Assembly (NCBI RefSeq): GCF_900188205.1
Contig: NZ_FZOH01000001.1
Span: 654,359-718,358, forward strand
Origin: Geodermatophilus saharensis
Lineage (GTDB): Bacteria > Actinomycetota > Actinomycetes > Mycobacteriales > Geodermatophilaceae
DNA length: 64,000 bases
Direction: 5' to 3'
Part shown: positions 1 to 64,000 of the stretch, in pieces
Layout: each line of letters begins with the position of its first letter
Numbering within the stretch: the first letter of the stretch is position 1
The notes under the pieces: model-generated
Seen by the model: the letters and a program-made list of their open reading frames with translations, nothing else
What the model was told of the DNA's origin: nothing
The model's database searches: none
Program-made: the position numbers and the translations under genes

Positions 1-1026
1 CGGCACGGCCTGCGCCGCGGTGACGCCATCACCGGCGCGGTCCGCCAGCCGCGGGAGGGCGAGCGCAAGGACAAGTACAACGCGCTGGTCCGGCTCGACA
101 CGGTCAACGGCCTCGACCCCGAGCAGGCGCGCAACCGCCCGGAGTTCACCAAGCTCACCCCGCTCTACCCCCAGGAGCGGCTGCGGCTGGAGACCGACCC
201 GCACCAGCTGACCACCCGGGTCATCGACCTGGTCATGCCGATCGGCAAGGGCCAGCGCGCCCTCATCGTGTCGCCGCCCAAGGCCGGCAAGACGATGGTG
301 CTGCAGGCGATCGCCAACGCGATCACCACGAACAACCCCGAGTGCCACCTCATGGTCGTCCTCGTCGACGAGCGGCCCGAGGAGGTCACCGACATGCAGC
401 GCTCGGTGAAGGGCGAGGTCATCGCCTCGACCTTCGACCGGCCGCCGTCGGACCACACCACGGTCGCGGAGCTGTCCATCGAGCGGGCCAAGCGCCTGGT
501 CGAGATGGGCCACGACGTCGTCGTCCTGCTGGACTCGATCACCCGGCTGGGCCGCGCCTACAACCTGGCCGCGCCCGCCAGCGGGCGGATCCTGTCCGGT
601 GGTGTGGACTCCACGGCGCTCTACCCGCCCAAGCGCTTCCTCGGCGCCGCCCGCAACATCGAGAACGGCGGCTCGCTGACCATCATCGCCTCGGCGCTGG
701 TGGAGACCGGGTCCACGATGGACACGGTCATCTTCGAGGAGTTCAAGGGCACCGGGAACGCGGAGATCAAGCTCGACCGCCGGCTGGCGGACAAGCGGGT
801 CTTCCCGGCCGTGGACGTCAACGCGTCGGGCACGCGCAAGGAGGAGATCCTCATGTCGCCCGACGAGCTGGCCATCGTCATCAAGCTGCGCCGGGTGCTG
901 GCCGCGCTCGAGCCGCAGCAGGCGCTGGAACTGCTGCTCGCCCAGCTGCGCAAGACGCGCAACAACATCGAGTTCCTCATGCAGGTCCAGAAGAACACGC
1001 CGGGCACCGCGCTCGACGAGCGGTAG
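1..1026 (+). CDS. rho: Transcription termination factor Rho, 5'-truncated by window edge
   Basis: Hexameric RNA-dependent ATPase helicase that ends transcription at Rho-dependent sites. The frame is open from base 1 to the TAG at 1024-1026, giving the C-terminal 341 residues; the start and most of the N-terminal domain lie outside the window. Visible are the end of the RNA-binding domain and the whole RecA-like motor domain. The P-loop SPPKAGKT is encoded near 271-297, followed by [20 protein letters not shown], and the R-loop-like [10 protein letters not shown]. The C-terminus is intact. In M. tuberculosis rho likewise precedes rpmE and prfA. Identity is secure; only the missing 5' part is unknown. 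Confidence 0.97.
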
Positions 1027-1029
1027 CGG

Positions 1030-1054
1030 CGGGCCCACCCGCCGGCGGGGCCCG
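1030..1054 (+). terminator. GC-rich hairpin after rho
   Basis: CGGGCCC (1030-1036) pairs with GGGCCCG (1048-1054) around a GC-rich loop that can itself fold. It begins 3 bases after the rho stop codon. There is no U-tract, which is common for actinobacterial terminators. Function is inferred from position and structure only. Confidence 0.45.
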
Positions 1055-1064
1055 GCCGATCAGG

Positions 1065-1070
1065 GATACT
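1065..1070 (+). promoter_or_regulatory. Possible -10 box for rpmE
   Basis: GATACT resembles a sigma-70-type -10 hexamer, lies just downstream of the rho hairpin and would give rpmE a leader of roughly 95 bases. No convincing -35 box is visible. Confidence 0.3.
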
Positions 1071-1171
1071 GGTCGGCCGAGCCCCGCGCCACCGCCGTGA
1101 GGACGGCCGGAATGACCGGCCGGTTCCCGGCGTTCGACCACCTGAACGGCCCAGACCCCGGAAGAGGCGAC

Positions 1172-1396
1172 ATGAAGCCCGGCATCCACCCCGACTACCA
1201 CACCACCACGGTGACCTGTGGCTGCGGGAACACCTTCACCACCCGCAGCACGGCGCCCAACGGTCAGCTGACCGTCGAGACCTGCTCGGCCTGCCACCCG
1301 TTCTACACGGGCAAGCAGCGCATCCTCGACACCGGCGGCCGCGTGGCCCGCTTCGAGAAGCGCTTCGGCAAGCGCGGCGCGCCTGCCGCCAAGTAG
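1172..1396 (+). CDS. rpmE: 50S ribosomal protein bL31
   Basis: Ribosomal large-subunit protein bL31, zinc-binding type, 74 residues. ATG 1172 was chosen because GAAGAGG (1161-1167) is well placed and [10 protein letters not shown] is the family's usual N-terminus; an upstream in-frame ATG at 1097 would add 25 unconserved residues. Cysteines at 16, 18, 38 and 41 form the C+ zinc site, so this is not the zinc-free paralogue made in zinc starvation. It lies alone between rho and prfA and is followed by a strong hairpin. Confidence 0.96.
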
Positions 1397-1403
1397 CACC
1401 CCC

Positions 1404-1442
1404 GACGGCGCCCGTCCCACCTCGCGTGGGGCGGGCGCCGTC
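1404..1442 (+). terminator. Strong hairpin terminator after rpmE
   Basis: A 17-bp stem with one G-U wobble (1404-1420 with 1426-1442) and the loop CTCGC starts 8 bases after the rpmE stop codon. Very stable; no U-tract. Confidence 0.7.
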
Positions 1443-1458
1443 GTCGTGTCCGCCCCAC

Positions 1459-1484
1459 GCGTGCACTTCCGCGGAAGTGCACGC
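1459..1484. repeat. 26-bp perfect palindrome, copy 1
   Basis: Perfect inverted repeat with half-site GCGTGCACTTCCG, centred on CCGCGG, between rpmE and prfA. A near-identical second copy lies 42 bp downstream. It could be an operator for prfA-prmC-tsaC or an intergenic repeat; the sequence alone does not decide. Confidence 0.8.
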
Positions 1485-1500
1485 CACCCGTCCACCCCTC

Positions 1501-1526
1501 GCGTGCGCTTCCGCGGAAGTGCACGT
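1501..1526. repeat. 26-bp near-palindrome, copy 2
   Basis: Same unit as at 1459-1484 except for a G replacing A in the left arm (GTGCGC for GTGCAC) and a T replacing C at the last base. It ends 15 bases before the GGGAGG ribosome binding site of prfA, so it lies in the likely prfA leader or promoter. Confidence 0.75.
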
Positions 1527-1553
1527 CCCCGTCCCGTCCCGGGAGGTCCTGCG

Positions 1554-2633
1554 ATGAGCAGCCCCACCGACGCCGCGCCCGACCGGCTGCGCGGGCTGCT
1601 CGAGGAGCACGCCGCGCTGGAGACCGAGCTGGCCGACCCCGCGGTGCACGCCGACCAGGCCCGCGCCCGCCGCCTCGGCCGCCGCTACGCCCGGCTCGCA
1701 CCGGTCGTCGAGACCGCCCGCGCCCTCGACGCCGCCCGCGACGACCTCGACGCCGCCCGCGAGCTGGCCGCCGAGGACCCGGCCTTCGCCGAGGAGGCGC
1801 GCGGCCTCGAGGCCCGCATCGACGAGCTCACCGACCGGCTGCGCGAGCTGCTCCTGCCGAAGGACCCCGACGACGACAAGGACGTCATCCTCGAGATCAA
1901 GGCGGGGGAGGGCGGCGCGGAGTCGGCGCTGTTCGCCGGCGACCTGCTGCGCATGTACCTGCGCTACGCCGAGCGCCGCGGCTGGGCCACCGAGGTCCTC
2001 GACGCCGTACCCGCCGAGCTCGGCGGTTACAAGGACGTCTCGATCGCCGTGAAGTCCCGCACCGACGAGGGCATCTGGTCCCGCCTGAAGTTCGAGGGCG
2101 GCGTGCACCGCGTGCAGCGCGTGCCGGTCACCGAGTCGCAGGGCCGCATCCACACCTCCGCCGTCGGCGTGCTCGTGCTGCCCGAGGCCGAGGAGGTCGA
2201 CGTCACCGTCGACCCGAACGACCTGCGCGTCGACGTGTTCCGCTCCTCCGGGCCGGGCGGGCAGAGCGTCAACACCACCGACTCCGCCGTCCGCATCACC
2301 CACCTGCCCACCGGGATCGTGGTCAGCTCCCAGAACGAGAAGAGCCAGCTGCAGAACCGCGAGTCGGCGCTGCGCGTGCTGCGCTCCCGGCTGCTGGCCG
2401 CCGCCCGCGAGGAGGCCGCGGCCACCGCCAGCGACCAGCGGCGCAGCCAGGTCCGCACCGTCGACCGCAGCGAGCGGGTGCGCACCTACAACTTCCCGGA
2501 GAGCCGCATCTCCGACCACCGGGTCGGCTTCAAGGCGCACAACCTCGACGCCGTCCTCGACGGCGAGCTCGACCCGGTCATCGACGCGCTCACCCGCGCG
2601 CACACCGCCGAGCTGCTGGCGGCCGGCTCCTGA
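1554..2633 (+). CDS. prfA: Peptide chain release factor 1
   Basis: RF1 reads UAA and UAG and triggers peptide release. The protein has 359 residues, the normal length. The GGQ motif is at residues 235-237 ([10 protein letters not shown]). The codon-recognition segment [11 protein letters not shown] carries the PxT signature of RF1 rather than the SPF of RF2. ATG 1554 follows GGGAGG with a 7-base spacer; the frame is open upstream but that part is the palindromic intergenic sequence. Its stop codon overlaps the apparent CTG start of prmC, the methyltransferase that modifies this GGQ glutamine. Confidence 0.97.
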
Positions 2634-3493
2634 AGACCCGCACGCTCCTGGCCGACGCCGCCCGCCGGCTGGCCGACGCCGGCGTCGAGTCCCCGCGCGT
2701 CGACGCCGAGCTGCTGCTCGCCCACGTCCTCGGCACCTCCCGGACGGCGCTGCTCACCCGGGACGAGGTCGACGACGACGCCGCCGCCCGCTTCGCCGCG
2801 CTGCTCGACCAGCGGGCCGAGAGGGTGCCGCTGCAGCACCTCACCGGCCGGGCGCCGTTCCGCCACCTCGAGCTCGCCGTCGGCCCCGGGGTGTTCGTGC
2901 CCCGCCCGGAGACCGAGCAGCTCGTGGAGTGGGCGCTGGCGCGGCTGGCCGGCGCCGAGGGACCGGTCGTCGTCGACCTGGGCAGCGGCTCGGGCGCGAT
3001 CGCGCTGTCGATCGCGCACGAGCACCCCGGCGCCCGGGTCACCGCCGTCGAGCGCGACCCGCAGGCCGTCGAGTGGACCCGCCACAACGCCGCGCAGCGC
3101 GCCGCCGCGGGCGACCGGCCGGTGACCGTGCTCGCCGGCGACATGACCGACCCGCGGCTGCTGGCCGACCTCGACGGCGCCGTCGACCTCGTCGTCTCCA
3201 ACCCGCCCTACGTGCCCGACGGCGCGCGGGTGCCGCGGGAGGTCGCCGACCACGACCCGCCGCTGGCGCTGTGGGGCGGCCCCGACGGCCTCGACGTCGT
3301 GCGCGGGCTGCTGCGCACCGCGGCCCGGCTGCTGCGCCCCGGCGGCGCGCTGGGCATCGAGCACGCCGACCAGCAGGGCGACGCGCTACCCGCGCTGGTG
3401 CGCGGCACGGGGGACTTCACCGACGTCACCGACCACCCCGACCTCACCGGCCGCCCGCGCTTCACCACCGCCGTCCGGCGTGGGGGAGACTGA
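2630..3493 (+). CDS. prmC: Release factor glutamine methyltransferase, apparent CTG start
   Basis: SAM-dependent N5-glutamine methyltransferase that methylates the GGQ glutamine of release factors. The Rossmann motif [13 protein letters not shown] and the catalytic NPPY (residues 191-194) are present. The first ATG/GTG/TTG in frame is GTG 2825, which would remove the whole N-terminal helical domain ([22 protein letters not shown]). That domain is encoded in the same frame back to CTG 2630, which overlaps the prfA stop as CTGA. Starting there gives 287 residues, the family's normal length, and no canonical start exists for at least 100 bases upstream. Initiation at CTG by coupling to prfA is inferred. 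Confidence 0.9.
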
Positions 3494-3499
3494 CCGCCC

Positions 3500-4141
3500 G
3501 TGGCCGACCTCTACGACTGCACCGACCCGGAGCGGCGCGCCGCGGGCCTCGACGCCGCCGCCGCGGCGATCGCCCGCGGTGAGCTGGTCCTGCTGCCCAC
3601 CGACACCGTGTACGGCGTGGGCGCCGACGCCTTCTCGCCCGCCGCGGTCGCCGGGCTGCTCGCGGCGAAGAACCGCGGCCGGGCGATGCCGGTCCCGGTG
3701 CTGATCGGGGAGGCCTCCACCCTGGCGGGGCTGACGCTGCGCGTCCCCCGCTCGGCCTCCCGGCTGGCCGAGGCGTTCTGGCCCGGGGGGCTGACCCTCG
3801 TCGTCGAGCACGCGCCGTCGCTGGCCTGGGACCTCGGTGACGCCGAGGGGACCGTCGCCGTCCGCCTGCCCGACGACGACGTCGCCCGCGACCTGCTGCG
3901 CCGCACCGGCCCGATGGCCGTCTCCAGCGCCAACCGCTCGGGCCGCCCCGCCGCGACGTCGGCCGACGAGGCGGTCGCCCAGCTCGGCGAGCACGCCGCC
4001 GTGGCGCTCGACGGCGGCCCCCGTGCCGGCTCGGCGGCCAGCACGATCGTCGACTGCACCGGTCCGGTGCCGCGGGTGCTGCGGGTCGGCGCGGTCGGCG
4101 TCGAGCGGCTGCGCGAGGTCCTCCCCGAGCTCACCGATTGA
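3500..4141 (+). CDS. tsaC: L-threonylcarbamoyladenylate synthase (Sua5/YrdC/YwlC family)
   Basis: Makes threonylcarbamoyl-AMP from threonine, bicarbonate and ATP for t6A37 modification of ANN-decoding tRNAs. It is a 213-residue single YrdC-like domain, the short form without the C-terminal Sua5 domain. Visible motifs are [12 protein letters not shown], the basic patch [20 protein letters not shown] and SSANRSG. GTG 3500 lies 6 bases after the prmC stop, with GGGGGAG at 3482-3488 as a plausible binding site, so it is probably co-transcribed with prfA-prmC. M. tuberculosis has the same order (Rv1299-Rv1301). Confidence 0.93.
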
Positions 4142-4145
4142 CGGA

Positions 4146-4199
4146 GGACCCCGTCCTCCCCACCCCTCGCAGGCTCAGGACGGGCCCCGGGACGGGGCC
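4146..4199 (+). terminator. Structured post-stop element, copy A
   Basis: First of five related ~54-nt elements in the window. Outer stem GGACCCCGTC (4146-4155) pairs with GACGGGGCC (4191-4199), leaving an unpaired A; the core contains CCCTCGCAGGCTC. It starts 5 bases after the tsaC stop codon and probably terminates the prfA operon. Confidence 0.7.
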
Positions 4200-4241
4200 G
4201 CTCCCGTCGCTCAGGTCACGCTCCGGGACCGGCCCGGGCGA

Positions 4242-4247
4242 TACCGT
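4242..4247 (+). promoter_or_regulatory. Possible -10 box upstream of wecA and the atp genes
   Basis: TACCGT follows terminator copy A and would give a leader of about 95 bases to wecA. There is no recognisable -35 box. It may drive wecA and the following small membrane gene. Confidence 0.35.
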
Positions 4248-4349
4248 GGTGGGACCGCCCTGTCGTCTCGCCCCGGGAGCACCGTCGCGATGAGCTCCTC
4301 CGCCGCGCGCACGGCCCGGGTCCCGCACCGGGCCGGGCGGGGCTGAGCC

Positions 4350-5663
4350 GTGCGCGAGTACGCCGTCGTCCTGCTCGTGGCCGCCGTGGTCACCTACCTG
4401 GCCACCCCGGTGGTGCGGGTGGCGGCGGTCCGGCTGCGGATGATGGCCGCGCCCCGTGAGCGCGACGTGCACGTGATCCCCACTCCGCGCGGGGGAGGGG
4501 TGGCGATGTACCTCGGCGTGGCCGCCGCGGTGCTGGTCGCCACGCGGCTGCCCGCGCTGCAGCGCACGTTCGACGACTCGCAGACCGCCGCGGTGCTCGT
4601 CGCCGGCGGGCTGATCTGCCTGCTCGGCGTCCTCGACGACAAGTTCGGCCTCGACGCGCTGACCAAGCTGACCGGTCAGATCGCCGCGGCCGGCGTCATG
4701 GTGCTGCTCGGCGTGCAGCTGGCCTTCCTGTTCCTGCCGGTCGCCGACATCGGGACCATCTCCTTCGGCCCGGACGTCGGCGTGCCGCTGACCATCCTGC
4801 TGACGGTCATGACCGTCAACGCGCTGAACTTCATCGACGGCCTCGACGGGCTGGCCGCGGGCGTCTCGGCGATCGCCGCGCTCGCGTTCTTCGCCTACAG
4901 CTACAACCTCAGCATGGTCGGCTACGACGAGGTGGCCAGCGCCCCGGCCCTGGTCACCGCCGTGCTCGCCGGCGCCTGCCTGGGGTTCCTGCCGCACAAC
5001 TTCAGCCCGGCGCGGATCTTCATGGGCGACTCGGGCTCGATGCTCGTCGGGCTCGTGCTCTCCGCGGCCGCCGTGAGCGCCACCGGCCGCGTCGACGCGC
5101 AGACCTTCGACTCCGCGGCCAGCCTGCTGCCGCTGGCGCTGCCGCTGCTGGTACCCATCGCCGTGCTCTCCATCCCGTTCACCGACCTGGTCCTGGCCGT
5201 GGTCCGGCGGACCCGCCGCGGGCAGTCGCCCTTCTCGCCCGACAAGATGCACCTGCACCACCGGCTGCTGGCCATCGGCCACTCGCACCGCCGGGCGGTG
5301 CTGACCATGTACTTCTGGGCGGCTCTCCTGTCCTTCGGCGCGGTGGCACTGTCGATCACCGGCGGGACGGCGGAGCTGCTCGTCGTGATCGGAGTCCTGC
5401 TCGCCGTGGGTGTCGTCGTCGTCCTGAGCCCGCACACGCGGCGGGCCGCCCGCGAGGCCCGGGCGGCCGAGATCGCCGCCCGGCGACGGCGCAGCCGGGC
5501 CGCGCACCCCACCGCCCGCGCGAGCCGCACGCGGGACGGCCGGCCCGCCGGCCCGGAGACGCCGACCGCACCCCCGTCGTCACCCGGGCCGACCGCGCCC
5601 GGACCGACCGCGCCCGAGCCGACCGCGCCGCGCGCGGCCGGCGCGGGCCAGGGCCTCCGGTGA
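4350..5663 (+). CDS. wecA: Undecaprenyl/decaprenyl-phosphate GlcNAc-1-phosphate transferase
   Basis: Polytopic membrane enzyme of the MraY/WecA family that moves GlcNAc-1-phosphate from UDP-GlcNAc to the polyprenyl-phosphate carrier; in mycobacteria this begins the arabinogalactan linker. Diagnostic motifs: LDDKFGL (D96-D97), NFIDGLDGLAAG (from N160), IFMGDSGS (around 224-230) and the cytoplasmic HLHHR. About eleven membrane segments are predicted. Residues beyond about 375 form a Pro/Thr/Ala-rich tail (PTAPGPTAPEPTAP) not needed for catalysis. GTG 4350 has no good ribosome binding site. The carrier lipid and acceptor in this organism are unknown. Located just before the atp genes as Rv1302 is. 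Confidence 0.9.
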   Translation: MREYAVVLLVAAVVTYLATPVVRVAAVRLRMMAAPRERDVHVIPTPRGGGVAMYLGVAAAVLVATRLPALQRTFDDSQTAAVLVAGGLICLLGVLDDKFGLDALTKLTGQIAAAGVMVLLGVQLAFLFLPVADIGTISFGPDVGVPLTILLTVMTVNALNFIDGLDGLAAGVSAIAALAFFAYSYNLSMVGYDEVASAPALVTAVLAGACLGFLPHNFSPARIFMGDSGSMLVGLVLSAAAVSATGRVDAQTFDSAASLLPLALPLLVPIAVLSIPFTDLVLAVVRRTRRGQSPFSPDKMHLHHRLLAIGHSHRRAVLTMYFWAALLSFGAVALSITGGTAELLVVIGVLLAVGVVVVLSPHTRRAAREARAAEIAARRRRSRAAHPTARASRTRDGRPAGPETPTAPPSSPGPTAPGPTAPEPTAPRAAGAGQGLR

Positions 5664-6136
5664 GCGCGCGCCGTCCGGGGACGGAGGTCCCCTGGGACCT
5701 GTCGTTCCTACGCGTGGGTGCGCTGGTGACCGGCGCGGTCGCCGTCGTCGCCGCGCTGGTCGCCGGGCTCATCGCGGGCTGGGCCGACGCCGCCGGCGTG
5801 CTGGTGGGCGCCGCGGTGGTGACGGCGTTCTTCGTCGTCTCCGGCGTCGTCATCGCCTGGGCCGGCCGGATCGACGACACCTTCACGCTCCCCGCGGCCC
5901 TGGGCACGTTCTTCGTCAAGGCCGTCGTCCTCTTCGGGATCCTGAACGCGCTCCCGGAGGACGGCTGGCTCGACCGGCGCACCATGGCCTGGTCGGTCAT
6001 CGTCGGCGCACTGCTGTGGAGCGGCATCCAGCTGCGCTGGGTCTGGACCCGGCCGCTGTACTACGTCACACCGCCGCCGCCACCCGGTCAGGGGAGCCTC
6101 CCCCCGGCACCGGACGGGACCGCGACGCGCGGCTGA
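5660..6136 (+). CDS. Small membrane protein preceding ATP synthase genes (AtpI-like position)
   Basis: 158 residues with four predicted membrane segments (roughly 20-42, 45-67, 78-100 and 108-127) and a Pro/Gly-rich cytoplasmic tail (TPPPPPGQG). GTG 5660 overlaps the wecA stop as GTGA. Position matches M. tuberculosis Rv1303, annotated as an ATP synthase I-like protein. AtpI-type proteins help assemble the c-ring, but sequence similarity here is weak and the role is inferred from position. It has no catalytic motif. Confidence 0.75.
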   Translation: MSARRPGTEVPWDLSFLRVGALVTGAVAVVAALVAGLIAGWADAAGVLVGAAVVTAFFVVSGVVIAWAGRIDDTFTLPAALGTFFVKAVVLFGILNALPEDGWLDRRTMAWSVIVGALLWSGIQLRWVWTRPLYYVTPPPPPGQGSLPPAPDGTATRG

Positions 6137-6142
6137 TAGTGT
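6137..6142 (+). promoter_or_regulatory. -10 box, leaderless arrangement, atpZ
   Basis: TAGTGT ends 7 bases before ATG 6150. Initiation at or next to the A of the start codon would give a leaderless transcript, and so a promoter for the atp operon proper. Confidence 0.5.
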
Positions 6143-6149
6143 CCCGGCG

Positions 6150-6479
6150 ATGGCCGAGGACGATCCCGTGCGCGGGGACACCCGGCCTCGACCTGCGCGA
6201 CCGTCCGCTCCCCGGGGCAGTGGTGCCGAGACCGGCTACGCCGTCATCGGCACGATGATCTCCGGGATGGCCGTGTGGGGCGGGGCGGGCTGGTTGCTCG
6301 ACCGGTGGTTGGACACGCGGGTGTTCGTGCCGGTCGGCATCATCCTCGGCATGGCGGCGGCCATCTACCTGGTCGTCGCCCGGTACGGCGGGCTGCCACC
6401 GACACCCGGTGCACCCGAGAAGAGCGACACCCCGGGCGGACGACGGAGCCGGCCCAGGACGCAGAAGGGACAACGGTGA
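6150..6479 (+). CDS. atpZ: AtpZ/AtpI family protein
   Basis: 109 residues. The core YAVIGTMISGMAVWGGAGWLLDRWLDT...IILGMAAAIYLVVARYG has the paired membrane helices and the GWLLDRW loop of the AtpZ/AtpI family, which is linked to F1Fo assembly and, in some bacteria, divalent-cation transport. The N- and C-terminal tails are disordered and basic. No ribosome binding site is visible; a -10 box 7 bases upstream suggests leaderless translation. Its stop overlaps the atpB start as GTGA, so the two are translationally coupled. Confidence 0.85.
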   Translation: MAEDDPVRGDTRPRPARPSAPRGSGAETGYAVIGTMISGMAVWGGAGWLLDRWLDTRVFVPVGIILGMAAAIYLVVARYGGLPPTPGAPEKSDTPGGRRSRPRTQKGQR

Positions 6480-7303
6480 CCTCCAGCGCCCTCGCGCTCG
6501 CTGACGTGCTCGCGGTCGAGGAGAGCAGCGGGGACGGTTTCCAGGCCCCCGGTCTCAGTGAGTTCTACCCCGAGCCCATCGCCGAGTTCTCGCTGCTCGG
6601 CGTCGACTTCAGCATCACCCGCATCACGCTGATCCTGTGGATCGCGACCCTGGCGATGCTGGCGTTCATGGTGGCGGCCTCGCGCCGGCCGCAGATCGTG
6701 CCGGGCAAGCTGCAGTTCGTCGGGGAGAGCGGCTACTCGCTGGTCCGCGACGGCATCGCGCGCGACGTCGTCGGCCCCAAGGGCCTGCCGTTCGCGCCGT
6801 TCCTGGCCGCGCTGTTCTTCTTCATCCTCGCGAACAACCTGATGTCGATCGTCCCGTTCGCGCAGATCTCCCCGATGTCGAAGTTCGCGTTCCCGCTCGT
6901 CCTCGCGCTCATCTGCTGGGTCATCTACATCTACATCGGCATCCGCGAGCAGGGCGCCGGGCGCTACTTCAAGGACATCCTGTTCCTGCCCGGCGTGCCC
7001 AAGCCGATGTACGTCCTGGTCACCCCGATCGAGATCCTGCAGAACTTCGTCGTGCGGCCGTTCACGCTGGCCGTCCGGCTCTTCGCCAACATGTTCGCCG
7101 GCCACATGCTGCTGGTCGTCTTCGCGCTCGGCGCGGTCTACCTGTTCAGCCGGGACAACTTCTCGATCGTGTTCGGCCCGGTCTCGGCGCTGATGATGAT
7201 CGTGATGACGTTCTTCGAGCTGCTGGTCATCTTCCTGCAGGCCTACGTCTTCACCGTCCTGATGGGGACCTACCTCAACGGCTCCATCGAGGCCGAGCAC
7301 TGA
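6476..7303 (+). CDS. atpB: ATP synthase Fo subunit a
   Basis: Membrane subunit that forms the proton half-channels against the c-ring. 275 residues, five to six membrane helices. The essential arginine is R201 in PFTLAVRLFANMFAGH, and the last helix has FELLVIFLQAYVFTVLMG. GTG 6476 was chosen because it overlaps the atpZ stop (GTGA) and gives the family length; longer in-frame reading lies wholly within atpZ. First core gene of the run atpB-E-F-H-A-G-D. Confidence 0.97.
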   Translation: MTSSALALADVLAVEESSGDGFQAPGLSEFYPEPIAEFSLLGVDFSITRITLILWIATLAMLAFMVAASRRPQIVPGKLQFVGESGYSLVRDGIARDVVGPKGLPFAPFLAALFFFILANNLMSIVPFAQISPMSKFAFPLVLALICWVIYIYIGIREQGAGRYFKDILFLPGVPKPMYVLVTPIEILQNFVVRPFTLAVRLFANMFAGHMLLVVFALGAVYLFSRDNFSIVFGPVSALMMIVMTFFELLVIFLQAYVFTVLMGTYLNGSIEAEH

Positions 7304-7353
7304 CGGCCTGACTGCACCACCCTGAGCGCACCACCCGCACGACCCCCGCAAGC

Positions 7354-7373
7354 CGCCCGGCGGACACCGGGCG
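7354..7373 (+). promoter_or_regulatory. Intercistronic hairpin before atpE
   Basis: CGCCCGG (7354-7360) pairs with CCGGGCG (7367-7373), 7 bases before the AGGAGG site of atpE. A 5'-stabilising or processing hairpin could help raise c-subunit output, which must exceed that of its neighbours. Inference from position. Confidence 0.35.
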
Positions 7374-7397
7374 ACGACACAGGAGGAACACCTCGTC

Positions 7398-7625
7398 ATG
7401 GATCTTCTCGCTGAGCTGACCGGCAGCATCGGCTCCGTGGGCTACGGCCTCGCCGCCATCGGCCCCGGCATCGGCGTCGGCATCGTGTGGGCCGCCTACA
7501 TCCAGGCCACCGCCCGCCAGCCCGAGTCGGCCGGCCTGACCCGCACCTACGCCTTCCTCGGGTTCGCCCTCTCCGAGGCGCTCGCGCTCATCGGCTTCGT
7601 CGTCCCCTTCGTCTTCGGCATCTGA
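7398..7625 (+). CDS. atpE: ATP synthase Fo subunit c
   Basis: 75-residue hairpin of two membrane helices that builds the proton-driven rotor ring. The glycine-rich first helix (GLAAIGPGIGVGIV) and the ion-carrying carboxylate E60 (FALSEALALIGF) are clear; the Q/ES ligand set of sodium-type rings is absent, so this is a proton ring. The polar loop is RQPES. AGGAGG at 7381-7386 is the strongest ribosome binding site in the operon though its spacing to ATG is long (11 bases). Confidence 0.97.
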   Translation: MDLLAELTGSIGSVGYGLAAIGPGIGVGIVWAAYIQATARQPESAGLTRTYAFLGFALSEALALIGFVVPFVFGI

Positions 7626-7675
7626 TCCCCGCCTCCGGGTAGGGACACAGGGCAACCAGACAGGACACTGAGACC

Positions 7676-8257
7676 ATGAGAATCCTCGCCGCGGAGAGCG
7701 CCAACCCGCTGCTGCCGCCGCTCGGTGAGATCATCATCGGCCTGATCGCGTTCGCGGTCGTGCTGTTCGTCTTCTTCCGCTTCGTCGCGCCGCGCTTCGA
7801 GCAGGTCTTCCGGGCCCGCCGCGAGGCCATCGAGGGCGGCATGGAGCGGGCCGAGGCCATGCAGGCCGAGGCCAAGGCCGCGCTCGAGCAGTACCGCGCC
7901 CAGCTGGCCGAGGCCCGCACCGAGGCCGCGCAGATCCGCGACCAGGCGCGCGCCGAGGGACAGCAGATCCTCGAGGAGCTGCGGGCGCAGGCGCAGGAGG
8001 AGTCGGCGCGGATCGTCGCCCGCGGCGAGGAGCAGCTGGCCGCCAACCGGCAGTCGGTGGTCAACCAGCTGCGCGGCGAGATCGGTGCGCTCGCGGTCGA
8101 CCTCGCCGGCCGGGTGGTGGGCGAGTCCCTCGAGGACGAGGCGCGCCGCCGCGGCACCGTCGACCGGTTCCTCGACCAGCTCGACGGCATGAGCGCCGGG
8201 GGTGCCTCCGACGGCCGGACCGGCAGCACCGTATTCGTCCCCGGGACGGACCGCTGA
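7676..8257 (+). CDS. atpF: ATP synthase Fo subunit b
   Basis: Peripheral-stalk subunit, 193 residues. One N-terminal membrane helix (about 18-38, IIIGLIAFAVVLFVFFRFV) is followed by a long charged helix (FRARREAIEGGMERAEAMQAEAKAALE and beyond) that dimerises or pairs with delta. Last base of its TGA is the first base of the atpH ATG, so translation is coupled. Confidence 0.96.
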   Translation: MRILAAESANPLLPPLGEIIIGLIAFAVVLFVFFRFVAPRFEQVFRARREAIEGGMERAEAMQAEAKAALEQYRAQLAEARTEAAQIRDQARAEGQQILEELRAQAQEESARIVARGEEQLAANRQSVVNQLRGEIGALAVDLAGRVVGESLEDEARRRGTVDRFLDQLDGMSAGGASDGRTGSTVFVPGTDR

Positions 8258-9075
8258 TGGACGCCGCCAGCCGGGAGGCGCTCGCGGTCACCCGCGAGCG
8301 CCTGGCGGCGACCACCCGCGGCGCCGCGGGTCCGGGGCTGCTGGCCCTGGCCGACGAGCTGTTCGCCGTCGCACGGCTGCTCGACGGGCAGGTCTCGCTG
8401 CGCCGGGCGCTGTCGGACGCGTCGGTGAAGCCGGTCGACCGCGCGGGCCTGGCCCGCCGGATCCTCGGCGGGAAGGTCTCCGAGGCCACCGTCGACCTGG
8501 TCGAGACGACGGCGCGGCAGCGCTGGTCGCGGCCGCTGGACCTCGTCGAGGCCACCGAGGTGCTCGCCACGGAGGCGGGACTGGACGCGGCCGAGGCGCG
8601 CGGCGAGCTCGAGGGCGTCGAGGACGAGCTGTTCCGGTTCGGCCGGATCGTCGCCGGCGACCCGGAGCTCTCGCGCATCCTCTCCGACGACCGCGCGCCC
8701 GCCGCCGGCAAGACGGCGCTGCTCGACCGGCTGCTGACCGGCCGGGTCAGCCCGGTCAGCGAGCTGCTGCTGCGCAACACGCTGACCGCGCGGCACGTCG
8801 GCAGCGCCGAGAACCGGATCGAGCGGCTCTCCACCGCGGCGTCGGCGCGGCGCGGCCGGTCGGTCGCCCACGTCACGACCGCGGTGCCGCTCACCGCCGC
8901 GCAGGAGCGGCGGCTGCAGGCCGTGCTCGGCCGGATCTACGGGCGCACCATCGGCCTGCAGGTCACCGTCGACCCCGCGGTGCTCGGCGGTCTCGTCGTC
9001 CGCGTCGGCGACGAGGTCATCGACGGCAGCGTGGTGAACCGACTCGAGGCCGCCGGCCGCCGGCTCACCGGCTGA
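8257..9075 (+). CDS. atpH: ATP synthase F1 subunit delta
   Basis: Joins the peripheral stalk to the top of F1. 272 residues, longer than the ~177 of E. coli delta but normal for most actinobacteria outside Mycobacterium, where delta is fused to a b-like domain. C-terminal OSCP motif region [27 protein letters not shown] is conserved. Overlaps atpF by one base (TGATG). Confidence 0.95.
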
Positions 9076-9142
9076 CCGGCGCCCACCCAGACCACCAGAG
9101 ACCACCCAGCAGCACCACCCAGCAGGGAAGAGGACGCGACCC

Positions 9143-10759
<1,617 letters not shown>

Positions 10760-10760
10760 C

Positions 10761-11705
10761 GTGGCCGGATCGCTGCGCGCGCTGCGGCGCCGCATCCGCT
10801 CCACGCAGTCGACGAAGAAGATCTTCTCGGCGCAGGAGCTGATCGCCGGTGCCCGCATCGTGCGCGCCCAGGCCCGGGTGGAGGCGTCCAAGCCCTACGC
10901 CCGCGAGATCACCCGCGTGCTGTCGGCGCTGGCGTCGTCGGCGTCGCTGGAGCACCCGCTGCTCAACGAGCGGACCGGCACCGGGCGGGCGGCGGTCCTC
11001 GTGGTCACCTCCGACCGCGGGTTCGCCGGCTCGTACAACGTCAACGTGCTGCGCCGCACCGAGGAGCTCCTCGGCACGCTGCGCCAGCAGGGCAAGGACC
11101 CGGTGCTGTACGTGATCGGCCGCAAGGGCGAGACGTACTACTCCTTCCGCGACCGCCCGGTCGAGGAGACCTTCACCGGGTTCTCCGAGCAGCCGGCCTA
11201 CTCCGACGCCCAGGAGGTCGGCCGGTCGCTGATCGACGTCTTCGCCCCCGGTGACGACGCCGGCCGCAGCGCCACGGTGGACGAGGTGCACATCGTCTAC
11301 ACCGAGTTCGTGTCGCTGCTGAGCCAGGTGCCGGTCGCCCGGCGGCTGGCCCCGGTCGACACCGAGGAACTGCAGCGCGACGACGAGGACTCCGCGGACG
11401 GCACGGGCGTCGGCCCGTCCGGCGTGCCGACGTCCTACGAGTTCGAGCCCTCGCCCGACGCGCTGCTCGACTCGCTGCTGCCCAAGTACGTCACCACCCG
11501 CATCTACGCGGCGCTGCTCGAGGCGGCCGCCTCGGAGTCCGCGTCGCGCCGGCGGGCGATGAAGTCGGCCTCGGACAACGCCGAGGAGCTGGCCAAGAAC
11601 CTCTCCCGCCAGGCCAACCAGGCCCGGCAGGCCGAGATCACCCAGGAGATCAGCGAGATCGTCGGCGGCGCCGACGCGCTGGTCAGCGCCGGCGCCGACG
11701 ACTGA
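10761..11705 (+). CDS. atpG: ATP synthase F1 subunit gamma
   Basis: Central rotor shaft, 314 residues. N-terminal helix [22 protein letters not shown] and C-terminal helix [29 protein letters not shown] form the coiled coil inside F1. Between them, around residues 207-226, is an acidic insert ([18 protein letters not shown]) of the kind that in actinobacteria is linked to latent ATPase activity. GTG start lies one base after the atpA stop. Confidence 0.96.
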
Positions 11706-13226
<1,521 letters not shown>

Positions 13227-13243
13227 CGCAGCACCGGCCAGTC

Positions 13244-13279
13244 GACGGCCGGGCGCCCTCCACCGGGTGCCCGGCCGTC
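13244..13279 (+). terminator. Strong hairpin terminator after atpD
   Basis: A 15-bp stem with one G-U wobble (13244-13258 with 13265-13279), loop TCCACC, begins 17 bases after the atpD stop. It separates atpD from atpC. Confidence 0.7.
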
Positions 13280-13494
13280 GTCGTCTCCCGGGTCCGGCGG
13301 CGGGTGGGGCCGGCCGGTGTCCGTGCTCGGCCGGTCACCGTGCGTCGAGACGGGCCACGGCGCGCCCGATCGGGTGGTTGGACACCGGTCGGCCGTGGGC
13401 AGGTGTGTGGCGCACAACCCTCAAGCGCGGGAGCCTTTCTGCCGATCGAGCAGACGGCGCCCGGAGGGACCGGTCGCGCGGCGCAGGAGACACG

Positions 13495-13707
13495 ATGGAC
13501 TGGCTGGACGGGGCGAGCGCTCAGGGCACGGTGAGCGGACTTCCGGTCACCACCCCGGACCTGGAGTGGTCCTGGCCGCCGTCGGCTCCCGTCTCGCACG
13601 TCACCGACATCCGGTACGACACCGAGGAGTGGGCTCCGGCCTCCACGGTCCGCCACCCCTGGGTGCGCGTGGGCCGCTGGACGCTGCTCTACCGCCGGGC
13701 GGCGTGA
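13495..13707 (+). CDS. Unknown 70-residue protein between atpD and atpC
   Basis: I do not recognise this gene. The protein ([11 protein letters not shown]...[12 protein letters not shown]) is soluble, with no signal or membrane segment, and rich in Trp (6 of 70) and Pro. AGGAG (13485-13489) sits 5 bases before ATG 13495, which supports translation. It lies after the atpD hairpin and before an atpC -10 box, in a place where most bacteria have no gene. Conservation in related genomes would decide whether it is real; a chance ORF is possible in DNA this GC-rich. Confidence 0.6.
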
Positions 13708-13743
13708 GGGAGGACCCGTCCCGGACCCCGGGGACCCCGCCGC

Positions 13744-13749
13744 TAGAGT
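13744..13749 (+). promoter_or_regulatory. -10 box for atpC
   Basis: TAGAGT lies 37 bases after the stop of the 70-residue gene and 73 bases before the atpC GTG, giving a leader that holds the GGAGGA ribosome binding site. It suggests atpC can be transcribed on its own. Confidence 0.45.
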
Positions 13750-13822
13750 GGGCGGGTCCGTCGCCGTGCCTGCCCGGCCGGCGTCCCCAGCACCGCAGCC
13801 CCGGTGGGCCCGGAGGAGTGTC

Positions 13823-14212
13823 GTGGCGACCCTGCAGGTCGAGTTGGTGGCCGTCGAGAAGACGATCTGGTCCGGCGAGGCCAGCATGGTCATCGCCCGC
13901 ACCACCGAGGGGGAGATCGGTGTCCTGCCCGGCCACGCCCCGCTGCTCGGTGAGCTCGCCCCCGGCGGCGTCGTCACCATCCGCAGCACCGAGGGCCCCG
14001 ACGTGGTCGTGGCCGCCCACGGGGGCTTCCTGTCGGTGACGCCGCAGGGGGTCTCCATCCTCGCCGAGAACGCCGAGATCAGCTCCGACATCGACGTCGA
14101 GCGCGCTCGCGAGGCGCTGCGCCGCGCCGAGAGCGCCGGCGACGACCCGGAGTCCCTGGCCGCCGCGCGCCGGGCGCAGTCCCGGCTGCGGGCCGCCGGC
14201 CAGGCCGTCTGA
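13823..14212 (+). CDS. atpC: ATP synthase F1 subunit epsilon
   Basis: Rotor-foot subunit that couples gamma to the c-ring and can inhibit ATP hydrolysis. 129 residues: N-terminal beta-barrel ([22 protein letters not shown]...[13 protein letters not shown]) and a C-terminal helical pair (about 86-129). GTG 13823 was chosen because GGAGGA (13812-13817) precedes it; an in-frame start at 13748 would add 25 unconserved residues. Unusually it is not directly after atpD. Confidence 0.95.
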
Positions 14213-14297
14213 GCGCGACCTCCGTGCGCCCGGGACCCCGCTCCACCAGGCCCGGGCTGCTGCGCGGGGGTCGGGTCCTTCCCCGCGCTCCCCGCCG

Positions 14298-14699
14298 GTG
14301 ACCACCGCCCTGCTCCTGCTCGCCGGGGTGCTGGTCGTCGCCCTGGTGGTCGCCTTCCTGCTGCGCCGCCGGCTGCTGCTCATGGGGCTGGGCGCGGTCC
14401 CCATGTGGCTGCGCCCGGTGGGCAGCTCGCGGTGGTCGGTGGGCGTCGCCTGGTACGGCGGGGACGCCCTGCTCTGGTACCGCGCGGTGTCGCTGTCGGT
14501 GCGCCCGCAGCAGCGGCTGTGCCGGACGGAGTTCCGGGTGGCCGCCCGCCGACCCGCCGGCCGCGACGACGTCGCCCTGCCCGACGACGCCGTCGTCCTC
14601 ACCTGCGAGACCGACAGCGGACCCAAGGAACTGGCCATGGACACCTCGACGGTGACCGGGTTCCTGTCCTGGGTGGAGTCGGCCCCGCCCGTTCACTAG
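14298..14699 (+). CDS. DUF2550 membrane protein
   Basis: 133 residues with an N-terminal membrane helix (about 3-23) and a soluble domain containing WSVGVAWYGGDALLWYRAVSLSVRP and a TFxSW-like end (TGFLSWVESAPP). This matches the actinobacterial DUF2550 family, whose M. tuberculosis member Rv1312 also follows atpC. Function is unknown; the position suggests a link with the ATP synthase or the cell envelope. GTG 14298 has no clear ribosome binding site. Confidence 0.85.
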   Translation: MTTALLLLAGVLVVALVVAFLLRRRLLLMGLGAVPMWLRPVGSSRWSVGVAWYGGDALLWYRAVSLSVRPQQRLCRTEFRVAARRPAGRDDVALPDDAVVLTCETDSGPKELAMDTSTVTGFLSWVESAPPVH

Positions 14700-14704
14700 T
14701 CGAA

Positions 14705-14759
14705 GGACCCTCGTGCCCCCGACGCTCGCGAGCTCGCGCCGGGCCCCTTCACGAGGGCC
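14705..14759. terminator. Structured post-stop element, copy C (bidirectional)
   Basis: Outer stem GGACCCTCGTG (14705-14715) pairs with CACGAGGGCC (14750-14759), with the same unpaired A as other copies; the core contains GCTCGCGAGCTCGCGCCGGG. It fills the gap between the convergent DUF2550 and pduO genes. Confidence 0.7.
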
Positions 14760-14770
14760 GTTCCAGGCGG

Positions 14771-15343
14771 TCACCTGTGCGCGCCGGGCTCCCAGAGCAC
14801 GTCGCCGTCCGGGTTGGCCTCCCGGGCGAGGATGAACAGCAGGTCCGACAGCCGGTTGAGGTAGCGCGCCGTCTCGGCGTTGGTCCGCTCGCCGTCGGCG
14901 GCCAGCAGGGCCCAGACGCTGCGCTCGGCGCGCCGCACCACCACCCGTGCCTGGTGCAGCAGCGCCGCCAGCGGGGTCCCGCCGGGCAGCACGAAGCTGG
15001 TCAGCGCGGGCAGCGCCTCGTTGTGCACGTCGCAGGCGGCCTCGAGCCGCTCGGTGTACGCGGCGGTGACCCGCAGCGGCGGGTGCGCCGGGTCGGGGAC
15101 GACCGGCGTCGCGAGGTCGGCGCCGACGTCGAACAGGTCGTTCTGCACGCTGCGGACCAGCTCGACCAGCTCCGGTGACGGCGACCCCAGCGCCAGCGCG
15201 ACGCCGAGCACGCTGTTGGCCTCGTCGACGTCGGCGTAGGCGACCAGCCGGGGGTCGGTCTTCGCGACCCGGCTCATGTCGCCGAGGTGCGTCTGCCCGG
15301 CGTCACCGGTCTTCGTGTAGATGCGGGTGAGCCGGACCGTCAT
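14771..15343 (-). CDS. pduO: Cob(I)yrinic acid a,c-diamide adenosyltransferase, PduO type
   Basis: Transfers adenosyl from ATP to cob(I)alamin, making coenzyme B12. 190 residues, PduO fold. The N-terminal ATP-binding motif TRIYTKTGDAGQTHLGD and the later RRAERSVWAL (arginines of the active site) and NRLSDLLFILAR are visible. ATG 15343 gives this conserved N-terminus and has TAGGCT 8 bases upstream. Its product is the cofactor for the mutase encoded at 17163. M. tuberculosis has the homologue Rv1314c next to murA. Confidence 0.94.
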   Translation of the reverse strand: MTVRLTRIYTKTGDAGQTHLGDMSRVAKTDPRLVAYADVDEANSVLGVALALGSPSPELVELVRSVQNDLFDVGADLATPVVPDPAHPPLRVTAAYTERLEAACDVHNEALPALTSFVLPGGTPLAALLHQARVVVRRAERSVWALLAADGERTNAETARYLNRLSDLLFILAREANPDGDVLWEPGAHR

Positions 15344-15351
15344 GGCGCCCG

Positions 15352-15357
15352 AGCCTA
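15352..15357 (-). promoter_or_regulatory. -10 box, leaderless arrangement, pduO
   Basis: TAGGCT on the reverse strand, 8 bases before ATG 15343; no ribosome binding site between. Confidence 0.45.
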
Positions 15358-15390
15358 TGCGGTCGCCGGAGGCGGGTCGCACGGCCGCCG

Positions 15391-15396
15391 TAGGGT
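15391..15396 (+). promoter_or_regulatory. -10 box, leaderless arrangement, murA
   Basis: TAGGGT, 6 bases before GTG 15403; no ribosome binding site between. The pduO and murA boxes are only 33 bases apart, back to back. Confidence 0.5.
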
Positions 15397-15402
15397 GGCC
15401 CG

Positions 15403-16683
15403 GTGCAGTGCTTCGAGGTGACCGGCGGCACGCCGCTCAAGGGCCGGGTCCGCGTCACGGGGGCGAAGAACAGCGCCCTCAAACTCATGGCCGCGGCGCT
15501 GCTGGCGTCGGGGCGCACGACCATCGACGAGGTCCCCGACATCCTCGACGTGGCCATCATGAGCGAGGTGCTGCGCCGGCTGGGCTGCGGTGTCAGCTAC
15601 GAGCGCTCCGGCGAGGCCGGTGGCGGCGGCCGGGTCGTCGTCGACGTGCCCGAGGCCCCCGCCACCGAGACCGACTACGACCTGGTCCGCAAGATGCGCG
15701 CCTCGATCAGCGTGCTCGGTCCGCTGGTCGCCCGCTGCGGCAGCGCCAAGGTGGCCCTTCCTGGTGGGGACGCGATCGGCTCCCGCGGGCTGGACATGCA
15801 CATCTCCGGGCTGGAGCGGCTCGGCGCCGCGATCCACAGCGAGCACGGCTTCCTGGTCGCCAGCGCGCCCCGGCTGCGCGGCACCTCGATCTGGCTGGAC
15901 TTCCCCTCGGTCGGCGCCACGGAGAACCTGCTCATGGCCGCGGTGCTCGCCGAGGGCACCACCGTCATCGACAACGCCGCCCGCGAGCCGGAGATCGTCG
16001 ACATCTGCTCGATGCTCACCGCGATGGGCGCCCGCATCGACGGCGCCGGCTCGTCCACGCTCACCGTGGAGGGCGTCGAGGCCCTGCAGCCGGTCACCTA
16101 CAGCACCGTGCCCGACCGGATCGTCGCCGGCACCTGGGCCATCGGTGCGGTGATGACCCGCGGCGACGTCGTCGTCGAGCGGGCGGTGGCCGACCACCTC
16201 GCCGTCCCGCTGGACAAGCTGGTGAGCGCCGGGGCCACGGTCGAGGTGGTGCCCGACGGCGTGCGGGTGGCGATGGACGAGCGGCCGCGCGCGGTCGACG
16301 TCGTCACGCTGCCCTTCCCCGGGTTCCCCACCGACCTGCAGCCGATGGCCGTCGCGCTGGCGGCGGTCTCCACCGGGACGGCGCTGGTCACCGAGAACGT
16401 GTTCGAGGGCCGGTTCATGTTCGTCAACGAGCTGGTGCGCCTCGGGGCCGACGTGCGCATCGACGGCCACCACGCGGTGGTGCGCGGCCGCGAGCGGCTC
16501 TCCAGCGCGCCGGTGCTGGCCACCGACATCCGGGCCGGCGCCGGGCTGGTGCTGGCCGGGCTGCTCACCGACGGCGTGACCGAGGTGCAGGACGTGCACC
16601 ACGTCGACCGCGGCTACCCCGACTTCGTCGAGCTGCTGCGCGGCCTGGGCGCGCAGGTGGAGCGGGTCGAGCGCCCGGACTGA
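15403..16683 (+). CDS. murA: UDP-N-acetylglucosamine 1-carboxyvinyltransferase
   Basis: First committed step of peptidoglycan synthesis: enolpyruvyl transfer from PEP to UDP-GlcNAc. 426 residues, two EPSP-synthase-like domains. Motifs: [12 protein letters not shown] near the N-terminus (UDP-sugar binding lysine and asparagine) and [11 protein letters not shown]. The active-site loop reads [14 protein letters not shown], so the catalytic cysteine position holds Asp (D123), as in M. tuberculosis D117. That substitution gives intrinsic fosfomycin resistance in known cases. GTG 15403 gives the usual N-terminus. Confidence 0.96.
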
Positions 16684-16701
16684 GCGGCTGGAACGGCCCC
16701 G

Positions 16702-17034
16702 CTACGCCGCGGGGAAGGAGGCGACCAGCTCGCGGGCGCGGGCGGCGTCCTCGGGGAAGACGAGCACGTCGGCCCGGTGCGCCTCGGGGAAGCGGATCGT
16801 CGAGCGGATCCCGGCGTCGGAGAGCACCGCGCGCAGCGCCAGCGCCGACTCGCGGCGGGAGAGCGTGGCCACGCGGGTCAGCAGGCCGTCGTCGGTGGGC
16901 GCGGGCCGCCGGCGGCGCATCCCGCCGGTGGCGGCGCCGCCGAAGGCCCAGCGCATGAACAGCGCGAGCAGCACCATGACGACGATCGCGACGACCGGCC
17001 CGGCGATGTAGCTGAGACTGCCCGGCTGCAGCAT
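16702..17034 (-). CDS. Membrane-anchored DUF2007-type protein
   Basis: 110 residues. An N-terminal membrane helix (about 8-29, IAGPVVAIVVMVLLALFMRWAF) is followed by a basic linker (MRRRRPAP) and a C-terminal domain, LTRVATLSRRESALALRAVLSDAGIRSTIRFP...VLVFPEDAARARELVA, resembling DUF2007 (putative signal-transducing) domains. Function unknown. Convergent with murA, only 18 bases apart, with no clear terminator between; divergent from ecm. Confidence 0.75.
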   Translation of the reverse strand: MLQPGSLSYIAGPVVAIVVMVLLALFMRWAFGGAATGGMRRRRPAPTDDGLLTRVATLSRRESALALRAVLSDAGIRSTIRFPEAHRADVLVFPEDAARARELVASFPAA

Positions 17035-17126
17035 CCCGGCCTCCCTCGGCGCACCGGCGTCCGGACCCCGCGGCCCGGTCGCCCGCGATCGAGTGTGCCA
17101 CCGCCGGAGCGCTCCGTCCGCCGCCT

Positions 17127-17142
17127 GTTACCGGCGGGTAAC
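17127..17142. promoter_or_regulatory. Operator-like dyad upstream of ecm
   Basis: GTTACCGGCGGGTAAC, arms GTTACC/GGTAAC, one mismatch in the centre. A further TTAC half-site follows at 17148-17151. It lies just before the TACACT -10 box and 20 bases from the ecm start, so a bound repressor would block RNA polymerase. The same dyad precedes ccr at 31140. Confidence 0.65.
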
Positions 17143-17148
17143 TGCCCT

Positions 17149-17154
17149 TACACT
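17149..17154 (+). promoter_or_regulatory. -10 box, leaderless arrangement, ecm
   Basis: TACACT, 8 bases before ATG 17163; no ribosome binding site between. The dyad at 17127-17142 occupies the spacer region upstream. Confidence 0.5.
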
Positions 17155-17162
17155 CCGCTGGC

Positions 17163-19181
17163 ATGCCCTTCCCCTCGACGCCGGACGAGCGCGACCGTCC
17201 CTGGGTCATGCGCACCTACGCCGGGCACTCCTCGCCGGCCGAGTCCAACGCGCTGTACCGGCGCAACCTGGCGAAGGGGCAGACCGGCCTGTCGGTCGCC
17301 TTCGACCTGCCGACCCAGACCGGCTACGACCCCGACGACGAGCTCGCCGCCGGGGAGGTCGGCAAGGTCGGCGTCCCGGTCGCGCACGTCGGGGACATGC
17401 GGGCCCTCTTCGACGGCATCCCGCTCGACGGGATGAACACGTCGATGACGATCAACGCCACCGCCATGTGGCTGCTCGCGCTCTACCAGGCCGTCGCCGA
17501 GGAGCACGGCCACGACGTCGCGGAGCTCGCGGGCACGACGCAGAACGACATCATCAAGGAGTACCTCTCGCGCGGGACGTACGTCTTCCCGCCGGGTCCG
17601 AGCATGCGGCTGATCACCGACATGGTCGCCTACACGGTGACGGCCATGCCGCGGTGGAACCCGATCAACGTCTGCAGCTACCACCTGCAGGAGGCCGGGG
17701 CCACGCCGGTGCAGGAGATCGCCTACGCGATGAGCACCGCGATCGCCGTCCTCGACTCCGTCCGCGACTCCGGGCAGGTGCCGCAGGAGCGCTTCGGGGA
17801 GGTGGTCGCGCGGGTCTCCTTCTTCGTCAACGCGGGTGTCCGCTTCGTCGAGGAGATGTGCAAGATGCGCGCCTTCACGCAGCTCTGGGACGAGCTGACG
17901 CAGGAGCGCTACGGCGTGCAGGACGCCCGGCACCGGCGGTTCCGCTACGGCGTGCAGGTCAACTCCCTGGGCCTGACCGAGGCGCAGCCGGAGAACAACG
18001 TGCAGCGGATCGTGCTGGAGATGCTCGCCGTCACGCTGTCGCGGGACGCCCGCGCCCGCGCGGTGCAGCTGCCGGCGTGGAACGAGGCGCTGGGGCTGCC
18101 CCGGCCGTGGGACCAGCAGTGGTCGCTGCGGCTGCAGCAGGTGCTCGCCTACGAGACCGACCTGCTGGAGTACGACGACCTGTTCACCGGCTCGGTGGTG
18201 GTGGAGCGCAAGGTCGCCGAGCTCGTCGAGGGGGCCCGCGCCGAGATCGCCCGGGTGCAGGAGCTGGGCGGGGCCGTGGCCGCCGTCGAGTCCGGGTACA
18301 TGAAGGGGCAGCTGGTCGCCGCGCTGGCCGAGCGGCGTCGCCGGATGGAGAGCGGCGAGGACGTCGTCGTCGGGGTCAACCGGTTCGAGGCCACCGAGCC
18401 CAACCCGCTGCTGGCCGACCTCGACACCGCCATCCAGGTCGTCGACCCCGCCGTCGAGACCGCCGCCCGGGAGGCCGTGGCCGCGTGGCGGGCCGCGCGC
18501 GAGCCCGAGCCGGTGCGGCGGGCCCTCGACCGGCTGCGGGCGGCCGCCGGCACGGACGAGAACCTGATGGCGGCCACCCTGGAGTGCGCCCGGGCGGGCG
18601 TGACGACGGGAGAGTGGTCCGGGGTGCTGCGCGAGGCGTTCGGCGAGTACCGCGCCCCGACCGGCGTGGCGGCGGCCACCGGTGGCGGCGAGGCCGACGC
18701 CACGCTGCTGGCCGTGCGCGAGCGGGTGCGGGCCACCGGCGAGGAGCTGGGCGGCCGGCTGCGGTTCCTCGTGGGCAAGCCCGGTCTCGACGGGCACTCC
18801 AACGGCGCCGAGCAGATCGCCGTCCGCGCCCGCGACGCCGGCTTCGAGGTGGTCTACCAGGGCATCCGGCTCACGCCGGCGCAGATCGTGTCCGCGGCGG
18901 TCGAGGAGGACGTGCACGTCGTCGGCCTGTCGGTGCTGTCCGGGTCGCACCTGCAGGTGGTGCCGGCGGTGCTCCGGGGGCTGCGCGAGGCCGGGCTCGA
19001 CGACGTCCCGGTGGTCGTCGGCGGGATCATCCCCGATGGCGACGCCCGCCGGCTGCGCGAGCAGGGCGTGGCCCGGGTCTTCACGCCCAAGGACTTCGGG
19101 CTCACCGACATCATGGGCCAGGTCGTCGACGTCGTCCGCGCCGCCCACGGTCTGGACGAGCGGGTGCCCGCGCCCGCCTGA
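17163..19181 (+). CDS. ecm: Ethylmalonyl-CoA mutase (B12-dependent), Ecm/MeaA
   Basis: Converts (2R)-ethylmalonyl-CoA to (2S)-methylsuccinyl-CoA. 672 residues in one chain: catalytic barrel (about 1-520) and C-terminal B12 domain with the DxHxxG motif at D543-H545-G548 (GLDGHSNG), then SVLSGSH and VGGIIP. Length, the N-terminus RTYAGHSSPAESNALYRRNLAKGQTGLSVAF and PTQTGYDPDDELAAGEVGKVGV match Ecm/MeaA rather than methylmalonyl-CoA mutase, whose large chain is ~730 residues and works with a small subunit. Probably transcribed leaderless. Needs adenosylcobalamin (pduO) and a G-protein chaperone (meaB). Confidence 0.92.
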   Translation: MPFPSTPDERDRPWVMRTYAGHSSPAESNALYRRNLAKGQTGLSVAFDLPTQTGYDPDDELAAGEVGKVGVPVAHVGDMRALFDGIPLDGMNTSMTINATAMWLLALYQAVAEEHGHDVAELAGTTQNDIIKEYLSRGTYVFPPGPSMRLITDMVAYTVTAMPRWNPINVCSYHLQEAGATPVQEIAYAMSTAIAVLDSVRDSGQVPQERFGEVVARVSFFVNAGVRFVEEMCKMRAFTQLWDELTQERYGVQDARHRRFRYGVQVNSLGLTEAQPENNVQRIVLEMLAVTLSRDARARAVQLPAWNEALGLPRPWDQQWSLRLQQVLAYETDLLEYDDLFTGSVVVERKVAELVEGARAEIARVQELGGAVAAVESGYMKGQLVAALAERRRRMESGEDVVVGVNRFEATEPNPLLADLDTAIQVVDPAVETAAREAVAAWRAAREPEPVRRALDRLRAAAGTDENLMAATLECARAGVTTGEWSGVLREAFGEYRAPTGVAAATGGGEADATLLAVRERVRATGEELGGRLRFLVGKPGLDGHSNGAEQIAVRARDAGFEVVYQGIRLTPAQIVSAAVEEDVHVVGLSVLSGSHLQVVPAVLRGLREAGLDDVPVVVGGIIPDGDARRLREQGVARVFTPKDFGLTDIMGQVVDVVRAAHGLDERVPAPA

Positions 19182-19193
19182 GCGGGTCGGCCC

Positions 19194-20219
19194 TCAGAGC
19201 GCGACGACGACGCCCTCCGTCGCGCTGCGGCGGGCGGCGTCGAGCACCGCGGCGGTGGCGACGGCGTCGCGCGGGTCCACCGGGACCGGCCCCTCGCCGC
19301 GGACGGCGGCGGCGAAGGCCGGGTAGAAGGTGTCCCAGCGGCCGCGCTCGGTGGGCACCACCACGGCGTCCTCGCCGCGGCGCAGCCGGCCCCAGCGCTC
19401 CTCCGGCTCGACGCCCCAGGCCTCGCCCAGCGTGGCCGGCGTCTGCCCGGCCAGCAGCGCGGCCTCCTGGCCGTCCATCGGTCCGCCGACGACGTAGGCC
19501 CCCGCGGTGCCGGTGACGCGGAACCGGTCACCGGGAGCGCCCTCGCTCCAGCTGCCCGACAGGTGCGAGCGGGCGCCGCCGGCGTGGGTGAGGGCCACGA
19601 ACACGTCGTCGTCGAGGCCGCTGCCGCGCAGTCGCCACTCGGCGTAGACGTGCGTCACCGGGCCGAGCAGCACCAGGGCCTGGTCGACGAGATGGCTGCC
19701 GAAGTCCAGCAGCGAGCCGCCGCCCGCGGCCGGCGGCCCGGACTCGGGCGCGAACCGCTCGAAGCGCGACTCCAGGCGCGTCACCGTGCCCAGCCGGCCC
19801 GCGTCGACCAGCGCGCGCACGGTGCGGAAGTCGGAGTCCCAGCGGCGGTTCTGGTAGGGCGCGAGCGGCAGCCGGCGCTCCGCGGCCAGCGCCACCGTGC
19901 CGCGCGCCGACGGGGCGTCGAGGGCGAAGGGCTTGTCGCAGACCACGGCCAGGCCCAGCCGCAGCGCCTGCTCGGTCAGCGCCGTGTGGGTGTCGGCGGG
20001 GGTGGAGACCGCCACCGCCTCGGCCCCCGCGCCGGCCAGCTCCTCCAGGGAGTCGAGCGTGCGCACCCCCGGGTGCTCGGCGGCCACCTGGGCGCGGCGG
20101 TCCGGCGAGGTGGTCACCACGCCCAGGAGGTCGACCTGCGGTGCGGCGGCCAGCAGGGGGGCGTGGAACCACCGGCCGCCGAAGCCGTAGCCGACCAGTC
20201 CGAAGCGCACGGGGTCCAT
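19194..20219 (-). CDS. Gfo/Idh/MocA-family oxidoreductase
   Basis: NAD(P)-dependent sugar- or polyol-type dehydrogenase, 341 residues. Rossmann motif GLVGYGFGGRWFH at residues 7-19, the family's CDKPFAL (the EKP-type motif with catalytic Lys), and YQNRRWDSDF, then a C-terminal alpha/beta domain with DFGSHLVDQ. ATG 20219 opens directly onto the Rossmann strand. Substrate cannot be read from sequence. The upstream DUF2071 gene ends 23 bases before it on the same strand, so they probably share a transcript. Convergent with ecm, 12 bases apart. Confidence 0.9.
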   Translation of the reverse strand: MDPVRFGLVGYGFGGRWFHAPLLAAAPQVDLLGVVTTSPDRRAQVAAEHPGVRTLDSLEELAGAGAEAVAVSTPADTHTALTEQALRLGLAVVCDKPFALDAPSARGTVALAAERRLPLAPYQNRRWDSDFRTVRALVDAGRLGTVTRLESRFERFAPESGPPAAGGGSLLDFGSHLVDQALVLLGPVTHVYAEWRLRGSGLDDDVFVALTHAGGARSHLSGSWSEGAPGDRFRVTGTAGAYVVGGPMDGQEAALLAGQTPATLGEAWGVEPEERWGRLRRGEDAVVVPTERGRWDTFYPAFAAAVRGEGPVPVDPRDAVATAAVLDAARRSATEGVVVAL

Positions 20220-20242
20220 GCGCAGATCCTGCCGCGTCCGCG

Positions 20243-20968
20243 TCAGCGCACGCGCGGGCCGAAGCGGACGTCGACGCCGGGGGAGAACAGCACGCTGTCG
20301 GGCGGTCCGCCGACGCCGGGCAGGCCGGCCGCGGCGAGCAGGTCGACGTCGCAGGCCAGCAGCTCGGCGCGGTGCAGCGGCCAGGCGGGGTGCTCGTTGG
20401 GCCAGTAGCGGGTGCGGCCGAGCACGGTCTGGTGCAGGCCCCAGCGGCCGGTGAGGAAGCGCTCGAGCGGGCCGGGATCGGTCAGCCGCTCGCCCACCCG
20501 CAGCTCGATCCGCCCTCCGGCGCCGCGGGGACCGGGCCAGCGCCGGCGGGAGGAGCAGGTCAGCCGGTCGCCCTCGCGGGCGAACCGCATCCGCGACCAC
20601 AGGTAGGGCAGCCCGGCGGCGCGGGCGACGAGGACGGGCAGCAGCCGGTCGGCGTCGAGGGACCGGAAGACCACGCCCCGGCGGCCGCGGTCGTCGACCG
20701 AGTACAGCCGCACGTTGGTCTCCAGGAACGACCCGACCCACGGCAACCCCGGGGAGCCGAGCACGCCGATGCGGCGCATCCGGAAGGGCACCAGGCCGAC
20801 CCAGCTCGACCCGGCGTGCACGTCGGGGCGCGTGCCCGGCGGCAGCAGCGGCGCGACGACGGCGGGGTCGACCGCCCAGTGCACGAAGGCCACGTCGCGC
20901 CAGCCCTGGGTGAACAGCGCCCGCCCGGCGGCGCGGGGGGCGGTGTCGGTGACCGGCTCGGGTTGCAC
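20243..20968 (-). CDS. DUF2071 (YqjF-like) protein
   Basis: 241 residues. The sequence FTQGWRDVAFVHWAVDPAVVAPLLPPGTRPDVHAGSSWVGLVPFRM is typical of the DUF2071/YqjF family, which adopts an acetoacetate-decarboxylase-like fold with no proven activity. No signal peptide or membrane segment. GTG 20968 is preceded by GGGAG and gives the family N-terminus. Divergent from the crotonase gene at 21029, with only 60 bases between. Confidence 0.85.
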   Translation of the reverse strand: MQPEPVTDTAPRAAGRALFTQGWRDVAFVHWAVDPAVVAPLLPPGTRPDVHAGSSWVGLVPFRMRRIGVLGSPGLPWVGSFLETNVRLYSVDDRGRRGVVFRSLDADRLLPVLVARAAGLPYLWSRMRFAREGDRLTCSSRRRWPGPRGAGGRIELRVGERLTDPGPLERFLTGRWGLHQTVLGRTRYWPNEHPAWPLHRAELLACDVDLLAAAGLPGVGGPPDSVLFSPGVDVRFGPRVR

Positions 20969-21028
20969 GGCTCCCAGCCTCCCCACCGCCGTTGCCGACG
21001 GCGAGCCGCTCGTGGTGAGGTCGCTCAC

Positions 21029-21802
21029 ATGACTGCCGAGGGTGCGCCCCGCGTCGAGCGGGACGGCGACGTCGTCCGCCTCACCATGTGCCGGCCGCAG
21101 CGGCGCAACGCGCTGTCCCGCGACCACCTGCAGCAGCTGCTCGCCGCGGTGACGGAGGTGGGGGAGAGCGACGCGGCCGGGATCGTGCTCGGCGCCGAGG
21201 GGCCGGTGTTCAGCGCCGGCCACGACTTCCGCGACGTCCTCGACGCGCCGCTGCCCGAGGTGCGCAGCCTGCTGGCGCTGTGCACCGAGCTCATGCAGAC
21301 GCTCGAGCAGGTGCCGCAGGTCGTCGTCGCCCGGGTGCACGCGCTGGCCACCGCCGCCGGCTGCCAGCTCGTCGCCTCCTGCGACCTCGCCGTCGCCGCC
21401 GAGTCGGCCGGCTTCGCCGCCCCGGGCGGCAAGGGCGGCTGGTTCTGCCACACGCCGATGGTCGCCATCGCCCGCAACGTCGGCCGCAAGCGGGCGATGG
21501 AGATGGCGCTCACCGGGGACGTGGTCGACGCCGCGACCGCGCTGCAGTGGGGCCTGGTCAACCGGGTGGTGCCCGACAGCGGGCTCGACGCCGCCGTCGA
21601 CGACCTGATGGCCCGCGCGATCCGCGGCTCCAGGGCGAGCAAGGCGTGGGGCAAGCAGACGATGTACGCCCAGCTCGACCGGCCCGAGCGCGACGCCTAC
21701 GCCACCGCGATCGAGGTCATGGCCGCCGCCAGCCAGATCGACGGCGCCCGCGAGGGCATGCGCTCGTTCCTGGAGAAGCGCCCGCCGGTCTGGACGGACT
21801 GA
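21029..21802 (+). CDS. Enoyl-CoA hydratase/isomerase family protein
   Basis: Crotonase-fold protein, 257 residues. N-terminal VERDGDVVRLTMCRPQRRNALSRD and the oxyanion-hole segment FSAGHDFRDV are present. The second conserved region is AAGCQLVASCDLAVAAESAGFAAPGGKGG: the acidic residues that serve as catalytic Glu pair in true hydratases (GGCEL...E) are not in their usual places (GCQL; AAPG). It may therefore be an isomerase, hydrolase or non-hydratase member. Physiological substrate unknown. A post-stop element follows. Confidence 0.85.
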   Translation: MTAEGAPRVERDGDVVRLTMCRPQRRNALSRDHLQQLLAAVTEVGESDAAGIVLGAEGPVFSAGHDFRDVLDAPLPEVRSLLALCTELMQTLEQVPQVVVARVHALATAAGCQLVASCDLAVAAESAGFAAPGGKGGWFCHTPMVAIARNVGRKRAMEMALTGDVVDAATALQWGLVNRVVPDSGLDAAVDDLMARAIRGSRASKAWGKQTMYAQLDRPERDAYATAIEVMAAASQIDGAREGMRSFLEKRPPVWTD

Positions 21803-21806
21803 GGAA

Positions 21807-21860
21807 GGACCCCCTGCTCCCCGCCACTCGCAGGCTCGCGGCGGGACCCTGCAGGGGGCC
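21807..21860. terminator. Structured post-stop element, copy B (bidirectional)
   Basis: Outer stem GGACCCCCTGC (21807-21817) pairs with GCAGGGGGCC (21851-21860), with one unpaired A. The inner stem CCCGCC/GGCGGG surrounds ACTCGCAGGCTCGC. It occupies the gap between convergent crotonase and lipoprotein genes. Confidence 0.75.
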
Positions 21861-21861
21861 G

Positions 21862-22698
21862 TCACCGGACGGAGAGGTCGGCGCAGCCGGACTCGTGCGG
21901 CAGCACCGGCCGGAACGCCACCGACCAGCGGCTGCCGTCGGCGGTCACCCACGGGGTGAGCACGCTCGCCGACGCCGCCGCGCCGAGCACGTCGGCGGCC
22001 TGCTGCCCGGTCGCGGTCACGCAGCCCAGCCCGGCGCCCAGGGAGGTGCCGGGCAGCTCGGGGCCGGGCCAGGCGACCTCGGGCTGCGGCGGTTCCGGGT
22101 CGCCGGTGTACGGCTGCACGACGGCGGCCACCGTCTGCGGCTCGTAGGGCTCCGCCGGTCCGGCGGCCAGGGCGGTGAGCTCGTCGACCAGGTCGCGCAG
22201 CCGCCCGCGGGCCTCGGCCTGCTCGGGGGTCACGCTGTCGTCGGGCGTCTCGGCCAGCGCGTACACCTCCCGCACCGTCGCGCCCTCGGCGGTCACGAGG
22301 GTGAACCGGGTGGCGGCCGCGTCGGCCAAGGGCGGCGAGCCGAGGTCACCGGTCCCGGTCACGCCCGCCTCCACCGCCTGCTCGACCAGGTCGCGGACGG
22401 TGGCGTCGTCGACCCGGGTCACCTGCACGCTGGGCAGCGCCGGCGCCGGCCAGATCGCGATCTGCGCGCCCTGGGTGAGCACGCGGCCGTCGCCGTAGAC
22501 GCTCACCAGCGGCAGCCGGGTCGCCAGCTCCTCCGGCGTGGTGAACCCGCCGGTGAGCGCCACCTGCAGCACCAGGCCGGCGGGCAGCGGGGCCGGTGAC
22601 GGCGGCGCGGCGGCCTCCCCGCCGCGCCCCGCGCAGGCGCTGAGGACCAGCGCCCCGGCCAGCACGGACGCCACACGCGCCGCCGTCGTCGTCGCCAC
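21862..22698 (-). CDS. Putative lipoprotein, unknown function
   Basis: 278 residues. N-terminal signal peptide ending in the lipobox LSAC (Cys about 22), so it is probably anchored to the outer face of the membrane, followed by a Pro/Ala linker. The mature part ([38 protein letters not shown]...) resembles secreted actinobacterial proteins of unknown role, with two cysteines (around 230 and 272) that could form a disulfide. No enzyme motif. GTG 22698 is the only start that includes the signal peptide. Confidence 0.75.
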
Positions 22699-22749
22699 GG
22701 ACCTGCCACGCCCGGCCCGGCTCGGCGGTTCCCGTCGTGACCGGACCGG

Positions 22750-22755
22750 TACCGT
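22750..22755 (+). promoter_or_regulatory. -10 box, leaderless arrangement, nucS
   Basis: TACCGT, 8 bases before GTG 22764; no ribosome binding site between. Confidence 0.45.
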
Positions 22756-22763
22756 CGGCGCCC

Positions 22764-23435
22764 GTGCGCCTGGTCATCGCCCGCTGCTCGGTCGACTACA
22801 TCGGGCGGCTCACCGCCCACCTCCCCATGGCCCCCCGGCTGCTGCTGGTCAAGGCCGACGGCTCGGTGTCGGTGCACGCCGACGACCGGGCCTACAAGCC
22901 GCTCAACTGGATGACGCCCCCCTGCACGCTCAAGGACGAGCTGGTCGACGGGGCGGGGACCTGGACGGTCACCAACAAGGCCGGTGAGCAGCTGGTCATC
23001 ACCATCGAGTCGGTGGAGCACGACTCCTCCCACGAGCTGGGCGTGGACCCGGGTCTGCAGAAGGACGGCGTCGAGGCGGAGCTGCAGCGGCTGCTCGCGC
23101 TGCACGTGGAGACCTTCGGGGCCGGCTGGCAGCTGGTCCGCCGCGAGTACCCGACGGCGATCGGCCCGGTCGACCTGCTCTGCCGCGACGCCGACGGCGC
23201 GACCGTGGCCGTGGAGGTCAAGCGGCGCGGCGAGATCGACGGCGTCGAGCAGCTGACCCGCTACCTCGAGCTGCTCAACCGCGACCCCCTGCTGGCGCCG
23301 GTCAAGGGCGTCTTCGCCGCGCAGGAGATCAAGCCGCAGGCGCGGGTGCTCGCCCACGACCGCGGCATCGACTGCGTGACCGTCGACTACGCCGTCCTCA
23401 AGGGCACCGACGACCCCACCCAGCGGCTGTTCTGA
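22764..23435 (+). CDS. nucS: Mismatch-specific endonuclease NucS (EndoMS)
   Basis: Cuts both strands at G-T, G-G and T-T mismatches and provides the non-canonical mismatch repair of actinobacteria, which lack MutS/MutL. 223 residues: N-terminal dimerisation and DNA-binding domain ([18 protein letters not shown]...[11 protein letters not shown]) and C-terminal RecB-like nuclease domain with GPVDLLCRD and [21 protein letters not shown]. The chain ends QRLF, fitting the beta-clamp-binding tail seen in the family. GTG 22764 starts at the conserved VRLVIA; an upstream GTG at 22737 would add 9 residues. Homologue of Rv1321. Confidence 0.96.
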
Positions 23436-23511
23436 GCCGGGCACCCAGCGCCGGTTCCCGCCCTCCCGGGTGCGACACTGCCCCGGTCAGGCGACGGGAG
23501 GAGACGGCAGC

Positions 23512-25293
23512 GTGGCCAGAGAACTGACCGAGGTCGGCGTGGTGGGCCTGGGCACCATGGGGGCGGGCATCGCCGAGGTCATGGCCCGCGCGGGCCTGTC
23601 CGTGACCGCCGTCGAGGTCGACGAGCAGGCGCTCGACCGCGGCCGTGCCCACGTCGAGCAGTCCACCGGCAAGGCCGTCGCCCGCGGCAAGCTCGAGCCG
23701 GCCGACCGCGACGCCATCACCGGGCGGATCCGGTTCACCACCTCGCTGGAGGACCTCTCCACCGCCGAGCTCGTGGTCGAGGCCGTCCCGGAGCGGATGG
23801 AGCTCAAGACCGACCTGTTCGGCAAGCTGGACAAGATCTGCCCGCCGGACACGATCCTGGCGACCAACACCTCCAGCCTGTCGGTGACCGAGCTGTCGGT
23901 GGCCACCGGCCGGCCGAGCAAGGTCATCGGGATGCACTTCTTCAACCCCGCGCCGGTCATGAAGCTGGTCGAGGTCGTGCGCACGGTCGTGACCGAGCCG
24001 GCGGTCGTCGAGGACGTCGAGGCGCTGGCCACCCGGCTCGGCAAGGTCGACGTGACCATCGGCGACAAGGCCGGCTTCATCGCCAACGCGCTGCTGTTCG
24101 GCTACCTCAACCACGCGGTCGCCATGTACGAGCACCGCTACGCCAGCCGCGAGGACATCGACGCGGCCATGCGGCTCGGCTGCGGCCTGCCGATGGGCCC
24201 GCTGGCGCTCATGGACCTCATCGGCATCGACACCGCCTACGAGATCCTCGACACGATGTACAAGCAGTCGCGCGACCGGCTGCACGCCCCCAGCCCGGTG
24301 ATCAAGCAGATGATGACCGCCGGCCTGCTGGGCCGGAAGTCCGGGCGCGGTTTCTACACCTACGCCGCCCCGGGCTCGGCCGAGGTCGTCCCCGACGAGC
24401 GGACGCCGTCGGCGGGCAGCGTCACCGAGGGCGCCCGCCCGGTCTCGACCGTCGGCGTCGTCGGCTCGGGGACGATGGCCACCGGCATCGTCGAGGTCGT
24501 CGCCAAGGGCGGCTTCGACGTGCTGGTGCAGGCCCGCTCGCCGGAGAAGGTCGAGGCGGTGCTGACGGCGCTGCGGCGCTCGCTGGACAAACAGGTCGCC
24601 CGCGGCCGTCTCGACGAGGCCGAGCGCGACGCGGTGCTCGGCCGGGTCCGCGGGACCACGGCGCTGGACGACCTGGCCGACCGCGACCTGGTGATCGAGG
24701 CCGTCGTCGAGTCGCTGGCGGTCAAGCAGGCGCTGTTCGCCGCGCTCGGGGAGATCGCCAGGCCCGGCGCGGTCCTCGCGACCACCACCTCGAGCCTGCC
24801 GGTGATCGAGTGCGCCAGGGCCAGCGAGCGCCCCGGCGACGTCGTGGGGCTGCACTTCTTCAACCCCGCGCCGGTGATGAAGCTGGTCGAGGTGGTCAGC
24901 ACCATCGCCACCGCCCCGGAGGTCGCGGCCACCGCGCACGCGGTCTGCGCACAGCTGGGCAAACACGCGGTCTCCTGCGCCGACCGGGCCGGGTTCATCG
25001 TCAACGCGCTGCTGTTCCCCTACCTCAACGACGCGGTGAAGATGCTCGAGGCGCACTACGCGACCGCCGACGACATCGACGCCGCGATGAAGGTCGGCTG
25101 CGGCTACCCGATGGGGCCCTTCGAGCTGCTCGACGTCGTCGGCCTCGACGTCGCGCTGGCGATCGAGCGGGAGCTCTACACCGAGTTCCGCGAGCCCGGC
25201 TTCGCCCCGGCCCCACTGCTGGAGCACCTGGTCACCGCCGGGTACCTCGGCCGCAAGACCGGCCGCGGGTTCCGGGACTACTCCGGCCGCTGA
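23512..25293 (+). CDS. Tandem-fused 3-hydroxyacyl-CoA dehydrogenase (3-hydroxybutyryl-CoA dehydrogenase type)
   Basis: Two full 3-hydroxyacyl-CoA dehydrogenase units in one 593-residue chain. Unit 1 (about 6-290) has the NAD motif GLGTMGAG, NTSSLSV, HFFNPAPVMKLVEVV and GFIANALLF. Unit 2 (about 311-593) has GSGTMATG, TTSSLPV, HFFNPAPVMKLVEVV and GFIVNALLF. The catalytic Ser, His and Asn are kept in both, though unit 2 has Ala for the third motif glycine. Likely reaction: (S)-3-hydroxybutyryl-CoA/acetoacetyl-CoA interconversion, the second step of the ethylmalonyl-CoA pathway. GTG 23512 follows a strong GGGAGGAG site. Confidence 0.92.
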   Translation: MARELTEVGVVGLGTMGAGIAEVMARAGLSVTAVEVDEQALDRGRAHVEQSTGKAVARGKLEPADRDAITGRIRFTTSLEDLSTAELVVEAVPERMELKTDLFGKLDKICPPDTILATNTSSLSVTELSVATGRPSKVIGMHFFNPAPVMKLVEVVRTVVTEPAVVEDVEALATRLGKVDVTIGDKAGFIANALLFGYLNHAVAMYEHRYASREDIDAAMRLGCGLPMGPLALMDLIGIDTAYEILDTMYKQSRDRLHAPSPVIKQMMTAGLLGRKSGRGFYTYAAPGSAEVVPDERTPSAGSVTEGARPVSTVGVVGSGTMATGIVEVVAKGGFDVLVQARSPEKVEAVLTALRRSLDKQVARGRLDEAERDAVLGRVRGTTALDDLADRDLVIEAVVESLAVKQALFAALGEIARPGAVLATTTSSLPVIECARASERPGDVVGLHFFNPAPVMKLVEVVSTIATAPEVAATAHAVCAQLGKHAVSCADRAGFIVNALLFPYLNDAVKMLEAHYATADDIDAAMKVGCGYPMGPFELLDVVGLDVALAIERELYTEFREPGFAPAPLLEHLVTAGYLGRKTGRGFRDYSGR

Positions 25294-25605
25294 GTGGCCC
25301 GGCGGGGACGACGGACCGGCGGCGGGCGGCCGGGGAGCCGCCCTCCGCTGTCCGCTCGCCCCGAGCGGGTCGAGGAGGCCGGCGACGGCGACTGGGTCGT
25401 GCGGTCGCTGACCGGCGCGGCCAGCACCAAGCCCTACCGCTGCCCCGGGTGCGACCAGGAGATCCGGCCGGGGACGCCGCACCTGGTGACCTGGCCGGCC
25501 TACGCGCGCGACTCCGACCTCGACCCCTGGGACACCGACTCGGCGGCCGACCTGCGCCGGCACTGGCACGCTGCCTGCTGGCGCGCCCGGGACCGCCGCC
25601 GCTAG
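25294..25605 (+). CDS. Small zinc-binding-like protein, unknown function
   Basis: 103 residues. A basic N-terminus is followed by a compact domain with YRCPGCDQEI and HWHAACW, a CxxC...HxxxC pattern that could bind one zinc ion. Such small proteins are common in actinobacteria and are sometimes labelled ATP/GTP-binding without support. GTG 25294 directly follows the dehydrogenase stop codon, so it is probably co-transcribed. Its TAG stop shares bases with the convergent sortase stop (CTAG at 25602-25605). Confidence 0.75.
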   Translation: MARRGRRTGGGRPGSRPPLSARPERVEEAGDGDWVVRSLTGAASTKPYRCPGCDQEIRPGTPHLVTWPAYARDSDLDPWDTDSAADLRRHWHAACWRARDRRR

Positions 25606-26264
25606 GCCGCCCGCGCGAAGACGACGACGTTGTCCTCGTAGCTGCGGGCCGAGCGGTCGAAGTCGCCGCCGCAGGTGACCAGCCGCAGCTGCGCGTCCGG
25701 CGTCGGGCCGTAGACCCGCTCGGTCGGGAACGCGCCCTTGGGGTGCCGCTCGACGGCGGTCACCGTGAAGCGCGCGGTGGTGCCGTCGGAGCGGTCGACG
25801 AGCACCTCGTCGCCGTCCGCGAGCCCGGCCAGCCGCGCGAAGACCGCCGGCCCCCGCGCCGAGTCGACGTGCCCGGCCACCACCGCGGGACCGACGTCGC
25901 CCGGTACCGGACCGGCGGCGTACCACCCCGCCACGGCGGGGTCGGCCGGCGCCGCGAGGGCACCCGCGGCGTCCAGGCCGAGCTCGACCAGGGTGCTGTC
26001 GACGCCGGCCGCCGGCACCCGTACCCGCACGGGCACCGCCGGAGCCGCCGACGGCTGGGCGGCGAGCACCACCGGGCCGGGGACGGAGGCCGGGGCCGAC
26101 GTCGCCCGGGCGGGGGCCGGCGACCCGGGGACGAACAGCCAGACCGCGCCCGCGACGAGCGCCAGCACGCCTGCGACCACGCCCGGCAGCACCGCCGCGC
26201 CCCGGTGGCGGGTGCGGTACCGGGCGCCGCGCCGGGGGGCCCGGTGGCGGGCCGGCGCGGTCAC
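25602..26264 (-). CDS. Class F sortase
   Basis: Membrane-anchored cysteine transpeptidase, 220 residues. One membrane helix (about 24-46) and a proline/alanine linker precede the catalytic domain. The sortase triad is readable: His in VVAGHVDSARGPAVF, Cys in LRLVTCGGDFD, and Arg in RSARSYEDNVVVFA. Lack of the long insertions of class A-E sortases and the TCGGDFD motif suit class F. GTG 26264 overlaps the stop of the upstream DUF4397 gene as GTGA, so its likely partner or substrate is that protein. Confidence 0.9.
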   Translation of the reverse strand: MTAPARHRAPRRGARYRTRHRGAAVLPGVVAGVLALVAGAVWLFVPGSPAPARATSAPASVPGPVVLAAQPSAAPAVPVRVRVPAAGVDSTLVELGLDAAGALAAPADPAVAGWYAAGPVPGDVGPAVVAGHVDSARGPAVFARLAGLADGDEVLVDRSDGTTARFTVTAVERHPKGAFPTERVYGPTPDAQLRLVTCGGDFDRSARSYEDNVVVFARAA

Positions 26265-27124
26265 CGGCCCCGCGAGGCGGCGTGCCTCGGCCGGGCCGCC
26301 GCGCGCCGCCTGGTCCTCACGAGGAGTCCCGCGCCGGCCGCCAGCGACCCCGCGGCGGTCAGGACGACCGGCAGCGACGGGTCCTCGGCGGGTGCGGTGC
26401 CGCCCGCGCCGGCCTCCACGCCGCCGCTCGGGACGACGGCGGGGCCGGCGGCGTCGAGCACGGCCCGCACGGTCAGGCCGCCCCCGGGCCGGTCGAGCAC
26501 CAGCACGCTGTAGACCGAGCCCGCGGCCGTCTCGACCGGCAGGTCCGTGGCCTGCCCGCCGCCGGGGGTCACGGTGAGGCTCGTGGTCCCGGCGGGGACG
26601 TCGACGTAGCCGGTCGCGTCGGCGAAGGCGACGTCGTCGGCCACCTGCGGCCCGCCGGCCACCGCGACGTCGAGGGTGGGCGCCGTCGAGGCGGCCGCGA
26701 CCACCCGCAGCCGCGACGCCCCGGCTGCCGGTGGTGCCAGGTCGTCCTCGAGGACCTCGAGCCCGACCTCGGCGAACGGGCCGACGCCGGCCACCGTGCG
26801 GGCGGTGCCGTCGCCCACCTCGACCGTCGTCGACAGCACCGGGGGTGCGTCCGGCGCGGCCCCCGCGGCGCGCATGCTGATCGCGTAGGTGCCGGCCGGC
26901 ACGGTCTGGTACTCCGACACCGTGCCGTAGCCGACCGCGGTGAACACCTGCCCCGCGGCGGGGTCGGCGACCGAGTCGACGTAGACGTCGACCGCCGGCG
27001 TGTCGGGGGACAGGTGCGCCAGCCGCAGCAGGCCACCCTCCTCCGCGCCCGCCGCGGACAGCGGCAGCCCGGCCAGCGCGGCGGTCAGTGCCGCCACGGT
27101 CAGGACGCGGCCGGTCCTCGTCAC
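26261..27124 (-). CDS. Secreted DUF4397 protein with C-terminal membrane anchor
   Basis: 287 residues. Signal peptide (about 1-27, LTVAALTAALAGLPLSAAGAEE), then one or two DUF4397 repeats: LLRLAHLSPDTPAVDVYVD and later SRLRVVAAASTAPTLDVAVAG. A Pro/Gly linker leads to a hydrophobic helix and RTRRR tail (VLTAAGSLAAGAGLLVRTRRR), the layout of a sortase substrate, but the signal reads LPVVLTAAG rather than LPxTG. GTG 27124 has GGGAGG upstream. Co-transcribed with the sortase. DUF4397 function is unknown; a cell-wall surface role is inferred. Confidence 0.85.
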   Translation of the reverse strand: MTRTGRVLTVAALTAALAGLPLSAAGAEEGGLLRLAHLSPDTPAVDVYVDSVADPAAGQVFTAVGYGTVSEYQTVPAGTYAISMRAAGAAPDAPPVLSTTVEVGDGTARTVAGVGPFAEVGLEVLEDDLAPPAAGASRLRVVAAASTAPTLDVAVAGGPQVADDVAFADATGYVDVPAGTTSLTVTPGGGQATDLPVETAAGSVYSVLVLDRPGGGLTVRAVLDAAGPAVVPSGGVEAGAGGTAPAEDPSLPVVLTAAGSLAAGAGLLVRTRRRAAARPRHAASRGR

Positions 27125-27227
27125 TCGTGCCTCCCCCGTCTCAGGACCCGGCCGGCGGGGTCCGCACCGCGGCCGGGACGTCCCCACGTCTACCCCCTCG
27201 CCGGCGGGTGCGCACGCCGGGGTGGTG

Positions 27228-28163
27228 TCACCGGGTGGCGTCGGCGACCAGGGCGTCGGGGTCCGGGGCGTAGCGGAAGGAGACCAGCACGCCGTCGTCG
27301 GTCACCTGGACGTCGTCGGGCCGGAACGGCGGTCGCTGGGCCGCCAGCCAGGCCCGCAGCCGGTCGGCGGCCGCCGGGTCGTCGGGGACCGCGGCACCGC
27401 CGACGGCGTCGAGCAGCACCCGGCGGGCCGGTGTGGCGGCGCCCTCCTCGCCGGGGAGGACCGGGAACGCGGCGACGCCGACGCCCTCGCGGGCGGCGAG
27501 TGCGGCGAGCAGGCTGAGCAGCCGCAGGTCGACCTCGCCCGACCGCAGGACGTCGGCGGCCTCCGGGCCGGCGCCCGTGGTCGGGTTGGCCAGCAGCGCC
27601 TCGGCCAGCGACCGGCGCCGCTCGAGCTGCTCGGCGGTCGGCTCGCCCGGTCGCGGGTCGACCACGAGGAGCTCGCCACCGCCGGGCCGGTCGAACCGCG
27701 CGACGACGCGCGAGTCCGGGGGAGCCGCACCGGTCACGGCGAGCAGGCTCCCGGACGCGACGCCGGCCCCGGCGGGGCGCAGCCGGTCGGGTGGGACGCC
27801 GGAGGCGGACAGCTCCTCGCGGACGGCGTCCGCGGCGGCCAGGTCGGTCGTCGGCGGCAGGGCGGCGGACAGCCACGCGGCCGGCGTACCGGGCTCGCCG
27901 GCCGTGGGCGGGGGAGCGGCGGTCCCCGCCTCGCCGGGCGGGGCGCCGGTCAGCCGGGGGACCAGCGCAGCGGCGACGACGAGTGCGGCCAGCACCAGCG
28001 CCAGGAGGCCGCCGCGGACGAGCGGACCCGGCCGGGTGGACCGGTCGCGGTGCCGGGCCCGGTGCCCGAGGCGGGGGAGTGCCCGTGCCGGGGTGTCGTC
28101 GGGGTCGGCGTGGCGGGGCCCGGCCGCCGGACCGGAGCCGGCCGGTCCGGCGGCGTCGGGCAC
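27228..28163 (-). CDS. Single-pass membrane protein, unknown function
   Basis: I do not recognise a family. 311 residues: a basic cytoplasmic N-terminus, one membrane helix (about 50-70, VRGGLLALVLAALVVAAALVP) and an extracytoplasmic region of about 240 residues, Ala/Pro/Asp rich, with LERRRSLAEALLANPTTGAGPEAADVLRSGEVDLRLLSLLAALA near its middle. No catalytic motif. Same strand as DUF4397 and sortase, 103 bases upstream of them, so it could belong with that envelope cluster. Confidence 0.65.
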   Translation of the reverse strand: MPDAAGPAGSGPAAGPRHADPDDTPARALPRLGHRARHRDRSTRPGPLVRGGLLALVLAALVVAAALVPRLTGAPPGEAGTAAPPPTAGEPGTPAAWLSAALPPTTDLAAADAVREELSASGVPPDRLRPAGAGVASGSLLAVTGAAPPDSRVVARFDRPGGGELLVVDPRPGEPTAEQLERRRSLAEALLANPTTGAGPEAADVLRSGEVDLRLLSLLAALAAREGVGVAAFPVLPGEEGAATPARRVLLDAVGGAAVPDDPAAADRLRAWLAAQRPPFRPDDVQVTDDGVLVSFRYAPDPDALVADATR

Positions 28164-28222
28164 GCGTCCTGCCTACCGTGCCGCCGCGCGGCCCGCGCGC
28201 GGGAAGGCGTGCCCCCTGGGTG

Positions 28223-29626
28223 TCAGCGGCGCCCGGGGACGGCCGGCTGCCCGCCGGTGTCCTGCGGGCCGGCCGCGGGCTGCACCAGCGTCGGCGGGTC
28301 CGCCGGGGGCTGCTCCTGCCCGGCCGGGCGCTCGCCCTCGGGGACGCGGCTGGCACCGCCGGCGTGCCGTCCCTCGTCCTGACCGCCGGAGTGGATCGGG
28401 CGGATGGCCTGCGTCCGCTCCGGAGAGGTGTCCGGCTGCTGCACGGCCGGCTGGGTGGACGGCGCGCGGGTGGGCTGACGGGCGGCCGCGGCCTCCCCGG
28501 CGCCGGCGGCCGGCGTCTCGACGGTGCGGGCGTGCGTCGCCTGGCGCGGCGCGGCCTGCTGGCCGCCGCCGGAGGCCCCGACGCCGGGCTGCACGGCGGC
28601 CTGCGGACCCACCGCGGGCTGCATCCCCGTCTGCGGCCCGGCGACCGGCTGGACGGCGGTCGGCGGCCCCGCGGGCTCCCGGCGCGGCAGCCGCACCTCC
28701 TCGGTCGCCCCGGGCCGCGGCGGCTGGCTCTGCTGGGGAGCCCGGCCCGGCTGGGCCTGACCCTGCTGCGGCTGGCCCTGCTGGCCCCCCTGGCCCTGCT
28801 GCGGGGTCGCCGGGCGCGGCTGGTGCCGGTCGGCGAGGTCGGGCAGGGCGGAGAGCACCCGCCGTGCCTCGGTGAGCCGGCCGGTGAGCTCGTCCCGGAT
28901 CCGGCGGATGGCGGCGGCCGAGGCCTCGGCCTCCCCGACGACGCGGGCCGCGTGCGCCTCGGCCGCGGCGACCCGGTCCTGCGCGGCCTGCACCGAGGCG
29001 CGCTCGCGCTCCTCCTCGATGCGGGCGGCCTCCATCCGGCGGGCGCGCTGGGCGATCTCGAAGTCCTCCTCCGCCTTGGTGCGGCGGGCCTGGGACTCCG
29101 CCTCCAGGCGGGCCACCTTCTCCTGGGCCTTGGCGACGAGCTCGTCGGCGCGGATCTGCGCCTTGGTGGCGATCTGCTCGGCGTTCTGGCGGGCCTCGGC
29201 GAGCATCCGCTCCACCTCGGCCCGGCCGGCGGCGTGCCGCTCGAGCATCGCCCGCTCCTCGGCGGCGGTCTGCTCGCGCAGCGCGCGCGCCTCCTGCTCG
29301 GCGGCGCCGCGGATGTCGGCGGCCTCCTCCTCGGCGAGCCGGAGCATGTGCGAGATGCGCTCGCTCATGTTCTCGAAGGTGGCCGGCCCGGAGGTGGCCG
29401 CCTTGCGGCGCAGCTGCTCGATCTCCCCGTGCATCGCCGACAGCTGACCGGCGAGGTCACCGGCGCGGCCGACGGCGGCGTCCCGGTCGGCGAGGGCGAC
29501 CCGGATGTCGGCCTCGAGGCGCTCGATGGTCTCGGCGACCTGGTGGCGGTCGTAACCCCGCAGCACCACGTCGAACGAGTGCTGGGCCTCGCGCATCGGC
29601 AGCAGGTCGCGGCGGGGATCGGTCAT
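28223..29626 (-). CDS. DivIVA-domain coiled-coil protein
   Basis: 467 residues. Residues about 10-45 (REAQHSFDVVLRGYDRHQVAETIERLEADI) carry the DivIVA-like membrane-targeting motif. A continuous charged coiled coil follows to about 270 (SERISHMLRLAEEEAADIRGAAEQEARALREQ and similar), as in actinobacterial cytoskeletal or polarity proteins of the DivIVA/Scy/FilP group. The last ~200 residues are low-complexity Gln/Pro/Gly/Ala (QQGQGGQQGQPQQGQ; VAGPQTGMQPAVGPQ). Probably scaffolds cell-pole or septal machinery; the specific role is unknown. ATG 29626 starts close to the motif. Confidence 0.82.
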   Translation of the reverse strand: MTDPRRDLLPMREAQHSFDVVLRGYDRHQVAETIERLEADIRVALADRDAAVGRAGDLAGQLSAMHGEIEQLRRKAATSGPATFENMSERISHMLRLAEEEAADIRGAAEQEARALREQTAAEERAMLERHAAGRAEVERMLAEARQNAEQIATKAQIRADELVAKAQEKVARLEAESQARRTKAEEDFEIAQRARRMEAARIEEERERASVQAAQDRVAAAEAHAARVVGEAEASAAAIRRIRDELTGRLTEARRVLSALPDLADRHQPRPATPQQGQGGQQGQPQQGQAQPGRAPQQSQPPRPGATEEVRLPRREPAGPPTAVQPVAGPQTGMQPAVGPQAAVQPGVGASGGGQQAAPRQATHARTVETPAAGAGEAAAARQPTRAPSTQPAVQQPDTSPERTQAIRPIHSGGQDEGRHAGGASRVPEGERPAGQEQPPADPPTLVQPAAGPQDTGGQPAVPGRR

Positions 29627-29671
29627 GCGCTCATCCTCGCAGAGTCCGGGAGTGTCGTCAGCGTGTCCGGC

Positions 29672-29689
29672 GGACCGTGCGGTCCGCTC
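29672..29689. other. Short hairpin in the DivIVA-ccr gap
   Basis: GCGGACC (29672-29678), loop GTGC, GGTCCGC (29683-29689). It lies in the DivIVA gene's leader on the reverse strand; function unknown. Confidence 0.35.
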
Positions 29690-29701
29690 CCTCCGGTCCC
29701 C

Positions 29702-29739
29702 GCGGCGGCCCGGCCGGCCCCACCCGGCCGGGCCGCCGC
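29702..29739 (-). terminator. Strong hairpin terminator after ccr
   Basis: A perfect 16-bp GC stem (29702-29717 with 29724-29739), 6-base loop, starts 5 bases after the ccr stop on the reverse strand. It should insulate the DivIVA gene downstream. Confidence 0.7.
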
Positions 29740-29744
29740 CGGGC

Positions 29745-31076
29745 TCACACGCCGCGGAAGCGGTTGATCGCGGACAGGTGCCGCTCGCGCTTCTGCGCGT
29801 CCTTGACCCCGAGACCCTCCTCCGGGGCGAGGGTCAGCACGCCGACCTTGCCCTGGTGCAGGTTGTGGTGGACGTCGTAGGCGGCCTGGCCGACGTCGGC
29901 CATGGCGTAGGTGCGCGACAGGGTGGGGTGCACGAGGCCCTTGTCGATGAGCCGGTTGGCCTCCCACGCCTCCTTGTAGTTGGCGAAGTGCGAGCCGACG
30001 ATCCGCTTGAGGTTCATCCACAGGTAGCGGTTGTCGTAGGAGTGCATGTACCCGCTGGTGGAGGCGCAGGTGACGATCGTGCCGCCCTTCTTGGCGACGT
30101 AGACGCTGGCGCCGAAGGTCTCCCGGCCGGGGTGCTCGAAGACGATGTCGACGTCGTCGCCGCCGGTCAGCTCGCGGATCCGCTTGCCGAACCGCTGCCA
30201 CTCCTTCGGGTCCTGGGTCTGCTCGTCCTTCCAGAACCGGTAGCCCTCGGCGGAGCGGTCGATCACCAGCTCCGCGCCCAGGGAGCGCACGATGTCGGCC
30301 TTCTCGGGGCTGGAGACGACGCAGACGGGGATCGCGCCGCCGTTGAGGGCCATCTGGGTGGCGTAGGAGCCCAGGCCGCCCGAGGCGCCCCAGATGAGGA
30401 CGACGTCGCCCTGCTTCATGCCCGCGCCGTTGCGGGACACCAGCTGCCGGTAGGCGGTGGAGTTGACCAGCCCCGGCGCGGCCGCCTCCTCCCAGGACAG
30501 GTGCGCCGGCTTGGGCATGAGCTGGTTGCTCTTGACCAGCGCCAGCTCGGCCAGGCCGCCGAAGTTGGTCTCGAAGCCCCAGATGCGCTGCTGGGGGTCC
30601 ATCATCGTGTCGTCGTGGCCGGCCGGGTCCTCCAGCTCCACCGACAGGCAGTGGGCGACCACCTCGTCACCGGGCCGCCACTTGTTCACCCCGGGGCCCA
30701 CCCGCAGGACGACGCCGGCGAGGTCGGAGCCGACCACGTGGTAGGGCAGGTCGTGCCGCTTGGTCAGCTCGTTCTGGCGGCCGTAGCGCTCGAGGAACCC
30801 GAAGGTGCTGACCGGCTCGAAGATCGACGTCCAGACGGTGTTGTAGTTCACCGACGACGCCATCACGGCCACGATCGCCTCGCCCGGGCCCAGCTCCGGG
30901 GTGGGGACCTCCTCGACGTGCAGCGACTTGCGCGGGTCCTTCTCCTTCGTCGGCATCCCGGCGAACATGTCCTGCTCGTCCTTGCGGACGACGACCGCCC
31001 GGTAGGACTCCGGTACCGGCAGCCCGCCGATGTCGGCCAGCTGGTCGGCGAGGATGGCGTCCCTGATCGCGTCCAC
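29745..31076 (-). CDS. ccr: Crotonyl-CoA carboxylase/reductase
   Basis: NADPH-dependent reductive carboxylation of crotonyl-CoA to (2S)-ethylmalonyl-CoA, the defining step of the ethylmalonyl-CoA pathway and a source of C4 units for polyketides. 443 residues, medium-chain dehydrogenase fold: NADPH motif WGASGGLGSYATQMA, plus FEHPGRETFGASVYV. The CO2-positioning residues described for the Kitasatospora enzyme (N81, F170, E171, H365) match N79, F168, E169 and H363 here, so carboxylation rather than simple reduction is expected. GTG 31076 follows GGGAGTGATCC. A perfect dyad lies upstream. Confidence 0.96.
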   Translation of the reverse strand: MDAIRDAILADQLADIGGLPVPESYRAVVVRKDEQDMFAGMPTKEKDPRKSLHVEEVPTPELGPGEAIVAVMASSVNYNTVWTSIFEPVSTFGFLERYGRQNELTKRHDLPYHVVGSDLAGVVLRVGPGVNKWRPGDEVVAHCLSVELEDPAGHDDTMMDPQQRIWGFETNFGGLAELALVKSNQLMPKPAHLSWEEAAAPGLVNSTAYRQLVSRNGAGMKQGDVVLIWGASGGLGSYATQMALNGGAIPVCVVSSPEKADIVRSLGAELVIDRSAEGYRFWKDEQTQDPKEWQRFGKRIRELTGGDDVDIVFEHPGRETFGASVYVAKKGGTIVTCASTSGYMHSYDNRYLWMNLKRIVGSHFANYKEAWEANRLIDKGLVHPTLSRTYAMADVGQAAYDVHHNLHQGKVGVLTLAPEEGLGVKDAQKRERHLSAINRFRGV

Positions 31077-31139
31077 GGATCACTCCCGGGTCTTCGTCGG
31101 CTCGGAGGGCGGTGCTGCGGTACGGGCGGTGCGGCGGCA

Positions 31140-31157
31140 GGTTACCGGCCGGTAACC
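31140..31157. promoter_or_regulatory. Operator-like perfect palindrome upstream of ccr
   Basis: GGTTACCGGCCGGTAACC, a perfect 18-bp palindrome between the epimerase stop and the ccr start (64 bases from it). It shares GTTACCGGC and GGTAAC with the dyad before ecm. Size and symmetry suit a TetR-family dimer; the regulator is not identified in this window. Confidence 0.7.
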
Positions 31158-31165
31158 GGCGACGT

Positions 31166-31606
31166 TCAGGAGGCCGGGGGGGCGGGCTCGACGAGTTCCA
31201 CGAGCACGCCGCCGGCGTCCTTGGGGTGCACGAAGTTGACGCGGCTGCCCGACGTCCCCCGCCTCGGGGTGTCGTAGAGCAGCCGCAGGCCGCGCTCGCG
31301 CAGGGTGGCGGCGGCGGCCTCGACGTCGTCGACCCGGAAGGCCAGCTGCTGCAGGCCCGGGCCGGAGCGGCCGATGAACTTCGCGATCGTCGACTCGGGC
31401 GTGAGGGGCGCGAGCAGCTGGATGCGCGTCTCGCCACCGCCGACGGCGAGCATCGCCTCGCGGACGCCCTGCTCCTCGTTGGTCTCCTCGTGCACCGAGC
31501 GCACGCCGAAGGTCCGCGCGTAGAAGGCGATCGCCTCGTCCAGGTCCGGCACGGCGATCCCGACGTGGTCGACGGTGGTGAACAGCTCGGCGGGCAGACC
31601 GGTCAT
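31166..31606 (-). CDS. mce: Methylmalonyl-CoA/ethylmalonyl-CoA epimerase
   Basis: Interconverts 2R and 2S forms of methylmalonyl-CoA and, in this pathway, ethylmalonyl-CoA. 146 residues, VOC fold. Metal ligands by alignment to the Propionibacterium enzyme: His in [10 protein letters not shown], Gln in TRIQLLAP, Glu in VLVELVEP; the usual second His is Gln here ([13 protein letters not shown]), as in Streptomyces homologues. ATG 31606 was chosen over an upstream in-frame ATG at 31624 that adds six residues. Directly upstream of ccr on the same strand; homologue of Rv1322A. Confidence 0.92.
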
Positions 31607-31706
31607 CGGGCCATGATGGCGCAAGACGTCTGAGACGACTCTCGGGTGTGGCGCGCATCACGCCGGCACGCCCGCCCGCCCGCCGGCCCCGGTCGGGCCG
31701 TCGCCC

Positions 31707-31720
31707 CGGTTGGAGAACCG
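31707..31720. promoter_or_regulatory. Operator-like dyad at the thiolase promoter
   Basis: CGGTTGGAGAACCG, arms CGGTT/AACCG, immediately upstream of a TATCCT hexamer (31724-31729). It could regulate the thiolase-meaB operon, the divergent epimerase-ccr operon, or both. Confidence 0.4.
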
Positions 31721-31723
31721 ATC

Positions 31724-31729
31724 TATCCT
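31724..31729 (+). promoter_or_regulatory. Possible -10 box for thiolase-meaB
   Basis: TATCCT, about 90 bases before ATG 31819; the -35 region is not clear. Confidence 0.35.
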
Positions 31730-31818
31730 CGCCGCAGGCCCTGTCACCGCCCTGCGATCCCCGCGGGCGCGACCCGACCCGTCGCCGCCAGCGTCGGCGG
31801 CGCGCTCCAGGAGGCAGC

Positions 31819-33009
31819 ATGTCCCGCTCGGTGATCGTCAGCGGCGCCCGGACCCCGATGGGCCGGCTGCTCGGCTCGCTCAAGGACTTCTCCGCGGCCG
31901 ACCTCGGCGGCGTCGCGATCAAGGCGGCCCTGGAGCGGGCCGGCATCAGCGGGGACCAGGTCGAGTACGTGATCATGGGTCAGGTGCTGCAGGCCGGCGC
32001 TGGGCAGAACCCCGCCCGCCCCGCCGCCGTGGCCGCCGGCATCCCGATGACCGTCCCGGCGATCACCGTGAACAAGGTCTGCCTGTCCGGCCTGAGCGCC
32101 ATCGCGCTGGCCGACCAGCTCATCCGCGCCGGCGAGTTCGACGTCGTCGTCGCCGGTGGGCAGGAGTCGATGACGCAGGCGCCGCACCTGCTGCCCAGCG
32201 GCCGCACCGGCACCAAGTACGGCGACGCCCGGCTCGTCGACGCCATGGCGCACGACGGGCTGACCGACACCTTCGACCAGGTCGCCATGGGCGCGCTGAC
32301 CGAGCAGGCCAACGACCGGTACGGGCTGACCCGCGAGGAGCAGGACGCCTTCGCCGCGGAGAGCCACCAGAAGGCCGCCCGCGCGGGCAAGAACGGCGTC
32401 TTCGACGAGGCGATCACCCCGGTGCTCGTCCCGCAGCGCAAGGGCGACCCCATCGAGTTCCGCGACGACGAGGGCGTCCGCGCCGACACCACGGTCGAGA
32501 CCCTCGCGCGGCTCAAGCCGGCCTTCGCCGAGGACGGCACCATCACCGCCGGCACCGCCTCGCAGATCTCCGACGGCGCCTGCGCGGTCGTGGTCATGAG
32601 CGCGGACAAGGCCGCGGAGCTGGGCATCACCCCGATCGCCGAGATCGGCGCCCACGGCGTCGTCGCCGGGCCCGACGCGACCCTGCAGAGCCAGCCCGCG
32701 CGCGCGGTCCGGCGGGCCTGCGAGCGGGAGGGCATCGACCCCGTGGACCTCGACCTCGTCGAGTTCAACGAGGCCTTCGCCGCCGTCGCCCTGGTCTCGA
32801 CGCGGGAGCTCGGCCTCGACCCGGAGAAGGTCAACCCCAACGGTGGCGCCATCGCCCTGGGCCACCCGATCGGCATGAGCGGTGCCCGCATCGTGCTCGA
32901 CGTCGCGCTGGAGCTGCGCCGTCGCGGCGGCGGCGTCGGTGCCGCCGCGCTGTGCGGCGGTGGCGGCCAGGGTGACGCGCTGATCCTGCACGTGCCCGCT
33001 CCCGCGTGA
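31819..33009 (+). CDS. Acetyl-CoA C-acetyltransferase (thiolase)
   Basis: Condenses two acetyl-CoA to acetoacetyl-CoA or cleaves 3-ketoacyl-CoA. 396 residues. All thiolase signatures are present: nucleophile Cys in [35 protein letters not shown] and the second Cys in ALCGGGGQG. The biosynthetic-type length and neighbours favour the first step of the ethylmalonyl-CoA pathway. AGGAGG lies 5 bases before ATG 31819. Homologue of M. tuberculosis FadA4 (Rv1323), which also lies next to the epimerase. Overlaps meaB as GTGA. Confidence 0.94.
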
Positions 33010-34040
33010 CGCCCGACGGCCACGTCCTGGAGGGCACGGCCGTCGCGACGCCCGGCCCCGCCGCCCCGCGTGGGAGGCGGGGCCGGCGCGCGGTCGACGT
33101 CCCCGACCTGGTCGCCCGCGCCCGCGACGGCGAGGCCCGCGCGGTCGCCCGGTTGATCTCGCTGGTCGAGGACGCCGGTCCCGCGCTGCGCGACGTCGCC
33201 GCGGCGCTGACCCCGCACACCGGCTCGGCCCAGGTGCTGGGGCTCACCGGTGCGCCCGGCGTCGGCAAGTCCACGACGACGACGGCGCTGGTGCGCGCGC
33301 TGCGGGCCGCCGGCCGGCGGGTCGGCGTGCTCGCCGTCGACCCGTCCTCACCCTTCTCCGGCGGGGCGCTGCTCGGCGACCGGGTGCGCATGCAGGACCA
33401 CGCCGGCGACCCCGGCGTCTTCATCCGGTCGATGGCCTCGCGCGGGCACCTCGGCGGGCTGGCCTGGGCGACGCCGCAGGCGCTGCGGGTGCTCGACGCG
33501 GCCGGCTGCGACGTCGTCCTGGTCGAGACCGTCGGCGTCGGGCAGTCCGAGCTGGAGGTCGCCTCGCTGGCCGACACGACCCTGGTGCTCGTCGCGCCCG
33601 GGATGGGCGACGGCATCCAGGCGGCCAAGGCCGGGATCCTCGAGGTCGCCGACGTCCTCGTCGTCAACAAGGCCGACCGCGACGGCGCGGACCGTACGGT
33701 GCGCGACCTGCGCTACGCGCAGTCCCTGGGCGGGCGGCACACCGGGCCCGGCGCCTGGCGGCCGCCGATCGTGCGCACGGTGGCCTCGCGCGGCGACGGC
33801 GTCGACCGGCTGCTCGACGAGGTCGAGGCGCACCGCCGGTGGCTGGCCGGCTCGGGGGAGGGCGCCCGCCGCCGCACCGAGCGAGCCGCCCGGGAGATCG
33901 AGGCGATCGCGCTGACCGGGCTGCGGGAGCGGATCGGCGAGGTGCGCGGGTCGGCGGCGCTGGCCGCGCTCGCCGGGGCGGTGGTGGCGGGGGAGACCGA
34001 CCCCTACCGCGCCGCCGACCGGCTCCTCGCCTCCCTCTGA
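33006..34040 (+). CDS. meaB: MeaB/ArgK-type GTPase, mutase chaperone
   Basis: G3E P-loop GTPase that guards acyl-CoA mutases: it loads adenosylcobalamin from the adenosyltransferase and ejects damaged cofactor. 344 residues. Motifs: Walker [60 protein letters not shown] and NKAD. No mutase gene is next to it, so its client is probably Ecm at 17163 and perhaps a methylmalonyl-CoA mutase elsewhere. GTG 33006 overlaps the thiolase stop. Confidence 0.94.
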
Positions 34041-34094
34041 CCGCGCAGCACCGAGCACCCGCGGGCAGACTGGCCGGGTGAACGGGGTCTGTCG

Positions 34095-35561
34095 ATGAAC
34101 GGGAAGCCGGACGCCGTCGTCGTCGGGTCCGGACCCAACGGCCTGGCCGCGGCCCTGCGGCTGGCGGCGGCCGGGCTGCGCGTGCAGGTGGTCGAGGCGG
34201 CGGAGCGGCCCGGCGGGGGGATGCGCACCGAGGAGCTCATGCGGCCGGGCTACCGGCACGACGTCTGCTCGATCGTGCAGCCGATGGCCGCGGCGTCGCC
34301 GTTCTTCCGCGAGTTCGACCTGCCCAGCCGCGGCGTGCGGCTGGTGCAGCCAGAGGTCAACTACGCCCACCCCCTCGACGGCGGCCGCGCGGCGGTCGCG
34401 TACCACTCGCTCGAGGAGACCGCGGACGGGCTGGGCCCCGACGGGGCCGCCTACCGCCGGTTGTTCGGGCCGCTCGTCGAGCACGGGCAGGACGTCGTCG
34501 ACTACTTCCTCAACAGCCGGCTGCGCCGCCTGCCCACCCGCAGCGTGCCGCAGATCGCGCACTTCGGGCTCAACGGGCTGCCCAACGTCAGCTGGCTGGC
34601 GCACCGGTACTTCGAGACCGAGGAGGCCCGCGCGCTGCTCGGCGGCGCGGCAGCCCACGGCATGCTCGACCTGAGCCAGCCGCTGACCTCCGCGCTCGGG
34701 ATGCTGCTGACGATGCTCGGCCACCACGTCGGCTGGCCGCTGATCGAGGGCGGGTCGCAGAACCTCGCCGACGCGATGGTGACCGCGCTGGAGCAGCAGG
34801 GCGGCGAGGTGGTCACCGGGCACCTGGTCACCGACCTGCGGGAGTTCGACGGCGTCCCGGCGGTGCTGCTCGACACCACGCCGGAGGCGTTCGTGTCGAT
34901 GGCCGGCGACCGGGTGCACGAGGGCTACCGGCGGTGGGTGCGGCGGTACCGCCACGGCGCCGGCGTCTTCAAGATCGACTGGATCCTGTCCGACCCGGTG
35001 CCGTGGACCCACCCCGACGTCCGGCGGGCCGGGACCCTGCACGTCGCCGGGACGCTGGAGGAGACCATCGCCGGCGAGCGGGCCCCCAACCAGGGACGGA
35101 CCACCGACCGCCCGTACGTGCTCGCCGTCCAGCCGACCGTGCCCGACCCGACCCGCGCGCCTGCCGGCGGCCACGTCTTCTGGGCCTACGTGCACGTCCC
35201 GCACGGCTCCGAGGTGGACATGACCGCGGCCATCGAGGACCAGGTCGAGCGCTTCGCGCCGGGGTTCAAGGACACCGTCGTCGAGCGCGCCACGAAGAAC
35301 GCCGTCCAGATGGAGGCGTGGAACCCGATGTACCTCGGCGGGGACATCTCCAACGGCCAGGCGACCCTGCGGCAGATGCTCTTCCGCCCGGTGCCGCGGT
35401 GGAACACCTACAAGACGCCGGTGCCGGGGGTCTTCCTCGCCTCGTCGGCCACCCCGCCCGGGCCGGCGGTGCACGGCGCCTGCGGGGACAACGCCGCGCA
35501 GGTCGCGCTGCGGGAGGTCTTCGGCGTCCGCGAGGTGCCCCGCCTCCGCCCCGCCGCCTGA
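34095..35561 (+). CDS. FAD-dependent oxidoreductase, phytoene-desaturase-like
   Basis: 488 residues. The N-terminal dinucleotide motif VVVGSGPNGLAAALRLAAAGLRVQVVEAAERPGGGMRTEEL is typical of the phytoene dehydrogenase/PYROXD2 group of amine-oxidase-fold flavoproteins. The C-terminus has the FAD-binding end motif GVFLASSATPPGPAVHGACGDNAA. No neighbouring carotenoid genes, so a carotenoid substrate is unlikely; true substrate unknown. ATG 34095 lies 54 bases after meaB and may be read from the same transcript. Confidence 0.88.
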   Translation: MNGKPDAVVVGSGPNGLAAALRLAAAGLRVQVVEAAERPGGGMRTEELMRPGYRHDVCSIVQPMAAASPFFREFDLPSRGVRLVQPEVNYAHPLDGGRAAVAYHSLEETADGLGPDGAAYRRLFGPLVEHGQDVVDYFLNSRLRRLPTRSVPQIAHFGLNGLPNVSWLAHRYFETEEARALLGGAAAHGMLDLSQPLTSALGMLLTMLGHHVGWPLIEGGSQNLADAMVTALEQQGGEVVTGHLVTDLREFDGVPAVLLDTTPEAFVSMAGDRVHEGYRRWVRRYRHGAGVFKIDWILSDPVPWTHPDVRRAGTLHVAGTLEETIAGERAPNQGRTTDRPYVLAVQPTVPDPTRAPAGGHVFWAYVHVPHGSEVDMTAAIEDQVERFAPGFKDTVVERATKNAVQMEAWNPMYLGGDISNGQATLRQMLFRPVPRWNTYKTPVPGVFLASSATPPGPAVHGACGDNAAQVALREVFGVREVPRLRPAA

Positions 35562-35574
35562 GGCTCCCCGCCTG

Positions 35575-35633
35575 CCCGTTGTCGACCTGGTGTCGTCTCA
35601 GGCGGACGGAGGCCGCGTCAGGTCGACGACGGG
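35575..35633. repeat. Hairpin and repeat left of the DUF559 gene
   Basis: Arms 35575-35589 and 35619-35633 form a 15-bp stem with one G-U wobble and a 29-base loop. The left arm region holds GTCGACCTGGTGTCGTCTC (35581-35599), which recurs in the same orientation at 36579-36597. It also lies between convergent genes and could terminate both. Confidence 0.7.
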
Positions 35634-35636
35634 CGC

Positions 35637-36518
35637 TCACCCGAGCAGTAGTGCGGCGAGGCGCGCGACCACCAGGTCGGGATCACGCAGGTCCTCGGCG
35701 GTCACGAACACGACCCGCCACCCGGCGGCGGTCAGGCGGTTGAGCCGGGCGCGGTCCGAGGCCACGTGCTGAGGGCGTCCGTGCCACCGGCCCTCGTACT
35801 CGACGGCGAGCCGCTTCGCGGGCCACGCGAAGTCCACCCGCGCCACGAAGTCTCCGTTCGCGTCCAGGACGGTGTGCTGGGCGACCGGGCGGGGCAGTCG
35901 CGATGCGTGCAGCAGCAGTCGCAGACGCGTCTCCTGCGGTGACCCGGCCAGCCCGTCAGCCAGGTCGGCGACCCGTCGTGCCCGCCTGCAGCCCGACCCG
36001 GTCGCGGCCGCGGCGGCGGTGCGGACGGCCGCCAGCTCCGTCGCGCCGCACGCGACCAGGGCGTCCACCAGGACCACCGACTCGGCGAGCGGGACCGGCG
36101 CGCGTCCGATGTCGACGGCGGTGGTCGCGGGGACGGTGACCGGGATGCCGCGGCGGGTGGTGATCTGATCGGGCAGCAACGCCCACCGGCGGACGCGGAC
36201 ACCCGGGACGGTGCAGGCCGGCGACCCCGGCGGCACGGTCACCTCGACGTCGTCGTCCGGCCCGGCGGCGTCGACTCCCCACAGGACGGCGGCGCTGCGG
36301 CCGCAGACCACGGCGCCGGGGAGGAGCAGGAGGGCTGCCGCCCCCGCGCGCACCTCGTGGGTGAGCGCGACCGAGGAACAGGCGTAGACGTCGCGGAACA
36401 GGCGCTGCCAGGCGGCGCTGCGCAGCTGTCCCTTCGTCAGGTGTCCGGCGGCGACCTGCGCCGAGCCGCGGAACACGCGGCCGCGCAGCGCTGCCGGGGC
36501 GACGGGTCGAGTGGGCAC
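35637..36518 (-). CDS. DUF559 endonuclease-like protein with AbiEi-like N-terminus
   Basis: 293 residues. The C-terminal domain (about 205-293) has VDFAWPAKRLAVEYEGRWHG, LNRLTAAGWRVVFVTAEDL, the Vsr/DUF559 nuclease-like pattern with acidic residues spaced as in PD-(D/E)XK enzymes. The N-terminal part (HLTKGQLRSAAWQRLFRDVYACSS) resembles the winged-helix start of AbiEi-type transcription factors. Such genes are abundant in actinobacteria with no proven function. GTG 36518 is the best start that keeps this N-terminus, but no ribosome binding site is visible. The gene is bracketed by a shared 19-bp repeat. Confidence 0.8.
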   Translation of the reverse strand: MPTRPVAPAALRGRVFRGSAQVAAGHLTKGQLRSAAWQRLFRDVYACSSVALTHEVRAGAAALLLLPGAVVCGRSAAVLWGVDAAGPDDDVEVTVPPGSPACTVPGVRVRRWALLPDQITTRRGIPVTVPATTAVDIGRAPVPLAESVVLVDALVACGATELAAVRTAAAAATGSGCRRARRVADLADGLAGSPQETRLRLLLHASRLPRPVAQHTVLDANGDFVARVDFAWPAKRLAVEYEGRWHGRPQHVASDRARLNRLTAAGWRVVFVTAEDLRDPDLVVARLAALLLG

Positions 36519-36578
36519 CGCCGGAGGATGGCCGATCGGCGCAGCGCGGGCCCGGTGCTGTCCACAGGGCCGCCCTTC

Positions 36579-36625
36579 GTCGACCTGGTGTCGTCTCGAC
36601 GTGATCGAGACGACACCAGGTCGAC
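36579..36625. repeat. 47-bp perfect hairpin right of the DUF559 gene
   Basis: A 21-bp perfect stem (36579-36599 with 36605-36625), loop CGTGA. Its left arm begins with GTCGACCTGGTGTCGTCTC, identical to 35581-35599. It lies between the divergent DUF559 and marR genes. Confidence 0.85.
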
Positions 36626-36677
36626 ACCGCGCGGGTGACCGGTCGGTGCGGACACGGGGCCGCGGGCGGGGGGCAGG

Positions 36678-36683
36678 TAGCGT
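36678..36683 (+). promoter_or_regulatory. -10 box, leaderless arrangement, marR-family gene
   Basis: TAGCGT, 7 bases before ATG 36691; no ribosome binding site between. Confidence 0.5.
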
Positions 36684-36690
36684 CGGGCGC

Positions 36691-37224
36691 ATGGTCCGGG
36701 CGCTGGGGCTGCCGTTCGACCCGATCGAACGGGCCGGGGAGACCTGGGAGCAGCGCTTCGGGCCGGCGTCGGCGATGCGCGCCGCGACGTCGGTGTTCCG
36801 GGTGCAGCAGATCCTGCTCGCCCGCTTCGACGAGGTGCTCCGCCCGCACGGGCTGACCTTCGCCCGCTACGAGGTGCTGGTGCTGCTGACCTTCAGCCGC
36901 ACCGGGCAGCTGCCGCTCAAGGTCATCGGCAGCCGGCTGATGGTCCACCCGACCAGCGTCACCAACGCCATCGACCGGCTGGCCGCGGCCGGCTACGTCG
37001 ACCGCCGGCCCAACCCCGCCGACGGGCGCGGCGTCCTCGCCGGCATCACCGACCGCGGCCGCGCGGTGGTCGAGACGGCCACCGCGCAGCTCACCGCGCT
37101 CGACTTCGGGCTCGGCGACCTGCCCGACGCCGAGCAGGAGACGCTGTTCGCGCTGCTCCGGCGGGTGCGCCTGGGCGCCGGCGACGTCGCGGACGTCGAT
37201 CCGGCGCCGTCCGCCGAGGGCTGA
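36691..37224 (+). CDS. MarR-family transcriptional regulator
   Basis: 177 residues, dimeric winged-helix repressor. The HTH is GLTFARYEVLVLLTFSRTGQLPLKVIGSRLMVHPTSVTNAIDRLAAAGYVDRRPNPADGRGV, with the wing residues DGRG. N-terminal helices (residues 20-45) form the dimer interface. The neighbourhood is conserved with the Streptomyces epimerase-thiolase-meaB region, which also has a MarR gene nearby, so control of acyl-CoA metabolism is a fair guess but unproven. Confidence 0.9.
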   Translation: MVRALGLPFDPIERAGETWEQRFGPASAMRAATSVFRVQQILLARFDEVLRPHGLTFARYEVLVLLTFSRTGQLPLKVIGSRLMVHPTSVTNAIDRLAAAGYVDRRPNPADGRGVLAGITDRGRAVVETATAQLTALDFGLGDLPDAEQETLFALLRRVRLGAGDVADVDPAPSAEG

Positions 37225-37258
37225 CACCGCGCCGGCCCGCCGGTGGGATCATGGGGGC

Positions 37259-38230
37259 ATGCAGCCCACCCGTCCCGGACGCCCCGACCCGCGCGCGCAG
37301 GCCCAGCAGGCACAGCTGGCCGCCTCCCTGGCCGGGGCGGTCGACCTCGCCGCCGTGAAGGCGCGCTCGGAGGCCGCCGCGCGTGCCCAGGCGGCCCCGC
37401 CCCCGAGCGCCGCCACCCCCGCGGGTGCCCCGGGCTCGGCGGTCGTGGACGTCACCGAGGCCACCTTCCAGACCGAGGTCCTCGACCGCTCCTTCCAGGT
37501 GCCGGTCGTGCTCGACCTGTGGGCCGAGTGGTGCGGCCCGTGCAAGCAGCTCTCCCCGGTGCTCGAGCGGCTGGCCGCCGAGGGCGGCGGCTCGTGGGTG
37601 CTGGCCAAGGTCGACGTCGACGCCAACCCGGCACTGGCCCAGGGCCTGCGCGTGCAGGGCATCCCGGCGGTCAAGGCCGTCTGGCAGGGCCAGCTCGTCG
37701 CGGAGTTCACCGGCGCCATCCCCGAGGAGCAGGCCCGCCAGTTCGTCACCGAGCTGGTGCGCGCGACCACCGGCGGCGCGGTCCCCGGGGCCGGTCCCGA
37801 CGCCGAGGACGAGGGGATGGACGACCCCCGGCTCGACGCCGCCGAGGCCGCCCTCGACCGCGGTGACCTCGAGGCCGCCGAGGCCGCCTACGCCGCGATC
37901 CTCGAGACCGAGCCCGACCACCCGGTCGCGGGGCTGGCGCTGCGCCAGGTCCGGCTGATCCGCCGCGCCGAGGCCGCCGGCCCCGGTGCGGTCGCCGCCG
38001 CCGACGCCGCCCCCGACGACGTCGAGGCGCAGACCCGCGCCGCGGACTTCCAGCTGGGCACCGGCGACGTCGAGGGCGCGTTCACCCGCCTGGTCGACGT
38101 CGTCCGCCGGACCGCCGGTGACGACCGCGACCGCGCCCGCCAGCACCTGGTCGAGCTGTTCGACGTCGTCGGGCCCGAGGACCAGCGGGTCGTCGCCGCC
38201 CGCCGCCAGCTCATGGCCGCTCTGTACTGA
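37259..38230 (+). CDS. cnoX: Thioredoxin-TPR chaperedoxin, CnoX/YbbN-like
   Basis: 323 residues. A disordered N-terminal Ala/Pro/Gln region (1-60) leads to a thioredoxin domain (about 62-170) with the active site WAEWCGPCKQLSP and cis-proline GIPAVKA. A TPR-like helical domain follows (about 180-323, LDAAEAALDRGDLEAAEAAYAAIL). This layout matches CnoX, which protects GroEL substrates from oxidation; here the CxxC is intact (WCGPC), so redox activity is possible. Homologue of Rv1324. A post-stop element follows. Confidence 0.9.
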   Translation: MQPTRPGRPDPRAQAQQAQLAASLAGAVDLAAVKARSEAAARAQAAPPPSAATPAGAPGSAVVDVTEATFQTEVLDRSFQVPVVLDLWAEWCGPCKQLSPVLERLAAEGGGSWVLAKVDVDANPALAQGLRVQGIPAVKAVWQGQLVAEFTGAIPEEQARQFVTELVRATTGGAVPGAGPDAEDEGMDDPRLDAAEAALDRGDLEAAEAAYAAILETEPDHPVAGLALRQVRLIRRAEAAGPGAVAAADAAPDDVEAQTRAADFQLGTGDVEGAFTRLVDVVRRTAGDDRDRARQHLVELFDVVGPEDQRVVAARRQLMAALY

Positions 38231-38234
38231 CCAA

Positions 38235-38289
38235 GGACCCCCTCCTCCCCACCACTCGCTCCGCTCGCGGCGGTGCCCTGGAGGGGGCC
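38235..38289. terminator. Structured post-stop element, copy D (bidirectional)
   Basis: Outer stem GGACCCCCTCC (38235-38245) pairs with GGAGGGGGCC (38280-38289), one unpaired A; the core is ACCACTCGCTCCGCTCGCGG. It lies between the convergent cnoX and metallopeptidase genes. Confidence 0.75.
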
Positions 38290-38320
38290 GAACTGCGGCC
38301 GGTCCCTTCGGGGGAGCCCG

Positions 38321-39715
38321 TCACACTCCGACGTCGCAGGACCCCGCGCCGTTGACGAAACCGGCGCGGAACAGGTCGACCAGCTGGAACCCGGTCAGCT
38401 CGACGTCGGCGAGCACGTCGGGGTCGTTGCCGTAGGTCAGCAGGAACTGCACGCTCTCGTCGATGTCGCCGGGGGAGATCCGCACGCTGGTCAGCTGCTG
38501 GTTGTAGACCTGCGCGGCGTACCAGCCTGTCAGGCAGACCGCCGACTGCAGCGCGGCGGTGTCGTCGGTGGACAGGCCCAGCTGGTCGCGGGCGGCCAGC
38601 GCGTAGGGGATCGCCACCCCGGTGACGACGGCGAAGTCGCCGAGTTCGTAGGCCTGGTCGGCGAACCGCTCGTCGTAGGCCACCAGCCCGTCGCCGTCCC
38701 CGCCGTCGGGGCAGTAGACCAGCGCGACGTCGGCGGGGGCGCAACCCGGTGGGCTGGTGGTGCCCTCCAGCTGCGGCTCGGCGAACTGCGCGTCGAGCAC
38801 CTCGGTGAACGCGCGGCTCCAGAACTCCGGCAGCGAGCTCTCGATGAGGCTCAGGGTGTCGGGGAAGGAGGCGTTGCCGCCGGTGGCGAAGTCGGCGTCG
38901 CTGGTGAACTCGCCCTGGGTGAAGACCCGGTCGGGGCCGAAGTCGTCCCGGCAGGCCGTGGCGCCGTCGTCGAAGCCCTCCTGGAAGGCCGAGACGCGGT
39001 CGAAGTAGGAGCCGTGCGCCTGCTGCTCGCCGGTGCCGGTGCCCACCGGGTCGCGCAACAGGAAGTAGCCGCGCAGCAGCTGGTCGAGGTCGTCGGTGTC
39101 GATCGAGGAGAACTCGGCGTCGCCGGCGGCGACCCACGCCGTCCACGCGCCGGCCATGCAGTCGGCCTGCGTCTCGGTGGCGATCGAGGTCTGCGGGTAC
39201 CCGACGCGGGCCTGGACGGCGTGGCCGTACTCGTGCGCCATCACCAGCTGCGGCAGGACCTCGCCGTACCGCGCGGCGAGCTCGCCGAGGAAGGCCCGGT
39301 CGTAGCTGATGGAGTCGGAGTTGGGCGCCTCCTGCGAGGAGCAGTAGAAGGCGTTGTTCTCCAGCTCCCGCGGGTCGGTGCCGCAGCCGATGCCGTCGGG
39401 GTAGAGCGAGGGGTCGACGTCGTCGGGGTCGACGCTGAAGTAGCCGCCGGTCAGCGGCGGGAACTGCTGCCCGTAGACGTCGGGGAAGCTCTCCGACCAG
39501 AAGGTCTGCAGGTCGGCCAGCGCGTTGCGGGCGAGGGTGTCGATCGGCCCGTCGGTGGCGCCGACGATCCGCAGCGTCCCGTCGTCGACCGACTGGGTGG
39601 GCATCCCCTGGGAGCGGGGGGTGCCGACGACGACGAACGAGCACGCCGACGTCACGAGGACGCCGAGGGTCAGCAGCGCGGCGAGGGCGCCCCGGGCGCG
39701 CACGGTGTGGCTCAT
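38321..39715 (-). CDS. Neutral zinc metallopeptidase lipoprotein (paralogue 1)
   Basis: 464 residues. Signal peptide with lipobox TSAC (Cys 25). The zinc site HEYGH is at residues 161-165, followed by TETQADCMAGAW, in which the Glu is the third ligand, as in the YpfJ-type putative neutral zinc metallopeptidase family. Six or more further cysteines suggest disulfides outside the membrane. Substrate unknown. It is a paralogue of the next gene upstream (same strand, 48-base gap), with shared blocks such as FDRxSAF and SAVCLTGWY. Confidence 0.88.
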   Translation of the reverse strand: MSHTVRARGALAALLTLGVLVTSACSFVVVGTPRSQGMPTQSVDDGTLRIVGATDGPIDTLARNALADLQTFWSESFPDVYGQQFPPLTGGYFSVDPDDVDPSLYPDGIGCGTDPRELENNAFYCSSQEAPNSDSISYDRAFLGELAARYGEVLPQLVMAHEYGHAVQARVGYPQTSIATETQADCMAGAWTAWVAAGDAEFSSIDTDDLDQLLRGYFLLRDPVGTGTGEQQAHGSYFDRVSAFQEGFDDGATACRDDFGPDRVFTQGEFTSDADFATGGNASFPDTLSLIESSLPEFWSRAFTEVLDAQFAEPQLEGTTSPPGCAPADVALVYCPDGGDGDGLVAYDERFADQAYELGDFAVVTGVAIPYALAARDQLGLSTDDTAALQSAVCLTGWYAAQVYNQQLTSVRISPGDIDESVQFLLTYGNDPDVLADVELTGFQLVDLFRAGFVNGAGSCDVGV

Positions 39716-39763
39716 CGGAGCCGCTCTACCCGGCTGGTGACGTGCTGGAACGGCCTCCCCTCG

Positions 39764-41149
39764 TCAGAGGCCGATGTCGCAGCCGACGCCGCCGTTGAGG
39801 AAGCCGTTGCGGAAGGCGTCGACCATCTCGAAGCCCGACAGCTCGGTGTTGGGGAAGACCCCGTCCTCCTGCCCGTAGGTGAGCAGGAAGATCGCCGCCT
39901 CGTCGACGTCGCCGGGGGAGAGGCTGCCGAGCTGGTCGAAGTCGCCGGTCCAGAACCGGGCGGTGTACCAGCCGGTCAGGCACACCGCGGAGGAGATGGC
40001 CGCGGCGTCGTCGATGGGCAGGCCGAGCTGGGCGCGCGCGGCCTGGGCGTAGGCGACGGAGATGGCCGAGGCGACGGCGAAGTCGCCGATGTCGTCGTAG
40101 GCCGACCCGAGCAGCTCGGCGTCGAGGTAGACGGTGTCGTCGGCCTCGCAGTAGCCCAGGTCGCGGTTCTCCGCGCCCATGTCGCCGCAGTCGGGGGCGT
40201 CGCCCTCGAAGGTCTCGATCGCCGGCTCGGTGAACTGCGCGCCCAGGCCCGGGAACACCGACTGGTAGAACGCCGGCAGGGTGGTGGCGACCAGGTCGAC
40301 GATCTCGTCGGCGGGCAGGTTGCCGGCGTTGTCGAGGTCCTCCTCGGTGGTGAACTCGGTGGCGGTGAAGAGCCGGTCCTCGGTGAAGTCGTCGCGGCAC
40401 GAGCCCACGCCGCTCTCGTAGCCGGCGTAGAAGGCCGACATCCGGTCGAAGCCGGAGCCGTGCGCCCGCTGGTCGTCGGGGTCGGTGCCGACCGGGTCGC
40501 GCAGGCCGATGACCCCGAGGACGACCTGGTCCAGCTCGGCGGCGCGCAGCGCGATGTGGTCGGCGTTGCCGTCGATCACCCAGCGGGTGAAGGCGCCGGC
40601 CAGGCAGTCGGCCTGCGTCTCGACGACGATCGTCGAGTCGGCGAAGCCGAACCGGCCCTGCATCGCGTGCCCGATCTCGTGGGCCATGACCGCCGGGCCG
40701 AGGTAGGGCCCGTAGGCGTCGCTGAGCTGCTGCAGCAGCGCGCGGTCGTAGGCGACGACGTCGCAGTTGGGGTCGTAGTGGGCGTTGTTGGCCACGCCCT
40801 CGGGGTCCTCGGGCGCGCGAGCACAGCCGATCCCGGTGTCCGGGTAGGCCGACTCGTCGATGTTCGTGGAGTCGACGGAGAAGTAGCCGCCGGTGATCGG
40901 CTGGTACTCCTCGCCGAAGTACTCGGGGTAGGCCTGCGACCAGAAGGTGTCCAGGTCGGCGAGGGCGTTGCGCGCGAGCCGGTCGGCCTCGGTGTCGGCG
41001 ACGCCGGTGATCGGGAAGTCCGCGGAGGTGACGTCGACCGGCACGTCCGGGCCGCGGGACGCGGTGCCGGAGACGGTGCTCGTGCAGCCGGTGAGCAGCA
41101 CGCTGCCCGCCGCTGCCGCGACGACGACGCGGCGCAGGACATGCCTCAT
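39764..41149 (-). CDS. Neutral zinc metallopeptidase lipoprotein (paralogue 2)
   Basis: 461 residues. Signal peptide with lipobox LLTGC (Cys 22). Zinc motif HEIGH at residues 157-161 and VETQADCLAGAFTRW supply the catalytic residues. Shares most blocks with paralogue 1 (PITGGYFSVD, GSGFDRMSAFYAGYE, AVCLTGWYTA), so the pair arose by tandem duplication. ATG 41149 starts a proper signal peptide (MRHVLRRVVVAAAAG); an in-frame upstream start would add 24 residues that mask it. Confidence 0.88.
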   Translation of the reverse strand: MRHVLRRVVVAAAAGSVLLTGCTSTVSGTASRGPDVPVDVTSADFPITGVADTEADRLARNALADLDTFWSQAYPEYFGEEYQPITGGYFSVDSTNIDESAYPDTGIGCARAPEDPEGVANNAHYDPNCDVVAYDRALLQQLSDAYGPYLGPAVMAHEIGHAMQGRFGFADSTIVVETQADCLAGAFTRWVIDGNADHIALRAAELDQVVLGVIGLRDPVGTDPDDQRAHGSGFDRMSAFYAGYESGVGSCRDDFTEDRLFTATEFTTEEDLDNAGNLPADEIVDLVATTLPAFYQSVFPGLGAQFTEPAIETFEGDAPDCGDMGAENRDLGYCEADDTVYLDAELLGSAYDDIGDFAVASAISVAYAQAARAQLGLPIDDAAAISSAVCLTGWYTARFWTGDFDQLGSLSPGDVDEAAIFLLTYGQEDGVFPNTELSGFEMVDAFRNGFLNGGVGCDIGL

Positions 41150-41288
41150 GGAGCTGGTGTTCCTTCTCTGCCGGGGTGCCGGCACCCGGGGAACGGGTGC
41201 CCGTGGACCGGTCCGCGCCACCGGGGGCGGCGCGGAGCCGGGCCATGATGCACGGGCGGGGCAGGGGGCGGAACAGATCTGCGCACGG

Positions 41289-41330
41289 CGACGGCCGGGC
41301 CACTCCGGAGGAGGAGCGGCCCGGCCGTCG
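41289..41330 (-). terminator. Hairpin terminator after glgB
   Basis: A 13-bp stem (41289-41301 with 41318-41330) with a 16-base loop begins 8 bases after the glgB stop on the reverse strand. Confidence 0.65.
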
Positions 41331-41338
41331 GCGGGGGG

Positions 41339-44218
41339 TCAGCCCTCGTGCAGGAGCCAGACGGTGCCCAGCGGCGGAGCGGACACGGTGGCCGAGAACG
41401 GCTGGCCGTGCCAGGACTCCTCGACGGCGTCGACGCCGCCGTAGTTGCCGACACCGGAGCCGCCGTAGCCCTCGGCGTCGGTGTTGAGCACCTCCCGCCA
41501 GCGGCCGCCGCGGGGCAGGCCGATGCGGTAGCCGTGGTGCGGGGTGCCGGAAAAGTTGCAGACGACGGCCAGCGCCTGGCCGGCGGTCTGCCCGCCCTCC
41601 GGGGTCCCGCCGCCGGCGCCGGACTCGGCCGCCTGGGTGGGCGTGGGGACGTCGGCCACCTTCGGCGTGCCGTAGCGCAGGAAGGTGAGGACGTTGCCGG
41701 ACGCGTCGTTGGCGTCGATCCACTGGAACCCGGCCGGGTCGACGTCGAGGGACCACAGCGCCGCGATCTCGCGGTAGCGGGCGTTGAGGTCGGTGACCAG
41801 CTGCAGCACGCCGCGGTGGGCGGGGTCGTCGAGGTGCCACCAGTCCAGCGAGCGGCTCTCGGCCCACTCGCCGTCCTGGGCGAACTCCGAGCCCATGAAC
41901 AGCAGCTGCTTGCCGGGGTGGGCCCACATGTAGGCCAGGAAGCCGCGGACGCCGGCCAGCTGCTGCCACCGGTCGCCGGGCATCTTCCGCAGCAGCGAGC
42001 CCTTGCCGTAGACGACCTCGTCGTGGCTGATCGGCAGCACGTAGTTCTCGGAGTAGGCGTACATCATCGAGAACGTCAGCTGGTTGTGGTGGTAGCTGCG
42101 GTGCACCGGCTGCCGGGAGACGTAGGACAGCGAGTCGTGCATCCAGCCCATGTTCCACTTGAACCCGAAGCCCAGGCCGCCCAGGTGGGTGGGCCGGGTG
42201 ACACCGGGCCAGGCGGTGGACTCCTCGGCGATGGTGACCACGCCCGGCACCTCGCGGTAGACGGTCGCGTTGACCTCCTGGAGGAACGACACCGCCTCGA
42301 GGTTCTCCCGCCCGCCGTACTGGTTGGGCACCCACTCGCCGTCCTCGCGCGAGTAGTCGAGGTAGAGCATCGAGGCGACGGCGTCGACCCGCAGCCCGTC
42401 GATGTGGAACTCCTGGCACCAGAACAGCGCGTTGGCGACGAGGAAGTTGCGCACCTCGGTGCGGCCGAAGTTGAACACGAAGGTGCCCCAGTCCGGCTGC
42501 TCGCCGCGGCGGGGGTCGTCGTGCTCGTAGAGGGCGGTGCCGTCGAAGCGGCCCAGCGCCCAGGCGTCCTTCGGGAAGTGCGCCGGCACCCAGTCGACGA
42601 TGATCCCGAGACCGGCCTGGTGGGCCCGGTCCACGAGGTAGCGCAGGTCGTCGGGGTGGCCGAAGCGCGAGGTCGGGGCGTAGTAGCTGGTGACCTGGTA
42701 GCCCCAGGAGCCGCCGAAGGGGTGCTCGGCGACCGGCAGGAACTCCAGGTGGGTGAACCCGGCGGCGACGGCGTAGTCGACGAGCTCGTCGGCCAGCTGC
42801 CGGTAGGACAGCCCCTGCCGCCAGGAGCCCAGGTGCACCTCGTAGATGCTCATCGGCCGCTCGTGCCAGCCGCCGCGCGCGCGCTCGGCCAGCCACGCGT
42901 CGTCGTTCCACTCGTAGCTGGACTCGGTGACGACCGAGGCGTTGTGCGGCGGCACCTCGGTGGCGAAGGCCATCGGGTCGGACTTCTCCCGCCACACGCC
43001 GTCGGCGCCGAGCACGTGGAAGCGGTAGCGGCTCCCGACCCGGACGCCCGGGACGAAGATCTCCCAGACGCCGATCGACCCGAGCTGGCGCATCGGGTAG
43101 AGCCGGGCCTCCCAGTAGTCGAAGTCGCCGGTGACCTTCACGCCCTGCGCATTGGGCGCCCACACCGCGAAGGAGACGCCCTCGACGGTGCCGCGCGGGG
43201 TGTCGTAGCGGCGCACGTGGGCGCCGAGCACGTCCCACAGCCGCTCGTGCCGGCCCTCGCCCACCAGGTAGCGGTCGAGCTCGCCGAGCGTGGGCAGCCA
43301 CCGGTAGGGGTCGTCGACGGGGAAGGTGTCCGCGCCGTAGGCCACCTCGAGCCGGTAGTCGCCGGGCTGCGCCGGGAGCCGGGCCTCGAAGATGCCGCGC
43401 GGGTGGATCTGGCGGGCATCGTGGCGGGCGCCGTCCTCGGCGACGACGACCACGCCGGACGCGTCGGGCCGCAGTGCGCGCACGACCCAGCCGTCGCCGG
43501 AGGGGTGGGCGCCGAGGACGCGGTGCGGGTCGCGTGACCAGCCGTCGACGATGGCGCGCAGGTCCTCCTCGGACACGGCGTCGGCCGGGACCGCGGTGCC
43601 CTCGCCGCCGGCGCCGGAGGCCGGCCCGCCGTCGGGACCCGTGCCGGTCCCGGCGTCCTCGCCGGGTGCCTGCGGCGCCATCGGCTGCGCCGCGTCGGGC
43701 TCCGCCGCGGGCGCGCCCGTGGGCGAGCCGGGCTCGGCGATCGGCGCGGGGGCGACGACCGGTGCGGTCGTGCCGCCCTGCTCGGCGACGACGTCGGCGG
43801 CGGGCACGGCCGCGGTGTCGGCCGCGGTCCGCTTCGCGGGGGTCCGCTTGCGGGTGGCCTTCACCGGCGCCTCGCCCTCGGCGGCCTTCTTCGCGGTCCG
43901 CTTCGCCGTCTTCCGCGGGGCGGCGGGCTCGGCGGCGCCGTCCCCGTCGGCGACCGCGGCCGCCGTCGCGGCAGGCGTCGCCGCAGCCGTCGCCTTCCTG
44001 GCCGGGGCCTTCTTCGCCGGTGCCTTCTTGGCCGCGGCCTTCTTCGCCGGTGCCCGCTCGGCCGGGCCCGCGTTCACGACCGGCTCGCTCTCGGCCGCCT
44101 GGGCCTGCGCGGCCCGCTCGTCGACCACCCGCTGCAGCTCCTCCTTGGAGGCCGGCGCCTCGGCGGTCTCGTGGGCGGTGGGCGTGCCGGGAGGGGGTGT
44201 CGAGTCGCTCGTCGTCAT
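41339..44218 (-). CDS. glgB: 1,4-alpha-glucan branching enzyme with basic N-terminal extension
   Basis: Makes alpha-1,6 branches in glycogen or the GlgE alpha-glucan. 959 residues. The family part begins near residue 217 ([24 protein letters not shown]) and has the normal ~740 residues: early-set domain, GH13 barrel with [40 protein letters not shown] (nucleophile Asp), IAEESTAWP (acid Glu) and [13 protein letters not shown]. Residues 1-216 are extra: a Lys/Ala/Pro tract (57-131; [24 protein letters not shown]) like histone H1 or HupB tails, then an acidic Pro/Gly linker. Last gene of glgE-treS-mak-glgB. Confidence 0.95.
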
Positions 44219-44342
44219 CGTCGCTTGCCGTCCTCTGCCGTCGTCTGGTGCCGTCGTCTCGTCTGCGTGCTGGGTCTCTCCGGGCGGTGCGCCGTGCGGT
44301 GGAGCCGTGCCGGTGGCCGTGCGGTCGCCCCGGGGCGGGCGT

Positions 44343-45742
44343 TCAGGACTCCCCGGCGGTGAGCCGGGACAGCGACTGCAGCGGGATCATGAGCCAGTTC
44401 GGCCGGTTGCGCGCCTCGTAGACGCACTCGTAGACCGCCTTGTCCGCCTCGAAGGCGCGCAGGAGGGGGGAGTCCCCGCACGGGTCCATCCCGCTCGCCG
44501 CCGAGTAGCCGGAGCAGAATGCGCCGCGGTTGCGCACTGCCCACTCCTGCGCCCGGTACGCGCGCTGGGCGTCGTCGGGTTGCTCCACGAGCATGTGACG
44601 TGCGGCGTAGTCGAAGCTGCGGAGCATGCCGGCGACGTCGCGCAGCGGGCTGTCGAGCTGCCGGCGCTCGGCCAGCGGGCGGGCCGGCTCGCCCTCGAAG
44701 TCGAGCACCACCCAGCCGGTCGCCGTCCGCAGCACCTGGCCGAGGTGGAGGTCGCCGTGCACCCGGTGGCGCAGCACCTCCTCGGGGCTGTCGGCGACGG
44801 CGGCGTACACCTTCCGCAGGGCCGCGAGGTGCTCCTCCAGCTGCGGGACGACGCCCAGCGCCGCCTCCAGCCGCTCGGTCATGCCCCGGGCGGTCGCGGT
44901 GAACCACTCGCGGTCGGCCGGCGCGGTCGGCAGCACCCGCGCGAGGTCGGCGTGCACCGACGCGGTGGCCGCGCCGAGCCGCTCGCTGTCCGCGGCGAAG
45001 TCCCCGCCCACCTCGTCGGCGTGCAGGTCGCCCTCGGCGTAGAGGTCGCGGACGCTGGCCGTGGCCAGCCGCCACCCGTCGCTCGCGCCCCGGACGAAGG
45101 TCTGCAGCATCGCCACCGTGGCGGGCTCGGCCGACGGGTCGGGGTCGTCGATCTCGACGTACCCCAGCAGCGGGGCGATGTGCGGGTTCTCCGTGCGCCG
45201 CAGCGCCTCGCCGATCTCCACGTCGGGGTTGAGCCCGGGCTCGAGCCGGCGGAACAGCTTGAAGATGGCGTCCTGCCCGTAGACGAGCGAGGTGTTGCTC
45301 TGCTCGGTGGACACGATGTCGCCGGGCACGCCCTCGGGGATCGGCGCGGGGTCGGTCTGGCTGCCGGCCGGGTGGAAGTGCATCGGCCCGACCGTGGCGG
45401 CGGCCGCCAGCTGGGTCAGCCACGGCGTCGTCGCGTCGCGGTCGCGCATCGCGTCGTAGGCGTAGTTCTCCCGGTCGGCGCCCTCGGCGTCCTTGGCCGG
45501 CACCGCCCCGATGAACGCGGCGTTGAGGTCCTCCTCGGGGTGCGCGCGCCAGGACAGCGGCACGAGGTAGGTCTCGACGGCGCCGTCGGTGTAGGTGACG
45601 CGCACCCGGTGCACCGAGAGCACCGGCTCGGCGCGGGAGAGGAAGAAGCCCTCCTCGCTGACGTCGGCCCACTCCCGGCCCTTGCCGCCGAACCACCGCT
45701 GGTGCGGCATCCAGTCCCGCAGCACCTCGGCCAGGGCCGTGC

Positions 45743-45746
<4 letters not shown>
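44343..45746 (-). CDS. mak: Maltokinase
   Basis: Phosphorylates maltose with ATP to maltose-1-phosphate, the donor for GlgE. 467 residues, aminoglycoside-phosphotransferase-like fold. Catalytic loop [11 protein letters not shown] and metal site [10 protein letters not shown] are clear; the N-terminal cap domain has WFGGKGRE typical of Pep2/Mak. Its ATG overlaps the treS stop (ATGA), so the two are translationally coupled; in many actinobacteria they are fused or form a complex. Confidence 0.95.
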
Positions 45747-47596
<1,850 letters not shown>

Positions 47597-47645
47597 CGGT
47601 GCGGGTCGTCCTCGCGTGTGGGTGGTCCGGGGGTGGGGCGGGCGG

Positions 47646-49673
<2,028 letters not shown>

Positions 49674-49681
49674 CCCGGCCA

Positions 49682-49687
49682 CGCTAT
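49682..49687 (-). promoter_or_regulatory. -10 box, leaderless arrangement, glgE operon
   Basis: TAGCGT on the reverse strand, 8 bases before ATG 49673; no ribosome binding site between. Confidence 0.5.
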
Positions 49688-49814
49688 CCACCGCGGGGGT
49701 CGCCCACACCTCGGCCGCCGGGGCGGGGGAGCGGACCGCGCGGAGCCGGAACCGGGAGGGTGAGACGGGGGTGGGACGCACCGGAGCCGACCTGTCCCGT
49801 CCCGCGTCGCTGGC

Positions 49815-49820
49815 TAGGCT
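49815..49820 (+). promoter_or_regulatory. -10 box, leaderless arrangement, glgP
   Basis: TAGGCT, 6 bases before GTG 49827; no ribosome binding site between. Confidence 0.5.
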
Positions 49821-49826
49821 CCCCGC

Positions 49827-52376
49827 GTGCGAGCACTGCGTCGGTTCACCGTCCGGGCGGCCCTGCCCGAGGCCCTCATGCCCCTGTCCCAGCTGGTCAC
49901 GAACCTGCGCTGGTCGTGGCACCCGGAGACCCGCGACCTGTTCGAGGCGCTCGACCCGGAGTTGTGGCGCCGCTGCAACAACGACCCGGTCAAGGTGCTC
50001 GGCGAGGTCTCCGCCGAGCGGCTGGCGGCGCTGTCGACCGACCGCCGGTTCCTGCGGCGGCTGCAGGACGCCGTCGACGACCTCGACGACTACCTGTCCG
50101 CCGAGCACTGGTACCAGTCGCTGGGCCCCGACGCCCCGCGGACCATCGCCTACTTCTCCGCCGAGTTCGGCATCACCGAGGTCCTCCCGCAGTACTCCGG
50201 CGGCCTGGGCATCCTCGCCGGCGACCACCTCAAGGCCGCCTCCGACCTCGGGGTGCCGCTGATCGGCGTGGGGCTGCTCTACCGGGCCGGCTACTTCGAG
50301 CAGGGCCTGTCGGCCGACGGCTGGCAGCTGGAGCACTACCCCTCGCTGGACCCGCACGGCCTGCCGGTCAAGCTGCTGCGCCAGCCCGACGGGTCCGCCG
50401 TCGTCATCTCCGTGCCGCTGCCGGAGGGGCGCACGCTGCACGCGCACGTGTGGCGGGCGCAGGTCGGCCGGGTGTCGCTGCTGCTGCTCGACAGCGACAT
50501 CGAGGAGAACGCCCCCGCCGAGCGGACCGTCACCGACCGGCTCTACGGCGGCGACGAGGACCACCGGCTGCGGCAGGAGATGCTGCTGGGCATCGGCGGG
50601 GTCCGGGCGCTGCGTGCCTACTGCCAGCTCACCGGCACCCCACAGCCGGAGGTGTTCCACGCCAACGAGGGCCACGCCGGCTTCCAGGGCGTCGAGCGGA
50701 TCCGCGAGCTGACCGAGTCGCACGGGCTGTCCTTCCCCGAGGCGCTGCAGGCCGTCCGCGCCGGCACGGTGTTCACCACGCACACGCCCGTCCCCGCCGG
50801 CATCGACCGCTTCCCGCGGGCGCTCATCGAGCGCTACTTCGCCGGCTTCGGGGTCCCCCTGGACCAGCTCATCCCGCTGGGCGCCGAGGAGGACCCGGCG
50901 AAGTTCAACATGGCGCACATGGGCCTGCGGCTGGGCCAGCGGGCCAACGGCGTGAGCCAGCTGCACGGGCACGTCAGCCGCGGGATGTTCCGCGACCTGT
51001 GGCCCGGGTTCGACGAGGCCGACGTGCCGATCGGCTCGATCACCAACGGCGTGCACGCCCCCACGTGGACCGCGCGGGAGCTGGTGGAGCTGGGCACCCA
51101 GACCTCCCGCGCCGGCGACCCGGTCGAGAGCCGCGGGCCGGTCTCCTTCGACGGCGTCGACCGCATCCCCTCGTCGGAGCTGTGGGCCACCCGCCGGATG
51201 CTGCGGGCCCGGCTGGTCGACGAGGTCCGCCGCCGGCTGCGGGACACCGCGCTCTCGCGCGGGGCGGCCGAGGCCGAGGTCGGCTGGACCGACGGCGCCT
51301 TCGACCCCGACGTCCTCACCATCGGCTTCGCCCGCCGCGTGCCCTCCTACAAGCGGCTCACGCTCATGCTGCGCGACCCCGCCCGGCTCAAGGCCCTGCT
51401 GCTGGACCCGGAGCGGCCGATCCAGCTGGTCATCGCCGGCAAGAGCCACCCGGCCGACGACGGCGGCAAGCAGCTGATCCAGCAGATGGTGAAGTTCGCC
51501 GACGACCCCGAGATCCGGCACCGCATCGCGTTCCTGCCCGGCTACGACATCGGGATGGCCCGCTACCTCTACTGGGGCTGCGACGTCTGGCTGAACAACC
51601 CGCTGCGCCCGCTGGAGGCCTGCGGCACCTCGGGCATGAAGGCCGCGCTCAACGGCGGGCTGAACCTGTCCATCCGCGACGGCTGGTGGGACGAGTGGTT
51701 CGACGGCCAGAACGGCTGGGCGATCCCCACCGCCGACGGCGTCGCCGACCACGACCGCCGCGACGAGGTCGAGGCCCGCGCCATCTACGACCTGCTGTCC
51801 ACGCAGGTGCTGCCGCGGTTCTACGAGACCGACCGCGACGGCATCCCGACCCGGTGGGTGGAGATGGTGCGCCACACGCTGCGCGAGACCGGCCCGAAGG
51901 TGCTGGCCACCCGCATGGTGCGCGACTACGTCGAGCAGCTGTACGTGCCGGCCGCCGGGTCGGCCCGCTCGATGGCCGACGGCGGCTACGCCCCGGCGCG
52001 CACCGAGGCGCACTGGCGGGCCCGGATCCTGGAGAGCTGGAGCGGCGTGCGCGTGGCGCACGTGGAGGCCACCGGTGCCGGGGACACCCCGGAGATCGGC
52101 TCCACGCTGGCGCTGCGGGCGGAGGTGGAGCTGCCGCACCTGACCCCGGCCGACGTCGAGGTGCAGGCGGCCTACGGGCGGGTCGACGACGCCGACGGCC
52201 TGCACGAGGTCACCACGGTCCCGATGGAGCACGAGCAGACCGAGGGCTCCCGGCACTGGTTCACCGCCACGCTGCCGCTGGAGCGCACCGGCGCCTTCGG
52301 GTACACGGTCCGGGTGCTGCCGCACTCCGAGCACCTGGCCACCCCCGCGGAGCTGGGCCTGGTCCGCAGCGCATAG
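49827..52376 (+). CDS. glgP: Alpha-glucan (maltodextrin) phosphorylase
   Basis: Releases glucose-1-phosphate from alpha-1,4-glucans. 849 residues, GT35 family, the actinobacterial/archaeal-type form with an extra N-terminal domain. Motifs: [53 protein letters not shown], and the PLP site [15 protein letters not shown] with Lys 605. Divergent from glgE, as Rv1328 is from Rv1327c. In the GlgE scheme it breaks down or trims the polymer that glgE-glgB build. Confidence 0.95.
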
Positions 52377-52400
52377 GGGAAGGGCCGGCGACCCACCCGT

Positions 52401-52443
52401 CACGCCGGTCGCAGCGCCCCCAGGGGCAGCGGCGACCGGCGTG
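52401..52443 (+). terminator. Strong hairpin terminator after glgP
   Basis: CACGCCGGTCGC (52401-52412) pairs with GCGACCGGCGTG (52432-52443); the loop holds a second stem (GCGCCCC/GGGGCAGC). It begins 25 bases after the glgP stop. Confidence 0.7.
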
Positions 52444-52481
52444 GCGGTGTCACCGGGCCGCCCACTACCGGCCGAGGTCAC

Positions 52482-52487
52482 TAGGCT
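52482..52487 (+). promoter_or_regulatory. -10 box, leaderless arrangement, FHA gene
   Basis: TAGGCT, 7 bases before ATG 52495; no ribosome binding site between. Confidence 0.5.
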
Positions 52488-52494
52488 GGCGCGC

Positions 52495-53508
52495 ATGCCC
52501 GACCGCTGTGAAGTCCTGCCCGGAGACGCCGTCGTCGCACGACGCGGCGGGGGACTGCTCTGGGTCGACGCTCCGGGCTCGCCGGCCCTCGTCGCCGCCC
52601 TGCACGCCTGCCTGGGCGTCGCCGGCCCCGGCGCCGACCGCGTGCTGGCCGCGGTGGCCTCCCAGGTCCCCGCGCTCGGCGGCAGCTCGGCGTCCTTCGC
52701 CCTCGTCCTCGTCGACTCCGAGGGCGGCTCGGGCACCGGCGTCGCGCTGTGGGCCGGCAAGGGGCAGCCCGCCGTCGACGGCGTCCCGGTCTCCGGCCAG
52801 CCGGCCGACGGGTGCACCGTGGCCGCCGGCTTCCCGCTGGGCGGCACCCTCTACGTCGGCCCCGGGCAGGCCGCGCCGTCGATGCCGCCCGGTGTCGCCT
52901 ACGACCTGCACACCGGCACCGTCCCCGGGTCCGGCGCGCTGCTGCACCTGGCCGCGCCCGCCCACGCCGGCGCCGCCGCGGCGCCGGCGTCCGCCGCGCC
53001 GTCGTCGTTCACGGCCGGTTCCGACGCCGGCTTCGCCGGTTCCTCCTCCTACGGTGCCGCCTCGGGCACGCCGTCCTACGGCTCCTCCGGCTCCTCGGTC
53101 GTGGGGTCGGCCGCCCGCGCCGACGAGGGCGAGGAGACGGCGTTCTGGAAGCCCGACACCGCCTCGGCCCCCGTGCTGCGCTTCGACGACGGCCTGGTCG
53201 TCACCGTCGACGAGGACCTCGTCCTCGGCCGCCGGCCCGACAGCCACGAGCTGGTGACCTCGGGCAACGCCCGGCCGGTGCCGATCGCCGACACGCAGAA
53301 CGTGCTGTCCTCGGCGCACGCGGCCATCCAGCGCACCGGCCGCGAGGTCACGCTGACCGACCTCGGCTCGCTCAACGGCACGCACGTCGCCGGGCCGGAG
53401 GCCACCGAGTGGACCCAGCTCGAGCCCGGCGTCGCCCACCCGCTCGCCGACGGTGACCGGCTGCTGCTCGGCTGGACGGTCATCACCTACGAGCAGCCGC
53501 AGGACTGA
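52495..53508 (+). CDS. FHA-domain protein
   Basis: 337 residues. The C-terminal FHA domain (about 230-337) contains [43 protein letters not shown] and [15 protein letters not shown], with the phosphothreonine-binding Arg, Ser and Asn (GRR, SSAH, LNGT). The N-terminal ~150 residues form an Ala/Gly-rich domain of unknown type, and residues ~160-215 are a Ser/Gly/Ala linker. Such proteins read Thr phosphorylation made by Pkn kinases; one kinase is encoded 8 kb away. In-frame start at 52441 was rejected in favour of ATG 52495, which has its -10 box. Confidence 0.88.
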
Positions 53509-53512
53509 CGAA

Positions 53513-53567
53513 GGCCCTCCCTGCCCCCACCGCTCGCACGCTCGCGGCGGGACCCTGCAGGAGGGCC
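53513..53567. terminator. Structured post-stop element, copy E (bidirectional)
   Basis: Outer stem GGCCCTCCCTGC (53513-53524) pairs with GCAGGAGGGCC (53557-53567), one extra C on the left; the core is CCGCTCGCACGCTCGCGG. It starts 4 bases after the FHA gene stop. Confidence 0.75.
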
Positions 53568-53582
53568 GCCGTCCCGGCTCAC

Positions 53583-53630
53583 CGTGCTGCGTCCTGGCTC
53601 ACCGTCGACGGTGAGCCAGGACGCAGCACG
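53583..53630. repeat. 48-bp perfect palindrome
   Basis: Perfect inverted repeat with arms of 24 bases centred at 53606/53607 and no loop. Left arm starts CGTGCTGCGTCCTGGCTCAC. It lies between copy E and the convergent glgX stop. It can extrude as a cruciform or act as a bidirectional terminator. Confidence 0.85.
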
Positions 53631-53644
53631 ATCAGCTCACCTGG

Positions 53645-55786
<2,142 letters not shown>

Positions 55787-55849
55787 CCGCCGATACTGCA
55801 CGGTCCGTCCGTCGGGCGGAGGGATCAGGGCAGTTGGTTGGATGGGGCC

Positions 55850-56686
55850 GTGTCGAGCAGCGCCGTCTCCAGCGGTGGAGTGTCCCCCCGGCCCGCCGGA
55901 GCCGAGCCGGTCGTCGAGATGCGCGGTGTGGACGTCGTCCGCGGCACCTCGTACCTGCTGCGCGGCGTCGACTGGACGGTCCTGCCCGAGCAGCGCTGGG
56001 TCGTGCTCGGGCCCAACGGCGCGGGCAAGACGACGCTGCTGCAGCTGGCCGGCGCGCACCTGCACCCGACCCGCGGCGAGGTGCGGCTGCTCGGCGAGAC
56101 GATGGGCGCGGTCGACGTGTTCGAGCTGCGCCCCCGGATCGGGCTGACCAGCGCCGCACTCGCCCAGCGCATCGAGCCGGGGGAGCGGACCGGCGACGTC
56201 GTCCTGTCGGCCGGGTACGCCGTCGTCGGGCGGGGCCGGGAGCGCTACGACATCCACGACCTCACCCGGGCCGCCACCCTCATGCAGCAGTGGGGGGTGC
56301 AGGCGATCGCCCACCGCCCCTTCGGCACGCTGAGCGAGGGCGAGCGCAAGCGGGCCCAGATCGCCCGCGCGCTGATGCCCGACCCGGAGCTGCTGCTGCT
56401 CGACGAGCCCGGTGCCGGTCTGGACCTCGGCGGCCGCGAGGACCTCGTCAGCCGGCTGTCCGACCTCGCCCGCTACCTCTACGCCCCGGCGCAGGTGCTG
56501 GTCACCCACCACGTCGAGGAGATCCCGCCGGGCTACACGCACGCGCTGCTGCTGCGCGAGGGCGCCGTCGTCGCCTCCGGCCCGCTGTCGCAGGTCGTCA
56601 CCGGTGAGGCGCTGTCGACCACCTTCGGGCTGCCGCTGCGCCTGGAGCGCTCCGACGGCCGGTTCACCGCCCGCCGCCGCGGCTGA
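55850..56686 (+). CDS. Orphan ABC transporter ATP-binding protein
   Basis: 278 residues, one nucleotide-binding domain. Walker A GPNGAGKTTLL, signature LSEGERKRAQIARAL (LSEGE in place of LSGGQ), Walker B ELLLLDEPGAGLD and H-loop THHVEEIP. The pattern resembles YlmA/ModF-like ATPases, which also lack dedicated permeases. No permease or binding protein is adjacent, so it may act with distant subunits or in a non-transport role. GTG 55850 or TTG 55838 could be the start. Convergent with nothing; the crotonase gene follows 37 bases later. Confidence 0.85.
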   Translation: MSSSAVSSGGVSPRPAGAEPVVEMRGVDVVRGTSYLLRGVDWTVLPEQRWVVLGPNGAGKTTLLQLAGAHLHPTRGEVRLLGETMGAVDVFELRPRIGLTSAALAQRIEPGERTGDVVLSAGYAVVGRGRERYDIHDLTRAATLMQQWGVQAIAHRPFGTLSEGERKRAQIARALMPDPELLLLDEPGAGLDLGGREDLVSRLSDLARYLYAPAQVLVTHHVEEIPPGYTHALLLREGAVVASGPLSQVVTGEALSTTFGLPLRLERSDGRFTARRRG

Positions 56687-56710
56687 GCACCCCCGGCCGG
56701 GCGGCCTGGC

Positions 56711-56716
56711 TAGGGT
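56711..56716 (+). promoter_or_regulatory. -10 box, leaderless arrangement, second crotonase
   Basis: TAGGGT, 7 bases before ATG 56724; no ribosome binding site between. Confidence 0.5.
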
Positions 56717-56723
56717 GCCCGGC

Positions 56724-57512
56724 ATGTCAGCAGCGCCGCAGTTCGTGACCCTGTCGGTCGAGGACGGGGTCGGCACCATCCGCCTCGACCGCCCCAAGAT
56801 GAACGCGATCGACGAGCAGCTGCACACCGAGGTCCGCGCCGCTGCCCTGGAGGCCGGCGAGCGGGCCGACGTGCGCGCCGTCGTCCTGTACGGCGGCGAG
56901 CGGGTGTTCGCCGCCGGCGCCGACATCAAGGCGATGTCTCAGCTCGACGGGCGGTCGATGGTCGCCTGGGGCCGCGAGCTGACGAACAGCTTCACCACCG
57001 TGGCCCGCGTCCCCAAGCCGGTCATCGCCGCGATCACCGGGTACGCCCTCGGCGGTGGCTACGAGCTCGCGCTGTGCGCGGACTTCCGGGTGATGGGCGC
57101 CGGCGCGAAGATCGGGCAGCCGGAGATCCTGCTCGGCGTCATCCCCGGCGCCGGCGGCACCCAGCGGCTGGCCCGACTGGTCGGCCCGGCCAAGGCCAAG
57201 GACCTGGTGTTCACCGGCCGGCACGTCGGCGCCGAGGAGGCGCTGGAGATCGGCCTGGCCGACGCCGTCGTCCCCGACGGCGAGGTCTACCCGACGGCGG
57301 TGGCGATGGCGCGGAAGTTCGCCGCCGGCCCGCCGCTGGCCCTGGCCGCCGCCAAGCGGGCGGTCGACGAGGGGCTCGACCTGCCGCTCGACGGCGGCCT
57401 GGAGCTGGAGAGCCGGCTGTTCGCTGGGCTGTTCGACACCGAGGACCAGAAGACCGGCATGCGCTCGTTCCTCGAGAACGGGCCGGGGAAGGCCACCTTC
57501 AGCGGCCGCTGA
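56724..57512 (+). CDS. Enoyl-CoA hydratase
   Basis: 262 residues, crotonase fold with a full catalytic set: oxyanion segment VFAAGADIKAMS, GGGYELALCADFRV with the first catalytic Glu, and GQPEILLGVIPGAGGTQRL with the second Glu. So it is a competent hydratase, unlike the protein at 21029. It would fit crotonyl-CoA/3-hydroxybutyryl-CoA interconversion in the ethylmalonyl-CoA pathway or beta-oxidation. ATG 56724 has no ribosome binding site but a well-placed -10 box. Confidence 0.92.
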   Translation: MSAAPQFVTLSVEDGVGTIRLDRPKMNAIDEQLHTEVRAAALEAGERADVRAVVLYGGERVFAAGADIKAMSQLDGRSMVAWGRELTNSFTTVARVPKPVIAAITGYALGGGYELALCADFRVMGAGAKIGQPEILLGVIPGAGGTQRLARLVGPAKAKDLVFTGRHVGAEEALEIGLADAVVPDGEVYPTAVAMARKFAAGPPLALAAAKRAVDEGLDLPLDGGLELESRLFAGLFDTEDQKTGMRSFLENGPGKATFSGR

Positions 57513-57628
57513 GCCCGCCGACGCCGAGTGTTCCCCGCGCCGTTCCCGGATCGGCCCCTCGGGACGGTGCGGTTCTGTCACCATCCGCGAGGCCGCCCCG
57601 GCCGACCCACCGCTCCCCTGGAGGACCC

Positions 57629-58783
57629 GTGCGACCCACCCCCACCCTGAGGACCGCGACCGTGCTGGCGGCCGCGACCCTCGTGCTGTCGGCCTGCGGC
57701 GGGGGTGACGACGGCGGCAGCGGCAGCGGCTCCGGCGGCGGCACCGACGCGGCCGGCGCCCGCTCGGCCGAAGACCTCGGCGGCATGGACGCCCTCGTCG
57801 AGGCCGCGCAGGAGGAGGGCACGCTCAACGTCATCGCGCTGCCCCGCGACTGGGCCAACTACGGCGAGATGCTCGACACCTTCAGCGAGAAGTACGGCAT
57901 CGAGATCGACGAGGCCAACCCGACCGGCTCCAGCCAGGACGAGCTCAACGCCGTGGAGAGCCAGCGCGGCCAGGACCGCGCGCCCGACGTCCTCGACCTC
58001 GGCACCGCCTTCGCCCGGCAGGCGCAGGCCCAGGACCTGCTCGCGCCCTACCAGGTGGAGACCTGGGACGAGATCCCCGAGGGCCAGAAGGACCCCGAGG
58101 GGCACTGGTACAACGACTACGGCGGCTACATCTCCATCGGCTGCAACGCCTCGGTGATCGCGCAGTGCCCGACCTCGTTCGAGCAGCTGCTCGACCCGCA
58201 GTACGCCGGCCAGGTCGCCCTCAACGGCAACCCGACGCAGGCCGCGGCGGCCTTCGCCGGCGTCTGGGCGGCCTCGCTGGCCAACGGCGGGGACCTCGAC
58301 GACATCGGCCCGGGCATCGACTTCTTCAAGCAGGTGAAGGACGTCGGCAACTTCAACCCCGTCGAGATCACCCCGGCGACCATCCAGAGCGGCGAGACGC
58401 CCCTGTCGATCGACTGGGACTACCTCAACGCCGCGCAGACCGCGACGTTCGCCGAGCAGGGCGTCGACTGGCAGGTGAACGTGCCCAGCGACGGGCTCTT
58501 CGGCGGCTACTACAGCCAGGCGATCAGCGCCTACGCGCCGCACCCGGCCGCCGCGCGGCTGTGGCAGGAGTTCCTCTACAGCGACGAGGGCCAGAACATC
58601 TGGCTGCGGGGCGGCGCCCGGCCGGTGCGACTGCCGGCGATGGAGGAGGCCGGCACGGCCGACGCCGAGGCGCTCGCCGCGCTGCCGCCGGTCGAGGGCA
58701 CCGCGGACTTCCCGACCCAGGAGCAGGAGAGCGCCGCGCAGCAGGTCGTGGCCACCCGCTGGAACCAGGAGATCTCCGGCTGA
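57629..58783 (+). CDS. ABC importer substrate-binding lipoprotein
   Basis: 384 residues. Signal peptide with lipobox VLSAC (Cys about 21) and a Gly/Ser/Asp linker. The mature part (EEGTLNVIALPRDWANYGEMLDTFSEKYGIEIDEANPTGSSQDELNAVE...) is a type 1/PotD-like periplasmic-binding fold of the spermidine/putrescine, iron and thiamine group. Ligand not readable. GGAGG precedes GTG 57629. First gene of a four-gene importer operon: binding protein, two permeases, ATPase. Confidence 0.9.
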   Translation: MRPTPTLRTATVLAAATLVLSACGGGDDGGSGSGSGGGTDAAGARSAEDLGGMDALVEAAQEEGTLNVIALPRDWANYGEMLDTFSEKYGIEIDEANPTGSSQDELNAVESQRGQDRAPDVLDLGTAFARQAQAQDLLAPYQVETWDEIPEGQKDPEGHWYNDYGGYISIGCNASVIAQCPTSFEQLLDPQYAGQVALNGNPTQAAAAFAGVWAASLANGGDLDDIGPGIDFFKQVKDVGNFNPVEITPATIQSGETPLSIDWDYLNAAQTATFAEQGVDWQVNVPSDGLFGGYYSQAISAYAPHPAAARLWQEFLYSDEGQNIWLRGGARPVRLPAMEEAGTADAEALAALPPVEGTADFPTQEQESAAQQVVATRWNQEISG

Positions 58784-59682
58784 GCACCGTCGTCCCCGCT
58801 GCCGCGCCGGCGTCCCCCCGGGGGCGCCGGCGCGGCAGCCTGCTGTCCGCGCTCGGGATCGTCCCGTTCCTGCTCTACGTCGCGGTCTTCCTCCTGCTGC
58901 CCGTGGGCGTGCTGGCGGTCGAGGCCTTCCGCGCGGTCGACCCGGTCACCTTCGAGGAGTCCTGGTCGACGGCGAACATCGGCACGATCACCGGCGGCGC
59001 CTACGCCCGCGCCTACCTCGGCAGCCTGCAGCTGTCGGCGGTCACCGCCGTGCTGGGCGCCGTCCTCGGGCTGGCGCTGGCGTTCGCCGTCGCGCGCTCC
59101 CGCCGGGGCCGGCTGCTGCGCCGGCTGGTGCTCACCGCCTCGGGCGTGCTGGCCAACTTCGGCGGCATCCCGCTGGCCTTCGCCTTCATCGCCACCATCG
59201 GCACCGCCGGGGTGGTCACCGCGCTGCTCACCGGCCCGCTCGGGCTGGACGGCTTCTCGCTGTACTCGACGACCGGCCTGGCGGTGGTCTACCTGTACTT
59301 CCTGGTCCCGCTCATGGTGCTAACGATCCTCCCGGCGATCGAGGCGCTGCGCCCGCAGTGGCGCGAGGCCTCCGACGTGTCCGGCGCCGGCGGCTGGCAG
59401 TACTGGCGGTACGTGGGCGGCCCCGTCCTCGCCCCGCCCGTCCTCGGCGCCACGGTGCTGCTGTTCGCGTCCGCGTTCGCCGCCTACGCCACGGCCAAGG
59501 CGCTCGTGGGCAGCAGCGTGCCGCTGGTGACGCTGCAGATCGCCGACTCGCTGTCGAGCAACGTCGTCGTCGGCGCGGAGAACCTCGGCAAGGCGCTCGC
59601 GCTGGGCATGGTCGGGCTCGTCGGGCTGGTGATGGTCTTCTACACCTGGGTCCAGCGGCGCACGTCGCGGTGGCTGTCGTGA
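58780..59682 (+). CDS. ABC importer permease 1, apparent CTG start
   Basis: 300 residues, six predicted membrane segments from about 25 onward (LLSALGIVPFLLYVAVFLLLPVGVLAVEAF), with the permease EAA-like loop EASDVSGAGGWQYWRYVGGPVLAPP. No ATG/GTG/TTG lies between the stop of the binding-protein gene and the first membrane helix, where the next GTG falls inside that helix. CTG 58780 overlaps the upstream stop as CTGA and gives a normal N-terminus (STVVPAAAPASPRGRRRG). In-frame starts upstream lie deep inside the binding-protein gene. This mirrors prmC. Confidence 0.87.
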   Translation: MSTVVPAAAPASPRGRRRGSLLSALGIVPFLLYVAVFLLLPVGVLAVEAFRAVDPVTFEESWSTANIGTITGGAYARAYLGSLQLSAVTAVLGAVLGLALAFAVARSRRGRLLRRLVLTASGVLANFGGIPLAFAFIATIGTAGVVTALLTGPLGLDGFSLYSTTGLAVVYLYFLVPLMVLTILPAIEALRPQWREASDVSGAGGWQYWRYVGGPVLAPPVLGATVLLFASAFAAYATAKALVGSSVPLVTLQIADSLSSNVVVGAENLGKALALGMVGLVGLVMVFYTWVQRRTSRWLS

Positions 59683-59692
59683 GCGGGCCGTC

Positions 59693-60607
59693 GTGAGCGC
59701 CACCGCCGGACCGGCGACGTCGACCGGGCTGTCCACCGCGGCGGTCACCGGTTCCGGCGGCGTCGAGCCGGAGACCCCGGCCCGCCCCGCCCGCAGGGGT
59801 CGCGGCTGGTGGCGCTGGGTCGTGTTCGCCGTCCTCGGCGTCTACTTCCTCGTGCCGCTGGGCGCCTCGGTGTGGTTCACCGTGCGCGACCGGGGACGCG
59901 GCGGGGTCAGCGCCGACGTCTACGCGGGCATCCCGTCGGCGGAGGGCTTCGCGGAGAACTTCGGCCGCTCGCTGGCCCTGGGCGCGCTGACCGTGCTGAT
60001 CGCCCTGCTGCTCATGGTGCCCACCGTGCTGCTGGTGGAGCTGCGCCTGCCTCGGCTGCGGCCGCTGGTGGAGCTGCTCACCCTCGTGCCGCTGCTGCTG
60101 CCGCCGATCGCGCTGGTGGTGGGCGTGCGCAGCGTGCTCGCGTGGGCGCCCGAGTACTTCTTCGGCACCCCGCTGGCCGAGGCGTTCTTCGCCCTGCAGG
60201 AGCCGGCGCTGCCGTGGATCCTCGTGCTCGTCTACGTCGTGCTGGCGCTGCCGTTCGTCTACCGGGCGCTGGACGCCGGTGTGCGCGGCGCCCAGCTGCG
60301 CACGCTGACCGAGGCCGCGCGGGTGCTCGGCGCGTCCTGGCCCCGCGTGGTGCTCACCGTGGTGCTGCCGGTGCTGCGGACGTCGGTGCTCAACGCCGCC
60401 TTCCTCACCCTGGCGCTGGTGCTGGGCGAGTTCACCGTCGCCAACATCCTCGGCTTCGAGACCTTCCCCACCTGGATCGTGCGGATCTCCGGCTCGCAGC
60501 CGCAGCTGTCGGTCGCCGTCTCGGTGCTCTCGCTGCTGCTCACCTGGGCGCTGCTTCTGCTGATCTCCGCGCTGGACCGCCGGCGCCGCGAGGAGGACCC
60601 CGCATGA
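59693..60607 (+). CDS. ABC importer permease 2
   Basis: 304 residues with six predicted membrane helices and the loop TEAARVLGASWPRVVLTVVLPVLR, the EAA-type contact to the ATPase. A Ser/Thr/Pro N-terminus of about 40 residues precedes the first helix. GTG 59693 lies 10 bases after the permease 1 stop; its stop overlaps the ATPase ATG (ATGA). Paired with permease 1 as the heterodimeric channel. Confidence 0.92.
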   Translation: MSATAGPATSTGLSTAAVTGSGGVEPETPARPARRGRGWWRWVVFAVLGVYFLVPLGASVWFTVRDRGRGGVSADVYAGIPSAEGFAENFGRSLALGALTVLIALLLMVPTVLLVELRLPRLRPLVELLTLVPLLLPPIALVVGVRSVLAWAPEYFFGTPLAEAFFALQEPALPWILVLVYVVLALPFVYRALDAGVRGAQLRTLTEAARVLGASWPRVVLTVVLPVLRTSVLNAAFLTLALVLGEFTVANILGFETFPTWIVRISGSQPQLSVAVSVLSLLLTWALLLLISALDRRRREEDPA

Positions 60608-61710
60608 CCGCCGTCCGCCCGGGCTCCCGGGTCTCCGCCCCCGCCGACCTGCGGGAGGCCCCCGGCGTCGCCGTCCGGCTCGAGGGGCTGACCCGCCGCT
60701 ACGGCGGGGTGCTCGCCCTCGACGGGCTGGACCTGCAGATCGCCGGTGGCGAGTTCCTCGCCCTGCTCGGGCCCTCGGGCTGCGGCAAGACGACGGCGCT
60801 GCGCGCGATCGCCGGCTTCGAGGTCCCCGACGCCGGGCGGGTGTGGTTCGACCGCCGCGACGTCACCGGGCTCCCGCCGGCCCGGCGCGACGTCGGCATG
60901 GTGTTCCAGGCCTACAGCCTCTTCCCGAACATGACCGTGGCCGACAACGTCGCCTACGGCCTGCGGGTGCGCCGCCGGGGCAGGGCCGAGCGGGCCGCCC
61001 GCGCCGCCGAGCTGCTGGAGCTGGTCGGCCTGGCCGACCGCGGGAGCCGCTACCCCCACCAGCTCTCCGGCGGCCAGCAGCAGCGGGTGGCCCTGGCCCG
61101 CGCGCTCGCCGTCGCCCCGCAGGTGCTGCTGCTCGACGAGCCGCTCTCCGCCCTCGACGCCCAGGTGCGCGTGCAGCTGCGCGAGGAGATCCGCCGCATC
61201 CAGCTCGAGCTCGGCACCACCACGGTGTTCGTCACCCACGACCAGGCCGAGGCGTTGTCGGTGGCCGACCGGGTCGGCGTCATGCGGGCCGGGCGGCTGG
61301 AGCAGGTCGCCTCGCCCGACGAGCTCTACGAGCGCCCCGCCACGGCGTTCGTGGCCTCCTTCGTCGGCACGATGAACCGCATCCCGGCCGTGCTCGGCGA
61401 CGGCGACGTCGAGTTCCTCGGGGTCCGCCGCGAGGTGCTCGGCGCTCCGCCGCCGCCCGGCCCGGCGTTCGCGCTGGTCCGCCCGGAGGCGCTGGCGGTC
61501 GGGGCCGACCCGCAGGGCGCCGGCCGCGTCGTCACCCGCACGTTCTCCGGCGCCACCACGCGGCTGGCGGTCGCGCTGCCCGACGGCGTCGAGGTGCAGG
61601 CCGACGTCCCCAGCGCCGGCAGCCAGGGCCTCACGCCCGGCACGCCGGTCACCGTCACCCCCGCCGAGCGGCCGGTGCTGGTCGAGGCCGCCGCCCCGGT
61701 CACGCCGTGA
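60604..61710 (+). CDS. ABC importer ATP-binding protein
   Basis: 368 residues. Walker A LLGPSGCGKTTALR, Q-loop VFQAYSLFPNMTVADNVAYGL, signature LSGGQQQRVALARAL, Walker B VLLLDEPLSALDAQVR and switch His VFVTHDQAEALSVADRV, then a C-terminal TOBE-like domain (about 245-368) as in PotA/FbpC ATPases. It energises the permeases upstream. Its last 11 bases overlap the 3' end of the convergent kinase gene. Confidence 0.94.
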   Translation: MTAVRPGSRVSAPADLREAPGVAVRLEGLTRRYGGVLALDGLDLQIAGGEFLALLGPSGCGKTTALRAIAGFEVPDAGRVWFDRRDVTGLPPARRDVGMVFQAYSLFPNMTVADNVAYGLRVRRRGRAERAARAAELLELVGLADRGSRYPHQLSGGQQQRVALARALAVAPQVLLLDEPLSALDAQVRVQLREEIRRIQLELGTTTVFVTHDQAEALSVADRVGVMRAGRLEQVASPDELYERPATAFVASFVGTMNRIPAVLGDGDVEFLGVRREVLGAPPPPGPAFALVRPEALAVGADPQGAGRVVTRTFSGATTRLAVALPDGVEVQADVPSAGSQGLTPGTPVTVTPAERPVLVEAAAPVTP

Positions 61711-63778
61711 GCCGGTAGACCACCACGGTGGCGTCGTCGAGGTTGGTGACGTAGGCCCGCTGCCCGTCCGCGGACACGGCCACGCTCGTCGGCGACGTGC
61801 CCGGGGTCGGGGAGGCGGTGACGTCGAGCGTCGCGGCGTCCACCACCGACATGGTGTTCCCGTCGACGTCGGTGGTGTAGAGGTGCCGGCCGTCGGGCGC
61901 CCACGCCACGTCCTGCGGGCTGCGGCCCACGGGACCGGTGTCCAGGAGGGTGTCGGTCGCGGCGTCGACCAGGCGGATCTCGTGGCTGCCGAAGGAGACG
62001 ACGGCCACGCGGCTGCCGTCCGGCGAGAGCGCGACGCTGTGCGGGGCGACGCCGGCGGGGATCTCCTGCAGCACCCGTCCGCCGTCGTCCAGGGCGAGCA
62101 CGGACAGCACGCCGGACTCGTGGTTGGCCGCCCAGGCGCGCCGGCCGTCGGGGGAGACGGCGATCCAGTGCGGGTTCGGCGCCACGGGGTAGGAGTCGAC
62201 CTCCTCGCCACTGGCGGTGTCGAGCACCTGGACCCGCGCCTCCTCGTGCAGCGGGACGTAGAGCCGCGTGCCGTCGGGGGAGACCTCCGGGGCGTAGGGC
62301 CGCAGCCCGACCGGGGCCGTCTGCAGCACCTCGGTGGTGGCCGTGTCGACGACGACGACCGCGTGCACGGTGTCCGCGTCGTCGTAGACGGTGACGTACG
62401 CCCGGCTGCCGTCGGGGGAGAAGGTGACGAACCGGGGCGGCCCGGCCTCGATGGGGATCTCGGCGCTCACGCTCAGCGAGGTCAGGTCGAGGACGCTGAC
62501 CACGCCCGCGTCGCGGTGGGTGACGTAGGCGTACCGGTCGTTGGGCGCGATCGCGAGGTAGCCCGGCGTCGGGGGGACGCGGATGGGGTCGCCGAGGCGG
62601 GTCGGCACCGCGAGGCTGGCCGGCGGCGGCCCGCTCGGAGTGGGCGCCGGGGCGGTGCCCTCGGGGGCCAGGGTGCTCTCCGGCGAGCCGGAGGGGGTCC
62701 CGGCCGCGTCGGCCCCGCCGTCGTCGCGGGGCCACAGGAGGACCGCGAGGCCCGCGGCGACCAGGGCGAGGACGAGCGCGGCCACCAGCGCGGCCCGCCG
62801 TCCCGGGCGCCGGGCAGCCGGGGTGCGGGACGGGACCGCGGGCAGCTGCTGCACGGAGCTGTGCGTGCCGTCGCCCGAGCGCACGCCCAGGACGGCGGTC
62901 GCGGCGGGAACCGTGCTCGCGGGCACGGTGGCCGTCGAGGAGGTCCCGGACCGTGGTGCGGCGGGCGGCTCCAGGGCGCGGCGAGCGGCCTCGATCAGCG
63001 CGCGGGGCGTCGGGTGGCGGTCCTCGGGTCGCTTGGCCATGCCGCGGGCGATGACCGCGTCGAGCGCCGGGGGGACGCCGGGCACCAGCTCGCTGGGCCG
63101 GGGCGGGTCGGCGTAGAGGTGGGCGTAGAGCAGCGCGGGCAGGTCCTCGCCGCGGAAGGGGCGGCGTCCGGTCAGGCACTGCGCCAGGACACAGGCCAGG
63201 GAGTAGACGTCGACCCGGCCGTCGATCGGCTGGTCGGTGAAGCGCTCGGGCGCCATGTAGTCCAGCGTCCCGACCGTGGCCCCGGTGATCGTCAGCGACG
63301 TCCGGGTGCTGCCGATGGAGCGGGCGATGCCGAAGTCGACGACGTAGACGAAGTCGGTGGGTGTCACCAGGACGTTGCTCGGCTTGACGTCCCGGTGCAC
63401 GAGGTGGTCGGCGTGGGCGGCCTCCAGGGCGTCGGCGACCTGGGACAGCAGCGCCACCGTCCGGGCCGGCGGCAGCGGGCCCTCGCGGAGCAGGTCGCCG
63501 AGGTCGCGGCCGTCGACCAGCCGCATGTCGATGAACAGCCGGCCGTCGATCTCGCCGTAGTCGTGGATGGGGACCACGTGCGGCTCGCGCAGCCGCGCCG
63601 CGACGTGCGACTCGCGCCGGAAGCGGCTGGCGAACTCCGGGTCCCCGTTGAGGTTCTCGGGCAGCAGCTTGAGCGCCACGAGCCGTTGACGGCGGGTGTC
63701 GCGGGCCCGCCACACCTCGCCCATCCCGCCCGTCCCGATCAGCTCCTCCAGGACGTAGGGGCCGAAATCGCGCGACAT
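61700..63778 (-). CDS. Receptor Ser/Thr protein kinase with extracellular beta-propeller
   Basis: 692 residues. Kinase domain 1-270: glycine loop IGTGGMGEV, Lys 37, HRDVKPSN (Asp 130), DFG 148-150, APE 176-178, so all catalytic residues are present. A Pro/Ala/Thr linker (270-325), one membrane helix (329-349) and a YncE/SMP-30-like propeller (about 400-692) built of repeats such as VSPDGTRLYVPL, VSPDGRRAWAANH and ADGQRAYVTN. Layout matches PknD-type sensor kinases. ATG 63778 follows GAGGAG; an in-frame upstream start adds 10 residues. Confidence 0.93.
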   Translation of the reverse strand: MSRDFGPYVLEELIGTGGMGEVWRARDTRRQRLVALKLLPENLNGDPEFASRFRRESHVAARLREPHVVPIHDYGEIDGRLFIDMRLVDGRDLGDLLREGPLPPARTVALLSQVADALEAAHADHLVHRDVKPSNVLVTPTDFVYVVDFGIARSIGSTRTSLTITGATVGTLDYMAPERFTDQPIDGRVDVYSLACVLAQCLTGRRPFRGEDLPALLYAHLYADPPRPSELVPGVPPALDAVIARGMAKRPEDRHPTPRALIEAARRALEPPAAPRSGTSSTATVPASTVPAATAVLGVRSGDGTHSSVQQLPAVPSRTPAARRPGRRAALVAALVLALVAAGLAVLLWPRDDGGADAAGTPSGSPESTLAPEGTAPAPTPSGPPPASLAVPTRLGDPIRVPPTPGYLAIAPNDRYAYVTHRDAGVVSVLDLTSLSVSAEIPIEAGPPRFVTFSPDGSRAYVTVYDDADTVHAVVVVDTATTEVLQTAPVGLRPYAPEVSPDGTRLYVPLHEEARVQVLDTASGEEVDSYPVAPNPHWIAVSPDGRRAWAANHESGVLSVLALDDGGRVLQEIPAGVAPHSVALSPDGSRVAVVSFGSHEIRLVDAATDTLLDTGPVGRSPQDVAWAPDGRHLYTTDVDGNTMSVVDAATLDVTASPTPGTSPTSVAVSADGQRAYVTNLDDATVVVYRLTA

Positions 63779-64000
63779 CGGGGCTCCTCGGCTGGTCGGC
63801 CGGGCCACCGCGGGCGGCCGTCACCGGCAGGGGATCGGGGTGCGCGCCGGAGCGTAGGGAGCCCACCGCCTCCTCCCGGGCCCGGTCCGACCCGCCCCGG
63901 CACCGGACGCCGCGCGCCCCGTCGCACCGCCAGCGCCCGGCGACACAGTGTCCGCGGGCGCAGTGTCCGCGGGGAGGGGCGCCGGCGTGCACGAGGATGG
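63779..64000. other. Kinase upstream region with a short tandem repeat
   Basis: No gene is supported in the last 222 bases. Two tandem copies of CAGTGTCCGCGGG lie at 63946-63958 and 63961-63973 (15-base period), about 170 bases upstream of the kinase start. They could be binding sites for a regulator; otherwise nothing is recognised. Confidence 0.45.

Follow-up and report, generated by a model that had tools for sequence, protein, structure and literature searches.

Five hairpin elements that follow stop codons in a 64,000-nucleotide stretch of the Geodermatophilus saharensis genome (the window) are, with a probability of roughly 0.65, copies of a single mobile, palindromic repeat that resembles REPs. 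All five are present with the stems ascribed to them in a preliminary description, and all lie on the + strand. Element e1 (4146..4199) follows a Sua5/YciO/YrdC-family gene and is itself followed by a co-directional gene, Glycos_transf_4 (4350-5663). Element e2 (14705..14759) follows the TAG of a DUF2550 gene, with a cobalamin adenosyltransferase gene convergent; its right flank (14760..14773, + strand, GTTCCAG..) belongs to a longer form of the repeat and ends in TCA, the stop of that convergent gene. The remaining three follow TGA codons: e3 (21807..21860) at an enoyl-CoA hydratase-family gene, with the convergent stop 1 nt beyond the element; e4 (38235..38289) at a thioredoxin/TPR (CnoX-like) gene, facing a convergent gene; and e5 (53513..53567) at an FHA-domain gene, with a convergent gene end ~77 nt downstream. 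As had been described, the GG of the stem begins just past the stop, by 4 nt in e1, e3, e4 and e5 and by 5 nt in e2, and four of the five (e2–e5, not e1) lie between convergent gene ends.

The hairpin core of ~54–56 bp consists of an outer stem (GGACC..GGCC) with a bulged A, an inner stem and the loop CTCGCnnGCTCG; in e4 the loop contains a 3-nt spacer. Longer copies have ~80 bp in common, from CTGAnGAAGGACC through GGCCGTTCCAGCACsTCACC. The unpaired base thought to be shared by all five is a bulged A in e1–e4, while e5 has a C there. The hairpins are stable on both strands, and in all five the strand opposite the anchored gene folds more stably than the gene strand; single-copy folding z-scores were modest for e1 (-0.20, -0.67). 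Of 149 distinct rows, 113 have A.C at one inner "pair" when the gene strand is read, corresponding to G.U on the other strand.

A family nearly confined to the Geodermatophilaceae

Covariance searches bore out the proposal that the elements belong to one family with many copies at gene 3' ends. The genome itself (G000) holds at least 150 copies, a count made with model R1, whose stem columns were off by one, and a relative, G030, holds 130. Within 464 kb of the genome, in regions chosen as copy-rich, R1 and model R2 recovered the same 33 distinct elements, and R1 scores dropped from 38.9 to 21.3 bits past the last of them. Elements e1–e5 had E-values of 1e-9 or better with both models.

The repeat is abundant and nearly confined to the Geodermatophilaceae. 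It is present in 47 of 57 sampled genomes of the family, and the copies per genome in one genus were 90, 0, 91, 73, 91, 91, 26 and 89, with a scoring ceiling of ~91; G019, rated 100% complete, gave a single weak match, G039 and G003 had 4 and 5 copies, and other genomes of the family reached 130 or more. No match was found in 130 of 150 genomes of the order. Outside the family there were three matches in two genomes (two in G109, one in G118), close to contig ends, the contigs being 89,143 and 21,446 bases long, and these may represent real presence, transfer or contamination. An exact-pattern scan returned at least 113 stretches; among the matches listed, 111 came from Geodermatophilus, Blastococcus or Modestobacter, and the others were one Trujillonella and one "Frankiales" MAG. 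The exact pattern occurred in none of the viral contigs. It could be argued that GC-rich hairpins in a genome of ~75% GC resemble one another by chance, and the core motif alone is indeed not enriched in the window (10 matches with at most 3 mismatches versus 8.85 expected). However, the whole-element E-values of all five elements under both models, together with the 130 genomes of the order that had no match, refute this explanation, leaving it a negligible probability.

The preliminary description knew of no account of such a family, and comparison with Rfam agreed: no family matched the window at the gathering score, and around e3 no match was better than a weak one of E 2.6. A literature search, with most subscription papers outside it, found no description of a Geodermatophilaceae repeat family, nor was one found in the accessible part of PMC9686282, on Geodermatophilaceae genomes.

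Paired changes in the stems

The stems covary, as had been reported from the five elements. Among 27 copies from the genome itself, double-sided changes occurred in 10 of 19 pairs, with 52 double-change cells compared with 18.7 in shuffles and 0–13 in slid controls. Across 150 aligned copies they occurred in 14 of 19 pairs, with 310 double-change cells compared with 78.2 in shuffles and 6–49 in slid controls; alignment A4 was fitted to the model's structure. The pair count alone was less distinctive in the 150 copies (14 versus 11.8 in shuffles, reached in 29 of 500). The earlier statement that covariation shows the RNA fold to be selected is too strong, because the copies are paralogues of one repeat; a step that involves a DNA hairpin, or the correction of quasi-palindromes, may be what maintains the palindrome instead.

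Register and orientation at stop codons

In order to examine placement, we assembled a deduplicated set of 179 copies. The rows from the genome itself were fetched copies and 20 of 30 loci of the genome-wide search, and those from other genomes were 59 of 64, 24 of 26 and 11 of 29 entries of three lists; left out were places in the genome itself or already counted, rows that were partial or weak, and part of the 29-row list, and four copies with no recognisable anchor were excluded from the position table. Gene ends were called from open frame and third-position GC. In this sample, which is not random (its own-genome regions are copy-rich and most of its other-genome copies are top-scoring), the stop codon of the sense gene lay within 8 nt in 130 of 179 copies, at exactly 4 nt in 76, and in the other 49 no sense stop was recognised that close. 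Credible convergent gene ends flanked 113 copies within 300 nt on both sides. Of these, 94 lay within 8 nt of the sense stop, versus 28.9 under uniform insertion, and the sense stop was the nearer one in 95 and the other stop in 18. The stops at the 130 anchored copies were TGA (99), TAG (25) and TAA (6), beside an own-genome baseline of 399, 89 and 5. A SECIS or readthrough signal was set aside because TAG and TAA occur too and the lengths vary.

Classical REPs too crowd stop codons. The repeat is therefore of a known kind, with a placement rule that is unusually strict for a REP-like palindrome.

A strict distance from the stop would also suit a regulatory RNA acting at translation termination or at the 3' end, one kept by selection but repeatedly lost. 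In keeping with such a role, E. coli REPs less than 16 nt from a stop are reported, in the available portion of PMC12306157, to lower translation. However, it is the antisense strand that folds better, different and unrelated copies occupy the same site in relatives, and some gene ends, such as that of e5, carry an element in only one of six genomes; we consider this explanation improbable.

Presence, absence and nesting

The preliminary description had mentioned mobility as a side suggestion, and presence/absence at orthologous gene ends, nested copies and arrays all speak for it. We compared the five sites across six genomes, the genome itself and five relatives (85–94% identical). At each site the element was missing in at least two of the five relatives, in some cases with the stops adjacent or overlapping. 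The copies at the e3 site differ between G000 and G030, and none is found there in G015 (93.8% identical to G030), G051 or G041. At the e4 site G041 carries a reversed copy, anchored on the stop of the other gene. The ends of the Sua5 and CnoX-like genes had an element at 5 of 30 and 6 of 30 ortholog loci, respectively, these being the best-scoring loci of 57 genomes. Absence at orthologous sites could in part be loss.

These patterns bear on the earlier judgment that the elements are probably bidirectional terminators, which was not upheld. A family of terminators, or of hairpins at mRNA 3' ends, kept by selection and working mostly in both directions where genes converge, would account for the convergent ends around 113 of 179 copies, for hairpins stable on both strands and for the paired stem changes, and the repeat resembles intrinsic terminators as a GC-rich hairpin at gene ends. 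It differs from them in its conserved loop, its patchiness at orthologous ends and its lack of a T-run: no hairpin with a T-run was found in four scanned stretches containing all five elements, a scan that U-tract-free terminators would escape. A genome rated complete that has one weak match (G019) and copies nested in copies also argue against such selection. Patchiness and the missing T-run led us to reject dedicated terminators as the principal explanation, and we regard selected terminators as unlikely.

Eight nested copies, each attached to a half copy at its loop, were found with a search pattern that presupposed the loop site and of whose nine matches one (L043) was due to chance. One copy is inverted within another, and arrays have periods of 66 bp (L119) and 63 bp (L217). 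We saw no target-site duplication at junctions that are fuzzy by a few nt, and on the right the alignment of filled with empty sites is not clean.

Gene-end palindromes might instead overwrite each other by template switching, slippage or gene conversion, with no dedicated mobiliser; nested and tandem forms would then be by-products, and stop-adjacency would reflect the prior sites of small palindromes. Arrays and nested copies exist, no mobiliser was found, and other palindromes occupy some element-free sites (for example e5 in G030 and G051), all as this model would have it. At other empty sites, however, the two stops adjoin or overlap, with a few bases at most between them (for example e3 in G015 and G041), and the fixed orientation is left unexplained. 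We hold overwriting to be doubtful, if slightly less so than terminators.

Search for a mobiliser

RAYT-driven REP movement was rejected: the RAYT Y1 transposase domain (PF01797) was found in 0 of 57 genomes, in a search that was positive in 5 of 14 controls and that a very divergent enzyme could escape. Reverse transcription was likewise discarded; PF00078 occurs in 29 of 57 genomes, yet in neither G000 nor several copy-rich ones. IS110 (PF02371), also rejected, occurs in 37 of 57, including the nearly copy-free G019, and is missing from several copy-rich genomes. The replication-strand bias expected of single-strand transposition was not found in G030 (73:57, p=0.19). Two contigs of G000 were skewed (C10 25:9, C11 7:20), which may or may not follow the replication strand.

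Comparison with known repeats

Like the GTAG REPs described in the available part of PMC3733652, the repeat forms high-copy, dispersed, mostly intergenic palindromes with a bulge, which have subfamilies that differ by paired changes and which prefer gene 3' ends and convergent spaces. The same part reports that the GTAG ends of REPs supply stop codons, and the accessible text of PMC8266576 that TnpA-REP recognises a bulged single-strand hairpin. In contrast to GTAG REPs, the Geodermatophilaceae repeat is ~54–80 bp long with two stems, has no constant GTAG (a TAG-AA spacer precedes the GG in 8 of 130 stop-anchored copies), takes one orientation at a narrow stop distance and has no Y1 transposase in the 57 family genomes. 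CGTC REPs are, like it, palindromes reported without a dedicated transposase, and are defined by a CGTC tag, 8–9 bp stems, A/T first pairs and 4–5 nt loops (PMC3733652, available part); our repeat falls outside that definition, with a stem starting GG and a loop of ~10 nt. "Actinobacteria" does not appear in the main text of PMC3733652, as far as it was available. MITEs are similarly non-coding, repeated and near genes, and the TGACG/CGTCA ends of the repeat could be 5-bp inverted repeats. MITE terminal repeats are reported as 15–30 bp (PMC3733652, in part), and for the Geodermatophilaceae repeat neither parent insertion sequence nor target duplication was seen.

A model for spread

If the elements are copies of a REP-like mobile palindrome, their spread would depend on an activity supplied in trans that binds to the hairpin as its target, perhaps in the strand opposite that of the anchored gene. 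This would resemble the action of TnpA-REP on classical REPs, although no RAYT was detected. New copies would be joined by their GGACC end either to a stop codon or to the loop of an existing copy; the reading frame would still be closed at the junction, and therefore such copies would persist. The inserted hairpin would then be close to the end of the mRNA and within range of a ribosome that is terminating, and it probably has modest, secondary effects on the termination of translation, on mRNA ends or on read-through. More tentatively, and at odds we would put well short of even, the repeat may represent a new class of mobile hairpin with two targets, a stop codon (TGA, TAG or TAA) in one orientation and a single position in the loop of an existing copy. 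Its targeting of stops might be coupled to the termination of translation or to the 3' end of the mRNA, and it would be moved by something other than a RAYT or a reverse transcriptase.

Because the repeat combines a narrow register, one orientation, presence/absence sites and nested copies, the question of whether such placement is targeted or selected becomes testable. The repeat would be useful as a marker of strains and genome plasticity in Geodermatophilaceae, and it points to an undiscovered mobilising activity in actinobacteria.

Results

All five ~54-nt hairpin elements of the preliminary description were confirmed at their coordinates, namely window positions 4146-4199 (e1), 14705-14759 (e2), 21807-21860 (e3), 38235-38289 (e4) and 53513-53567 (e5). 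Common to all are an outer stem (GGACC..GGCC), which deviates at the bulge in e5, an inner stem, and CTCGCnnGCTCG in the loop. The distance from the stop codon of the anchored gene (Sua5/YciO/YrdC-family, DUF2550, enoyl-CoA hydratase-family, CnoX-like and FHA-domain, respectively) to the element is 4 or 5 nt. Placement between convergent genes, claimed for four of the five, holds for e2 through e5, e1 being the exception. An Rfam search of the window returned no match at the gathering score, with weak matches only around e3, and no description of the family was found in the searchable literature.

The genome-wide search proposed in that description, run with a covariance model built from the five copies (R1), gave at least 150 candidates in the G. 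saharensis genome (G000), all with E ≤5.8e-5. The stem columns of R1 were off by one and were corrected in a second model (R2); in 464 kb of G000, picked as copy-rich, both models found the identical set of 33 distinct copies. As 29 of these 33 were already among the R1 candidates, the genome may hold ∼170 copies in total. With E ≤0.001 as the limit, 130 matches were counted in a relative assembled in one contig (G030). R2 was positive in 47 of 57 genomes of Geodermatophilaceae; at the level of the order, 20 of 150 genomes were positive, including 18 from the family. The two positives outside it have three matches together, near contig ends (89 and 21 kb), at G109:C17:98-163, G109:C17:2600-2664 and G118:C6:468-532, and these may represent transfer, genuine presence or contamination. 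An exact-pattern scan of 84,980 species yielded at least 113 stretches; among the matches listed, the titles named Geodermatophilus, Blastococcus or Modestobacter in 111 cases, Trujillonella, a genus of Geodermatophilaceae, in one, and a Frankiales MAG in one. The element family is real and abundant. Copy number varies within a genus: eight genomes of one genus (g11) had 90, 0, 91, 73, 91, 91, 26 and 89 copies (values of about 91 meaning at least that many). For G019, a genome rated 100% complete, a wider search gave a single match (E 7.9e-4).

Changes on both sides of a pair occurred at 10 of 19 pairs among 27 own copies, in 52 cells versus 18.7 in shuffles (slid controls, 0–13), and in 310 cells versus 78.2 among 150 copies aligned to R2 (slid controls, 6–49). 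Thus, the paired changes reported earlier stand, but the selection on RNA read from them does not follow from covariation alone, since the sequences compared are paralogous repeat copies. Of 149 distinct rows, 113 had A.C on the gene strand at one inner position and 19 at a second; the opposite-strand equivalents of both are G.U pairs. Leaving aside these two positions and the two outermost, which are register-shifted, the remaining columns held 30 A.C versus 17 G.T. This asymmetry, and the better fold of the opposite strand in all five window elements, hint that the functional hairpin, as RNA or single-stranded DNA, is the one on the antisense strand of the anchored gene.

Register was scored in 179 deduplicated copies (88 own and 91 from other genomes). 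A credible gene end on the sense strand, that of the anchored gene, lay ≤8 nt from GG, the first bases of the outer stem, in 130 copies and exactly 4 nt away in 76. Gene ends flanked 113 copies on both sides, and of these, 94 lay ≤8 nt from the sense stop and 16 from the other stop; a uniform insertion point predicts 28.9 versus the 94 seen, a number reached in 0 of 20000 simulations. The nearer stop was the sense stop in 95 and the other in 18. Anchoring stops were TGA in 99, TAG in 25 and TAA in 6 of the 130 copies, and the baseline, taken from credible long reading frames in the G000 stretches examined, was 399, 89 and 5. The offset depended on the triplet, with TGA at 4 nt in 75/99, TAG at 5 nt in 13/25 and at 2 nt in 9/25, and TAA at 0 nt in 3/6; therefore, some stops are completed by the first bases of the element. 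Even copies lacking a recognised sense stop had one of the three triplets in the corresponding window in 22 of 46 cases, versus 50 of 368 windows further upstream. The repeat may carry its stop triplet along, or else insert at such triplets as its target.

Among the 30 best-scoring ortholog loci per gene end from 57 genomes, the element was present at 5 Sua5 ends (e1) and 6 CnoX-like ends (e4). Across six syntenic Geodermatophilus genomes (85–94% identical), the e1 site is occupied in G000 and holds a nested pair in G037; the e2 site in G000 and G041, and nested in G037; the e3 site by different copies in G000 and G030 (G037 unmapped); the e4 site in G000, in the other orientation in G041 and by a half copy in G037; and the e5 site in G000 only. 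Element-free sites can have adjacent or overlapping stops (e3 in G015 and G041, e4 in G030), and some relatives have other palindromes at the e5 site instead. C-termini are identical or almost identical whether or not the element is present, with different last residues at e2 in G041.

Shortly after e5 lies a long near-perfect palindrome, GTGCTGCGTCCTGGCTCACCGTCGACGGTGAGCCAGGACGCAGCAC (53584-53629). Similar palindromes with both arms changed occupy the orthologous place in G030 and G051, from which e5 itself is absent. A distinct spacer, also palindromic and based on TGATCAGGTCCCCTGATCA and GTGATCAGGTGACCTGATCAC, was seen at a gene end in G017 and G032 (L105, L106), and a similar GATCAGGTCACCTGATCA stretch near the e5 site of G030; this type of spacer may represent a second repeat family.

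The left end of eight copies runs into the loop of a half copy; five of these are in G037, and G. poikilotrophus (L275), G. africanus (L277) and G. obscurus (L324) have one apiece. In G037, a further copy sits inverted within an older one. Head-to-tail arrays have periods of 66 bp (L119), 63 bp (L217, own genome) and 52 bp (L254). Unlinked own copies are alike over ∼80 bp, from CTGA..GAAGG to GTTCCAGCACGTCACC. One element recurs with its flanks at two loci of G000 (L023 on C6, L024 on C20), and judging from the identity of 203 of 217 aligned positions, this copy was duplicated together with its surrounding sequence. At another locus (L111, 1480-1790), two oppositely oriented copies flank a stretch that by eye resembles a tRNA gene.

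Y1/RAYT transposase was not detected in any of the 57 genomes searched, and a reverse transcriptase domain was not found in G000. IS110 showed no relation with the family, and there was no clear replication-strand bias.

Discussion

Di Nocera and co-workers (PMC3733652) report that the distance from convergent repetitive extragenic palindromes (REPs) to the 3′ end of each neighbouring gene is mostly <20 bp, and that GTAG ends supply stop codons. The RepRanger paper, citing an earlier study, states that E. coli REPs <16 nt from a stop lower translation (PMC12306157), and the substrate of TnpA-REP is described in a further source as a single-stranded bulged hairpin preceded by GTAG (PMC8266576). 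The present family is REP-like in behaviour, but tests for GTAG and for RAYT were both negative, and we therefore class it as a REP-like variant rather than a GTAG REP. A mobile repeat of REP-like type is the best reading of the family. Its surprising part is the strict stop-codon register, which may reflect targeting or selection.
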